A stretch of DNA of 64,000 nt from Echinostoma caproni (lineage: Eukaryota; Platyhelminthes; Trematoda; Plagiorchiida; Echinostomatidae), in the NCBI GenBank assembly GCA_900618425.1, contig UZAN01039997.1:29968-93967 (forward strand), given 5' to 3'. The stretch's first letter is position 1; every line of letters begins with the position of its first letter. Position numbers and translations under genes: made by a program. The notes beneath the pieces were generated by a model, which saw nothing but the letters and a program-made list of their open reading frames with translations, had not been told where the DNA came from and searched no databases. Positions 1 to 64,000 of the stretch are shown here, in pieces.

Positions 1-850
1 TTCGGCAGCCTCAGGGCAATTTATATATCCCATTTAAAAAAACGTTTTATCTTTTGATGCAAAAAATTGAATTAGTGTTTGTGTGATATCTTCTTCATTT
101 TTAAATTTTTGCTCTTCAAAAAATGTTGTAAGGACAAAATTCAGTGACAGTTGAAGGGCGCTACGTCCGGGGGAATATGATGGATGCAACAGAAGTTCCC
201 AGCCTAGTTCTGTAATTTTTTGACGAGTTCCAAAAGCAGAATGGGGCCTGGCATTATCGTCGTGCAGTATGATATTCTCTTTTCTTGGATTGCTGTCTGT
301 AGATTACCCAGTTCCTGGCAATACTTCTCCTAACTGTGCTTTTTGTTCGTTTTTAAAAAGTTCTGATGTAATGGTCCTCGAATGTCCCACCATATACACA
401 ATACTGTCTTATTCAGAGTCAAAGGTGGTTAGGAGGAGGAATGACTAAGTTTTCGGGGTTCACAATATGCATTGCATGCAATTGCATTGTTTTCGTAGAT
501 AGTTCACTTTTTATCCCCAATTATCATCCGGTTCAAGAAGGTCTCGATGTTGTTCCGAACAGGCGGAGATGTGCATATGACGATTCGATCATCCAAATTA
601 TTCTGACCTTATTCAACTTGTATATGTCCACACCAGTCCTATCTTCCGAATATGGTCCGAAATACTTTTCTGCGCTAAATTAAGTCCTTATGCGATCTCC
701 GACGTTGTCAGGAAAGGATCTTGCTCTAACAAGGTCGTAACAACATCGTTATCGATCAAAGATGGTCGCTCAGAACGCGGCTCATCAGTAAGGTCGAAAA
801 CATCTGTTTCGAATTTGTCGAACTGTCTTCTGCTTGAATATTATGCAAAT
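1..850 (-). mobile_element. Decayed mariner-type (Tc1/mariner) transposase, partial
   Basis: Translating the minus strand from about 840 down to 1 gives, across several frames and stops, a recognisable mariner transposase. Near 720-800 is a DNA-binding segment with FDLTDEPRSERPS. Near 238-273 is HDDNARPH, the second catalytic aspartate region. It is followed by HPSYSP and the C-terminal EEQKFKNEEDITQTLIQFFA. Members of this family cut and paste with a D,D34D triad. Here the first catalytic region is scrambled, and where SPDLAPSDY would normally stand the copy reads SPGRSALQL, so the third aspartate is gone. There are many in-frame stops. The C-terminus runs to base 1, so the element continues outside the window, and I see no terminal inverted repeat. 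It is a fossil, not an active gene. Confidence 0.85.
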
Positions 851-899
851 GGTTTAACTTCAGTCGGGAGGCAGATGTTGGAATATCACATTTATAACA

Positions 900-3350
900 G
901 GCACACGATCGCTTCACAGATAAGACTAACGTGAATCAAATTTGTTTCAGTTAATTTTCTACGTCAACATGTACAAATTAGGTGATAAAAATAGAGTGGC
1001 ACAAGCGCGAAATAAACATATGCTTGCGTGTCGAAATGTGTTGTGATAGAACCCGAAGGAACTTTTCAGTAGACCTGAGAGAATCTAATAAGTAAATTTG
1101 CCAGTAGAAGTACGAACTATGTCTTTTCGTGGAATATACTGACTAGTAAAAACAGTATTGGCGAAGGAAATTTTTCGATATATTGCATCAGGTGGTTGAA
1201 TAATTGGGGTGTTCATAATGCAGATATCTGCTTGGCCGGTTACAGCTCAGTTTGCTACTTAGGAAGAGGCGAGTCAAGCTAGAGGCATTCAATTTCTCCA
1301 ATCTCCCTTCCCTATTGAATCACATCTTGTGCGTGTATCATACGTACATTCATCCCGCCTTCGCCTCAGTTCACAAGTTTATCAACAATTTTATCAGCTC
1401 ATTCCTCTACCGTTAATTCATTTGAATTTTGTTCTTTCGCTCCATCCACGACTGTGTCCAGCCTTGTCACATCCTCTTGCTTGCTTCTATTCCGGTAATA
1501 AACTGTGCTGTAATCGGCCAATTAGGTATCTCTACAATGATCGCCATAGATGTGTGAAACCGCCCAATACGATATATCGAAAAGGAATTTCTCCAGGATC
1601 ACCTTTTTCTCGCCATATGTGTTTCACGGAGTAATAAGTTGAACTAGAAGATCAATACGCATAGTGTACTAACGTCTGTGAGTTCGCATGGACCAGAACA
1701 AAGAATGTGCTGCATTGAGAAATAAATGAAGCGTGAATGACAAGAGTTGTTTGAGGTTGGGTTCAATCGCACCGCATGCAATCCGATCGTCTGTCTCTAT
1801 TGATGCCACATACGGAGCAATATGAAGAAGAAGAAGACAAACGATAGATCGTATTAGTACAAAGTGATTAGTCCAATGTGTACCAACCTCGTAACGGGAC
1901 TGTCTGGTAACGGCAGTGGATGCACGCCGTCTAAACTCTGTTCATGCGTGTGTGCAACAATTGACTGTCGTGTGACAGGAACTAGTTGCAGAATCTTTCT
2001 CTTAGGAGTTGACCAACGAGGAGTTTAGTCATTGGTTCACGGTGTATAATAATTCCGAAAGATAACCTTGAAGAGCCAGAACAGTTGGTTACACGAAACT
2101 TCACTTAGAAATTATCGAATGTCTCGCAATTAATGAAATCCAACGCCTTTTTGACATTCAATCTGTATTTAGCACTAGATTTCAATTTGCTAGATAGATT
2201 GTTTCAGTCTAAACAGAATAAATGGAACAGATAAATAGACTATATAAGCTGGAATCCCTCTGCTCGCTTTATTATAACTTACCTACCTTAGAGATACGCC
2301 TAATGGGCAGTATAAAATTGCATTCTGAACAAACAACTGGTAACGTTGCTAGAACTGATCCGTGGACATTGAGAACGACCAACTTCTCGGGAAAGAAGTT
2401 AAAGGTGTAAGATAAAACAGCTCGTTGGAGAAAACACGCAAATTGATGTATTTGTCCATTTTCTAGTAAACGGTCTGCATGAGATTCGGCCAACCTCCCC
2501 CCGCGGCTCCCTATTCCCATCGGCATCCTGGATGCCCAACCACACAGATATATATAAACGCATCCATCCATCCACACGGGAATGTAAACACATACAAACA
2601 CGTACCAGGCTTGGATGCATTTCCGTACGAACTTGCACAACCAGTTCCGGTGGAAGCACAAACGTTCGTGCACAAATGTATTTAACCACTGAGAGTGCGG
2701 AAGGGCTGGACATCACGAGGAAACGGTACAGCACTGACAGACATCCCCCACATCGATCGAGTTGTTCCTGTGCTTTAGTTTCTTGTTGATGTTGTTGTCG
2801 TCGTCGTCGTTCGATGTCTGGGCACAGTATACTGCTAGCACCGATCATGTTCTAAGTAGTGGTAGTGTATGGATAACAGTAATATGAAGAGGGGGTAGAA
2901 GTGGGCTATGAACATGTCCTATTCGTGAAGACTTCAAACTGAAGATAAGACAACCCGAAAGGACTGGGATGTAGCATTGTTCTATTTAGTAGTCAAAATG
3001 AACCATCTGAATGGGAAATAAAGTGCAAATGAACATTACGTGTGTGTGTATGTGTTCATCAACGGGCATTTACACGAAGTGTCCCCTAATCACATGACAA
3101 TTTGCTGGTTAGGATACGGTTCGAAATGCGGCTAGCATGATACAAGAACTACGTTGATCAAGCCGGTTGCCAATCAGTTCCGATTCTCCGCTCCTACCGA
3201 GGGCACTACACTCCTCGGTGAATGTAATGTTTTAAACCTGAACAGAATAGAACAAGGATTATCCATAGAATGCGTTCGGAGCACATTCCGTTTTATTTTT
3301 TTTCGATAACCTATATAAAGGATTATGAAGGTTGATGCGCTTATGTTCTT
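900..3350. other. Intergenic stretch, no supported gene
   Basis: I found no recognisable coding domain or RNA here. Open frames at 2272-2848 on both strands are low-complexity, with CATCCATC, TATATA and GTC runs near 2540-2800. 1230-1480 is pyrimidine-rich. Nothing else stands out. Confidence 0.5.
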
Positions 3351-3359
3351 TCATTCCTT

Positions 3360-3555
3360 TTTTTCTTTTAATTTTACTTCCTTTTATTGAATATACAAAG
3401 ATACAATATTCAGGAAGGGGAAAGCGGCTAATCACAGGGCGACCATTCAACGCACACAATAGGGAAGTCAGGCGGTGGTGATGGGATTCGAACACACACA
3501 TTCCCGCTGGGTGATAATTTGGTGATGTTACCATCGGGCCACCACCACCATCATT
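3360..3555 (-). repeat. tRNA-derived SINE-like unit
   Basis: Reading the minus strand from 3555, a tRNA-like head begins GGTGGCCCGATGGTAAC, which is A-box-like. About 40 bases later comes GTGTTCGAATCCC, a near-perfect Pol III B box at about 3485-3497. The body then runs about 110 bases to an A-rich end (AATAAAAGGAAGTAAAATTAAAAG) near 3360. Head, body and A-rich tail in this order are the SINE layout. Its body does not match the other two SINE families in this window, so it may be a third family or a single pseudogene-like copy. Confidence 0.5.
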
Positions 3556-4504
3556 GTATACAGATTTTCACTTTGTTTTAGTGAAATCGATTTCGTCCCA
3601 ACTAATCATCTGAAGGCTGCAAACTGCTTCACAAGGAACCACGGAATATTGAAAAATGTGTGAACCATACATTCATCATTGCAATCGCGAAGCTAAATAC
3701 CAAGCCAGTGTTTTGACTGATGTTTTATCGCATTTCATCAGGCAAAATTATACGGTGACTAGTTTGCGAAAAACACTTCTTTTATTCTAGGGAATCAGAT
3801 TGTGAATTCGGATGTTCTCTTCAAGATAACCAAAGAGCATTGTATGGTGGACGGCTATTTGAGTTAAAAAAATTCCCGTTTCAATAAAAATTGCTTTTTG
3901 CAAGAATTCAAGCGGCTATAGACTTGAAGAAATGCGTGGAATGTGAAGTAAAATTGAATTGATTAGCAAGAGTCGAAACCCAAGTGCCAATTAGCAAATC
4001 TATCAACTTTTTTTACAGGGAAAGGCTAAGAAACATAATCAAAGAGGAAACCATGAATGAATAATTCCAAGTTCAAAGCATAAGAAGTAGCAGTTGGAAA
4101 CGAAATGCGTTCTAGAAGAAGATTATTTTATGCACAGAAGAATTTTTTGTAAACGAACAAAACTAGTATTGTTGACGGTCTTCATTGTTTCAACGATTTC
4201 TTTCCATTGAAACCCTTCACCGGCGTGTTTATCGTTGATGTATTTGAGCTACGAAAGCTAGGAATGCAATGAATCCAACTGTCTGTCCTCCTCTGAGCAT
4301 AAACATGGCACCAGTTCGCTTACAGAGGATTTCACATCCCTATAAATAAATCTAGGTCGCCATGTACAACACCTATTTCTTGGTGGTCTTACTCTATCCG
4401 TTCATTTTTAAAACACATTCGGCATATATTTTTTCATCATGTGAGTTGTTACTCTATAGCGGCGTTAACCAACATATTGCGCCATCCCCACCATTTTTCG
4501 TTTT

Positions 4505-4740
4505 AATTCTAAAGGTGAAATTCGTCGTGTATATAGCAAATGAAGCTGGAAAGGAAAAGCTAGGAAGCACTGTAAAGCTGTTTTTACCTGCTTGGGTCTC
4601 AATAGCAGTGCGAATACATCGAACAAGCTGGGGATCGAACTTGGGACCTCATGGGCAGAACGTGAGCACGTTACCCACTCGGCCACCGGGAAGCTGATTA
4701 GACCGTTTTTCGTCTTCCATTTACACGATATAGTACCACT
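4505..4740 (-). repeat. SINE family S1, copy a
   Basis: On the minus strand the unit opens with a short leader (AAAAACGGTCTAATCAGCTT). A tRNA-like head follows, with A box TGGCCGAGTGG (about 4674-4684) and B box AGTTCGATCCCC (4630-4641). Next comes a region shared with the copies at 14.9, 27.8 and 46.5 kb (GAGACCCAAGCAGGT, then CAGTGCTTCCTAGC) and a tail with ACGACGAATTTCACC. The shared region is a decayed hammerhead core. The 6-bp stem GCACTG/CAGTGC is intact, but CTGATGA has become CTATTGA and GAAA has become AAAA, so this copy should not cleave itself. It is the only S1 locus here without an inverted partner. Confidence 0.75.
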
Positions 4741-5847
4741 TATTATTACGACCTTGTGGCGGGCACTGCGCCTCGCTCCGAGGTTATGCCTTGGTTGGAA
4801 ACTTTCATAACCTGACCGCTTACTACATGAGAGTTGTAGCCTCTTTAACTTAAGTACAAGTCAAACAGATGTCTGTAAGATGCTTTCTCTACTACAGCAT
4901 TCCGTCTGTAAACCTTTGGGTAGTTCCCAAGAATCCGTTTGTTTATCTTTCACAATTATTCTTCAGCTTTTAAATCTATTCCATGATCACTTTTTACGCG
5001 AAAAGTACGCTCATTTGGTTACCCCATGTATTTAGTTGCAGTAGTGTAAAACTATTAATCGGGACAGATTCGAAGGAGAAGAGTTAACGGAACTGTTTTG
5101 TAATTGTAATCTATAAGTCCCATGTGCTTTAATTCCTGTTCCTACCACATACTTATATTCAACATTCATCCATGATCTACCCTTAATGCTCCCAGTTAAG
5201 ATCATTACATACGCTGATCGAGTGCTTCTATTTCAATTAATCTCAAGCCAACCTGATTAGAGGTCATGTTCGGACGGTTTATTATAAGTGCAAACATTCT
5301 CAAATAAATCTGAACAATTAGAAATGCTTTGAAAGCAGTTTACGTTTTGCGCTACTTATGTACACATTGAACTCTCGATTATACCTAAGTATGCGTTATC
5401 AAAAGACAAACCATGAAAATTACTATAGATTCATCAAAGAGATCAATCAACAGTGCTCCTCCAGGATGCAAACAGGTTTAGGTACACTACGTCCATTGTC
5501 CTTCCAGGAAAGCAAAATAATATAATTTAGAGTGGGAAATTCGATTCGATGTTCGTTCTTTATTTTTCCTTTGGGATTTACTCTAGTCCATTTGGAAAGT
5601 ATTTAATTTTGCGTTCTTTTTGCTTGGTAACTATGAACTTGCTTTTTATGTACACTCTAATTTTTAAAAATGTTTTTTTGTACATTCTCTTCTTATATAT
5701 TTCTCTATGAGCTTTGCAACGACCCAGGATATCCGTATTATTGCCGTTGCTTATCGAGTCAGCTGGGTAATAAATATCTCCACAATGGAAGGCTGATTAG
5801 AATAGTATTATGTGCAACAACAAAATTAATCTACCTGAACAGACCCA

Positions 5848-6132
5848 TCAGGCTACCGTGCTGCTTGCAAGAAGGGGGTGCGCGAGCAAGTTTGAACTCA
5901 ATCCCCGCAACTTTGCTGGTGGCTCTCTGTGCTCGCTTGCGGGTACTACATTATCGCTAACTGCAACACACAAGTGGCGGTTCCCGAAGAAACAGGGATT
6001 CATGTAACCGCACTTTGAACCATTTTCCTCCCCGAGCGATTTGGACGAAGGTCCGCACTTTTCAAACACGTTAACTCCACAGTTCATTTGGCGCTCGTCC
6101 ATCCAATGTGGTAGTTGTATCCATACATCCAA
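5848..6132 (-). CDS. Cysteine-rich 94-codon open frame, unassigned
   Basis: A minus-strand frame of 94 codons beginning MDVWIQLPHW and ending in ASSTVA. It has five cysteines spaced through residues 18-55 (NCGV, EKCGP, SKCGY, NPCFF, HLCVA). The stretch is clearly richer in G+C than its surroundings, and TTTATT at about 5559-5564 on the plus strand would be an AATAAA signal about 280 bases past the stop. I recognise no domain, and there is no signal peptide. It could be a small gene, one exon of a larger gene, or a GC-rich repeat that happens to be open. Confidence 0.3.
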   Translation of the reverse strand: MDVWIQLPHWMDERQMNCGVNVFEKCGPSSKSLGEENGSKCGYMNPCFFGNRHLCVAVSDNVVPASEHREPPAKLRGLSSNLLAHPLLASSTVA

Positions 6133-6330
6133 GTGATTGATTTGCCCAGTTCACAGAAATAACTTGAAATTCAATGCGAATATCTTTGTTCTGATAAGAC
6201 AAGTTTTAGCAAAAGGAACCGTTTCCAGTGTGATCCAAAACTTGAAGTCTAGTATGTTTGCTGAATGAAGAACGTTTGAAATTTAACTAGTTTGAACTAT
6301 TATTCTGGTAATGTTCGGCCGCTATTCTTT

Positions 6331-7622
6331 TCAGTGAAATAAAAGACATTGTGTTTTTTCATTAGGCATTTTCCTTGAAATTTGATTGGAATACTTGCGC
6401 TTGAAACAATTCGTATTATTCAGCCTCTTTACTCGAGATTGAATTAGTTTCGTTAAGCGAGAGTTCACATCCTCTCGAGGGATGAAAATAAATGTGTTGT
6501 TCAGAAGGAGTATAGAATGATAAATACCGATAATGTTCCATGAAAGCGAGACGGTTTTTATAGAAGTATTAAAATAATCGCTAATAGACCATAAATGATA
6601 GATCAATGCAAGATCAGAACTGAACCGTTCGCAAAAAAGCGCGCTAAGCAGAGAATATATTTCCCAACGTTGGTCACTATCAGATGCACTGTATGCCTAT
6701 TGCTCCACCTTTACTGCAGTTAACTTGTTGCCTAATTCTTCTCCTGAATGGCCTAAGATGAACGGTCCACTTGCTTTGGTTGTTTCAACTGCAAAACAGA
6801 CCGTAGGCCTCCAAGTGGATGGATCGTCAATGTCTCGGTGGTTTCCCAGGGTAGCCACTTTTATTGTAAATGGGCATGAAAAAGTAATACAAAAACAAAT
6901 TTTTATTTCTGCACAAACGTGGTGATGGAAAGCCCGTTTTTGCTCCACATACCACGAGGCTTGCAAAACACGCTATTGAGTGGATTTCTTGTTTTCTGGG
7001 ACTGATTTGTGATCTTCGTCACAACTTTGGCTTCCGTGTGCAGTTCTTATTCTGTATAGCTAGACTGAATACTCAAACCAGGGTTTTATTGTTTTGACAG
7101 CACCTTTTTCGCGTGAGCCCGAACAAGCAAATGTTTGGTGTGGTTTTAGGATATTTTTAGATAGTAAGTAAATTGATGGTGTTCATGGGCTGAAACAAAT
7201 TACTGAAACATTAAGTTTGTGGCTTAGAATATGTTTTCCATAAAATTTACGGATTTTCTACGAAATGAATGAGGAACAGCAAACCTATGCCTTTTGCAAA
7301 TGTATTGCTGTTTCAATGGAATCATCTAATAACAAATAAACAGAGTAGCCATGGTGAGCTCACTATGGTCAACCTTCGCAGGGCAGGTTTTTATCAACTA
7401 TTCATCCGTCGTGTAGTGTCAATCACCACTGAAAAGACTCATATGCACTGTACACATGTTTTGTTTTTGAGATCTAAAAGGGCTCTGCAAGAAGGAGTAT
7501 TAACTCAAATTAAGAACTGGTCACGCCCCCTTTCATACATCCACCGGAATTTTGGTCTTTTTCTGGAAGTCTGTTCTCGCCTATGGCTCCAGTTTCATTG
7601 TACGTTCGCCACGACAGGTGAG
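6331..7622 (-). CDS. Possible 3' part of a minus-strand spliced gene (3 exons)
   Basis: Three minus-strand segments join with consistent phases. Exon 7545-7622 follows a pyrimidine-rich acceptor (CCGAACTTTTCCAG) and ends CCG|GTGGAT. Exon 6715-6788 follows GGTCTGTTTTGCAG and ends TGCA|GTAAAG. Exon 6331-6471 follows TTTTCATCCCTCGAGAG and ends in a stop. The joined tail is about 96 residues, hydrophilic, with SWRTYNETGAIGENRLPEK in the first exon and a lysine/arginine-rich C-terminus (KRLNNTNCFKRKYSNQISRK). I recognise no family. Individual exons this short arise often by chance, so only the combination of three good acceptors and matching phases supports the model. A further candidate first exon lies at 7969-8148, but its phase does not join directly. 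Confidence 0.35.
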
Positions 7623-7968
7623 CTGGAAAAGTTCGGAGATAGCTGTGAGAATTAAAGTGACTGTAAAACATTCTTGTACTAAACCATTGTTTGTATTTAT
7701 TTGTATGAAATCCACAGATCCAAACGCGAATAGCAAAACTGAATAATATCATGGACGCAATTTTGCATTGAATTTGTGTGACTGCTTTGTGGGTTTATGC
7801 GTGACTGCCTGAAACATGAGTGTAAAGGGGATTTGAAATCACGGAGCCGACATCCGTTCTTTGAAGTCTGGCTGCTAAACAACGACTGGAGTACAATCTA
7901 CTTTTACATCACCACCCACCACTGTACATGGAAAGGCTCCATCTGACTGCTTGAAGAAGTTGACTCAC

Positions 7969-8148
7969 TCTCTGACAGGCGATAATGACGATGATTCTTA
8001 GGAGGCTGGGTACACCTTCTTCTATGGAATGGAAAAGCCTGGAGCTGACATTTTCGATGGGTTTCTGATAGGACGAAGCGAAGTTATGGGACCTTGCATA
8101 CTGGCCGCGTGACGTTAATTGTTTCTGTGTTTCTCCAAAAAGATTCAT
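7969..8148 (-). CDS. Candidate first coding exon, unassigned
   Basis: A minus-strand ATG at 8148 opens 60 uninterrupted codons that end exactly at a strong splice donor, CAGAGA|GTGAGT (exon end 7969). The peptide starts MNLFGETQKQLTSRGQ and closes with a hydrophobic stretch, SLLRIIVIIACQR, which could be a short membrane anchor. No domain is recognised. It lies just upstream, in transcript sense, of the three-exon model ending at 6331. It ends in phase 0 whereas that model begins with two bases of a codon, so at least one exon would be missing between them. Confidence 0.28.
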
Positions 8149-8339
8149 GGAGACGTTTATTTAGATGAATACCTTAAAATAGGAGGTGGTTGTTCTCATC
8201 CGGTGCAGTTACTAACTAATATAAACGGCTTTACGAGCGTGAGAACGAAATCACTGATGACGTATCTTCACCCACGCTGTCTGTGTTCCTGTTCTTAGGG
8301 ACCGTACCAATCAAAGAAATGGAATTTGGAATGTGATAC

Positions 8340-9805
8340 AGGGGAATTATTATTAAATGCACTAAACTTAGTCTGGGTTTACGTATGCTCATCAGAATGT
8401 CACGTGTCTACATTGGCTAACTATTTCTCCAACCGTCAGCAGTTCACACGGTACCAAGGTCGTATCTCTTCACTGCTGCCCTCCTCACAAGGTTTACTGC
8501 GAGACACTATTTTATCCCCTTTTTATTTTCTGCTTACATTTCATCTACGCCTGTGAGCAATTCTTTACTTCTTTTTAAGTATGCNNNNNNNNNNNNNNNN
8601 NNNNNNNNNNNNNNNNNNNNNNNNNNNNNNNNNNNNNNNNNNNNNNNNNNNNNNNNNNNNNNNNNNNNNNNNNNNNNNNNNNNNNNNNNNNNNNNNNNNN
8701 NNNNNNNNNNNNNNNNNNNNNNNNNNNNNNNNNNNNNNNNNNNNNNNNNNNNNNNNNNNNNNNNNNNNNNNNNNNNNNNNNNNNNNNNNNNNNNNNNNNN
8801 NNNNNNNNNNNNNNNNNNNNNNNNNNNNNNNNNNNNNNNNNNNNNNNNNNNNNNNNNNNNNNNNNNNNNNNNNNNNNNNNNNNNNNNNNNNNNNNNNNNN
8901 NNNNNNNNNNNNNNNNNNNNNNNNNNNNNNNNNNNNNNNNNNNNNNNNNNNNNNNNNNNNNNNNNNNNNNNNNNNNNNNNNNNNNNNNNNNNNNNNNNNN
9001 NNNNNNNNNNNNNNNNNNNNNNNNNNNNNNNNNNNNNNNNNNNNNNNNNNNNNNNNNNNNNNNNNNNNNNNNNNNNNNNNNNNNNNNNNNNNNNNNNNNN
9101 NNACGATATAATATTCGGAATGCCCTACCCCAACCCACCATTTCAAACCACTCTACAAGAAGACTTGTCAGAAATAGTTGAGTGGTCTCAACAAAAGAAC
9201 CTCCGCATGAACCCCCAAAATGTAATGATGTAATATTTTCCTTTTGAAAGGGCAAAAGGATGATGAGTTATCAAACGCCAGCCCACCTTTATCTATCCCC
9301 GGTGACCAGATGGAACGACAACCGTCTGTCAAATACCTTGGCGTTATTTTCAACCATAATCCCACCTGGTCTGACCACGTTAACGAGGTTTTCTGAAGGT
9401 CAGGAGGCTCACGTTTTATGTTTTACTTCTTAACTCACTTTCCATCCCAAACCATCTATTAAGGCGTTTTGCTTTTGCTTGCGTTTTGCCCCATTGGCTT
9501 TATCGGTCCCTTGATGTCTTCCCCGGTCTTCGTAACAGAGGCCTCAAACTCATTTCCCGATCCGTCAAGTTTCTGTCGGTTTATAGTCTCATACCAGGGG
9601 AACATTTGGCACAGTATGTGGTAACACACTACCTCAAGTCCTGTAAAACATTCTCCAATAATATTTGATCTGATATTTCCCATCCTCTGTATTCCGCCCT
9701 TAGTCAGTGTCTTTCTCACTTATCCACCCGTTCCACTCACAAACATGTAAAGACAGGCACTAAAGCTCACAGGCGCTCTGTTATCCCGTATCTCACCAGA
9801 TTTTA
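8340..9805 (+). mobile_element. Non-LTR retrotransposon (LINE) reverse transcriptase, broken
   Basis: The plus strand carries the middle and C-terminal part of a LINE reverse transcriptase. Before the gap: NYFSNRQQFTRYQGR, the motif-B region around SSQGLLRDTILSPF, and FKYA at 8574-8585. After the gap: DIIFGMPYPNPPFQTTLQEDL and IVEWSQQKNLRMNPQ. Further on, in other frames, come KYLGVIFNHN-like, LKVRRLTFYVLLL, NHLLRRFAFACVLPHWLYRSLDVFPGL and a tail ending RSVIPYLTRF near 9805. This order is that of flatworm LINE reverse transcriptases, where a new copy is made by target-primed reverse transcription. Several frameshifts and stops after 9230 show it is dead. The endonuclease domain and 5' end are not seen. 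Confidence 0.85.
8585..9102. other. Assembly gap (518 N)
   Basis: A run of N interrupts the LINE between TATGC and ACGATATAATATTC. The flanks would read YA-DD-IIF if only two bases were missing, so the stated gap length is probably an assembly artefact. Confidence 0.95.
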
Positions 9806-10386
9806 AAAACCATGGACTCGTTGCTGGGAATCTGCGCAAAATGCTATTCTAAATCAATCATAAACACCTAGGTATGCCATTGGACTGTGATGCTGTTGTC
9901 CATTTTCACGTCTTTGATTGTTCCATTATAATGTTTCGTCTCACTTTTTGTAGACCCACTGCTGTTATGTGGTTGCTGAATATCCACCTTTCGAGGTGCT
10001 TAGGGTGATTCCTTGACTTAACCCGACATCTTTCCTAGATCCGTATCTCGTATAATGAGTGAAAAAACCCTCCTCGGACTTCAATGTGGAATTGTTCAAG
10101 CCAAGTAAATAGAATAGTTTTTATATCGAATTCGGAACACAAGATTAAGTTACCATCATCAGTATGTTATCACTATTCTATGGATAATAATTGTTACAGT
10201 AACCACCCAGGATGAGAAGTTAGTTCATTGTCCGGTCAGGTGGGTTAAACTACTCCTCCAAGTAGTAAGTGTTCAATACAACGTCAGGTAATAAGCTTTT
10301 GTCATTTTGATACGTAGAAGATACATACATAGACAATATCCTGGGAAACATCAATTGTCGTAGTATATTTTTTATAACACCACTGT
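9806..10386. other. Short intergenic stretch
   Basis: I see no gene, RNA or named repeat between the end of the first LINE and the S2 SINE copy. Confidence 0.5.
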
Positions 10387-10617
10387 GTGATGAAAGACAG
10401 ACAAAGCGGACCCCATTATCACAAGGACCTGCTCTTCACCAATGGTAACGGCCAACCAAAGCCTTGGAGTGGCAAACCACATGAGGCCCCGCTAGGTTAG
10501 GCGTGCTATTGAACCGGACGATAGCAAATCTGCCTACCACCAAAGTTGGGTGGTGGTGGGGCTCTAACCTCGCACCACAGGGTCCAAAGCACACCGGTGA
10601 CAGCGACTAAACCAATG
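10387..10617 (-). repeat. SINE family S2, copy a
   Basis: Read on the minus strand, this unit begins TTGGTTTAGTCGCTGTCACCG. It passes through GTGCTTTGGACCC and a GGTTAGAGCCCC stretch where the other copy has a B-box-like GATTCAAGCTCC. The body contains GCAGATTTGCTATCGTCCGG, CACGCCTAACCTAGCGGGGCC and ATGTGGTTTGCC, and it ends near TCATCACAC. The copy at 18986-19236 matches throughout its length with scattered differences. The head looks tRNA-derived, but the A box is only approximate, so SINE is an inference. The repeat itself is seen directly. Confidence 0.7.
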
Positions 10618-10715
10618 TTGAGAGATATCAATTGCCTGTGTGGCAGTACTAATAAACAATAAAAGGAAACTGTTTATGTTTAAGAACTCAATTTCGAGTT
10701 TATTCCACTTTTCCA

Positions 10716-12160
10716 GTGCACAGCCCTGACCGGCCTTGTCATCTCTATGTCACCATCAAATATCAAACCCACCACTGTCCTCCGACAGCTACAACAAATA
10801 AAGAAAGAACAAATAAAGCATCTGGTCCGGATGAACTATCACCCGTAGTACTCAAGGTATTTGGGGACACTACATTTGACATACTATCTAGCATATTCAA
10901 AAGACCTTCTGATAAGTGAAAAAATGCCCAACCAAAATAACTCCCGTCCCCGAAAAGTATGTACCAGCCGATACCATACACGTCAGTCACGCTCAAATTA
11001 TTTGAGAGAGGCTTCTTACCATGGGCTGTCACTAAGTCTGCGAAGATGGCATACATCGAAATGTAAATCGCTCTTTTCGCCCAACCCTTAATGCTATTGC
11101 TTACCTTGTCCACTGAATGCATTCGGCTCTAGAAAGGAAGTGTAAGATCGTCAGAATGGTGTTAATAGGCAACGAAAACGCATCCGGCAGCCTTCATTGA
11201 TCGGTATTGCTCAACCTGATTACCGAAAGTGATACTAATTCAAGCTTTGGAAGATTGATACGCGATTAGTAGGTAGTTCACCTGCCTGAACGGCAAGAAA
11301 TCTTCTACCCACGCGGTTTATTTTGGTGTTCTGCACGGTGCGATTATTTCTCCATAATTGTTGTCAATGTTGATTGAATAATTTCACCTTCTTTCTGCAT
11401 TCATTGGCTGCAAATACGTAGACGACGCTGTGTTACGATTCGGAGCCCCCACTTCTGAAGTGACATTATAAATACAAAGCAATCTTAACGTTCCCTTTCA
11501 GTGAATGTCTCCTAATGTCAGCATGTTATGTTTTCCCTGTTGGTCGACGAACAATGTTCAGCCTTCACAAATGGGTTTCCCACACTTTCTAACAATCATC
11601 TACGCATACCGGCATCAACAGTGACAAAATACCTTGGAGTTGCACTATCACAATTTACCAAGGTCACTTAACAAGCGGAACACATTCCAATAATTTGGAA
11701 AGCTTTCATATCTCCTACTCCGCTTAAGGACACTTCCTGTTCCCTACAAGTCGATTGTTAGGTCTGCGAATGCGTTTATGCACCCCATTGGTTTAACTGC
11801 TTCCAACGATTTTCCTGGGCTTGCTGATAAAAGATTTTTATTAACCGGCGATATCTCTAACACATCTTCAAATGTAGTGGCATCGGTGGAGATAAACATG
11901 CAGACTATCACAGACAGATACCTACAAGTATGTGGAACGTTTATAGCCGAAATACTCTCAGACACTCAGCATTTATCACACAACGAATTTTCAAAAGTTC
12001 TATCTACATCATCCAAACGCTCGAGGTTCAAACTACCTCTTCATGTCGCAGTTCTGTTTTGCAATATCTCGCACTCGCTGGAAAGAAAGAAGTTTCCACA
12101 GAATTAGGAATTGCTTACCTCATTAACAAAGATAAAATCTACTAATCTCAGTTTCATTTT
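10716..12160 (+). mobile_element. Second LINE reverse transcriptase, heavily broken
   Basis: A second, different LINE copy lies on the plus strand. It opens near TNKASGPDELSPVVLK (10830-10857), the usual first conserved block of non-LTR reverse transcriptases. Across several frameshifts it reaches the catalytic motif CKYVDDAVL (YVDD at 11415-11426). The C-terminal part includes NAFMHPIGLTASNDFPGL in shifted frames, LLTGDISNTSSNV, SVEINMQTITDRYLQVC and ISRTRWKERSF near 12080. Stops and shifts are frequent, including TGA at 10917 directly after the first block. The palm appears internally shortened between the first block and YVDD. It is a dead copy and is not the same subfamily as the one at 8.3 kb. 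Confidence 0.8.
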
Positions 12161-14020
12161 GCATGATTTTGTAAGTTCGCGTCCACAACTATGGTGTAAA
12201 TTCTGATAATTCACTCTTCCAGGAGTATACAGCTACTGCTGACTTGACTTGGCATGATTTGAATTTTTAACATTCGTTAAAAGCATTAATTTGATCTTGA
12301 AGAACTGCCAAATGAGAAGAATAAAAGAAAACAGCACTCACGATGCAAAATATTTTAGTGCAAATTCGACAGGTATTTTTCTCAGGAAATGTGGTTTTAA
12401 AATGTCCAAGTGTTTATCCCAACCGTCCATTATGGTGATTTGCACATTGAAAAAGATTTGCCTCATGATAAAACACAATCAAACTTTGATAGTTATTTTA
12501 CTTCTATTATAAGTGATATTTCCAAACTCAGGGCATTGAATGATGCAAACATATCTGACTAGTGTACGTCTGGTGAACCGAAAATGAGATGCTACGACAA
12601 TTTGATTCTGTTTAAAAATACTTTTCTCGTACTCAGGACGATTCAAGTACATCAGTGTAGTGAAACCGAGGATACATATAATTTCGGCCTCGTGGTTTGT
12701 GCAAATGGACCATAAATGCTATTTTATATTCTTGAGTTTATTTTCGGAACTGTTGGATAAAATTCACAACACACGTGACTGCATAAATTCCGGTTTATTG
12801 GTCCATAAGATAAAATAGTTATCAATGGTCCCGCAAGTATATTGTAAAGTGTAACCGGAACAGTTTCACTATATTGCCGCTAGAGATGACGCTTGGATAT
12901 TTCACCACAGCAAATCAATCTCTCCGGAGCTGTGTATTGCCCAACCCTTTTGAGAACGCAATGCACATTTTTCCATTCAATTTCCCGTAGCTAAACATCT
13001 AAAGACGTATAGAAATCATACTCTCATTATCATGGTTTCTATTTAAATAACCGGTCTTTTAAGACCAACTATGAATTAGATATCGGTGGGTACAATAGAA
13101 TAACGACAAGGATGCCTTTGATAGAATTAATTAACATAAAAATTTTTTCCGATTAGTAAAGCCTTTCTGGACCGAAATGAAATCATCACAAACATTTTTC
13201 AGAAAATGTTTGCAGAAAATAAATAAAAGTTAATTGTGGAACATTTTATCACTTCCATTATGTTGCGCATTTCTAGTAGACTATGATCCGAATACCATTT
13301 GATCAGAAGCCGCAACGGAATTAAAAACTAATCGTATCGACCACACAAATCCCATTAATTGCAATCAGTATTGTATTGTACTTGCTATTTTGTATAATCA
13401 TCTGTTGCATTATATCTTTTGAGACTTCAAAACTTTCAAAAGTCACTATTCACTATATCAACATACATGTTTATTAAACTTTCCTCATTTTATAAAAAAA
13501 GATGAGACCAATTGCCACAGAGGAAATATTAAATTACGAGTCAGTCTGAAGGATGGTCTTGCGAGAAAAGTATGTTTGAATAAAATCCAGACAAATTGTC
13601 TCGTCACAGCGCTTAATCCCACTTTTCCATGAGGATGAAGTATTCAATTGCATGAATAACGCGTGCAAGAGCGCCAGGTGCTAAGGTAGGATGAAGATAA
13701 TCAAATGGCGTTAATCCGCACCGGTTTTACAAGAATCCATTCACGTCACTCCTATCCAACCTGTCTGATTTTAGAGCAAATGATAACGTGTTCGGACATT
13801 CATCTTTTGATCTCAACGGAACAGGAACTGTGAATATTCAATGTCTATTTCGAACCATCGAAATATGCAGAAGGTACACCTACGCTAAGATAGAATCAAA
13901 AATGATTATTTCGTGACGAGCAATATCAGACGTGTAATCCTCAAAGTCACAGTTGATCACCTAATCGATACGATTTCTCCGGGAGTACGTGAAAGTTAGG
14001 ATGGCACATTAATTGAATGT
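12160..14020. other. Intergenic stretch, no supported gene
   Basis: AT-rich, with no recognised coding or RNA feature. A weak possible exon, LSENVNRITADSPEGY after a good acceptor at 14030, was not convincing alone. Confidence 0.45.
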
Positions 14021-14741
14021 TACTTTTCAGTGTTGTCTGAAAATGTTAACCGTATAACTGCGGATTCCCCAGAGGGATACGCTCTAACTTGGCTCCAAAC
14101 TTACTAAGAATTAAGGATATAGTTTTTGAGTCGGTCAATCATTCAGTTAGTCTGCCAATCAGTCAAACATTCACACAGTCGGTCAGGCAGCTGATTTGTT
14201 TGTCTGTCTACTACAAGCTAATGACAATTGCTCAATTTTTACTATTTTGTCTGACAGTAAATTTCTAATACTCTATAGTTATATTGTTGTAAATTTTGAA
14301 TATTACTGATGGCTGCGGGATCAGATCTGATTGTCCACATATTAGGAATGCAGTGTCACCGGACCACTCATACTCATCATACCAAACAAGAAATGATCAC
14401 TTCTGACAAACGTACATCTTAATTGCAATAACTTGGANAAGTACGTTTCTCGAAAAGAAATCAAGTGCAGTCGCTGATAAATCATTTGATTATTGGGAAA
14501 TGAATGAAATAGGACCGTTTCGGAGGACCATTTTGATGCGTCAAATTTGAGCACACAACCGTATTTTTCAATCGTTTTTCATAAAAGACTAACTTTTGTC
14601 CCCATATCATGCTAAATAAGTTACAAAGTGTTGTCCATACTACTTCTTATTCAGTGGAAATTAAGCAAAACAATTGTGTTATATATTACTATTAACACTA
14701 ATATTATTGTTGTTATTAAGGTGCCCAGACGCTTTTATTAA

Positions 14742-14817
14742 GTGAATGACATGCAATCATCCTACTCAACTGATCATCCGGCAGCTGATCAGGCCGCTTT
14801 TATCTTCGTTGTACACA
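14742..14817 (-). repeat. SINE family S1, copy b, inverted head
   Basis: Minus-strand sequence AAAAGCGGCCTGATCAGCTGCC followed by GGATGATCAGTTGAGTAGGAT matches the leader and A-box end of the S1 family. Only the head is present. It faces away from the plus-strand S1 copy that starts about 15-50 bases to its right. Confidence 0.55.
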
Positions 14818-14829
14818 CCATAGCTCAAC

Positions 14830-15055
14830 CCATTTTCGCGATCTTAGTGCAGGCGGAGCAACTTGCGTACTTGAGCCCTGGACTCCACGGTTATGCGTCG
14901 GTTAGAACAGTTCAAATCTGGGTTCAATCCCTGGTCGGGTTGGTGGATTTACTCTGCTGAGGAGACCAAACCAAGTCAAAACCGATGGCTAGCAATTTCC
15001 AACTTTTCAGTTCACGCGGCATTTGTTGTGTACACGACGAAACTAACCATATGAT
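14830..15055 (+). repeat. SINE family S1, copy b, forward
   Basis: The plus strand has a tRNA-like head with B box GGTTCAATCCC near 14931. The family middle follows (TTTACTCTGCTGAGGAGACC, then AAGTCAAAACCGATGGCTAGC), and the tail TTGTGTACACGACGAAACTAACC. In the hammerhead part CTGATGA has become CTGAGGA and GAAA has become AAAA, and the flanking stem is lost, so it is a decayed copy. Confidence 0.65.
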
Positions 15056-16178
15056 CAAACCAGTTCTTCCTCTACTCTGATGCAATTGGCTGGCCCCCGA
15101 AGTATTTTATATTGGTTTGTGTTACTATTTATTATTGTTAAACAATATTTTTTTCATAAAATAAACCTTACAATGTGATCCAACCTGCAGGTTGGATAAA
15201 AGAGGTTTTACCACACTACCGAGGTCTATTGGAGAACTTCAAACACAATCGTGCCCTCTACGGGTCCAAGTGGAGAGGAACGAATAACGCACAACGCAAA
15301 ACCTGTTCCGAATATTTAGAGATGAGACGTTGTTTATACCCCTGGTATATATTGACTGATTCTAGATTACGTATAAATAATCTGCGGGCAATATAATCTG
15401 GGAATGATGGGAACTAATGGTTGGATTTGATTTAATAAATGACCGCTATCCACGGCTCTATGCGGTATATGACTCACAAGCGGATACTCGTGTTCACATT
15501 AACGATTACGGGGATATATGCTCATTTGGTTATCTAATCAACTGATCGAAATATATGAAAAAGAAATCAGCCTGTATACTAACCTTCGAGACCGATTTTC
15601 CCAAGAATCAGGTAAATCGCTCCGAATGAAATCTGGAGTGAAGCAAACAGTTTCCATTTCATAGCTTTCACAAGTGGATTACACTTGGGAGTTGAAAATA
15701 ATAATGGCCTTTTTTATTTAAATTATGGAAACTTCTTCAGCTTGCCCAATTCAAATGTGCACCAGCGCTAGAGCATTTTTAAGTAATATCTGTCACAGCT
15801 CGCATTTGACTTCCCTCTTCGTGCTGTGTAATATGATTTTTAAATATTTATTACGGAACATGTGAAAGTGCCTTGCTTTTATTGTTCTCGCTTTCTTGGA
15901 TACTACCAAAACATATGCATACAGTCCTCGATTCTGCCTCACGAGCGTGCAAACATTTTCTGAGGATTCCGGCGCTTGCATGACTATTTTATTTCTTTTC
16001 TCTTCGAGTGACTTTCTTAGGCGAATTTTTTGTCACATCAAAGATGATAGATCACAAAAATTGATAATTAAAACTCTTTCACTTGGACTGAATAGTCACC
16101 TAAAGAACTGGGTGAGCAGTACAAATAATTAGTCAGGGAAAAAGAGTTTATTTGCATTTTATTTTTTGGTCTTTTTAG

Positions 16179-16289
16179 CCTCACTGTAGTAACGTCACCA
16201 ATAACGAACATCTCATGTCCTTGAGTAGTGCCGACTCCTCTCATTTGTTCGTGCTCAACAAATCGGCACGCAAACAGAAGTATTCGTAG
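16179..16289 (+). CDS. Candidate terminal exon, unassigned
   Basis: A very strong acceptor (TTTTATTTTTTGGTCTTTTTAG) is followed by 36 open codons in phase 0 and a TAG stop. The peptide begins PHCSNVTNNEHLMSLSSADS and ends with the basic KSARKQKYS. An alternative donor, CAGAA|GTATTC, lies just before the stop. No poly(A) signal is obvious within 300 bases and no partner exon was found. About half of random acceptors have an open frame of 24 codons, so this is weak. The 160-codon minus-strand frame over the same bases is not better supported. Confidence 0.22.
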   Translation, partial: PHCSNVTNNEHLMSLSSADSSHLFVLNKSARKQKYS

Positions 16290-16299
16290 TTGGAGGATT

Positions 16300-18480
16300 G
16301 AAGAACACAATTTTGGGTGGCGAATTGTGAATAGATGGAACGTCGCTGACAAGATATACCTATGCATCCGAGTATTACAAACGACCTCCTGGTGAGTTTC
16401 CTCCTTTACCAATAAGTCAAAAATCTCCAATGACCCCACAGTGGAGTGTGCAAAGTTTTGCTGTCCATTTACTGCCTGCATTTTTTTACTCTGTAGCTCC
16501 AAGTTCACAACTGAATTGGAAATCCGAAAGAACAAATCCATGTGATGCAATCCCTAGTTAACTTGGAGTTAGATCCGTATTTGAGACCGTTCTTTACACT
16601 TTTTACTCAACAGTGAAAGTCACAAGTATTGAAGCACTATTGTTGTATGCAGATTTTAATCACATACTGCGTTTTCTCAAAAATTACACCATCAGTTTCA
16701 TTTTCATCAATCGAGATGCCATTTTATTAGGTATAAATTTGTTCAAAAGGTCTTGCACTTTTGGTCCTGGTTTCTGTCTGACGCTGTCAGCAATATTATG
16801 ATCGGAATTGATTCATGATGAAACAACGCAAACCAGCGTTCACGATTTCAATGAAGCTTTGACCCTGAGGATGTTTATTGTTTATCTTACATCCACAGTT
16901 TCTCAACGCACAATGTGTGCTATGAATGACAGTATAATCTAAATGTGTTATGGGTTAGTTAGTTTACCTAGTCTTACTAACTATCCACAAGATATGGCCG
17001 TGGAGAAGTGAAGATATTTACTGCGAATAACGGTGAGGATATCGATCAACTGACGTAGATACAACAAAACGTCTCATTTGGAACAGGTCATCATAATTCT
17101 CACAACCACGAAGGATAACTGATGCGACGGCCCAGCGGTTTATGTGCATTTCGGGAGATAAATTTTAACGCCGTACTTTATGTTAACTTTTGATCGTTGT
17201 GAAAATCCGCCAGCCTCGTTCGTTTGCTCAATCCAAACAAACTACTCACAAAAGTGAACAGAACGTCATAACAGTANCAGTAGTACATTCACCCTCTCAA
17301 CTAGCTCCTACAGCCAAATGGCAACATGTTATTTGTTAAAATATCATGCAATAGTCGATAGAAATGTAAAGGTGTAAGGTGCAAAGAACTTGACATTATT
17401 TTGGTTCCTTAGGTTGCAATAAACGCGGAAGAAAACGATTTTTGCCCCAAATACCTGTGTTTTTTAGTTTGATCTTGTGACGTCGTGAATTATTTGAGGG
17501 TTTTACTGACTGCAGCGGCTTGGATTAACGTGCACAGTTGGAGCTAATTTTACCTTTAATTTCACATGATTTTACGACTACAGATAATCGCTTTTGCGGC
17601 AAAAAGAGGTGCGAAACGGCCACTTTCAGAAATCCGGGTTATCATACTGTGATGGTGGAAAATAATCAAATCCATTTATAATTTTCCTTAATTCAGCCCA
17701 TAAATCCTAGAAACCGTATTTCAGTAAAACAAAATGTGCTTAAAATTGGCGACATATATGGCTTGGCGTCCCGATGTAAATCACACTGCAAATTTGAATC
17801 TTGGGCTTAGCAAATTACAACGGTTATTATTTCTTGCACTCACATAATTCATATTTATCAATTTAAATCAAGGTAATTTTGAAATACTCAAATACAACTG
17901 TGGTACATTATATGACCTGCTTGATATAGTATGTTAACCATAAAGGGACCAAAATAAGGTATGCATTTTGAACTTTATGATGAAATTAGTGTGAGGTAAA
18001 ACATTGGTATACCGAAAAGATTGATTTCTTATGTTAGGCTTCTCAGGCTAGGGGAATTTGTGTCAATTTACTCTATATTAAAATCAAAACGTTAATCTAA
18101 TAGTGAAAGAAGGAAGAAAATTTACTGGAAAGCATGTTATTGTGCAGCTGTTTGTCCTCAAAATTGGGTAAAACTAATGAACACTTTGAAAAGTCCCGAT
18201 TGTTGGTTGAACCGTTCGCATTACTCAATATAATGATGTAACAAAAGCGTAGTACTTTTTACTCAGTGTCTTCGTGGTTTGAAGTTTATAATCTCACATT
18301 TTGACAAGTAGTGGCTGAGAGTTATTGCACTTCGCCTTTCAACGAGTTGCTCCATTCATTTCACGAAGAGAAATGTGGCTCTCGCTTTTGTGTTTTCAAT
18401 CAAAATGTTGAAATATAAACAATGAACGATGTGTGGTCATTTCCAGATTGGAAGAATCAAAACATTGTTTGAAAGTGTGA
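16300..18480. other. Intergenic or intronic stretch
   Basis: No recognised gene, RNA or repeat. One single N at 17277 sits between two copies of CAGTA. Confidence 0.45.
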
Positions 18481-18490
18481 CAGATTTCAG

Positions 18491-21400
18491 TTTGTGGGGA
18501 ACCAGCGCCGCGTTATAGTGTTATTTACCGGAACCGGGAATGCAGCTGGAATTCACGTTGAAACCCAACATGAATTGTTACTCGATTTGTCGTTCATACA
18601 TTCCAGTTTAAAAATGAAGGTGATTCCGCAACCTTAAACCTAGAGATTGAACAACATTTGAGTTATTTTGACGGCCGATTGGTTTACTAGAAGAAGAATA
18701 ACTTGGTCATCAGATATATTTTCAGGGCTTTATCTACCGGCCAGTTATAACCTTTCATATAACACAGTGAGCGAGATATGGCTCTGAGGTAATTCCTTGT
18801 TATCGCCTAAAGATAGACCAAATGAAAATTTGGATGCAATTATTCTTAGGTTGATTGTTAGTAATCATTTGTGAATTAGATAAGTCACAATAAAATTTAG
18901 CAGCGGCCGGTTAAATACATGATTGTGGAAAATAAAAGCCCTCATTATTTTTGAGTGCATATTTTTTTGTTGCACACTTAGGTGTGATCAAAAAGAGACT
19001 GGGAGAGCCCCATAGTAACGATAACCTGCTTTGCAGTGATGGAAACCAGCAACCGAAGCCCTTTGACTTGGAGCGGCAAACCACATAAGGCCCTGATAGG
19101 TTAGGCGTGGTATTCAACCGGACGACAGTATAGCTGCCTGCCGCCAAAGTCAGGTGGCGGTGGCGGAGCTTGAATCTCGGACCATTGGGTCCAAAGCACG
19201 TCGGTGACAGCGACTAAACCACTGCACCACCACCACCGTTCCATCTGGAGAATATCGCCTCGGATCTAGGGTTCAGTCATCTTTTTACATTGAACTCCGT
19301 CGCCTGAGTGAAACAACCCCCGTACCTCAACGGTATCCTTCTTTTCGGGGTTCACATCTGTTCTTTTTGCTACTTGTCCTTACTACTACCGGACAGGGAC
19401 TTGGCGATGCGTCCAAGGTAGCCTAACGAGCCGGAGTATTTAAAATAGCACGCCTAAAATCAAACTATCCCGGATAAATGATTGTAAGCTATAACTGCGA
19501 TGCTCGCAGTGGTTTAACCCATCAGTAATAGTATTATTATGGTTATTACCCATGCGTGAATCGTTTTGAGAACAGGGATAAAGTGGATTGAGGAAATTGA
19601 AATCGCCGCATGTCTGTTTCAGATTCTTTGGGTAATGAATGTGGCACCGATCTTCCAACAGTACTTCAGACATATCACAAAATGTCAGACAACAGAAGGC
19701 AAGTTCGGTCACCACTCCAGCTCTAAACAAACACCTATAAACTGTCGATTCATGATGAAGCACTCTTCACCTTTCTACTATCTCTCTTTATCGGTTAGTG
19801 TCACCACTTATATGTAGTCTCGTTTCCTCTTACTAGCTTTCAATCTTGGATTCATTCATAAAACTGAAATTTCTAAGCGCGAAATGAGTTGTCACTGGTT
19901 TCTGCGTTTATTATCTCTAACACACCATACACTTTTGTTCACCTGTTAAACTAAATATCCATCAATAAAATGGAATTGTTGATAGGAATACTACAACATC
20001 GTCTGCTTTCTTTCAAAATTTCTTTAAAAGAAGAGTGATTTTTCTTGCCCTTAAAACAATGTCAAAACGGAAACAATCATTAAGAACAACGCTACCTGAC
20101 AAACAAGGTCTTTCTCATTTATTCACAATACCAGACATGGACAATTGCTGAAACTGTCAGATTGATTCGAGTCAAAATTCGATTGCATGTGTGCATGTGT
20201 GAAGATGATCCCAGGTTGAAAATTAGTTAGATAAAGTTCATTTCATCAGGGAAAGTTCAGTGCTCGCACAAATTGCTTTTGAACGCACATTGGATGATTT
20301 TTATGCGAGTAGTTACAGCCTCGGCTTCAGTCAGGTTGTCGGAACCTGACTGCGCTTCATAGCCAACTTTAAACATTTGAAATGAAGCAAAATAAAGTTA
20401 TCGCATTAAATGAGTTGTCAGACTCGGCGAGTTGCAAATATACCGCGCTTGTAGTTATCCTAATTGCTCATGTATTCAATCAAACCGGAAGTGTTTTATG
20501 AGTACGATCGAGCAATCTACCTGATCCTGCATAAACAGTTGAATCAGTATATACTGAACGAATCGGATAAATCCTANGTCTGTTAGTGCAACACAGAAAA
20601 TGGATTTGGGGTTGTCCAAACATTAAGTAGCAAATATGGTTTACATATCGGAATAGTTCTAAAATACATTCTTCCATACGGGGATAGTCCAGTAGGTGAT
20701 TTACAACTAAAACAATAACTTGGTTGATCGAGTAGTTACACCAGTGATAAGAGTGCATGATACCTCGCAACCCCTGATCAGTTTCATACCTTTTCCGTTT
20801 CACCGGTCGACTTAGACAAAAATAGCCTTCTACTTTTGGACAGAACGAACCCACGAGGACATGGTGCATGCCAATAATGTTCAGCCGAGGATAAAAATTT
20901 CGAAATGGATTTAGATGGATTGAACGGCGCGCAGTGAGGTTCGAAAAAAAGAAGCTCATATCAACGCAGTTGAACACTTCTGATGCACTGATTGTAAAGT
21001 AAATAATATTTTTACTGATATATAGTTTATTTTAAGTAACATACTGGAATGATGCAATATTCTTCTGAAGCACTGAACACGTAAAATACGATGAAGTACT
21101 TTTATCCTTCCGGATAGCAGCTTCTCGGTCATGGGTTTTCTTGTTTTGGTTAAAAATGAATCAATCCTAACAACTTTGTTCATTTTATCTTTTAAAAACC
21201 AGCGGGTATTGTTTGCATTTTTAAGCTATTTTTAGTCACTCAAGTTGGGATGGGACGCTGGAAGCTGAATATTCTTTTTGATTACTTCTGTAAAGAAGGT
21301 TGGCAGTATCTAGAGGATATTAATCATCACCACACCAATTCAGAATGTTTGATGTTTGGACCCCGTCACTGTTGTCTAACTTTCTGTTGAGTCACATACA

Positions 21401-21919
21401 AGCCATCTGATTGATTATTCCCTGGCATTCGTGAAAATTCTTTTTCAACCTGTACATTTAGTGAAAAGAAAGAATATGAAAATACATTTAATGAAGACAA
21501 CGTGGCATAGCTTCGATAATTTGTATTCCCTTTTAGAGAAGTGAATACCTTCTGTTGATATAAACCAGTTTTCCCCAAATCCGCGCGTGGTGATCAATGG
21601 ACGTAGTGATTGGTCTTACATACATTCCACTATTGGATCAAAAGGTAAATTAGTTTACCACAGCGATAAACTGAAAATTTAAACACAATGACATCAAAAA
21701 AATGATTTATTCTAAAGCCAATAAACTAAGGTCACCTTCGTGGTAAATTACTATAATTTCGATTGATCTTAAAAGAGGGAATCGAGTGAAACACTAATAA
21801 ATTTTTATTCTATAAAGAATTTTCTTCAGATAGTACTGACCACATCCCCGTCGAATGCTAACCTCCAATTGCTGTTGTTAAGGCGCTCCGAAAATGTGTT
21901 TCCTATACCTATCATATAA
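18491..21919 (+). CDS. Possible 3' part of a plus-strand spliced gene
   Basis: Segments with good splice signals line up on the plus strand. Exon 18491-18619 follows GTGACAGATTTCAG, has 43 open codons and ends ATGAAG|GTGATT (an earlier end at CAC|GTTGAA is possible). Exon 19623-19698 follows GCATGTCTGTTTCAG and ends AACAGAAG|GCAAGT, a perfect GC-AG type donor. Exon 20250-20334 follows TTCATTTCATCAG and ends GTCAG|GTTGTC. Exon 21830-21919 follows AAGAATTTTCTTCAG, reads 29 codons and stops, with AATAAA at about 22009. The last three are phase-consistent and give SLGNECGTDLPTVLQTYHKM, then ESSVLAQIAFERTLDDFYAS, then SPSNANLQLLLLRRSENVF. No family is recognised. The join from the first exon is ambiguous. 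The S2 SINE at 18986-19236 would lie in its first intron. Confidence 0.33.
18986..19236 (-). repeat. SINE family S2, copy b
   Basis: On the minus strand: GTGCAGTGGTTTAGTCGCTG (tRNA-like A-box region), GTGCTTTGGACCC, GAGATTCAAGCTCC (weak B box), then GCCACCTGACTTTGGCGGCA, CACGCCTAACCTATCAGGGC, ATGTGGTTTGCCGCTCC, ending TTTTTGATCACACC. It aligns over its whole length with 10387-10617, including both ends, which defines the family length as about 230-250 bases. It is preceded by a GGTGGTGGT run. Confidence 0.75.
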
Positions 21920-23042
21920 AATCAATGATTTCCTCATTTCATAAATGCGTACCGGTAGTCCACCTGTGATGAAAATAGAAATTCGCCTACTTTTATTTTA
22001 CTTTTCTTAATAAAACTCGTCTTGTTATCATTCATGGGACCAGTAGTGAACCGTTGTTTCAAAAGATCAAATTTCATTGCAAATTTGAAACTTCAGTATG
22101 CCCGATGAGAAATGAAACTGAGACATGTGGTTTGGCCGATCCGAGAAAAATTGATTAAATACTCTTTCAGTCATGCGCATTAATGTGGGTAACTGTTGCC
22201 GTTTTCCAGCTGGTAATGTTTTGCGCTTCAAAATAAAATTGTAATATACATCTAGTTTGAGTCATTCAAGTGTTTACTAGAGCTGAAATGGAGTAAATAC
22301 TTCCTAGGTAATAATACTTTTGTGTTAGTCGATCAGTCCGAAAACAGATTAGAAACCCGTTTGGAGCAAAACCAATAAACATACGTACACGCTGACGAAA
22401 GAACAATGCATTCCTTTCTTGACGTTTGGAAATTGAAATGAGTTAAACCAGCCACAATCTTCTTTTCATAAAATGTTTCCATTTCCAACGGGGTGGAGGT
22501 GACTTAAATGTGGTATAATATAAAACAGGTCTCCCGGTTCTGATGAGCGCGCTTCGCTCCTACCTTAAGCAGCAGTTCGAACTGCAGACTGGTTATTCAC
22601 ATTTTACTCTTACACAGCGGTGACCGCCAAACCCTGACATTCTGTAGGTGTGAGTACAAACTATTGGTAGTATCCTACTCAACCGTGAGGCACAAATTGA
22701 TTGTTCCATAAAGTATTACGGAACCAAGTCCAACTTTCCTAACTTCTCTCGTTAAAATTAATTTGTGCGAAACCATCCACTTAAGCTTCAGCAGTAGCGT
22801 CCTCGGGTTTACGATGAGACTCATCAGCCGTGCGTACTATGCGTTGTCCTCGCCAGCAATCAAACCGCGTATCTAGCAGTTGAAACCCGAACCCTGAGCT
22901 ATGCAATAGGATAGTTAAAAAACTGCATGAACTAAAACATACCTGTAGTTAATGAACTACTAAAACCATGTGTTTAAGGTTTCGACAAACAATTGCTTAG
23001 CTCTTGGGAAGACGCACTTGACCTCACAATACCTGCGGTTCG

Positions 23043-23405
23043 TTATTTGAGTCCTGAAAGGGGTACATAAGCATAATATGCATTGATGAAAAGTTCCAAA
23101 GGAAACGAAGCAGCTCTCTCAAGGTCCGCTTTGATTATTGAACAACTTCCTCGCAAGTCAGGATATGCATCGAGGGGTGAACAAACAAGCATCGAAGGAT
23201 TGAGATCCACAGAATACACACGCATATCATAATGTTCGTAAACTAACATTATCTAAAGATAAATGAAATGAATGAAATTCTTTTGTATATGCCTAACAAT
23301 AGTAAAAATGTAACCGTAAGTATATCACGAAACATATTCACTATAAGATTGACTTACACCATATGTTCGACGAAATATTAGGCCCCTCGTAGTTTTATCG
23401 GGGGT
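23043..23405 (-). CDS. Last two exons of a minus-strand gene, product unknown
   Basis: Exon 23358-23405 (48 bases, 16 codons, TPDKTTRGLIFRRTYG) follows GAGAGCATTCTTTTAG and ends at a consensus donor, GGT|GTAAGT. After a canonical GT-AG intron of 105 bases or fewer (23253-23357), exon 23043-23252 follows ATTTCATTTATCTTTAG and reads 69 codons to a TAA stop. Both boundaries are phase 0. The joined peptide contains MLVYEHYDMRVYSVDLNPS, a middle CSPLDAYPDLRGSC, then KADLERAASFPLELF. I recognise no domain. The pair of strong signals around a short intron with 85 open codons makes a real gene likely. Upstream exons, which would lie at higher coordinates, were not resolved. Confidence 0.55.
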
Positions 23406-26400
23406 CTAAAAGAATGCTCTCGGTCCAAACACATTTTATCACCACCCGTCTACCTGTTATTTTGGATAACATTGTTCTGGTGAGCGCAAAATACTATTTT
23501 CAAAAGAGACTGAATAGAAATCTAAGTTTAAAAGAAATGTTTGGAATCATTAATATAAAGTAAACCGTACTTCATCAATTTTTCTATAAACAATCCCTAA
23601 TCATTGATGATATCCGTTGCTTTAGAATCATTCCAATAAGGCATTCACAAATAGTTTATCTAATGTAAAATACAGATGTTAGACCAAAGTGGAAAATGAC
23701 AAAACCATGCGTTCCAAGTGCTATCTTTCGAGCGCGTAGCATATGGATACAGTTACAGAAACCAACTAAGAAGTTCGCCATTAGACACCTACGCTTCTAA
23801 TTCTGTTGAATCCCGATAAGCAGGAAACAGCTGTTTGATGCACTTTGTCTGCACTCTAACAAAATCACCGGATACTAAATGAAACGCAGATTCAAGAACT
23901 ACATTTTATATCAATTTCAATTTTTCCATGGTTTTGAATCTCCGTCAAAGTTATTCATCTGTTATTCGGGAGCTGCACAATTTCCATCCAAATAATTAAA
24001 TAATCTATTTTGTTCTTTTATGTCGCTTGTTTCTGTAATCTAATATGCATTGGTGGCGCGAGTAGATATCTGACCGGACACGTCTGCACGCATCATTTGT
24101 CGTGACTGACAAGTGGAGTAATTAGGTTGATCAGAAATGAGGTAATCTCACATCTTGTTGACACTAATCACACCGTTAATGTGGCGGGAGCAACCAGAGT
24201 CACTTTAGGTTGGATTGACTAGCCTCATGAGGTCTTTCATTCTGGCAGCAGTAGATAGAGTCAGCATCTGTTGTCCAAGTTGTTTGTACAAGCAAGCATG
24301 CTTCCGCGAGCGAACCTTTGTCACGTGACTTGTCCTAAAGTACCTGCGATGAGAATAAATATTACACATACAACTTAAATCCTACATTGATAATAAAGTT
24401 TGAACAAATTGCCGCATCTAACATCTCCCATTATTAACCCAAAACCTGAAATCGGGCAATTATTTGTTGTCCTAATACATTGATTGTAAAATACTCAAAC
24501 TTGTTTGTCACTGCCATGTTCCCGCTGTGTTTCTTGCTTCTGACTTAATTTATCTAAATCTGAGTTTTTCCTTGGGTTAAAGCCATGAATACGATTCGCA
24601 ACTCCGTAAATCCCGACATATTGTATCGTTTAAATTCGCCGTAGCGTACACAGAGAGACGAAAACGATTATTTTCTATTTTGCTTGTTTTGCCTTTTTTC
24701 ACCAAATTGCCAGGACTGTTTTCTGATTGCAGATAATCCGGAAATTGAGAACGCAAAGTATCTCTGTCCAGAGGTGACCTTCAATTATTAGCCATGTGAT
24801 GTGGCTGGGATGTCCTTAAATATAACAGTGTCCATTTGTGTTTTTCTCAAGAAGACAACCTGCGGGGCACGTGAAATGTGTAGAACACATTCCGTTTAAA
24901 ACCTGCTGCATGGTACATTTCGACACTGTTTGGTGTGGGATGGCTAGATCAGATTCACCCATTCACAGTTGATGTACAACTTCCGAAATGAAACGAGACA
25001 ATATACGTTGGTTTCAGACATTCCAGTCAGTTTTAGAATAAAACGGACCTCGGAAGATTGAATGCATCACAAGGTTGTCTACAAAATCATAACTGTGGTG
25101 CTTGTATTGTACAATTGGCAACTACAACCTCTGTTACAAAAACAAAAGTTTTAAATACCTAATTTAAGCGTATTTTTACTATTTAGGTTTGCGGGCAGTC
25201 TAAAGAAAAATCCTTTGTCGATATCATTCGCCAGAAAATTATTATGGGTATAGATAAAAGTCGTATCATAGTTCCTGCCAAATATCCTATGTTTCAGCAC
25301 TAAAGTTTGCTTAAATACATCTTTTTGCAGATATTGTATCTTCTAATATTTTACAAAAGGAATGTTATAAATAAAATTAGAGTGAGAAAACAGAAACATG
25401 CGATATAAAACAAAAAAATAAAAATGGGTTAACGACTGATCTACGATCAATATTTGAATTCATTTCATTCCTATTGATGCAAGTGCATGTTACCAGGCGC
25501 CTGGATCGAAATGTCATAAAAGGAAAAACAATCCAGGTATCCGAATGATTCTATCAGTACACCAAAAAAGAAGTCCAAAAGATCTTAAGTACAACTCTGT
25601 ATCAGGACGTCAGATATTTAAGAAAATAGCCCTAAGCATGGTAAAATCAGGTAATGCTTGTTTGCGAAGGGCAAAACAGTCACAATATTATTTGCATATT
25701 TGCCTTCAATGAATTTGTAAACAGTGGAAAACCTTTTCATGCAGAGATCTTAAAAGCAAAGCCCTAAATGTCTGCATGCACGCATAATGATTAGTGAGCA
25801 GAAAACAAAAATTTCAGCACTAGATCTGTGATCAGTTTTCAATACATCAGGACCGGGATCGTGATCAAAAGAATGCCGCGGTTAATGGAATCCAATAATT
25901 TACAAGATGTGAGAGCCAGGGTGTATCAATGTTCCTTAATAATCGATTATGTATTAAAATCATTTATTCTTATCCGTAAATTATCCCAAATATACCCGAT
26001 TCGACTTTCATTTGGAAATTGGAATAGGAACTGATAGGAGGTCTACATAATTTTGTTCACTAGTCAAACTAGCAGAGACAGAGAAAATCCGTTAGTGTAT
26101 CATACGTTGACAATTTTCTTCGCATATATTTGTCATGGTTATGATTACAATAATGTTTGAGATATTTTTATTCGATAGAGCCAAATTGGTTATGCAATTT
26201 GCATGTCAATTATATAAACCATTAAGCATAACTATGTGGTAACCGGATCGGATCAACTTCTTTTGCTTCTGTCACTAGTCCTGAAAAATGGAAGGAAGAA
26301 CATATAGTTTTGATCCGCAATGTGCAACAAAAATCGTGTAGTACTTACAAGGGACAACATCAAAGGAAATTATTCAGGACATTTTAAAAAACAGTGTGAA

Positions 26401-27590
26401 ACATGATGAAAGGGTCTAAAGGGTTGGGATTTTTAGTTTGGAAGCACGAATATATCAAAGAAAAACCGAGTGTTAAGTTACCCGACATCTATCAAACTAT
26501 ATCAAGTTGGAGCTGATTGTGATATCGTAAAACAAGTTCCTTTTTGGAGCTTTATAAGTTAACCTTAGGCGCTATACCTATTTGGTCCACTTTAAGGAAT
26601 ACTGGAATATGGTTGGCCAGTCACAGTCACAATATCAATGATTCTACTCTGAAACATTGGCTGGTAAAAATGCCTCTTTCAGTAACTAATGTAGTGACGA
26701 TTGGTCATGCAAAGGGATGCTTCCAACAAATTTGAATGAAGGAAGAGTGTATCAACAAAAGCTCAATCTGCGTGTACCGTGATGATAACGAATATCATAA
26801 TTCAGCAACAGTGTTTCCTCTAAAGCACATAATTCACAAATATGCAATGACCATAAACAATTTTTTTTATCAAGGATGGTGTTAAAATCTATACAAGCTG
26901 AGTAGTTTAAAATTAGCAGTTTTTGTTTCCCGAAGCTTCTGTGTAGGGTTTTCATTTGTAGTCTTGATCACTCGTGTAATGTAAGTCCCCTTATATCTCC
27001 AATAATCCAGACTCAGTGATTGTGTGTACATTGATCCGGATGTCAGTCAAACTGCCATGGTACCTTATACCGGCTATGTGAGAAGTAATCGGTTTTCTCC
27101 ATTCCTAACTAGCTCTTCGCCAAGCCTTTTGTAGTGGTTCTATCTAAATAGCTGCTTCAAGAGCATTACACCTAAGCACAAACAAAGTTAGAGGAAATAG
27201 GGGCTTGCCGTAAGCTGAGAAAGCCAATTAAAAGGAAAGATTAACGTTCTAAAATTGCATCTGATTTACAAGAGACCCCACTCAATCATCTCGGTTGTGA
27301 GAAGTTTTAAGCTAGGCATTTCTCAAGTCCGCGTCCTTGTTTTTATAATTTGATCAATCCCCTTTAAGTACCATAGCTCCTAAATTCTTGCATCCTACTC
27401 CAAAAGAAATCCAATTCATACATGAATGAACGGTTACTACTTTGTGTGGAAGATAGAAACTGTCATTGTGTTGTTGGAACGTCACCGATGAGCTGCCCAA
27501 TAGCTTGTACAATACCAAAATTGTTTAGCCAGACTACTACTAATTCCCACCTGTTTTTGGCTATATCTCAAAGTTTTAGTAAAAATGAAT
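23406..27590. other. Mostly featureless; possible introns of the 23-kb gene
   Basis: I see no supported exon. A GC-richer patch at 24050-24330 has a 42-codon minus-strand frame (SRKHACLYKQLGQQMLTLST), possibly an old repeat or exon, not identified. Confidence 0.4.
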
Positions 27591-27594
27591 ATGG

Positions 27595-27665
27595 TGAGTT
27601 TCGTCGTGTGAACAGAAAATGAAATGTGAACTGAAAATCAGGGAAGCACTGGACAGCTAGACAGC
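27595..27665 (-). repeat. SINE family S1, copy c, inverted 3' part
   Basis: On the minus strand the sequence AGCTGTCCAGTGCTTCCC, followed by a tail ending ACGACGAAACTCACC, is the 3' half of family S1. The bases just before CAGTGC read GTC, the classical hammerhead cleavage triplet. The 5' half of the ribozyme is missing here. It lies head to head with the forward copy that starts about 20 bases to the right. Confidence 0.6.
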
Positions 27666-27679
27666 ACATACTGTATGGG

Positions 27680-27840
27680 TAAAATGAGAAACAGTCTGAT
27701 CAGCTGTCAGGTGTCCCGGTGGGTATTATAGTTGTCTTCAGCCTGTGACGTCCCGGATTCGATCTCCACTTGGGTCGATGAATTGACATTGCTAGTGAGA
27801 CCCAACAAGATCAAGACAACTATTCAGATCACCACATTCC
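27680..27840 (+). repeat. SINE family S1, copy c, forward
   Basis: The plus strand starts AAACAGTCTGATCAGCTGTC, has B box GGATTCGATCTCC (27755-27767), then GACATTGCTAGTGAGACCC and AACAAGATCAAGACAAC, the decayed hammerhead core. CTGATGA has become CTAGTGA and GAAA has become AAGA. The first copies were found by comparing this middle section with the ones at 4.6 and 46.5 kb. Confidence 0.65.
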
Positions 27841-28224
27841 TTCATTTCTCTCATGTACAATAATCAAAAATTGAATTGGTTCAATAGATTCCTGTTTACT
27901 AATACAGTACTGATCGATCGTGATTCACCAAAATATTTCCTTTATGACCTAATTGAGCTTCATTATATTTATCAGTTATATTAATGTTTTAGGTATGAAG
28001 AATAATTTATCTCTTGTTTACTTCAATCTATGTAGTTTCTGGGTTGCATGATTGTCAATCAAACGTACCTGACCTTAGTTGTCAAGATCAACATGGCAAT
28101 CACAAACTTTATCAAGCATGAAAACGCCATATATTCTGATAGGAAGGACTCAAGAATTATCCCAAATTATTTCTATAAATTATGAAATATTTTAAAATAA
28201 AACCAAGTTTGATTGAAGGGCGAT

Positions 28225-28310
28225 ATTAGCCTGGTTCGAACTCGGAAAATACAAGACAGTGGACAAACCAACCGAGTAACTCAACCAACGTTGGCACACA
28301 AACATTAACG
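28225..28310 (-). repeat. tRNA-like unit, possible SINE head
   Basis: The minus strand shows GTTGGTTGAGTTACTCGG (A-box-like), and about 40 bases on GAGTTCGAACCAGG (B-box-like), followed by an AT-rich tail. It does not match S1 or S2 in its body. It could be a tRNA pseudogene or a single SINE of another family. I cannot fold a good acceptor stem by eye. Confidence 0.3.
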
Positions 28311-29269
28311 GTAAGAATGTGCCTTTTAAAATCCAGTGGAGCTTTTTATAGATGTATTGCAACCCTTAGAGTTAAATCTCTATGAGCATCGTTCAATACA
28401 CGCTATGCTTCTGTAATCCGAGTCCACGAGGAATAAGTATTCTAATAATAAAAATCGATCAAAATAATTACCCCAGAATTCACTTTGGTGCATTTCGCTT
28501 AATCAGGTGACATCTTCAATTTCCCGATAATATTTTTTGCAATTATTTTATGAATGGAAGAACGGAGCACGGTCACTGAGTCAGAAGGTTATGTTTCATT
28601 ATGGTTACTAATTAAATAGTTATGACTTTTCTCATCAACGCTTTTCACTTAAAATGCGCACCTTATGGATTAACTGTGGGGCGCTCTCCATTGTGACAGA
28701 ACTAAAATGTACGGCTTTCGGCTTATAGATTCTTGCCTTGCTTTGACGTGGCATAAATTGTAATCAAAATAACATCCGATCAATCCACTACTTGTTTCTT
28801 AAACGAATGAACAAAGTACATTATCACGGAGATCCTGTAAGCTTATCCAAATGTAGGAACTTCTGCTCAAAACACCAAACTTTCTCGCTTATTGTGTATT
28901 CATCTGTTTACTTATATCCCATCCTTACTCCATGATACCACGCTAGTTGAGCTTCGCATCAGTCAAAATCAAAACCATCGATGAATTGGACCCCGATAAG
29001 TTTCTGTTTTTTCTTTACGACCAAACTTCTAAGAAACACGGCACCATAAGATTCGTTTTACCAGTTTGGATCTCTGTTCTATTTTAGGCCTACTGCCTAG
29101 TTGCGTCTCAGTTTATCATCAAAGTATAGATCCAAAGTTTTCATTGCGAGTTCCCTTCAAGTGATTTGCTCAAATTTCCGTCAAGATCAAAAGTTGTCAG
29201 TATTCGGACATGGGCTCACTCTCATTCCAATAATATTTTGCTGAAGATGGGAGATTTTTCACCTTTCAG

Positions 29270-32200
29270 GGCAGTTGAATTTATTGAAAAAATGAGTTTT
29301 GATTGTCCACTTCTTAGCCCCAAATTTGGTTCGGATTATAATGATAGAGGAGTTAGTTTCAAATGTTCTATTCCCTTAGTAGATTTTCCCCCCGTTTTTA
29401 ACGAAGTGAAGTTTTTAGTGAAAGGTATAAAAGAGATAACTCAATTTGTTAGGATAGTGCAATATACGCCACGTGTCACACGAGCTGCTTTTATTTTTTG
29501 GAAATTATATTTGACGATTCTGGTGGTGTATATAGTACCACATCCTAGATAAAGTAATCGCAAATTAGGTTTTTGAACAAAAATTACTTATTTTGTTCCA
29601 GTTATTACTTGGATTTACACCATTATTGAAATGTAGTCAGATAATTTCTTGAGTTGAAAAAACTCGATACTTCGAATGTCAACTGTATGTACCAAGCATC
29701 AATCTATTCACTGTCTCACTTTGCTTATGCTTACACAACCAATTTTCATTGCACTATCTGATGAAACATTGGATGCTTAATATGTCATTCTTGAAGAACC
29801 TGCGTAGAACAGTGGAATGATTCATTGATGTAATCTTCACTCATTAGATTATGTATGAGTATCCCGTGAAACAAAATGTCATCTGTTTGTAGATATTTTT
29901 TATTACAAAATCTGAATTGGGAGATCCTGGTCGAAAAAGTGCCCCGAAATAACTCAACACCGTGATTACTCAATTTAATAACATAATTCTAAATCCCGTG
30001 GAGTCAATTCGTACTGTTAGTTCTTGCTCTGCCCATACTGCTGGGATTAGAAGTTGGATGGGACGGAGTCTAATCATACCCCATGGCCTTTGCGGTTTGA
30101 ACTAATCGGAATGGTGAGCAACACGTTAGCAGAACCGTTGTCCGTTTTTGTGACGGTCATGAATGAACTATTTTAATTCGCATGGAAAAGAACGCCTTGC
30201 GTTGTGTTCTTTTCATTTAGTTCAATATGAATGGGAAAATAGTTCGTGTTCATAACCAGTGACTTGATCCAACCTTGTATTGTATTGTATTTATTAACAA
30301 TTGGTAATGAAAGACAAATACAAATGCCTCCAGATATCTTTCCCAGTCATACTTGTAAAATTAGCTTTAAGGAATGTCACTCCTTTCCATCTGAATTTTC
30401 ATCTATGTGTGGAATGAACATTTTGACTCATCATATGGGTAACCCACAAAAACGTCGTTATTTCTCTGTTTAGATCAAGAATGTGAACGAATTCCGCTTG
30501 ACAGACAAACACTATTCCAGCAATAAAACGATGAAAATACATCAACCTAATGCAATCATATACTAGAGGATCATCTGTCTTGCGATTTAGTGGTGAAATC
30601 CCCCACCTTTAAACCTTCAGGTTCATGGTTTCAGTTTCCACAGTGACACGTACTCCTGTTAAATCTGTTTAGAGGACCGCTGTGGGCAATACTATTTATT
30701 AACTATTGTGTAAATTTTTCACAAATAAAATGATTTGTCACATTGTTTAACAATTGTTTGTTTCGTTGTTGCTTTCAGTTTGGAAGGTGGTAAAGATGAC
30801 CTACGGAAACTAACCGCCTGAAGTAGTCACTACTTGACACTGTTACCGTTACAGTTGCAACAGAATCAAACGTCAAACAGTGTTAGAAAAACAAAACTAT
30901 ATTTCACGAGAACGCGTAGACAATGTGTTAGTAAACATGGTGTGCACTTCCTTGTACACTGACAAATAGAACACACGAATGGACGGCCAGGGATATAGGC
31001 AAACTTTCCTCTATAAGCGGGCATCAAAATGCGTCTATAAGAACCACTTCAACTTTGGGGTACGCGTTCTAAACTCTTATTTTCTATTCTTCTTTGCCGG
31101 ACATCATTAAAACCGTTTGACTTAGCATTTTTTGATATTACGCTTATTTCTTTCAGATTAAGTGTGTTGTTCAAATTTTCGTATTCTCAAAATTTTCTGG
31201 GTTAACAATGCAATTCGTTTTTAAGTTATTTTAAACTACTTTTAAACTATTTTGCTATCCTTTTTGAGTTTGTTTGAATACACGGTTTAATATAGTACTG
31301 AGCACTAAAAGATGTTGCCTCCCTTCTCACAACAGAGCAAGTGTGATTAGCATTCACGAAAGCTGAGAGAAAAAAGTCATGTGATAGCTATTTTAAACAT
31401 TTGCTTTGGACAATCCTAAACCTGGAGTATATAGACATATATTCGTCCTAATGTGGCACAATTTGACGCAATAATATCGATCGTTGGTTATCGTGAAATA
31501 ACTTCTCTCATGTGCCCACCGATCGTATCCTATTTCGCAAGAGTCCCTATGCATAACTGGATTGCTGTGGTGCGTGCATAGATGCAATCAATGTTTGTTG
31601 CAAATTCACTTTGGTATAGATCCGTTTGGGTGGTTAGCCAGGAAATGAGATTGAGCGAGAAGGTGAACCACATTCGATGCTGTCAGTAATGTTTACAACA
31701 ACTGGAACAATGCAACTGCCTTGATTGGTGAACACTCGATGGATGAAATCACCTACCTCACACGTCATTGACTGTAAGCAGCTTGTTTGGGTGGATCTCG
31801 TTCTGTGCTTCTAGGAGATATCTATCCGGTGCCCAGTATGTTGGAAGCCGAACTGAACACATTTTCTGATCTTTTTACTACACGAATCGCTGACTTCTTG
31901 TGCATTTTTTGCTGATTTTGTCAGACATATTATCAAATTGAACAGCACAATTGGTTTTCAAAATCTGGTACGTTTTCCTCGTTAGACTGGATTCATAACC
32001 GAGCTTTATACTTACGAAAAAAACTATAATNCTATAATTTTATTTGTTAAGAAAACTGTGCCGCTTACTAGTTCCAATCATTGTATCTGAAAATTATGTC
32101 TCATTGCATATAGTAATAAAGGCTGGTACATGGTATTAAGAAGACCAAACAGGAGAATGGATCGAAGGAATTATTCATCTGAACAACTAGACAACATTGA

Positions 32201-35200
32201 AGATCTTTCGTTGCGTAACATTTTTTCGTGCTTCAAGACCCAAGCCCTACTGTACTCAGGGACCACATTGCTGATTATCTAAAGTTTTACTTTATTCATT
32301 GTCCTCAGGTAGAAACTATCTTCAGCTTTACTTAACAGAACCCATCATTATCATAAACCCAGTCAGTGCACGGTGAAATACAGGGAAACTAACTTCCTTG
32401 TGCACTGACAACTACAAAATTTGTGTGAGGTAAACAGATGAATAAGTCATATAGGAGCTGGACCTACAGGAAAGAAGAGTATAGAGAAACAAGCATTTTT
32501 TCAAAACATTTTGTCCCACAACAGTTGAAACTTTTGTCAATTTTCAGTTCATCTTTGGTTTCCGAACCGAACCTGCTGTACGTTTCATTTGAACCCCAGA
32601 AGCGAAAAAGGAACCGCACAAACCCTGCCTAGTCTTTTCAAACATCATTTCATATTTGGTCTCCTAATTTATTGATTTCCGATTGGTCCAACTTTCCCCG
32701 CCTAATATCTTTACAAAACATACTTCGGTTGACTCAGTGCCAGGAGACTGCTTTGCCCAAATATTTTTTTTTAAAACTACGCAAACAAATAGAGAAACCC
32801 TCGGTCGAATAATGAAAACACATGCACACTCAATACCTCACGACTATAAAGTAGATCAGATCAAATCAAATAGTTGCACGATGGACCTCAACTAAAAGAA
32901 AACTGGCAATGGGACGAAAAAGTATTTAACTGGCTGAAATCAACAATGGATTCTTTGAAAGCTTACTTAAAACTCAGCTCACGATCAAGAAAACCCCTTA
33001 TTATTTTTTATTGGAAGTTGAGGAATACATTTTGGGTATAAACATTTGTAATTATACGTGATGTTCTGAAACAGATAAGATGTTTAGATGTGAGATACAT
33101 CAGATATATGCACCTACTTTTGTGATTTGTCATTCAAAATCGACATCATAAAAACTAAGTAGACCCTCTCATTAGTGTATTTTCCACCTCAATTTCAGTA
33201 AACAAAGGCCATCTGTGAGAACGCACCGTTTAAAAACCTCCATTAAGCTTTCAAAAGGTCAACTTTGGCTGGAGACGAGTAGGTTTTTATGTGCAAGTGG
33301 ATGTGCCACTGGTGAACAGCAATTAGAGTTTACAATTATTTGTGGCATAATAACGATTATTCATTTCAGCGCGAGCTTCTTGAAATATCTTACCAATTTT
33401 TTGATCCAGAAACATTAATTGTGTGAAAACAATCGACCAAGTAAATGAAGAGGAAACTGGCAAGCGCGCTGTAAATTTCATTTTTTTTACTTTGAGCCGC
33501 AAAGGATTCTGCCAGGGGCGAGGAGAAGCAAAATTTCAATTGTGGAAAATCCATCTGACAGAGAAATAATTTTTCACACTTGTGACTGAACAAACGCCCA
33601 AATTTACAAAACTGAATGCAATGTATTTTCCTCCGTAGTTTCTGTGTTATTCGTCTGTAAGCGTTCTTGGTCACCGTTGGTAAAGACGGCACAATTTTAA
33701 CGGTTGGTACCGTGCCAGACGCTGAGAAAACAAAACATTTGGTCACTCGCTGTATCGAAGAGACAACTCACAGTATATCCCAAAGTGTCACTGATCACGT
33801 GTCTGTTTCTTGTCAGCTTCGGTTCTCGTATTCCAGGATGTTGAGTGACAAAATTCTTTCTTTTATTTTTCATTTTATATACAATGATGCGCTTAGCTCC
33901 GTGGCATGATCTAGGGTTAATTGCACCTCGATCTAGGATCTGCTGATCAGTTCCGAAAAGCTTCTTAATTTTTTCTCCATATCTGATTTTAATGAAGTTG
34001 CTTTTGGTGGGAAAGCTTTACATACAAATATACATATACGCGCTCTAAATCATTAAACCCTTCACTTCCTTGTGGTGCATAAAAATAGAACACCTTAATT
34101 TCATAAACCTGGATAAATAACTGTTTTATCCCAGAAAGTTAGGATACTTTGGTATTCTTAAATACTGACCGGCATCCCTTGCCTCTCGCCCCTTCCCAAC
34201 TTCATTCAATCCCAAATAACTTTCCGTTAGCTAATGAGCTGGTTCTTTTCTCCTTTTTACCGACTGATTGAAGTTCTGTACACATACTGTTAAATCGATG
34301 AACGCAATACCATTAGACTGGTATTAGACAGATTGGTCCTACTGATAGAAGTAGTTATACCAATCAAAATAAAATTGTCGAAGCTGCCTTAAACCTGATC
34401 TGAACCTGATACGGCACTGTTTGTCTTCGAACTTATGCAGCAATTACTGTAAGTCCGGACATTACCGTTTTTATCTCTTTCTTGCTCGTGAACAATATTG
34501 ATACGGGATAGAGAATGAGAGGTCCAATTAACTTAAAGTTTTCTATCTTTGTGTTGTTTTGTCCAATAGAGAACTTCTTTTTGAATCTCTTGATGTTTCA
34601 ATATATGACGGAAAGCAGTCTAAGGTTGATTTTCAATAACGCTATGTTTTGCATCATTTTTAACCACTACTACTCTCTCCATCGCTCTCTCTCTCTCAAT
34701 CTATCGAACTTCCTTTTTTGATTTTAATCAAGTATTTCCTGATTGGTTAGTTGCGTTAACAAGAGACAAGAACAGGAATGCCGAGAATAACGAATTGTTT
34801 TAACTAAAAGTGAACAGACTATATGCTTTTAAGGTGATATCAAAATGTGAATACGAAAGTTGTAACTGAATAATCGATGATACTAGTTCACGACCTAGGG
34901 CAGCAAACAAAAAGTTGTTTGTTTGTTTTTCTTCGTACAGGTTGGGTATCATCCAAAATAGTTTTGGTAAACCTTCTGGAAAACTCAGAACCCACGGCCT
35001 TGTATTTAATGTCAGGCTACTGCAAGAGTGCGTGTCAGGTTGACAGAAATGTCAGGACTGATGAAAAACAGGCATTGGTCGCGTACACAGCTAGATCTAT
35101 TGTGGTTGTAAATCGTTAGGATCAGCACAAGAAGATTATATTAATGCCCAGTGATCGTGGTTAATAGTTTGTTCAACAGTTCGGCTAAATTTCCCACTAA

Positions 35201-38200
35201 TATGCTTGACAAAGATATTCAACATCATGCTGAACTATCAGTAGAACCGGTATTAGAATTGTCTAATTTGTGTTATTTTAATTCAAATTGAAATATATAC
35301 ACAAAGTTTTGATTAATATGGTAGAGGCAGATAAAAGATGTCCAGTTAGATCATCATGAATAAGCCAACTTGAGTAATGCTTAATCCATTATACGATTTT
35401 TATACCATACAAAAGAAACCTTTTGCGTGACAGCACTCACTGGAAACTGTATTTTGCGACACGTTCTGGCATGCATTTCTTGAACGTAGAGCTCGGGTTT
35501 GGCTTCCCCACACACCAGTCGGCTGGACACGTACCCGACGCGATCGATTGACTTTCTGTCCAGTAATCAGTACTATTCGGTGCATGCTTAGCGATTAAAT
35601 CGTCTGCGAATCCCTGAATGGATCGACTGGACTATCAAAACATCTATTACGACAAAATCGGTGAAAAAAAACCAATTTGGAATAAAATCACAAATAATGC
35701 CATTCCGCAAATCGAATTAGTGTCGCCAGGAATCAAAAATAATGCAAAATAATGATTTGTTCGGTGTAGTTGATAGCGTAGAGCATTTTATTCTAACGAC
35801 AATAAAGCAATGGAGTGTAACTATTTTGTTGGATATAGGAAGTTTTGGCAAAAAATAAATAACTAAATAATACGGATTCATCGCCTTGTTCATAAGTATT
35901 GATTTCGTGAGAATAGAAAGAATACATATATTGTGTTTACGTAAAACGTGTTTACTATTGAATTAATAATGGGGTCAACAGTGAGGAACATAAATGAAAT
36001 TATTGCATTGGGAATGTTATATTGTTATTAATACAGTGACATCGGTGGAGAAATACATTCGCTGACGTTTCGGTTCCCGTGGATAACCTGCCTTCAGAAA
36101 GGTTACCCGCGGTAACTAAAATGTCGGTGAATATGATTCTTCACCGACATTGCTATGTTATTAACATTATAACATTCACAATAAAACAACACATGGCGCA
36201 TCGATTTTTCGATCCACTCCTGACAACATTTGGTCCTGATGAGTTAAAAAGAAATGATTACATATTGTTACGTTTTGTTCTTCCTTTTAATACGAATTGT
36301 TGAAAGGGAACACTGGTTTCGAAATACATTAGTTTATATGATCCAAGGCGTTTGCATTTCTCATTGTTTACACTTTTGTCAATGTGATCATTTTTTTCTA
36401 TCGCGCAGTTCCATCTCTCTCTGATCGGCCATTTCGCAATGGGTTTGTATGCGATTAAACCTTTGTAACATTCAAACATTTATTTGAATCCCGTTTCACT
36501 CGTTTCACATAAATTAAACTATTTTGGTCGTATTACTTCCCTGAAAGGCACACGGGAACCATGCGCAATAATTCTCGTTATTTGATTAACCTAAAGTATC
36601 TTCACCTCGAAATTTCAGCCATCCGTATCCGTTGAAACCGCCCCCAACCAAAAAATCAGAGAGAGGAGGGAGCTGGAGGGTTCAGAGGGGAAACTTTGGA
36701 ACCTGCCTGTCGTTACAATGCGTTGGGTGAGTGAACCCAGTTAGCGTCCATACTCAAAAATCTGTCACTTGAAGTCCAACTTCGCTCCAGTTCGCGCACT
36801 AGTCTCCTTCGTTATACAACTCTTTGGCTTTAGTTATTATCTCATGGATTTCTGTCTCATCGAAAAATTAGAAGGATAGAAGCTAATAATAGGCCTAGAG
36901 TATCGAAAATATGATAAAACCTAATGGGGATTAAACAGATGGGAGTAGAATATACGTTGATGTACAAGTGTCATTGTATACGCAGCATATCCTAAGCACA
37001 CCGTATCTGTCTAACCATGAACTAATTCGGTCCAAACGGCCTCTAACCGGGAAACCCAAAGTGACCCAGATGAATGAATTACCTTATCAAAGTTTTTCTG
37101 ACTTTATACATATCCTCAGCTGATCAGTTATGACCCCGTTTCTAACACTTCATGCATTGCAAAACATCGCATACAGAGGAAGTTTATCCAATGGCATCCC
37201 CAAACCTGTACTACTTCTTAGTTTTTGCATCAACTCATCATTGCTTTTCCGGTCGTCGCACTAAAATTCGATAGAATTCGTGGACTTTCTTCTCACAAAG
37301 GCCAAACGTTTGCACGATTGAGAAACATCCTCTGAACTACTGGTGGCAGAAGGTCTGGTATCATCGTGACTGCTTTGATGTTTCAGATTGGCCATCGCCA
37401 ATTAGGTCTTCTGTGTCACCACCCATTTCGAGATTCACCCTTCCAAAAAAAATCAATGTCTATAATGGAACGTTCTTCTACTTCCTCAAGTAAGTCACCG
37501 ATCAGGGTGAGTAAGGGAGTTGTGCTGTACAAGTTGCGTAACTGTAACAGTATTGCATATCCACCATTCAGGCTTTAAACCCCGTACTCATGGTATGGAA
37601 AGAGTATGTGCTCCTTTTATGCCAAAAAGCACACATCAGGGCTGACCATTACTATGCATTCATGTTTTTTTCAGTTGTCATCTTGGAAGATAGTAGTTTT
37701 ATTTTGATCTAACAATAACAGAAGGAGATACATTATAATGTGTTGATTGCGGTCGAAAACGTCTCACTGAATCAATTCTAGCATGCAGGTTTGAGCGTGC
37801 TATCGTAATGTAATCTGATTTATTCCTAAAGATTCCTTTGAGTAGTTAAGCTCTCGGGCAATCAACTGATAGCCTTTGTATTGATCTTCGGAAATCATTT
37901 CAATAAATTGTCTAGATTTTACTTCCGCTGCAATAACGGATCAAACATAGCTGAGGTTTCATATGAGTTCCAGGTAAACGAATAAATACTCAGAATAGGT
38001 TAATAGCACTATCATTTATTATGCATATGGTGAATTTCTGACTCTTGCCGAATTTTTCCTTTCTCCAAACAAGTGTTTTGACGGAGTTTAAAACCATTTA
38101 TCACACTTTTAATTCTCCATCTCACCACATATAACAGCCGACAATCATCCAGATTTAACGACAGTTTCAAACACTCTAGCCTTAGTGCTCACATGCTGTT

Positions 38201-41200
38201 GCGTAGCCTCACCATGCATTAGTTTTATTGGTAAGAAAATCTAACCAACCCACTAACAATGAAAATATCACGAAAGGACCTGAAATGTCTATTCTCCATA
38301 TGGTTATTTGACGTTCAGCCCTTGCCTAGTTGGAAAGTTGAAGTGATATAGCCATGAGTTTACTGTAAAGCCTAATTTTTGGTTGAAACATCGTAGATCA
38401 AGGTGGAGTATAACACAATGGATGATACAACAAATAACTTCATAAAAAGATAAGGTGTTATATTGTGCCTGACAAATAAACACACAGAATCAGAAAATGT
38501 AGTATAAGCGTTCAAAACGTTTAGTTTACCCTATAAATACGGAAGAGTGGCAGAGCTGTTTGTCATCATGGTAATTCAGTAGCCGAACGCAATATACACG
38601 AATAATAAACTTGAAATCGGTATTAAATTAATTCCATAGCTTTTTGATTTTAACATTTAAAAATTATCAGTTTCTGGTTTCACTAGCAACAAAATGGTCG
38701 TTCACAGGAGACTCGANACATCTTCAGAAAATCGCCTCCTTGATCGTTTCGTAAAGAAAAATCTAGACCATAGATCATGTTATTACTCAAGGAACGTCAC
38801 AAAGAAAGAACGGTTCATTAACTTGTCATACAAGGCGGATGGTAGATCAGGTTCCTTCACCGAGCATCGAACAGCTGCCGTCAATGAAACATTCAACTCA
38901 GCCAGTTTGCTCTGCTTGTTTGCAGCCAGGGGGCTAAAGCTACACTGTCAAAAATTAATATATCATTTCATTTACACATCCAGGTCTCCTGAGATTGGCT
39001 GATCTGCAGGACAATGGTCTCAAAAGATTGAGGAGTATTCTTTAGGTTGGCTTAACCACAAATTACCCCAATCGCTATGTACTCATCGGTCAACACACAC
39101 TTGCTGTCGTAGAAAGGAAAACGATCCGTCTTCCCATCTGCCCCAATCGGACATCGGAACGACTCTAATCCAAAATGTGTAAAGTCTACGGCCTAATCAG
39201 GCAAAAGCATGTCAATTTGATCTCCCTCCAATCTTGAAATAAGTTATCCGGTCCATATGCCCCGAACCTATCTCGAGATATTCATTCCGTGTATGACATA
39301 GAGACACTGAGTGATATGGCTGGGTGTCGCAAACGATGGCACTCAACCATTATCCCTGCAACCCCAGTGTATTCAACTTCTCTGTCTTCTCTTTTATTAA
39401 ACGTGGAAGTGGTGAGACAGCAACTCAAACGGGAACACGAATTTGCATGGTTAACAATTATAAAAACTGACTGATTGACTGACTAGCTGGCTGGCCTATT
39501 GACTGATTGATTGACTGACTTATGAAGAATAATGGATGAATGAGGGAAAACAGTTATTAACTTGCAGATTCGTGTTTTACAATGCCTTGGTTTGTGAAAT
39601 TCACTCAGCTTTGTTGTTTGAAAAATGTACTCCATCTCTTATATCACGAAAAACAAGTCAGCATAACTGAGATTCAGTTAGCCACAAAAATGAGAATTTT
39701 AAGTTTACATCAATTAGCTTTGAGCTCTTTTAGCTTATCCACTGCGCTAATAAATCTGCTAGGTCATTCTAACCAATAACCGTTGAAAAAAGTAATCTGA
39801 TTGACCGATATTTCTTTAATGGAATATGATCATTCCATAATAACTAGCTCGGGTGAAAACTGATCAAAATTCAAAAGCAATTAGGCGGCATAGAATATAC
39901 AGAAAAACGGAAGGTTACGGACTATCGAAATTGCACAACAAAAATCCCCCAACCGTTCAGTTTAAAATCCATCTGCTCAAGGCACCGGTTCAATTTTAGC
40001 TTGTCTCGCAGTTCGCTTGAAGTCATTCTAAATGATTTCTTCCTGCAAATGGTTGTCATGTTCTTTTTCGCATCACACGTGTGTCTCATGCTTGTGTAAT
40101 CATTGTTAACACTATATCTCTGTGTTAACCGCATCTCAGTTTAAGATATCTTTGCTATGGGTATACGCATGCCAATTGGAAAAATTATCTGGTATTTCGA
40201 ACTTATAGTCCGTTCATCCACACATCAACCACCTTGGTTGGAGTTTTATTCGATTGATCTTGGTGATTGCAGAAAAGCATTGTGGTGTGATAGAATACAA
40301 AATAAATTGTACATGTGTGGCACACCACTCTATGTTTTGCTCAGTGTCGTTGAATGCAGTTGCCCCACGAGGGCAGTATTCCGTACAGTGAAAACGCTTA
40401 CGCGAACTCTCGCGCGAATGATTCAATGGTTTGTCTAAACCCTGTGTTGCATAGTGATTTATCTGCTCACATGACTATACCTGGCTCACATACAGGAGCA
40501 CGTTCGGTTTTGGGGATTGTAGGGGATTGAATTAGGGGCGCATTGCCTGGTCAGAGAAAAAAATCCCTGATTTCAAGGAAGAGACCTGATAGAGTTTTTT
40601 TGTGCATGTGGGTGTTTCTGAGCATCACCGAAATATTGAAGTTCAGCTCCCGGATTTGTGTTTTCTTTTGCCAGAATAACCTTCCGAATCCGAGCTTGAA
40701 TACTCAAAACTCTCCGAACTGTCTGAAGATGAGGATTCCTGTTCGTCCTCATAGTCTTCTTCATCCTCGGTAGCACTGCTTTCCTCTGGTGTATGATAGG
40801 AATGGAAAAATCCGGTTGACTTCATGTGATTTGCCTCGACAAGTAACGGAAGAAATTCTCGTGCTTCTTTGTTTTCCGGTTCTGTTTCCAAAATCTGTCG
40901 GCACAAAATCAAAGCTTGTGAGAAGTCTTGTGTCATGATACAATTCAAAAATTCGAGAAACAATTCCAGAGAGCCTTCGGAAGACATATCTCCACGTGAG
41001 CTGGTGCCTAACGACGATAGTGACGAGTTTTCAGCCGTCATCTGTCATAAAGCTAAAGTGATAAAGGCAAATCGTTCATTCATTATCCGGCCAATGACAA
41101 AGAAGGAATGGATAAAATATATTTCTTATTTTATTACTGTTATTAATATATATATATAATATATATTGTCTCTTCTACCAGTAAAGTATCAAATCCCCTG

Positions 41201-43497
41201 ACTACCGAGGTGTAAACAGTACTCACTGATAGAGTATCACATTTGGATTAGTCCATTCGATTGTTCAGGGACACCAGGCACTCTTGATGGTCTTGATGGT
41301 TCGAGTCCTGACAGGAACACAAAACGTACGCATTAATGATTAGTCCCAAACAGGACGAAACAGCTGACCGGTGCTCTTTGTCGGTCATCACAAATCTGTC
41401 GATCGTTTATAAATATTCGCCTTTGCACTTTAGGAAATGTTATTTGAAATTTGTTGTTACTAGTGCCCATCAAAGGCTGGTAGAGGGACATATGTAGATG
41501 AGGAAGTTAGGCGAACGTGGTGGCAATGGTGAAGGCCGAATTCAAACACAAAACCCCGAAACCACATTGACAGTGACTTGTAGCGTTGAATCCATACAAT
41601 ATTCTGATTGATAACATCGCAACAGTGTTGTGAAGATCTTTTTATTAAATTAGGTTTCTGTGAAAATGATAATAGCTGAATTCTTTGGGTGAACAAACTC
41701 TTTTGTGATCTCACTAAAATTGTGCCGGTGTTAAAAGCCCAGAAAACATGCAATCTTAAATCGAAATATGTGACAATGGGAATACAATAAAGCAAAGTAT
41801 AGAAAGGTATACGACGAGAATAGTAATTGGGAATGGTAAGAAGCTAAATTTTCCGGTGACGGCTAGTCTTACACGGTTCTGTTGTAAGAAACACAATTAG
41901 GGAATTACCGATCCGACACAACTAAATCCATGGATCAAACTAGAAGCATCAAACATGTGCTTATACACAAAAAAACTTAATCATTCGGGATATGTTTCCT
42001 TTGTTCATACCCAAATGAAATTGTTTTTTCTACAAACATTATTGTCCTATGGTTCCGTTGGCACACAGTTGGCACTCAGAGGAGTTTGAAGTAAATATAT
42101 TATAAGTTTCTCTCTATTCTCGTTCTTCAACATTTTTACCATACTTTGCTTGGAGAATTATGAATATAGCTTCATCAGACTTTTCAGTTTCCACAAATTA
42201 ATTCAAATTTTTAGGTGGGAAACTTGATGGGACTGTATGTTGCTTATTATGATCTCTTTTTTGTGTCTATAAATTACTCGAATATTGTGGTTCTTTTCGC
42301 ACGCAGCCGATGTAAGTTGGATAGTCGTTTGATAAAAAACAACAATTAGCTGCTATTTAGGCTATCCGCGAAATGACAAAATTGCAACCTCTGGCTGAAA
42401 TCGTAAACAACGCAGGTCACTTACTAGACGGACTGTATGCGTACCTATAATATGTATGTTATTTTTGGTTCTCTATTACGTTATTCAGTATTTGAGTGGT
42501 CCCATTCATCACATTTATGATGTAAATTTTGGCTATGCGATTTTTCATTACGCATTTCCCTATGACATCCAGGGCAAGGATTATTGAGCTCCCTTGATGA
42601 GCTGTGCTGTTTTTAATTAGGGCTGAAATATCCACCGGTGGTTAATAAAGTAATGTTGGGTTTGTAAAAAATGAGTAAAAGACTAGAAAGAAATTTCACA
42701 AGCATGACAAACAAATGAACAATGATATTCAATAAATTTTGTTCTCATGTATATTGCTGAAGGTTATAAAAGCAATTTATCTGTACTGTTAAATGACCGT
42801 AATCACTTTTATCCAGTTATTCATTTTCATTATTGTATGTCTTTTAATGCTCTAGTTACGCTTGGAGTGGAAATATGAGGCATTAGATATAGGAATTTTC
42901 TCCTTCTGACGTGTGTATATCGTTGTGAATTTGGTTTAGAGACTCATCATGCAGAGGCAGCATATCACTGGCACCACCAAAACGTCACTGATTCACTTTG
43001 CAGCAACCTTTTTTCTTATAGAAAACCAGAAATAGTGAAGATTTATCCATTTTTTGTGACGGCTTTATGGCAAATGCAAAAGAGTATGTGTCCCGTGTGT
43101 TTTCCTCCAGACAGCCGGGACATGTGTGACGCGTCATCAAATGGCCTTACGTGGTGTGCAACATTTGTTGATAAAAAAACGCTAGTTATGGTCATATTAA
43201 AATCTGGCATGAAGGTATGAAGAGCACTTATCATGGAATCGAAATACACAAGCTGCATCAGGTTTTTCGTCTAAGGACGTTGAGAGCAATATAGTCGACA
43301 GTTAGAAACAATGAGTGAAAAGTTTGGGTGTCACTATGGCTCTCGTGACCATTCTCAAACTCTTCGCAAATTTCGTTTCACTGCATTTAGCATTTCAGCT
43401 TTGTTACCACTCCTTGCAGCCTGAGTTTCTTGTCTACTCGTTCATCAGCATTCAGTTGAAGAGGCAGGCAAAAGAAGGCAACAAAACTTGTCAGTAG
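29270..43497 (+). CDS. Six-exon gene model, cysteine-containing probable extracellular protein
   Basis: Exons with agreeing phases: 29270-29424 (after TTTTTCACCTTTCAG; donor AAAG|GTATAA), 33662-33844 (after TTATTCGTCTGTAAG; TTGA|GTGACA), 34941-35038 (after GTTTTTCTTCGTACAG; GTCAG|GTTGAC), 37275-37489 (acceptor CGATAG or, less likely, 37300; CTCAA|GTAAGT), 43022-43214 (after CCTTTTTTCTTATAG; ATGAAG|GTATGA), and 43399-43497 (after TTTAGCATTTCAG, stop TAG; AATAAA near 43643). The 64- and 71-codon open exons are unlikely by chance. Protein features: DCPLLSPKFGSDYNDRGVSF and VSFKCSIPL resemble beta-sandwich extracellular domains, then SGYCKSACQ, RDCFDVSDW, an NGT glycosylation site, and MCPVCFPPDSRDMC. 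I cannot name the family. The 5' exons are missing. Introns of about 4.2, 1.1, 2.2 and 5.5 kb fit a large repeat-rich genome. Confidence 0.5.
30480..33660. other. Intron-like stretch without a supported gene of its own
   Basis: This lies between the first two exons of the 29-43 kb model. It holds a degenerate tRNA-like stretch near 30585-30660 (B box GGTTTCAGTTTCC) and short shared motifs (CCTTGTRCACTGACA at about 30955, 32395 and, weaker, 38465). Nothing else was recognised. Confidence 0.4.
32362..32409. repeat. Perfect 10-bp inverted repeat
   Basis: GTCAGTGCAC at 32362-32371 and GTGCACTGAC at 32400-32409 pair perfectly around a 28-base spacer. The left arm continues as GTGCACGGTGAAATA, similar to the end of the repeat at 49.8 and 55.0 kb (GTGTACGGTGAAAC). 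It may be the trimmed end of a mobile element. Confidence 0.5.
36004..36192. repeat. Near-palindrome of two 95-bp arms, each with a stem-loop
   Basis: The reverse complement of 36004-36097 aligns along its length with 36098-36192. The left arm reads GGTTATCCACGGGAACCGAA then ACGTCAGCGAATG, and the right arm reads GGTTACCCGCGGTAACTAAA then ATGTCGGTGAATA. Both end in TATAACATTC. Each arm contains a strong hairpin (right arm GTTACC-CGC-GGTAAC), and the right arm also has a perfect 12-bp stem, AATGTCGGTGAA at 36120-36131 with TTCACCGACATT at 36140-36151. On the minus strand the left arm has the order CTGA, hairpin, GAAAC, GTC, which resembles a degenerate hammerhead. It lies in an intron of the 29-43 kb model. 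Confidence 0.75.
38690..39275 (+). other. GC-richer patch, possible old coding or repeat fragment
   Basis: A 102-codon frame with one N (38694-39002) includes LLDRFVKKNLDHRSCYYSRN, and the following 270 bases hold further open segments in other frames (GLTTNYPNRYVLIGQHTL). The mosaic of frames suggests a decayed retroelement, but no diagnostic motif is present. Confidence 0.25.
39466..39520. repeat. Short tandem repeat, GACTGATT-like
   Basis: AACTGACTGATTGACTGACT and following bases consist of about seven imperfect GACTGATT/GACTGACT units with a GGCTGGC interruption. Confidence 0.7.
40245..40250 (-). terminator. Candidate poly(A) signal of the ERICH2-like gene
   Basis: TTTATT on the plus strand is AATAAA on the minus strand, about 395 bases past the stop of the ERICH2-like frame. 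It is the nearest canonical signal. Confidence 0.4.
40643..41041 (-). CDS. ERICH2-like: ERICH2-like protein (glutamate-rich protein 2 family), intronless
   Basis: A 132-residue frame starting at ATG 41041 and ending at TGA 40643. Residues 25-73 form two amphipathic helices (LELFLEFLNCIMTQDF, ALILCRQILETEPENKEARE). This matches the conserved C-terminal block of animal ERICH2, where a hydrophobic helix is followed by EPEN-x-EA-x-FLPL. Residues 85-122 are almost entirely Glu, Asp and Ser, as in that family, and the end is basic (GKRKHKSGS). Vertebrate ERICH2 is longer and is known mainly from testis and ciliated tissue; its function is unclear. The bases before the ATG (TTTATGACAG) could be an acceptor, so an upstream exon is possible. 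The gene lies antisense in the largest intron of the 29-43 kb model, which together with its single exon fits a retrocopy or a nested gene. Confidence 0.82.
   Translation of the reverse strand: MTAENSSLSSLGTSSRGDMSSEGSLELFLEFLNCIMTQDFSQALILCRQILETEPENKEAREFLPLLVEANHMKSTGFFHSYHTPEESSATEDEEDYEDEQESSSSDSSESFEYSSSDSEGYSGKRKHKSGS
41250..41335 (+). repeat. tRNA-like unit, possible SINE head
   Basis: GGTTCGAGTCCTG at about 41302-41314 is a perfect B box, and TTGGATTAGTCC about 50 bases upstream is a weak A box. No acceptor stem is convincing and the body matches no other repeat in the window. Confidence 0.3.
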
Positions 43498-43862
43498 GAA
43501 GTAAGTAGTTAGATCGAAGAACCTGAAACTAAACTAGCCGTGTCTGAAATAACTTTTCACTAATTTGACATTATATTTTCGACTAAAATAGGATCACTAA
43601 CGCAGATGCTTGTCGACCTTGTTCCAAATATCGGTAGTCCGATAATAAAAATGAATCAGCATCATATTATGTGAGGTCGTTTGAAAACGCACCGCTGGAG
43701 TCACTCGGGGCACCGTAGTAGTTCACATTCCCCCATTGGTAACTTCAGCTTCCAGCTCAGTAAGTGCATACTGATGATGATTTCCAGTTATTAGACCACT
43801 GGCGTACGTTTTAGACGGAAATTGTTTACAGCGACTTGTCTTATATAGTTAATTTGTTGCAT

Positions 43863-43868
43863 TTTATT
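43863..43868 (-). terminator. Candidate poly(A) signal of the small secreted-protein gene
   Basis: TTTATT on plus, AATAAA on minus, about 210 bases downstream of the stop at 44075. Confidence 0.4.
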
Positions 43869-44074
43869 TAAATAGATTCAAAAAGATGACGATATTGTCA
43901 TGTATAAAAGTACATAGGCATAAAATACAGATAACACCTTCAATTTCCGGTTCGATATTCAGAGTGAATGAATTGACATTGACTTTGGGCGAGTCACATC
44001 ACAGTGGGCAGACGGTTATGAGAATATTGTTTTAACCAATGGCCATTTTGCACACCAAGATCAGTTTTTTCACT

Positions 44075-44380
44075 TCATGCATTCATCAGCCTTGCACTTT
44101 CGGGGTGTTTGTGATTGGTGTCAATTCTCACTGCATTCGCTATGGCCAATACTCGATTTTTAATCCGATGAGGTCGTCGTTGAAGAATCTGACAGAAGGG
44201 ACTAAAGGTCCTGGCTAAGTTCACTATGATTTGACTCAACAAGGTGTAGACAGATTGCGCTTGATTCGCAACCAGGTCACATGAATCAATGCCCTGCTCG
44301 TGAGACCAATTTATGTTGTCCCATAGTAGCAAATGAATAATAGTAATAATAATAAGCGCCAAATGAGATCTCAGAAACAT
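44075..44380 (-). CDS. Small secreted protein, intronless, family unknown
   Basis: A complete minus-strand frame of 101 residues from ATG 44380 to TGA 44075. It opens with a textbook signal peptide: MFLRSHLALIIITIIHLLLW, one arginine, then about 14 hydrophobic residues. Cleavage is probably near residues 20-25. The mature part of about 78 residues has two cysteines (GIDSCDLVANQ and FSPFCQIL, 28 apart) that could form one disulphide, a long amphipathic stretch between them (AQSVYTLLSQIIVNLARTF), and a basic patch, QRRPHRIKNR. I recognise no family. Short signal-bearing single-exon genes are common among excretory-secretory proteins of parasitic flatworms, so that role is an inference only. An alternative is a first exon whose true C-terminus lies elsewhere, but no good donor interrupts the frame. 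It lies just past the end of the 29-43 kb plus-strand model and is transcribed towards it. Confidence 0.6.
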   Translation of the reverse strand: MFLRSHLALIIITIIHLLLWDNINWSHEQGIDSCDLVANQAQSVYTLLSQIIVNLARTFSPFCQILQRRPHRIKNRVLAIANAVRIDTNHKHPESARLMNA

Positions 44381-44399
44381 GAACTTAGTTCTTGAGTTG

Positions 44400-46450
44400 C
44401 CGACTTATGGTGGTGCCTGAACTCGTTTGTGAGATAAAGCTTATCCGCTTTCCATTTACCGCTGTTATCAACGTTCATATGATTTCAACTGTCAATGGTA
44501 GTCTTGCATAACGCAAATTCTTTCCGACCGCAATGGTGCGATCATTCGCCCTGTTGTATTCGTGTGTAACGGTCGCATTGTCCCACGATATAATTTGGTG
44601 TTTCCTGCCGTATTGTGCCAGTTAAGATGCAGAGAAATCTGCATTTGCATAAATCGAACAACCTAACCCTGTTGCGCCCTCTCTTCATGTTTACTTCTCG
44701 TTTATTTGGTTTTTGAATTTGTTGTCCAAAAACTGATCCGATAACGACTTTTAAGCATTTCTGACGTAGAATCTCTTTGAGAGTAGTATCACTCCAGCAC
44801 TTATTTTGTGCTCCGTTCCCGAAACGCTGAATAAAGTTCCTCTTTTACGTGATTACTATGAAACTTTTTGAAATAAATCTACGAACCAGATCACGGGGCT
44901 TTTCTGTTAACCGAGCGCCGATATGCACAAGTCTGGGAATGTTGTCCGGGTTCTATATTCTACCTCTGAAGTACACTTGATATTTGGGTGCGCATTGCAG
45001 AATGCTGAAGGAACTTGACTGATAATAATATACTCGATAATAAAACACAACATATCATCCACTTGTCCCCTTCATTGTTTACAATCATTATTATAAAATT
45101 GAGTTCTGTTACTCTCCAACATAACCATAAAAGCATCTACATTCAACGGGCTTAGTGGAGGGCCCGTCGTCACCCGATTCTTCTGATAATATATATTATC
45201 TTTGTAGCTGAATTGCATGTTATATTGAAACATAAGGCAAATGTTTCTAATCCCCCATTAGGATATTGATATCAATGTCGATATTTTCAGTGTGGGATAC
45301 TAATGATCACTTTTCCTTTGGTTTTAATATTGGTGAATAGTTAAGTAACTGGTGGCGTATTAGCAGTGGTAGACAAATCACTCCGAACAAGTCTGATTCG
45401 AGACAGTGTACGTTATTCGAAAAATAGAAACAGCTGCACGTATGGCTTGATGATATTTCAGGATGAATCACGCCAGTTATCGCAATAGATAGAAATAATT
45501 TAAATGGAGGCGTTTTAAACATCATAAGAAGTTATTTGGTTTCCAGGGACAAGACGAATTTCACTTGCTACTCTTTCTTTCGGTTGTTAAATACTCTTGT
45601 CGAATAGGGTAGAGCGAATTCCCCTATAGTTCTGTGTGCGTTGCACTAACTGTAGTACTAACACCTGGTAACACGGTACATATTGATATTCATCTGCAAC
45701 TGGCTACTTGATTGTCTATACAATAGAACAATAATTAAACGTACATTTTGGAGCTTACGTTTGAGTGTTTAGCTAAACAATTCAAAACCAGTTTCAATAT
45801 ATCTGTCTTCATACTGAAAACCAGGCGGTAAAGAGTTAACAATTGTTCCAGCCTTCATTTAAAAAATAGACTTTACTTAAACTACTTGTCTATAAATAAT
45901 TGTATTGCTACTTCACTCTGAATGTGCCACCATTCCATAAAAATTTCATCTCAAATTTGGCTTGTCGTCAACACTTGAAGCCAGACAAAATGTGCCACCT
46001 TCGATCGCTGTTGTTTATTGTTCTAAATCGTAAGAAAAGCTATAGCCAATAGGCTTGTTTCCAGTGCTTTATCACAGTTTATATCATACTGTCTGGTCAG
46101 GTAACTAGGCATTACAGAAAGTTTGCAGTCGTTCCTCAAAGGGTATTTGGGGTCGCATCTTGACCACAGAGCAAGTGATCAGAGTCCGCCTCCATGATCC
46201 ATCCCCTTGGCTTGAAAAGTGATTGGTAAAAGCACTCTATCTTCCATAGCGGTCATGATACTCAACAAAATCAATCACCACTCATTATTGACCCGTAATA
46301 ATGCGTATGTGTGATGATCTAATTGGGAGTACCATCAGGTTACAGAACTGAAAGGAGATTTTCTTTTCTCTTTCTATAAAGAATCCTTAAACGACCAAAC
46401 GTTATGATATAATTCCCTAAGGGAATTCGTTTTTTAAAAAGCAATCGAAG
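44400..46450. other. Intergenic stretch
   Basis: No supported gene. A perfect 16-bp palindrome, GATAATATATATTATC, is at 45185-45200. A 72-codon minus frame at 45307-45525 with a hydrophobic start was not convincing. Confidence 0.45.
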
Positions 46451-46454
46451 TGTA

Positions 46455-46545
46455 CACGGCAAAGTTCAGAAGCACTGGAAAGCTGTTTCGACCTTGTTGG
46501 GTCTCATCAGCAGTGCGAATCCATCTACCCAACTATCAGTCAGGT
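46455..46545 (-). repeat. SINE family S1, copy d, inverted middle part
   Basis: Minus-strand sequence running from GGATTCGCACTGCTGATGAG to CAGTGCTTCTGAAC is the hammerhead-bearing middle of family S1. The tRNA head is absent. A forward copy of the same family begins about 100 bases to the right, so the two form an inverted, head-to-head pair. Confidence 0.7.
46472..46516 (-). ncRNA. Hammerhead ribozyme core, type I-like with minimal helix III
   Basis: All conserved parts are present in order on the minus strand. Stem I 5' strand GCACTG (46511-46516) is followed by CTGATGA (46504-46510), then stem II GACC (46500-46503), loop CAACAA, GGTC (46490-46493), then GAAA (46486-46489). After a very short helix III (CAGCTTTC) comes the stem I 3' strand CAGTGC (46472-46477), perfectly complementary to the first. 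Cleavage would fall after the C at 46478; the triplet here is TTC, allowed by the NUH rule, while the copy at 27.65 kb has the classical GTC. Hammerheads cleave their own RNA at this point. Schistosome Sm-alpha repeats combine a hammerhead with a Pol III tRNA-like promoter, which is the same design. Activity of this copy is uncertain because helix III has a C-U mismatch. Confidence 0.72.
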
Positions 46546-46639
46546 TGTGAATGTTTTTAACTGAGTCGAAACCGCGGAGGCTAGCGATTAGAACAGCGAA
46601 GCGCCAGGCCCGCAACAAGCTCGCAAAGAAAGGTTATGC

Positions 46640-46830
46640 CATATCATATAGAAGAAAAATGAAAAACGGTTTGATCAGCTTCCCGGTAACCGAGTGGGTA
46701 GCATACTTGCGTTCTACCTGTAAGGTCCCGGATCCTATCTCCAGTTGGTTCGATTGATTCACCCTGCTGATAAGACCCAACCAGGTCAAAACAACTGTAC
46801 AATGTCTCCTAGCTTTAAAGTTCACCCTTA
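46640..46830 (+). repeat. SINE family S1, copy d, forward
   Basis: The plus strand has the leader AAAAACGGTTTGATCAGCTT, A box TAACCGAGTGG, B-box remnant GGATCCTATCTCC, then CACCCTGCTGATAAGACCC and GGTCAAAACAACTGTACAAT, and the tail TTAAAGTTCACCCTTAAATT. In the ribozyme part CTGATGA has become CTGATAA and GAAA has become AAAA, but the cleavage triplet reads GTA. A frame at 46551-46757 is only a chance open frame across this repeat. Confidence 0.72.
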
Positions 46831-46899
46831 AATTGTACGAAGAAATTCCCTCTATAAAATTGAATCAAATCCTCCATTAATCTCATGCTATGGTATAAC

Positions 46900-49670
46900 C
46901 AAACGATGGGTCACCGAAAGCGAGCTTGGTCGCTGGTGTGAACTAGATGTTTTTCCGCCAACTGGCTTCAGGCAAATGATTTGTTTCAGTTGCCTCATCC
47001 AAAACGGATACTGGTCTAAAATTTAGCAAATACTACGTAAGTATTGTAAGAGAAGAGGACAAACTGGTGTTCCTTAGGACTCCGGTAATGAAATGCATAT
47101 GTTTAGTTGTATAATATCTGACGGTAACCCAGAAATTTCATTCCTTCTTTGGCTCATTCAGGCTTGTGGGTTGTAACTACACAAGATACTCGTCGAAGTA
47201 TTAAAAAAATGAAGTTCTCCTCCTCTTGTCGGTTAATCCGTCGAATCCATGACTGTAAACACTTTACAGTATTATATAATATATATAATTATAGGTAACC
47301 AAAACCAACCTCAAACTTTGCTGTCTGATTTCCTTGAAAAGGCTGTTTCAATTCAACCCGAATTTGTCTATTTGATTGTTCTGTTACACTTTGTTAGAAC
47401 CAATTAATTCCAACCTGAAAGGGTTGTCCTTTTTGTTTTATATCCCCATGTCGAAATCCTTGGACTCAATGATAGTTAAACACTTTGAAAGAAATACGCC
47501 TTTACAATAACCGATTTTGTCGTAACACGAGTATTCACACGGTTCACCTGACTCTTCTTCCATAACCTCGCTGTTACTTACCGACTATTTATTCTATAGA
47601 CTAAAACGTTTTCCGTTACTGGAAAACTTGAAACTTTAACCGATGTTACTACTCTGGATTCATACTGACCGCGAAAACTGTGTGAGTTTCAATTCGAACC
47701 ATTTAGATCTGTGGGGTTAAACAAGAATTTGCCCAGTTTTTACTGCTTAATGTATTCTAACGATTTGTTCATAAAAAAATTTTCATCTGTTCTACACTAT
47801 ATAGTCTTGGGAGGTCAGCTTGTAAGTATTGTAAGCATTATATAATAAACAAATTCCAATCAAGTATAGGGTGGGGTAAACTCGGCTAATTGCACGTGTT
47901 CAAGGGTAGGCTATCGGGTCAACATTTGAACTGCAACGATCCGCTTATACAAATCATTTCAATACGAGACCGATATTCTGACACCGGTATTCTGTTTCAC
48001 ACGTACGTACAAACACTGGCACATGGGTGAAACCAGATGCGTGGTGAAACTGAGTTGCAAATGGAAGCGTACATTTAGCGAAGGTCGTTGATATCAATAT
48101 TGCATTGGATTGGCATCATGGATATTATTTACATTTATACAATAAGTTTGATTTTCGAAATTAAGCGCTTACGTTTTGGATACAAGTTTTAAAATCCATA
48201 GTTTAGGAAAAAGAAAACAGCGATTTTGCCATTTTCGATTTTACCCGCATATAGCTTGAGGCGCTGCACCTTGAAACGAAATCTCTACTGCTCTTTTTGA
48301 TTATATCTTGAGTTTTATTATCACCCGTTTATTAATAAAAACGACCTCCAGTTACATTACTAAATCTTGAATGAAATACTGTTTGTTCATGTAACGAACA
48401 GTCCAAAATAAATCTAAACTTTCCAGCACACTCTCTAAAATAGCTCGATTTATCTTTGCAATAAGATCCAGAGCCTCCACTCCCAGATAAGATTCAGTCA
48501 CCGGTCTTAATGAAAGTGTCAGTGTTGATTAATCTGAAAGATAGCGTGATTGCTTTAATTATTTATCACATTATAAAGTCAGGTGAGAAATATGAAATAA
48601 CAAAATGAAAAAATAACGTAGTAAAAAAACTAGCGAAAATGAGTAAACCATTGATCGCAAATGCTGCTCACGTCAAATGAGTTTCACGTTTAAATTGTCA
48701 TAACTTAAATGTAATGGTGTGTTCATTCCAGCTTCAAGGGGGTTTTATTTCACAGTATTGCATTAAGTTGATGTCGCGGGTTTATTATTTCGACAGATTT
48801 TAAAACTAGTTTGTGTTCGCAAGATTTCAATTTGTATTTTCACCACTATTAATGCATCTCTGCAATACTGTTAACGTCCCGTCTTTTTAGAGACTCGCAT
48901 AAGTTCACGTACGACTTCAAACAACCCGAATTCCGGTGAGTTCTAGTGCATTGTCAATTGTCATATGAAGTGTTCCCTGGAGGAGTTCGATATAATTGTT
49001 TTCCTTGTCCCCTTGTTCTTCTTGCCTCTGGATAAACTCGTGCTTTGACCTTAACCGTTTCTCGTTTTCATTTGTCCACCTGATGGATAAACTGTTTTAA
49101 ATACTAGGTTCTCTAAATCGTAGAAATTTATTTCTAACATTGTTTAGAAAAGTCAAGCTAAAACGGTTTACAATAATTCTACGAAGTTGTTCATTCTATT
49201 GGTTTCTTGATCTCCGGAGATCCATAAGGGACAATTCATTTTAGAAAATTCGCTCATCTTTGAAAGACTTCAGTTTAGAAAAAAGAAGGTTTGTGAATAA
49301 CTATCTACGTACAAAATTTCGGAGAAGCGATAATCTAGAACAAAATCACCAGAGGCAAGCATCTGCGGACATAGTTCAAGCGTTTTAAAATTGATTTACA
49401 TTGTTACAAAGTCACGACTTTCCAAAGAGGTCGTTCTTTGTGTACTATTATTTTAATACACCATAAAACTCGACTTGGTTTGGTAATTATTTCTGTGACT
49501 CATGAGTTTTTCAGTATGGTGTAAAAAGTGAGAGTTGATGCAGAAAATCAGGCAACGCGTTAATGAAAAATGGATCCGTTTGTGAAGTCCATGCAAGTGT
49601 CCACCAACTATTAAAGGGCATTGTTTTTTATATTCTTCAAAATAAATAGACATATTGTTATATTAGAGTT
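46900..49670. other. Intergenic stretch, no supported gene
   Basis: AT-rich with TA-rich palindromic runs near 47270-47295. I see no coding or RNA feature. Confidence 0.45.
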
Positions 49671-49676
49671 CGAAAA

Positions 49677-49854
49677 ATGCTGCTATATATATATATTTAC
49701 CACCGGCTTGAAAACAAGCATGGTGCCAACGCAACAACAATGACAGTTAAGGGGATAGGTGGATTAGGATACAGAACATGGTGAAAAGTGAGTGAGACAG
49801 TTAAACATGGAAAATACAAGATAACAGAATATTTTGTGTGTTTCACCGTACACT
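49677..49854 (-). repeat. Unnamed dispersed repeat R1, left copy
   Basis: Read on the minus strand the unit starts GTGTACGGTGAAACACACAA and ends GTTGGCACCATGCTTGTTTT, CAAGCCGGTGGTAAA and a TA run. The unit at 54992-55147 has the same two ends and similar length on the opposite strand. A partial start (AAGTGTACGGTAAAC) is at about 54772. No coding capacity. It could be a MITE or SINE. Confidence 0.65.
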
Positions 49855-50249
49855 TTTTGCAATTTTTTTTGTTGGTTGATGCTACATGATTGTTTCTAAG
49901 TCAAAAAATGAGTTCTGCGAATACCTCTTCACCTTCTGTGTTGTTATTTTCAGTGAAATATAATTTTTGAATGTATTTTCTCCTAATTGTATCAATTATA
50001 TCACTTCGAATTTGTATGAAATAGGTACAAGTTTTCACACTTTAAATCAGTTTCTTCACAATACCGAGAAACAAGAAAACTCTCTTAATCCTGAGTTATA
50101 ATGAAGTGCCCAAATTTGGGTCATCACCGATTCAGAAAATTTTAACATCAAACATCTCCAACTTAACAAGAAATATACTTGAAGATAAGTTGCAAAACTT
50201 AGATGAATGTGATGTTGAAATTTAATTCACTAATTGTTCACATTAACAA

Positions 50250-50750
50250 ACAGTTTTAGTTCAGTTCAGTTCAGTTTTTACAACCTTTAACCATGCATTT
50301 TCGTGCGCCGGTTTTGGTTGCTGTCTTTTGGTGGCCGGTTTGGATAAAAGGGCAGAAAGAAGATTGGAATGTTGAAAGCAAATTCAAGCAGAATATGGAG
50401 AGTTAATATAGGATGGTGTTAGAGAAATAATGAGTGGATGCACGAGCCCCACTGTTTGTGACACCAAGCCATGTCNAGCCATGTCATTCATTGTAGCTAA
50501 CCATCGGTGACCATCATCTCGAGGCTCCCAGCCAGGGATTCTAATGGGGCTTGTATGACCTAGTCTCCTGGTTAGTGTTTTCATACCCTCATGCCAGGTC
50601 TTCGTTTGACCAACCTTGACCCTTTTCCAACCGCTACCTGTCTCGGCAAACATCGCTTGCCGTGGCAACCTATTTGGTGACATGCGTAAAACATGACCCC
50701 AACAACGTAATCTATGGAGATCAATACTTGCTCCAGTGGACGGTCGCGAC
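50250..50750 (-). mobile_element. LINE 3' end (RTE/SR2-like C-terminus) with short-repeat tail
   Basis: The minus strand encodes the well-known flatworm LINE C-terminus: LHRLRCWGHVLRMSPNRLPR, FAETGSGWKR, QTKTWHEGMKTLTRRLG, IPGWEPRDDGHRWLATMNDMA. The 3' end finishes in a tandem tail of ACTGA units (about 50255-50282), as seen in RTE-type elements, which end in short repeats rather than poly(A). The 5' side breaks at about 50750, where it abuts the inverted Penelope fragment without spacer. A single N at 50476 sits between two copies of AGCCATGTC and is probably a false join. Confidence 0.8.
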
Positions 50751-50751
50751 T

Positions 50752-50968
50752 CCACAGAAGCACGAATAAGAGTAAACAAAAAATGAGGTAAACTGACTGC
50801 AACTTGTTTTTGGTTATAACTGCAGCATAAGCTTCGTAGTAAAGGAGAGACAGAGTTTAGCAGCTAAGTAAGTTCTTTCAATGGCTTGGGATAATCGACG
50901 AGTTAGCGTTTCGGCTGGCATATCCCCCTTGAAGTCAATTGTTGCATAAACCCTTTTCTTAGGGACCG
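50752..50968 (-). repeat. Inverted partial copy of the Penelope-like element 3' region
   Basis: The reverse complement of 50752-50968 is nearly identical to 52798-53014 on the plus strand, sharing AAGGGTTTATGCAACAATTG and the frame KRVYATIDFKGDMPAETLTR through TKLMLQL. The match stops inside the cysteine motif at the start of the GIY-YIG domain (CSCG). Near-identity over about 215 bases means the two copies separated recently or arose in one insertion event. Inverted partial copies at the 5' side are a known habit of Penelope-like elements, whose terminal repeats (pLTRs) may be direct or inverted. Confidence 0.85.
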
Positions 50969-50970
50969 TA

Positions 50971-53330
50971 GAAGTTAAGTTTAGCACAAAGCTTGCCATC
51001 ACAAACTTTAAACTCTCATGTATTGACAATTGTGGGAAAGAAAAGAAGTGTCCTAAACATATGTGGAAATCTCTACGCCGACATCGTGTGAAACTGACTG
51101 AATCTACACTTCGGAGACATGTAGTTAACGAAAGAGATACTATCAGTATGGCGATTCGTGCCATGGAAGAACATAAATCCCGATGTGTCTATTCTTTGGA
51201 AGAACTTTCACCGCAGGACCGTGCTACTTTCTTGGAATATATAAAGAGAATTATTTGTAAACAAGTACATTCAGTACAACAACGAATGTTGAAGGATATG
51301 GACCCTCCGAAACCACAAATGGTCTTTCCAGATAATCCTGAAAGGTACGTTAAAAATCTCTCAAGTGTTTCTCTGAACAAGACAACTGTTGAAGCTCTTT
51401 TCCTCGGTTTAAAATTTTGTTGTCCAAGGAGAAACATTCGTAAACTTAACATGGAAATCTAGGTGGAAAATTTGTTTGACCAACTGAAAGATTGATACCT
51501 ACAGGTAAAGTGGAAATAGAACAGCTAAAATCTACATTCGGGAATTGCAGTTACCAATGCGCCACCTCCGAACTACCGAGTAAATGTATAATAACGGATT
51601 AGCACAAAAATGCCCTAAGCGAATTACGAGAAAATAAATCCATTCTCATAACGCGTCCGGATAAAAGAGCAGGCATTGTAATAATGGACAGAGTCAAGTG
51701 TCGCGAAAAGATGAAAGATTTACTGAAAGACAAAGAAATTTAACACCAAAGTGGGTGAAAAAGACAAAACCATTTTTATAGAGAAACAGATTGGCAAATC
51801 AATCCGATGTCTGAAACAACACCATGTGATAGATTCTGCCACGTTTGAAAAGATAAGGCCAACAGGATATATCATTCTGAGACTTTACGGTCTACCGAAG
51901 ATAAATAAACCAGACTTTCCCATGCGGCCCATTCTTGATGTGTCCGGTTCATCCTACCATTTGATCGCTCGTTATTTAGCCGAATTACTTGAACCTGTCA
52001 GGAGGAAGTTGTCATCACACAGCTTACTGGACTCTTTTAGGTTTGTTGACGCAGTTCGAGAAATGAATGTGGAAAGTCAAAATATGTTGTCGCTAGACGT
52101 GACCGCTCAGTTCACAAATTTCCCTCTCACAGAAACGATAGACTATATTTTTCACCTCCTCTCTAAAAGCGATGTCAGCACAGGCATACCAGTCGATGTC
52201 TGTAAAGAACTTCTTACGTTTTGCACCACGAACGTAAAATTGCAGTTCGATAGCACCATTTATAGACAGAAGGATGGTATAAAAATGGGGTCTCCGCTTG
52301 GTCCAATAATCGCAGATATAGTATTGGCTAAGACTGAAACCAGCACCCCATGACCTATCATCACACGGATGAACATTACAGGCGCTAGGTCGATGATATT
52401 TTCTGTTAGATACCTTTAAGCATTGATGTGGACGAGATCCTGAGAACTTTCAGTGAATCTCATCCGAATCTCCATTTCACCATGGAGCTCGAGAATGCTG
52501 ATTCACTACCGTTTCTGGATGTTCTTCCACAAAGAAAAATTGACGGGGGAATCGAGAGAAGTGTAAATCACAAGCCTACATGGAAAGGGTAATACACGCA
52601 TTTTCAGAGCTTCGTACCAGTGCAACAGAAACAAAATTTGGTGCGTTGCCTGGTTCATAGAACCACACAAAACTACTCCGCCGACAAGTTTCCAGATGAA
52701 CTGCTTCTGATAGGCAACACGTTAAGGGAAAACGGCTATCCAGAAAGCTTCATCAAAAGGCAAACTGCGACCGATTCTCAGCCCTGTCATTCTATGGTCC
52801 CTGTGAAAAGGGTTTATGCAACAATTGACTTCAAGGGGGATATGCCAGCCGAAACGCTAACTCGTCGATTATCCCAAGCCATTGAAAGAACTTACTTAGC
52901 TGCTAAACTCTGTCTCTCCTTTACTACGAAGCTTATGCTGCAGTTATAACCAAAAACAAGTTGCAGTCAGTTTACCTCATTTTTTGTTTACTCTTATTCG
53001 TGCTCCTGTGGAGCGGAATACTGTAGGAAGGACCACTAGGCGATCGTCAGAGAGGATTTAAGAACACTGTCTAGTATAGCTATCAAAAGGGATCAATAAA
53101 ATTGCGACTAGTGCCATCGTAGCCCACGCACGCGACACGGGTCACGAACTGACACGTAAGTGGGTATACAAAGTTATCTACCGGTTAGCATATAGCCGAT
53201 CAGAAGGGGGGAGACAAAGAATTCTGTGCACAGCCAAAGCGACCGTGATTAGGTTAAGCCAACCAATGCTGTGTTCTTAAAAACAATTTGTCAAGACCCT
53301 ACTGCTTCCCTGGTCTAAGGCCAGTAAGAT
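50971..53330 (+). mobile_element. Penelope-like retroelement with reverse transcriptase and GIY-YIG end, broken
   Basis: The plus-strand reading frame starts inside or just after the inverted repeat (LSCIDNCGKEKKCPKHMW near 51015) and continues through ERYVKNLSSVSLNKTTVE at about 51340, then after stops to the telomerase-like RT. Landmarks are LYGLPKINKPDFPMRPIL at 51892, LSLDVTAQFTNFPLTETID at 52090 (motif A) and DGIKMGSPLGPIIADI at 52273 (motif B). The catalytic YVDD is spoiled: TAG at 52386-52388 replaces the tyrosine, leaving VDDIF. In the 3' part come KRVYATIDFKGD, then a GIY-YIG endonuclease remnant, GRTTRRSSERI near 53025, and SAIVAHARDTGHE. At least six stops or shifts are present, so it is inactive. 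The class nicks DNA with GIY-YIG and primes reverse transcription at the nick. Confidence 0.9.
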
Positions 53331-54359
53331 CGTGAAACAGACACATCAGTTCGACTCATCTTTGACTGGTCCATCCGAACACAATATTCAACATCAATCA
53401 TCATAATAACTGTATGAGTACTTACACTCTGGATTATCACGCTATTTGTTGTTTCTATACATGTTCGATTGCGTGTACTGTATTAGTCTGATGAGAAGAA
53501 CCGAAAAAACATGTTTTTGCCACTTTCATACCTCTCTGACAGAACAATAGGGATACTTTGTGATATATATATTTATATTGCTCTTGTAAATAAATAGCAG
53601 CTTTATTGTTGGCTATTAGGAACTTATTTTATTACAGGTGGCTCAATTTCCCAATATAATCACTTAAATTTCATTTCCATAAGGATGAAACTTAAAAGTG
53701 ACAAATAATTATAAAGAAGTCGATGTGAACTACGATTCATTGAGTTTATCACTAAGATGACCTTTCTTAGTTGCGTAAAGCCCTGGTATATTTATGAGAA
53801 TCAAATCTCATACGTTCAGATGGGTAAATCGCTAATGAAGCATCGATAATGTTGCTTAAGGTAGGATTGCCATTAGAATCCTATACAGCTACCACTTAAT
53901 TTTTCATATGGTTGATGAGTATCGCATTGGAAGTAAATACTAATTGTATGGAAAATGTAAATATTTTACTCTTAGAATGCAACACAAATGAGATTGCTGA
54001 ACAAACTGTGCTACGGTTTGTCCCAGGAGTTAAATTCAAGCCGCTAAATTATTTCAGATATTTGCCTTACAATGAGGTGTTTGATTTGCACTCAAATTAG
54101 AAAAATAAGAGAAACCTGTATAGCAGAGAAAATAATGCGGGTCCTTTAATGATGCAAAAAAATTACCACTAGAATGTTTCTTTCTCAGTTTCAGTTTTAG
54201 TGTACAGATACGTGTTCACCCATTTTTGCCTATCCGTTATTATGAAGAATCAGGTCAAAGATAAAAATCGGTGTTAGTGTAAAGATGACGAATTCAATTA
54301 TACTGAGTGTCCAAAGATATTAAGAAATTAAAAGAGTCACTGTTACCAACACCAAGTAC

Positions 54360-54590
54360 TATCAATTACACTGATCCTGAGATCCTGAATCGGGTAGCAT
54401 AGAACTTCCTACACATTTAATTCCTCTGATCAGGCCTCTCACTTTTTTAAGCCAAATTTCAGTTTGATCTTCTTTAATGTTTCTCCAACCGCTATTTGCC
54501 TGGGCAAAGAAAACATCACACAAATGCTTTATAATTGGTGATATACGTGGCACATCTCAATATTCCCACCAACCCACATGAGACTATTTC
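54360..54590 (-). mobile_element. Second LINE 3' end, more decayed
   Basis: The minus-strand frame 54362-54553 reads MPRISPIIKHLCDVFFAQAN, SGWRNIKEDQTEIWLKKVRG, which aligns with the C-terminal block of the LINE at 50.3-50.75 kb (VLRMSPNRLPRQAMFAETG, SGWKRVKVGQTKTWHEGM). It is more diverged and stops early. The same orientation as the 50-kb copy may reflect separate insertions. No short-repeat tail is visible. Confidence 0.65.
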
Positions 54591-54991
54591 ATACTGACAC
54601 CTTTATGTTTTAATCATGTATTGTGATAATTATTCTGTAATCTAACAGTCCCTTATATGAAAAGTTCTTATCGAGAAACTTAAGCAATACTCAGTTGACT
54701 TAAAAGTACTTATAAAGCTCATTACCAATAATAATAAATGGTTTTACTACCTTTTTCTATTGATTGTATAAGTGTACGGTAAACTTTCAGGAAAGGGGCC
54801 ACGGCCGTCTAGGGAAATAAATACAATGGGATGATGGGCCACAGGGTTGATGTTTTAACACGAAACCTCCAGTTGATTAATCTGACAACTGTACCACACT
54901 TTATTGCCGCCGATGACCAATAATTTCATCGATTTTGAGGCAAACGGCATACGTTTATATAAAATTCTTCCTAGAACAATAAAACATCAAA

Positions 54992-55147
54992 GTGTACGGT
55001 GAAACAAACAAACCAATTTCATTTTTCCTATCCATTATAGTTTTTTGACTTCATTCTATTGGACGCCAACCCTGAAGTTTTCTGCTGTAATTGCCGGTGC
55101 GTTGGAACCATGCTCGTTTGGAAGCCGGTGATGAATATATATACTTA
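54992..55147 (+). repeat. Unnamed dispersed repeat R1, right copy
   Basis: Starts GTGTACGGTGAAACAAACAA and ends GCGTTGGAACCATGCTCGTT, TGGAAGCCGGTGATG and a short TA run. It matches 49677-49854 in inverted orientation, 5.1 kb away, so the two copies face each other across the Penelope and LINE nest. Confidence 0.65.
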
Positions 55148-55149
55148 TA

Positions 55150-57285
55150 CAGAGTTAAAGAAAAAAGTATAAAACCTAGGGAATATATGTTCTGTTTGTA
55201 TCTACGTGAGTCACACTCCTTGATAGTTTATTTTCATGTATCACCAACATCAAGATTTACTAAAGAGAACAAGTTATGAGGACGAAAGTATGCATGTAAA
55301 TTTCCTCTTATTACCTGATGTCTGATTTGATTTATGAATAAGATAAATAGAAAATACTCTTTTAAGTAGGACGAACAAGCGAAAATTTTGGATTTGCATT
55401 CCTCACAGAAACTGTATGCACAGAAATTAAGGTCAGTAATTTGTTATTCTCGATAGATTTACTTTAATCATTTTCGCATTTTTCAATTTTAAGATGCAGA
55501 CCACCTAATTAACTTCTTACGGACATTTTATAACATTGTATAAAAAGCGTTTCGAGACGTCAACGCTAGATTAACCGACTCGTATCGTTTAAGATTTCAT
55601 TCTGATAAGAAATCCAAGTGTGAATACGCAATCTACACTGAGCACTCTGTAAGATAGAAGTAAGATACTTTCATCATTGTAAGTTATATATTCTTTACAT
55701 GTCATTTTAGAAAAAACATCTCAAAACATTCCACTAAAGTTGTACTGTAGCCCTACGTACCTACTTAAATGAGGATACAGATGCTTAATATTTAAATGAG
55801 TGCCAATTACAAAGAGGGTTCCTTAACATATGCAGTGAATTTTGTTATCTTATTTAATTATAATGTATTTTTAACTTTCATTTAAACCTCTTCTTCCGTT
55901 ATGAGAATCTTTCTTTTCTGGGGTTAGATACATTAAGTAAGAAACAACTAAGAACGTAAATTTGGACTTCAAAATGCATGCAGTCATGAATACTCTTTCA
56001 GGACAGTTAATCACGTGATCTGTATATAACCAGCAGAAGAGAAGTCTTCAAGTTCTGAATGGATCGTATCGAATGTCTTTTTTAAACTTTGTGCGCCAAA
56101 TGTTGAGTCAGCGCTGAATTGCTCATTCCAAGATCCTCAAATTTGACTCATCGCCTATAATAGTATAATGAATTGGGACAAACGTATGCATAGTTGGCAA
56201 CCCTACATACATACTACATACTATTTTAACCGCAGTTGAGGTGAGGCACGCATAGACAGAACCAATCACCAATTATCACAACAGATGGTAGAGAACATTA
56301 CAAAAAGCTGATGAAGTCGATGACACAAGCCACATCCAGAAACCAGGCCGTAACACGGAACTGGGGTCGTCAACTGCAAAGTATCTCATGACAACCAAAC
56401 GTATAATTGATCCCGCATTCTCTTTTAAATCCTTGTTACGTAACTGCAATGCAAAACTGTTGACAATGATTAAGACGCTGATAATCTAAATACATCGTCT
56501 GGGTATATGCACTTCAAAGAATTTGGCGCACGCAGTTCATTTCCCATGGATTTTACCTCTTGTTTCTTATTATAATGGCCCTATCTATCTGTACGTGTCC
56601 GTTCATTATTATATACAAATCTGATGTGCTATAAATAAGCGTTTGTTTTGCGTCAGCTATTGATAAGACTATATGAAATTTTCACATCTCACGATATTTA
56701 TCCTCTCTCAGTGCAACGGACAAAGAGGATCCTGTGTTTCAAAGGACATCTGTTCATAAATAGAGTAGATCTTACGTATTAAATTAGCGGGAGACTGATA
56801 TCACAAAATGCCGCTATTAGTCTTGTTTTCTTTAATCTTTATAATTAGTTTTCATCATCATTCTCGTTTTGTAGTTACCCCCACTCTATAGCTCGTTTTT
56901 GAAGTCACCTTCTTGTCCTAGTGAACGCTGATACACGTTGCTTACACACATTTATAGCTTTTTAATTTAACAAACCGTAAAAATCCATTGAATTTTACGT
57001 TCAAATACAGTGTTTGGTTTAGGTCTTTTATTATTCCTTTACTGCGTTAGTGTTGGGCTGCTGATATAGCCTAGTTTTATTATTAGTATGGTTGTCTTTA
57101 TTAATACAGGTACATGGTCATAGCTATGTTGAACAGGTTGCCCACGGGAGTGGTCAACTGTACTAATATGAACAACTTCAAGAAGGCACTGGATGCGTGT
57201 TGCCGGAAACTTTCCCGAAATTAGGTGCGTATCTTCATTGAAATCCAAGTAAATAGCAGCTCCAAACTATGAAATCAGTTTGTCA
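55150..57285. other. Intergenic stretch, no supported gene
   Basis: AT-rich, with no recognised coding sequence, RNA or repeat. Confidence 0.45.
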
Positions 57286-57289
57286 AATG

Positions 57290-58239
57290 CCCTGTCCGCA
57301 CAGCGGGATGGTTGACCGTCCTATTTGAGTCCTATCCGAATCCCATCGGGACTCCTCCGTTAATCAACGTCTCATTGGAGTCCTATTGGAGTCCTGTTGA
57401 GACTGTAAATACTTAATTTTAATGTAATGCGAAAGTGAAACCGGCAAATTACTGAAATAATTAATTAAATACTGAAAACCATTGAAGTGGTGTATTTTAA
57501 ATCAGTTAGCAGTTTGTTTAAATGAACTAGTTATACATGGGCATGTTTGGCACTAACAACAAATATGGGATGAAATCTATTTATGTTGCGAAGTTGGTTC
57601 AATGTTCGGTAAGCTCTCCGTAGCATCTTACTCTGTAACACTATGTAAACTGCAACATAAAAATAACTTCCAGGGTAAAACCCACGTCAAAGTCTGTGGA
57701 CGAATACAAAGATGGGTTCAGAAGTCCCGAGAAAAGACACACAGAAGAGAGTGCAACAAAGAAAACCAACCAGAAGATTTGTCTGATGACCAAAGAGTAA
57801 AACCTGTACAGTTTCTATGTCAAATGCACATTTCAGTGTCCTTTGTATTATTTCTTATATTGAAATAGAGAGTTCGGGTAGTAAACATCATATTGGGATT
57901 TCGTTATTCAACGATCAGGATGACACGCGATAAACTAACACTGGTAGAGATGAAGTTTAGATACATATCATGCAGTTTTTGAGTAACCATGCGAGAGTTC
58001 GGAGAAATGTAAGCAACGCTTAATAGAATGTAAGGCATTCCTTTCGGGAGCTGTCCCACAGAGTCCTATTCGATTCCTAATTGAGTCCTATCCGAGTCAC
58101 ATACGAATTCCATGGGAGTCCCATACGAGTCCCGTTGGGGGCGAGTCCCATTGGAGTCCTGTTTATGGTGCAAACGGACTCTAATGGGACTCCCGTAGGA
58201 CTCAGATGGGACTCAAATAGGACGGCTGTGTGGACTGGG
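57290..58239. mobile_element. Foldback-like element with inverted arrays of an 11-bp unit
   Basis: Three blocks are built of an 11-base unit, consensus GAGTCCYATNN. Block A (57318-57405) and block B (58061-58157) are on the plus strand, and block C (58170-58225) is inverted. The outer ends match as inverted repeats: left GTCCGCACAGC followed by CCGTCCTATTTGAGTCC, right (reverse complement) GTCCACACAGCCGTCCTATT TGAGTCC. Blocks B and C meet at 58158-58169 and would fold into a long hairpin. Foldback transposons of other animals have long inverted repeats made of short tandem units, which is the same design. The 650-base interior has a frame 57602-57868 without recognised domain. No target-site duplication was found. 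Confidence 0.6.
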
Positions 58240-59517
58240 TGACGTCTACTGGTGACACCAAGGGGCATGATATGTATTCGAAACAGGGATTTTTCAGAAA
58301 ACTAAGGTCTCTCACAGATGAGGCAAGAAGACATCCGTTTTGTTTCATCTTTTTCAGCTTGATTGAGAAAACCCGATAAAAGAAACCTAGATAACGCAGT
58401 TCTGCGTGTTGGGTGCTAAGAACACCCGTTGAAGCCACAGTAATCGATTGACAAGGACCGTTATTCGTTCTTTGTTGACTGGACTGTACTAGACTGAGGA
58501 TGGTTACAACCATCTTCAGTAATACTTATAATTATTGTTACACATGTGAGACAGCTGTCTCTTTGCAGATCGTTGTTATAGATGTAAATAGCCAACATAT
58601 ATATAACGAACTTGCGAAGTATCCCGCTCTAATTCCATGGAATTAGTAATAATTACTACCGGCCGCATTGCAGTCAGTAATAATTATTGTCATGACCATT
58701 TAACTGAAAATATTCAGTTCAGTTCAGTTGGTATCCAGCACCGTGACTGCAATTGCCAGTGTCCAGGTTCTGGTATTCGTGAGCTTCTTGGCTCCCCTGG
58801 TGCCGCAGCGCATGGTGCGACAATGGGTAACTTGATAAAGTCTACTTTATTAAAGTGTATATTCGCATATGAACTATTTCAAGATAAACCAACACATAAA
58901 CAATAGGTGTATTCTCATACAATAAGCCTTGTAAAATGTTGTTAATTTTATGGACGAGATCACATGGTTTCTCACCTAGCAACGATTTTGTAATATCGCT
59001 CATTTTAGCGAAGTCGCATTTGAAGGATAAAAACAATGCACGATAAAATAGAAACGCTTCGCAATCGCACCATAAATATTTCATCTCACTAAACCTCATG
59101 GAATTTTAGTGTTTTTTATTTTCAGCCTGGTGATTATATGCAAGCTTGAAGCCACGGAGGACCTGAAGTGTCTTACTTTTCTATTTACTTTTGCCCCATA
59201 AGTAATGTCCAATTACCAGGCGGAGAAAGCTCCTTAGCTTATAATTCTGACTTTTTCTCGAGTGTCATAAAAGAGATCTGGTGTTTCTTTCGGTCTCAAC
59301 CCCAGCCGGCTGCAGTCTTGAAGTCTTGAAGTGACTCTCGGGTTCGAGGCTGGCGCCCAATAGTCCCAATAGTCCTCTAAGGGGACATAAAAGGAACCAG
59401 TAACCGCGGACCGAGGGTTTCTGGAAATGAAGGAAACAGTGATACCCAGTCAACCTGGTGAAGCTGGTGAAAATGGACTACAATATATGCATTTAGACTA
59501 CGAACTACAATAGTTAC

Positions 59518-59953
59518 TGTGTCAGAGCTCACCTATACTGCAATGGCCTGTAGTGACCATGATTGTACGAAGAAAGGAGCAACCCACGAGGACGTTTTCC
59601 GTTCATATTTTCTTCACAATCAACTCTGACTCCAACTGTGATATTTCTTTGTTTTACTTCTGCTTGTTTTACCGCGCACTGTTTCCCGCTCAGGTGTATA
59701 TATAAGCTGGGTCCTGTTCAAACCCATGCAACATGTGTGACACGCTCTCGTTTTGTTACTGCATGTACTGATTGCACTGTTTAGCGTCACCTCGGCACGT
59801 TTCGGTACTGTCTAGTATCACGATTCGCCAATAAACGTTTACGACTCCCACGAGTGTTTTTGTCTACCTCGGGCAACGAGACACTAGGAGGTCGCGTGAT
59901 TTTGAGACTCGTAAGAAGACTTACCGGCAGGCCGTCAACACCGGTTAGCTTCA
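59518..59953 (+). mobile_element. Gypsy (CsRn1-like) long terminal repeat
   Basis: The interval starts TGTGTCAGAGCTCACC and ends CTTCA, directly before a primer-binding-site-like sequence. It contains a promoter-like GTGTATATATAAGCTGGG at about 59695-59711. The exact ends are inferred from TG...CA and from the primer site; no second LTR is in the window to confirm them. Confidence 0.5.
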
Positions 59954-59954
59954 T

Positions 59955-59971
59955 TGGTGAGCCCGCAACGT
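59955..59971 (+). promoter_or_regulatory. Primer-binding site, tRNA-Trp-like
   Basis: TGGTGAGCCCGCAACGT resembles the complement of the tRNA-Trp 3' end (TGGTGACCCCGACGT) with a few changes. CsRn1-type Gypsy elements of flukes are known to prime with tRNA-Trp. Confidence 0.5.
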
Positions 59972-60062
59972 CTACTTTGTAAATCAAATCCAATTTGGTC
60001 TGCAATTTTTCCTCACGGTTCATCATCAGTTGCACGATATAATTGTTTATTGCATTTGCACG

Positions 60063-60829
60063 ATGTCCGAGAAACGTCCACCAGCAGACGATAGGGAACT
60101 GGACCTATTGGCTATTAGTTTTAAGCCAGTAACCTTCATCCCTCATGAGCCTGAGGTGTGGTTTGCTGTGTGAGAAACGCAGTTTATCCTCCGTAACGTG
60201 CGGAGCCAGCGCTCCAAATACATTTACGCGGTAAAGGCAATCCCTGGTGACCGAATGTCCGCCATTGAGGATGTTATTATTAAACCACCGGAGAAGGACG
60301 CGTATGGCGTTGCCAAGGCTACTATCCTTCAGTTCTACACCCTCTCTAACGAGGAAGGTTACGCCAATTGCTGACTCGTCACCCGATTGGTGACACGACG
60401 CCAAACAGGCATCTGGCGCGTCTACGCCCGTTAGCCGGCCCAGCAAACGCCCACTCTGACGTCGTCAGAGAGCTGTGGCTTGAGTCGTTGCCGCGTCACA
60501 TCCAACCGACGGTAACGGCTTTGCTGGAGGACTCCTCAATCGACAAAGCTGCTTCGATTGCCAAGAAGATAGTTGCACGTGTCGGTAATGAGGATGATTT
60601 CCTCGCTGCCACAACATCGCAACCGTACAGGGGAAATAGGGATAAATATGCGTTATGGCCTTCACAGCCACGACCATATTGCATACACCAGCGCTTGTCC
60701 TTCAAGGAGAGAGTCCCGGTACCCACAGCGAACCTCTATAGGGCTAAGCCTGGGTCGGAACGGGCAGCACAGCCTGCCCACGTTCGGCAAAAGCAACCAA
60801 AGGCTCAGAAGCCACCCTCGCGACCATAA
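60063..60829 (+). pseudogene. Gypsy (CsRn1-like) gag, broken
   Basis: The start MSEKRPPADDRELDLLAISF is followed by a frameshift in the T run at 60119-60124. In a second frame comes FIPHEPEVWFAV, a TGA at 60173, then ETQFILRNVRSQRSKYIYAV, a segment typical of Gypsy capsid N-terminal domains. A further shift near 60363 leads to the frame ending at 60829, with TTPNRHLARLRPLAG, VVRELWLESLPRHIQPTV and [20 protein letters not shown], the capsid C-terminal region. A basic glutamine/proline-rich tail ends KQPKAQKPPSRP. At least three lesions make it inactive. Nothing of the pol gene follows: at 60836 the sequence switches to a LINE fragment on the opposite strand. Confidence 0.8.
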
Positions 60830-60835
60830 TGGATA

Positions 60836-61127
60836 GCAGTGGGCCCAGTATTTATCCCTGAGGAACACCGCTAAACACTGGATGTGGAGTTGAGAGATCC
60901 CTGATGATCCTAACTTTAGAGCTGCGACCCGTTAAGTAGTTCTTCAAGCATCTAATTAGGCTACCGGTAATTCGGCGGTCTACTAGCTTTTCGGTCAATT
61001 CACGATGCTGTACTTTGTCGAAAGAGTTGTATTTGTCTAGGATGATTGCATGTACACTGTGACTCCTATCGGTTGATAGTAGGTTTGTTAAACAAATGAT
61101 ATTATTGTGCACCTGTTTTAAATACAC
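60836..61127 (-). mobile_element. LINE reverse transcriptase fragment
   Basis: The minus strand encodes NNIICLTNLLSTDRSHSVHA, ILDKYNSFDKVQHRELTEKL, SLIRCLKNYLTGRSSKV and HPVFSGVPQG, then a stop and ILGP. These are RT motif A (with F-D-K-V-x-H) and motif B (SGVPQG, normally followed by S-V-L-G-P). It is a short internal piece with its motif-B serine codon turned to a stop. It adjoins the broken Gypsy gag and may have truncated it. Confidence 0.8.
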
Positions 61128-61520
61128 TTATTAAGTTATAATGTAAAACAAAACTCAACTTGTGACTACGCATATGTTCTCCGAGTGCTGCTGCAGCGTT
61201 ACGAGTGCATCATCAGTTACCGTCAAGCGGTTAGCTGTCGTAGCAATCTTTTTCAGCTTCGCCACGAATTATCAGCCAGAGTTACACTTTCGGGGAACAG
61301 AATTTATCAATACACCGGAAAATGTTCCTGATAATCCCTTACCTGTACCTTTCATTTCATTATTATTCTTATTTTTAGTGCCTTCTCCAGTACATCTTTG
61401 GTGAGCCCTCATTTAGATAGTTTCTAGTTTTATGTTCTTTCTACGGTACCTCGGTTCTTCAAGAATATTAATTCATGTTTTTCCTTTACACGGTTTTCAT
61501 GGAGCAGTGATTCCGTTGGT

Positions 61521-61807
61521 TTGGGCCTGATGAAGACTTGGGGTCCTCACCCGCAATGGACAACTTGGCACGGGCAATGGTTGTTGGGCGCGGTTGTATC
61601 CACCGCTTTTACTACATGCGTCCGCATTGCGATCCAGGCTGAGGAACGCACTCCCGCCTCACCTTCAAGGTGTTTTAAGGTTGGATACCTGGCGTGTAGA
61701 CAGTCCCACATCAAAGCGATCAACGCCCACATAACCTTAATAACCAAAAGCACTCCATTGCTGATCGGAGCCTCTGAAGCCATCGAATGACACCTCGCAG
61801 CAGCCAA
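61521..61807. other. GC-rich island, open on both strands
   Basis: This block is distinctly richer in G+C than its flanks and is open for 86-89 codons on both strands (plus WTTWHGQWLLGAVVSTAF; minus ISNGVLLVIKVMWALIALMW). No domain is recognised. It may be the remains of another mobile element. Confidence 0.3.
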
Positions 61808-61809
61808 TT

Positions 61810-62220
61810 ATGTCACAATGTAAAGTGAATACATATACTTTGACAGATACTTCACTCTGTTCTTTTGCATTTCATCAGATCTTGTGCCCATTTCCGTCTA
61901 TTTCTCCGCCATCGATTTGCCGGCCGCCTTCAGCTATTTTACTCATTGATTTTCGTAGGTCCAACAATGTGAAATCTGGTATAACGATTCTTGTTTTCTT
62001 TTCCCACTTTCATTAGCATGCTCTTTGAGAGCATTCCGCCATCCTCAACATCGTTCGCCATGACCTTATCCACTCTGTGTTCCACTTCTATTTCTGTTCA
62101 TTGTGACCTTCAATTTTTTATTGTGTGCTTCTCCTGTACTGAAGGTTGTGTTATATATTTGATCATGCCTATGCATGCTTCACGGGGCTCCATGAATTAT
62201 GCACTTATCATTATTATTAT
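61810..62220. other. Intergenic stretch
   Basis: Pyrimidine-rich, with an ATT repeat just before the BEL/Pao LTR. No gene seen. Confidence 0.45.
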
Positions 62221-62675
62221 TGTTACGGCAAATGGAGCACAGTAGGTAATGATGAAAACAACATTTGATGACTCAGATAGATTTTTTGAGCGGCATTCTC
62301 TTCTTTCTCCTCTAATCTGACCTTTGTTTATCTGTACCAGTTATTATCATTCCTATAAAACATAACTGTTTCGATTCTCGTTCGATTCTGCTCGGTTGAG
62401 CAATAACACTCCACTTGTTCGTCTATCATCGTACGGTCCGCCTACTGCGGATCACGGTCAAGTATGTATACAAAATTTATTGTATCACTGTACATTTTCA
62501 GATACCGTATTATACGTGATTCCACCATTGTTCGGTGTTCGTTTTGTTTTATTATTGTTGGACGTTTTGGTTAATCGTGGGGGTTGCGATAAAGAATCGT
62601 ACAAATTTCGGGATCACGAAGTTGTTCGGTTGAACGATACGCGTGTAAGACAGTTCCAAAAGGGCGGCCGTAACA
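62221..62675 (+). mobile_element. BEL/Pao long terminal repeat
   Basis: The 455-base segment starts TGTTACGGC and ends GCCGTAACA, a perfect 9-bp terminal inverted repeat with the canonical TG...CA ends. It contains TATAAAA at about 62354-62360 as a promoter candidate. It stands 200 bases upstream of a BEL/Pao gag in the correct orientation. The 3' LTR would be outside the window. The primer site after it (GTATTTGACCTCC) is not assigned to a tRNA. Confidence 0.75.
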
Positions 62676-62875
62676 GTATTTGACCTCCTTTCAGTCTGTG
62701 GAAATTTCTCCGTTCGGATACGAAACCGGAATTTTTTGTACTGTGCTGTCGTTTGTTGAACCTACTGAAACTGTGCACTTGGCGTTTTGTGACATTTTGG
62801 TGGTTCTCTTGTTCTTCGTGCTGACTTTCTAATTGTGACTCTTTGTTTTTCGCTTCGCTACGAGCAATGAAATAT

Positions 62876-64000
62876 GAAAAGATGTCGGAAGACTTAGATA
62901 GTGAGGATGCTCCTGCTGCATTCCCGCCCGGTAAGTCTCCTCCGGCTACTTTACTTACATGTGACAAGGTTCATGTTCGATCTAATTATGTTGCATTGGA
63001 GTTGGAAAGTACGCAACTAGAACTAGAAGTTGCCGAGGCAATTAAAGAAGCTGCGAATGCCAAACGGTGTGCTGCTGCAGCCTTACGAGCAGTTAGGTTG
63101 GTTCGGGTTGCAGAGCAAGTGGATGATTTACCCGTAGCTGATCAAACTAGGGTTAAACGTTCCGTAGAGGAAAAAAGGTTACGTCACCGACACTGAGGTT
63201 ACCTTGGGATTGCGAACCGAATACTTCATATAAGAGGCTCAGTTCGGATATGACAGGCTACAACACTGATAAGTTGCTGACTCAGTTGGAGTTGCCAAGA
63301 TGTGAACTACCTTGCTTTGACGGGTCACTGAGTCAGTTTATCAGCTTCTTCCGCCAGTTTGATGAACAGGTGGAGAATAGAGTTAAAGATGATGGACAGC
63401 GACTTATTTATCTTAACCACCATTGTCGTGGTAAGGCTAAGGATGCCTTACAAGGATGTTTGGTATATCCTGCTTCAGAAGGATACAAACGGGCAAGGGC
63501 TATATTAAAAGAGTTGTTTGGCCGTCGTCATATGATAGTTTAATCTATGTTACAAGAGATAACCGCACCAGGTCAGCTTCAGACCGATGCGGATAGTTTA
63601 TTTGTTTACGTAAATAAATTACAAAGTTTTGCTGATAGTATGGAGTGATTAGGATTTTTGGCTGACTTGAATTCAAGCGATACCGTAGATAAGATTCTGA
63701 GTAAACTGCCAAGATACATGTCGGTAGAATGGGTTAAGAGAGCCGATGAGATTTATCAGTCTGACAAAGAACCAGAATTTCGAGATTTGTGTGAGTTCAT
63801 TTCTACTAAGGCTCGTTTACATCGCGACAGGAACAGTTTTTGTTAGGTGAGAGAAAACCTCCGACAGACCTTAAACCCAAGGGGGGATATTCTCGTGGAA
63901 AAACGTTTGCGGTAGTGACTCAAGAGTTACGGTGCCCATGTTGCAAACTGGTGCACACCTTAGAACAGTGCACACGGTTTCAGAACTTGAGCGTGAAAGA
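62876..64000 (+). pseudogene. BEL/Pao gag, broken and cut by window end
   Basis: The frame opens MKYEKMSEDLDSEDAPAAFP with a charged helical region (LEVAEAIKEAANAKRCAAAA). A frameshift near 63190 is followed by the DUF1759-type capsid block of BEL/Pao elements: LPRCELPCFDGSLSQFISFF, then KDALQGCLVYPASEGYKRAR, LKELFGRRHMIV. A TAA at 63541-63543 and a TGA at 63646-63648 interrupt it, continuing with LGFLADLNSSDTVDKILSKL and EFRDLCEFISTKA. Another shift at about 63845 leads to a zinc knuckle, CPCCKLVHTLEQC (CX2CX3HX4C), and FQNLSVKE at the window edge. It is a dead copy in this part. Protease and RT would lie beyond 64000. Confidence 0.85.

Follow-up and report, generated by a model that had tools for sequence, protein, structure and literature searches.

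The genome of the fluke Echinostoma caproni contains a family of short interspersed elements (SINEs) with a hammerhead ribozyme (HHR), and copies of this family carry the insertion signature of Penelope-like elements (PLEs): two arms joined 5'-to-5', a tail on one of them, and short words common to both flanks. This signature is new here for SINE copies, and it suggests Penelope-type mobilisation. As the best explanation, to which we assign a probability of about 0.68, the HHR would cleave the SINE RNA in which it lies, and a Penelope-like enzyme would reverse-transcribe this RNA, starting from each of the two nicked target strands; the enzyme would begin at either of two internal RNA sites, leaving a tail of ~35 nt on one arm only, and both cDNAs would then be joined head to head. 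According to the portions of the literature available, HHR-bearing repeats of animals have been known in newt since 1987 and in schistosome since 1998, and in 2020 their co-occurrence with PLEs led to the proposal that PLEs mobilise them. Through the structure of their insertions, the HHR SINEs lend direct genomic support to that proposal and, if the reading is true, they would represent a SINE class independent of LINEs.

Decayed copies in the analyzed window

The window (a stretch of 64,000 nt) contains five decayed HHR-SINE loci, all of them ancient insertions of non-autonomous, SINE-like retroelements. Four of them, at 4.6, 14.9, 27.7, and 46.5 kb, had been recognized as related copies in a sequence-only reading of the window; the fifth (41329-41375, +) belongs to a second family (family B). 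The 46.5 kb locus consists of two arms placed head to head. The short arm (46424-46534, -) is an inverted partial copy (u249-359, where u denotes unit position) that has neither a tRNA-like head nor a 3' tail, and it includes a type I hammerhead with an intact core (46472-46516, -). This is the only window HHR above the Rfam cut-off (Hammerhead_1, 46516-46472, 42.5 bits, E 1.6e-7), in agreement with the intact core claimed for these positions; its stem I has six pairs and is perfect, as is that of the 4.6 kb copy, in line with the two perfect stems reported before. The triplet is TTC instead of GTC, and thus one helix-III pair is broken. The long arm (46535-46887, +) spans a complete unit, from u41 round to u35, and includes a head, a damaged hammerhead (46761-46805, +; 23.2 bits, below the Rfam cut-off), and a 3' tail. 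Its A-box-like block, gtaaccgagtggg (46686-46698, +), corresponds to the unit A box at u192, and a decayed B-box-like block (46730-46740, +) to the unit B box at u236.

The 4.6 kb locus is a single-arm copy (4519-4834, -; u27-359, 78% to the unit) that has kept its head, with A-box-like (4675-4687, -) and B-box-like (4631-4640, -) blocks, and in which the HHR core is broken (CTATTGA). The 14.9 kb composite joins an arm with spacer and partial head (14753-14914, -; u54-216) to one with a decayed HHR (14920-15041, +; u236-357). At 27.7 kb, an arm with head and decayed HHR (27672-27827, +; u153-308) faces a 59-bp fragment (27600-27658, -; u299-357). The claim that the 27.65 kb copy keeps the classical GTC triplet of a ribozyme fails, in that GTC is present on this fragment and the CTGATGA/GAAA catalytic core is absent. 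The 41.3 kb locus has a B-box-like block (41298-41308) and a decayed family B hammerhead scoring 27.2 bits, below the Rfam cut-off, with GTCC/GGAC in helix II for GACC/GGTC; this is the only paired change in the window, and the covariation proposed for the window copies becomes clear only among genome copies (see below). A- and B-box-like blocks do lie ahead of the HHR in the arms at 4.6, 27.7, and 46.76 kb, but the arm with the intact HHR is headless, so that no window copy combines an intact core with a head. No tRNA was called in the window by ARAGORN or Rfam run on its whole length, nor by Rfam on three stretches of it.

A genome-wide family with a tRNA-like head and a covarying hammerhead

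In the 426.5 Mb genome, the 45-nt HHR occurs in 1,435 complete copies (≤3 mismatches) vs. 0 for the reversed pattern, and HHR cores exceed the control by ~7,600. The HHR SINE is therefore a genome-wide family that extends far beyond the window loci, and the refutation proposed with the sequence-only reading does not apply. One exact HHR pattern had no match in viral and prokaryote collections. Young copies possess a 363-bp unit with the GTC cleavage site and a tRNA-like head with A and B boxes. In the main family (family C) the unit order is tRNA-Gln-like head, type I hammerhead with a loopless helix III of 4 bp, and short tail with the 3' ends, for which there are two preferred positions (~u0-7 and ~u38-40). 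ARAGORN made six tRNA-Gln(CTG) calls in 4 of the 10 main-family loci tested, and none in the 10 loci tested of families A and B; in L057 the hammerhead begins 7 nt past the end of the tRNA call. The three families have different flanks and the HHR in common.

Conservation of the ribozyme fold is evident from the genome copies, in which 83.9% of 826 pair cells are paired (slid controls, ≤33.7%) and 67 cells show double changes, compared with 22.4 in shuffles. Matches to RF00163 at or above the gathering score, with core and three helices, were obtained for genome loci (L014, L031, L054, and L057, 49.9 bits; L070, 50.3 bits) as for the window HHR; all four family A loci tested had a hammerhead score only below the Rfam cut-off, with RF02275. 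These data support the proposal of the sequence-only reading, a SINE family that parallels Sm-alpha in combining a tRNA-like head with a hammerhead. From its sequence, the SINE would be transcribed by Pol III and its HHR is predicted to self-cleave. The sole TTTT run of the unit begins at u320, which is 15 nt beyond the cleavage site; Pol III might therefore terminate at this point, and its transcript would then fall short of a full template.

Head-to-head composites with a single tail

Composites are made up of two partial copies joined 5'-to-5'. Adjacent arms were oriented '-+' in 36 cases, '++' in 2, '--' in 1, and '+-' in none. Among the 41 composites scored, a single arm carries the tail of ~35 nt in 35 (25/30 and 10/11), both arms carry it in 1, and neither does in 5, a scarcity of double-tailed composites with P 3.3e-6. 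The double-tailed case (L091) lies beside an N run. L032 is possibly a second, with BLAST ends that place both arms at u28-33; if it is counted as such, single tails number 34/41 (P 2.4e-5). Family A composites comprise 21 '-+' and 0 '+-', of which 14/21 have a single tail, 4/21 have tails on both arms, and 3/21 end elsewhere, so the tail rule has exceptions in this family. The sequence-only reading overlooked this arrangement of head-to-head arms with one tail, which points towards Penelope-type mobilisation. Most composites were retrieved by BLAST with a composite query, and their frequency is biased because that query is itself composite; among 20 loci picked by HHR core, 10 were composites.

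The inverted arms lie between flanks that share words of ≥8 nt in 18/30 elements, compared with 15/870 mismatched pairs, and the words of composites are 8-13 nt long; the other 12/30 flank pairs have no common word of 8 nt. The published PLE signature, in the part of the source consulted (PMC3846280), consists of an inverted pLTR, a target-site duplication (TSD) of 8-9 bp, and a tail of 31 bp present on one arm; the PLE reverse transcriptase (RT) is described, in the accessible part of its source (PMC11167929), as starting at two internal sites, with cutting and extension of both strands of the DNA. Arms of the same composite have a similarity of 0.851, vs. 0.833 between composites (0 of 10,000 permutations). 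Private variants common to both arms of L033 had raised the possibility of fold-back of a single cDNA, which is weakened because, over 26 composites, the two arms of a copy barely resemble each other more closely than they resemble the arms of other copies.

Alternative templates and routes of mobilisation

A template consisting of an HHR-made, ligated RNA circle, copied in one or more rounds by any RT, as in a retrozyme proper, is a tentative alternative, rated somewhat short of even odds, and it may hold alongside Penelope-type mobilisation. Consistent with it are head-to-tail tandems with type I HHRs at the unit boundaries, in L057 (cleavage sites 363 nt apart) and elsewhere, and inserts that exceed one unit in length (401-454 nt and 646 nt, for example) and vary in their 5' ends, although a tandem transcript that was cut once or not at all accounts for these inserts too. 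Furthermore, the stretch directly past the cleavage site (u306-345) contains 12 of the 49 5' ends, where 5.4 are expected; this is suggestive only, as another 12/49 lie at u238-270 (the 5' edge of the HHR) and 15/49 at u1-65, neither of which is explained by the cleavage site.

A more conventional route, by which an ordinary tRNA-derived HHR SINE is moved by a LINE and head-to-head copies arise via twin priming or later nested insertions, is disfavoured and appears unlikely. The tRNA-like head, the frequent 5' truncation, and the words common to both flanks would all fit such an origin. However, the product of twin priming on a single RNA has an inverted 5' part and would not show two outward-facing 3' ends, and if insertions were nested, tail-to-tail arrangements should be as frequent as head-to-head ones, compared with the 0 and 36 counted. 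The existence of two alternative 3' ends and the usual restriction of the tail to a single arm also argue against this route, as does the flank sequence inspected, in which no A-tail was seen by eye.

It is very improbable that these are MITE-like short inverted-repeat DNA elements with a hammerhead in their terminal repeats by accident: the inverted outer arms within common flank words would be expected, but arm lengths and junctions vary among copies, single-arm copies are numerous, the 363-bp unit occurs in tandem, and arms of the same copy are nearly as diverged as those of different copies. A MITE/TIR reading of the 46.5 kb locus was rejected because of the variable junctions and arm lengths and the common single arms. 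A chance resemblance of unrelated decayed repeats to hammerheads, as might be suspected from the damaged or sub-threshold state of every window HHR except 46472-46516, has a negligible probability given the E-value of that match and the genome count of 1,435 against 0.

Returning to Penelope-type mobilisation, a broader proposal, which we consider evenly balanced, is that a superfamily of fluke SINEs with the HHR as common central domain and varied heads and tails is moved by a Penelope-like RT, not by a LINE, with priming at two internal RNA sites from each of the nicked strands of the target; some of the templates would owe their 5' ends to ribozyme cleavage.

Relationship to known systems

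PLEs with HHR-bearing pLTRs, as described in the parts of the sources available, resemble the present SINE in an inverted arm, partial tandems, TSDs of 8-9 bp, a tail of ~31 nt on one arm, and internal RT starts (PMC3846280, PMC11167929). Unlike PLEs, the SINE is non-coding and its HHR lies behind a Pol III type head. Ten PLE loci were inspected (4 long and 6 upstream parts, of 152 matches), and none of them has an above-threshold HHR, or the SINE tail at the PLE ends; no partner PLE was thus identified among these ten, which counts against the Penelope reading. Two contain SINE-like stretches that look like nearby SINE copies: L097 (4272-4390; family A-like, E 1.8e-8), where the stretch is probably apart from the PLE, and L096 (4478-4650; family B-like, E 4.7e-8), where it is apart from the PLE, the repeated end of which is 4139-4201. 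A protein search with a piece of PLE RT gave 89 candidates, with 0 at E 0.001. The window itself includes a broken Penelope-like-looking element (50750-53013, +) with a weak RVT_1 match below the Pfam cut-off and 224-nt inverted arms on both sides that are 98% alike.

Metazoan non-LTR retrozymes have small tandem units with a type I HHR in common with the SINE; the consulted portions of the reports give RNAs of 170-400 nt and name PLEs as likely mobilisers (PMC7229834, PMC7761336). In contrast to these retrozymes, the SINE has a recognizable tRNA head and its insertion structure is read directly; a circular RNA form of it is putative. The search listings of open-licence literature named no fluke HHR SINEs or retrozymes with head-to-head inserts.

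The closest comparison is with the schistosome Sm-alpha and Sj-alpha repeats. In the sources as far as available, S. mansoni Sm-alpha copies are called as tRNA-Gln-TTG (PMC2770079), and the 335-bp W-element is strongly similar to Sm-alpha (PMC8490949). The present SINE differs in its fluke lineage, in the tRNA-Gln(CTG) call, in the stem I sequence (GCACTG/CAGTGC), and in having two more families, whose flanks are different; head-to-head arms with one tail are known here and are absent from the available parts of the Sm-alpha descriptions. The likeness covers the tRNA-derived head, the type I HHR (RF00163), the similar size of the repeat unit, and the high copy number, with the Rfam HHR consensus as the only part compared by sequence, and the HHR SINE of E. 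caproni is the same kind of element as Sm-alpha.

Hammerhead Copies in the Window

Of the hammerhead model matches in the window, one exceeds the Rfam cut-off (minus strand, 46516-46472; 42.5 bits, E 1.6e-7). The sequence-only reading had placed an intact catalytic core there; TTC replaces GTC in this hammerhead ribozyme (HHR). A second match at this locus, 46761-46805, scores 23.2 bits, below the cut-off. Sequence comparison joins the four loci previously proposed as one related set and adds a fifth, an HHR-only copy at 41329-41375 (+), with a sub-cut-off Rfam match at 41330-41374 (27.2 bits). Mapping on the 363-bp unit of the main SINE family (family C; unit positions are prefixed u) gives a one-arm (partial) copy at 4519-4834 (-; u27-359) and two-arm loci at 14.9 kb (14753-14914 (-) with 14920-15041 (+)), 27.7 kb (27600-27658 (-) with 27672-27827 (+)), and 46.5 kb (46424-46534 (-) with 46535-46887 (+)); at three of the five loci, therefore, a pair of partial copies points away from one another. 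At 46.5 kb, the HHR is good, as claimed, but the short arm carrying it is headless; the 46.68-46.75 kb head is part of the long arm, together with a damaged HHR. The copy at 27.65 kb, said to keep the GTC triplet, is a remnant of 59 bp that lacks a core.

Another dispersed repeat of about 155 bp occurs at 10463-10617 and 19067-19224 (83-85% alike), and a frame at 34-303 (-) resembles a mariner-type transposase fragment, judged by eye from a motif. A 133-aa protein encoded at 40643-41044 (-) is 86% identical to a protein of Fasciolopsis buskii (66% of length), 82% to Fasciola hepatica (72%), and 68% to Calicophoron daubneyi (60%), its relatives being named glutamate-rich protein 2; the worm is accordingly placed among flukes close to the Fasciolidae.

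A Genome-Wide Family and Its Unit

The 426.5-Mb genome (12,689 contigs, the window's own included) contains 4,384 + 4,353 matches to the pattern CTGATGAN{4,30}GAAAC, vs. 562 + 556 for the reversed control, and 693 + 742 complete 45-nt hammerheads with at most three mismatches, vs. 0 + 0 in the control. BLAST retrieves at least 103 genome matches with the 46.5 kb copy as query (40 of 3,793 candidates scored) and at least 104 with a young unit (40 of 5,150 candidates scored); among the BLAST matches listed, at least eight places, the query's own included, are 100% identical over all 363 bp of the young unit. By these counts the family is genome-wide, well beyond the window loci. The unit carries an A box (u192), a B box (u236), stem I (u267), and a predicted cleavage site between u305 and u306. 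At one locus (L057), two predicted cleavage sites are exactly 363 nt apart, and the copies there are therefore in head-to-tail tandem. ARAGORN identifies a tRNA-Gln (anticodon CTG) in the family C head, with six calls in four of 10 loci (L034, L054, L056, and L057; in L057 the call stops 7 nt upstream of the HHR), and makes no call in 10 loci of families A and B.

Helix II tells these three families apart: C has GACC/GGTC, A has GCTC/GAGC, and B has GTCC/GGAC. Families A and C have 88 nt in common (u231-318, 73%), a stretch spanning the B box and the HHR; between B and C, only the 44 nt of the HHR itself (u269-312, 89%) are shared. The family A head (GGCACAGTGG ... AGTTCAAATCCC) is tRNA-like by eye, with no ARAGORN call in seven loci. 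The HHRs of all four family A loci tested (L007, L061, L062, and L063) resemble Rfam HH9 at sub-cut-off scores of 31.7-35.8 bits; HH9 is a hammerhead family known from vertebrate introns. Helix III has 4 bp and no loop, matching the Rfam consensus.

Selection on nothing but core and spacing gives 59 distinct 45-nt HHRs from all loci; pairing holds in 83.9% of their 826 cells, vs. at most 33.7% in slid structures. Cells changed on both sides number 67, vs. a shuffled mean of 22.4 (sd 3.7; 0 of 500 shuffles as high), and the covariation score is 0.298 vs. 0.147 in shuffles, counts that kinship among copies can inflate, the independent events being the three families. Ten pairs show a double change of any kind, a number within the range of the shuffles (mean 8.4; 81 of 500 reach it).

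Insertion Structure

Neighboring arms are arranged minus-plus (5' to 5') in 36 cases, plus-plus in two, minus-minus in one, and plus-minus in none, across L009-L075 and the window (L029, L055, and L058 excluded as duplicate or N-broken), many of these loci having been retrieved by BLAST with a composite (two arms at one locus) as query. Composites make up 10 of 20 loci chosen by first-listed GACC-type cores (L009-L028). Most 3' ends lie at about u0-7 or at about u38-40, positions that differ by the tail (u8-38). Among 30 scored composites of the 36 pairs (unscored: L013, L044, L052, one L041 pair, and two in the window, at 14.9 and 27.7 kb), the tail is on exactly one arm in 25, on both in none, and on neither in five; 11 further composites have it on one arm in 10 and on both in one (L091, adjoining an N run). 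At most one double-tailed case among 41 has P 3.3e-6 under random tail placement (8.2 expected), or 2.4e-5 if L032, in which the BLAST ends of both arms fall at u28-33, is a second.

Family A, an independent element, repeats this head-to-head, one-tail pattern. Excluding the query's own, 21 of 39 loci are multi-armed, with neighboring arms minus-plus in 21 cases, plus-plus in two, minus-minus in one, and plus-minus in none, with self-inverted matches to q1-64 removed and some arms lying a few hundred bases apart. Exactly one tail is present in 14 of the 21, both in four, and an arm ending elsewhere in three.

An exact word of at least 8 nt, which may contain a few element bases, is common to both flanks in 18 of 30 elements, vs. 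15 of 870 mismatched flank pairs (e.g., AATACGAATCT in L033, GAATACTGAATT in L022, AATTCTAGATAT in L083, and GAAATTTGCGGTA in L087). L033, L022, and L083 are composites; thus, both of their arms were inserted together. In two separate insertions (L084 and L086), the second arm covers an internal stretch (u105/110-166) whose end at u166 (...GGAAAAT) is possibly a third start site of reverse transcription.

Penelope-Like Elements and the Proposed Mechanism

The SINE insertions agree with structural points of Penelope-like element (PLE) insertion, and PLE-like copies in the genome have arms similar to those of the SINE. A search with the window's reverse transcriptase (RT) piece gives at least 152 matches (150 of 4,344 candidates scored). 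Among the PLE loci, L096 has a perfect 110-nt palindrome and a repeated end, L101 has inverted arms of 166 nt, and L099 has direct repeats. The window itself holds a broken, Penelope-like-looking RT element with a disrupted frame at 50750-53013 (+), whose inverted arms of 224 nt (98% alike) duplicate an internal portion of the coding region. None of the 10 PLE loci inspected (L096-L105) has an HHR over threshold or the SINE tail at a PLE end. A family A-like stretch near the PLE of L097 (4272-4390) and a family B-like one in L096 (4478-4650; HHR score 20.6 bits at 4610-4656) are taken for separate SINE copies nearby, the latter because it lies beyond the repeated PLE end (4139-4201).

From these structures we infer the following route. 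A transcript of one unit or of a tandem would serve as template; the HHR would cut the RNA, possibly between two RNA molecules because helix III has no loop; and a PLE protein would bind HHR and tail. Two staggered target nicks about 10 bp apart would each prime at one or other of two RNA sites, which for family C both end in TGAAA, and the two cDNAs would extend toward the RNA 5' ends and then be joined head to head.

Across 29 loci, 49 arms have non-uniform 5' ends, with 12 in u306-345 (5.4 expected), 12 in u238-270 (4.5), 15 in u1-65 (8.8), eight in u66-237 (23.2), and none in u294-305 (1.6), in windows picked after viewing the data and from a search that favored long copies, so that the excesses are not tests. 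Ends in u306-345, just past the cleavage site, are as expected if cut RNA was the template or a folded HHR stopped the enzyme; those in u1-65, about one full unit from the u38-40 end, are as expected if a circle was copied once. The template may be either a circle or a tandem transcript. Ends in u238-270 mark the 5' edge of the hammerhead in many composites, and neither cleavage nor a circle accounts for them. Pol III is doubtful as the template maker because of TTTT at u320.

Comparison With Known Elements

For an Anolis PLE, PMC11167929 shows both target strands being cut and extended, and reverse transcription starting at two adjacent internal sites matching the genomic tail, a feature called PLE-unique; in vitro insertion did not need HHR cleavage. 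PMC3846280 describes for PLE insertions an inverted pLTR, target-site duplications of 8-9 bp, and a 31-bp tail carried by one arm; its authors favor antisense-template self-priming, unlike the route proposed here. PLEs have already been named strong or likely candidate movers of non-LTR retrozymes in PMC7229834 and PMC7761336; as far as mainly open-access literature shows, the structural evidence for PLE mobilization is new. The fluke SINE has a type I HHR, a tRNA head, and tandem units by the features tested, the first two likening it to Sm-alpha. For Schistosoma mansoni, PMC2770079 reports more than 38,000 HHR matches and copies called tRNA-Gln-TTG that resemble Sm-alpha. By analogy, the SINE would work like an element of Sm-alpha or retrozyme type that a PLE mobilizes.
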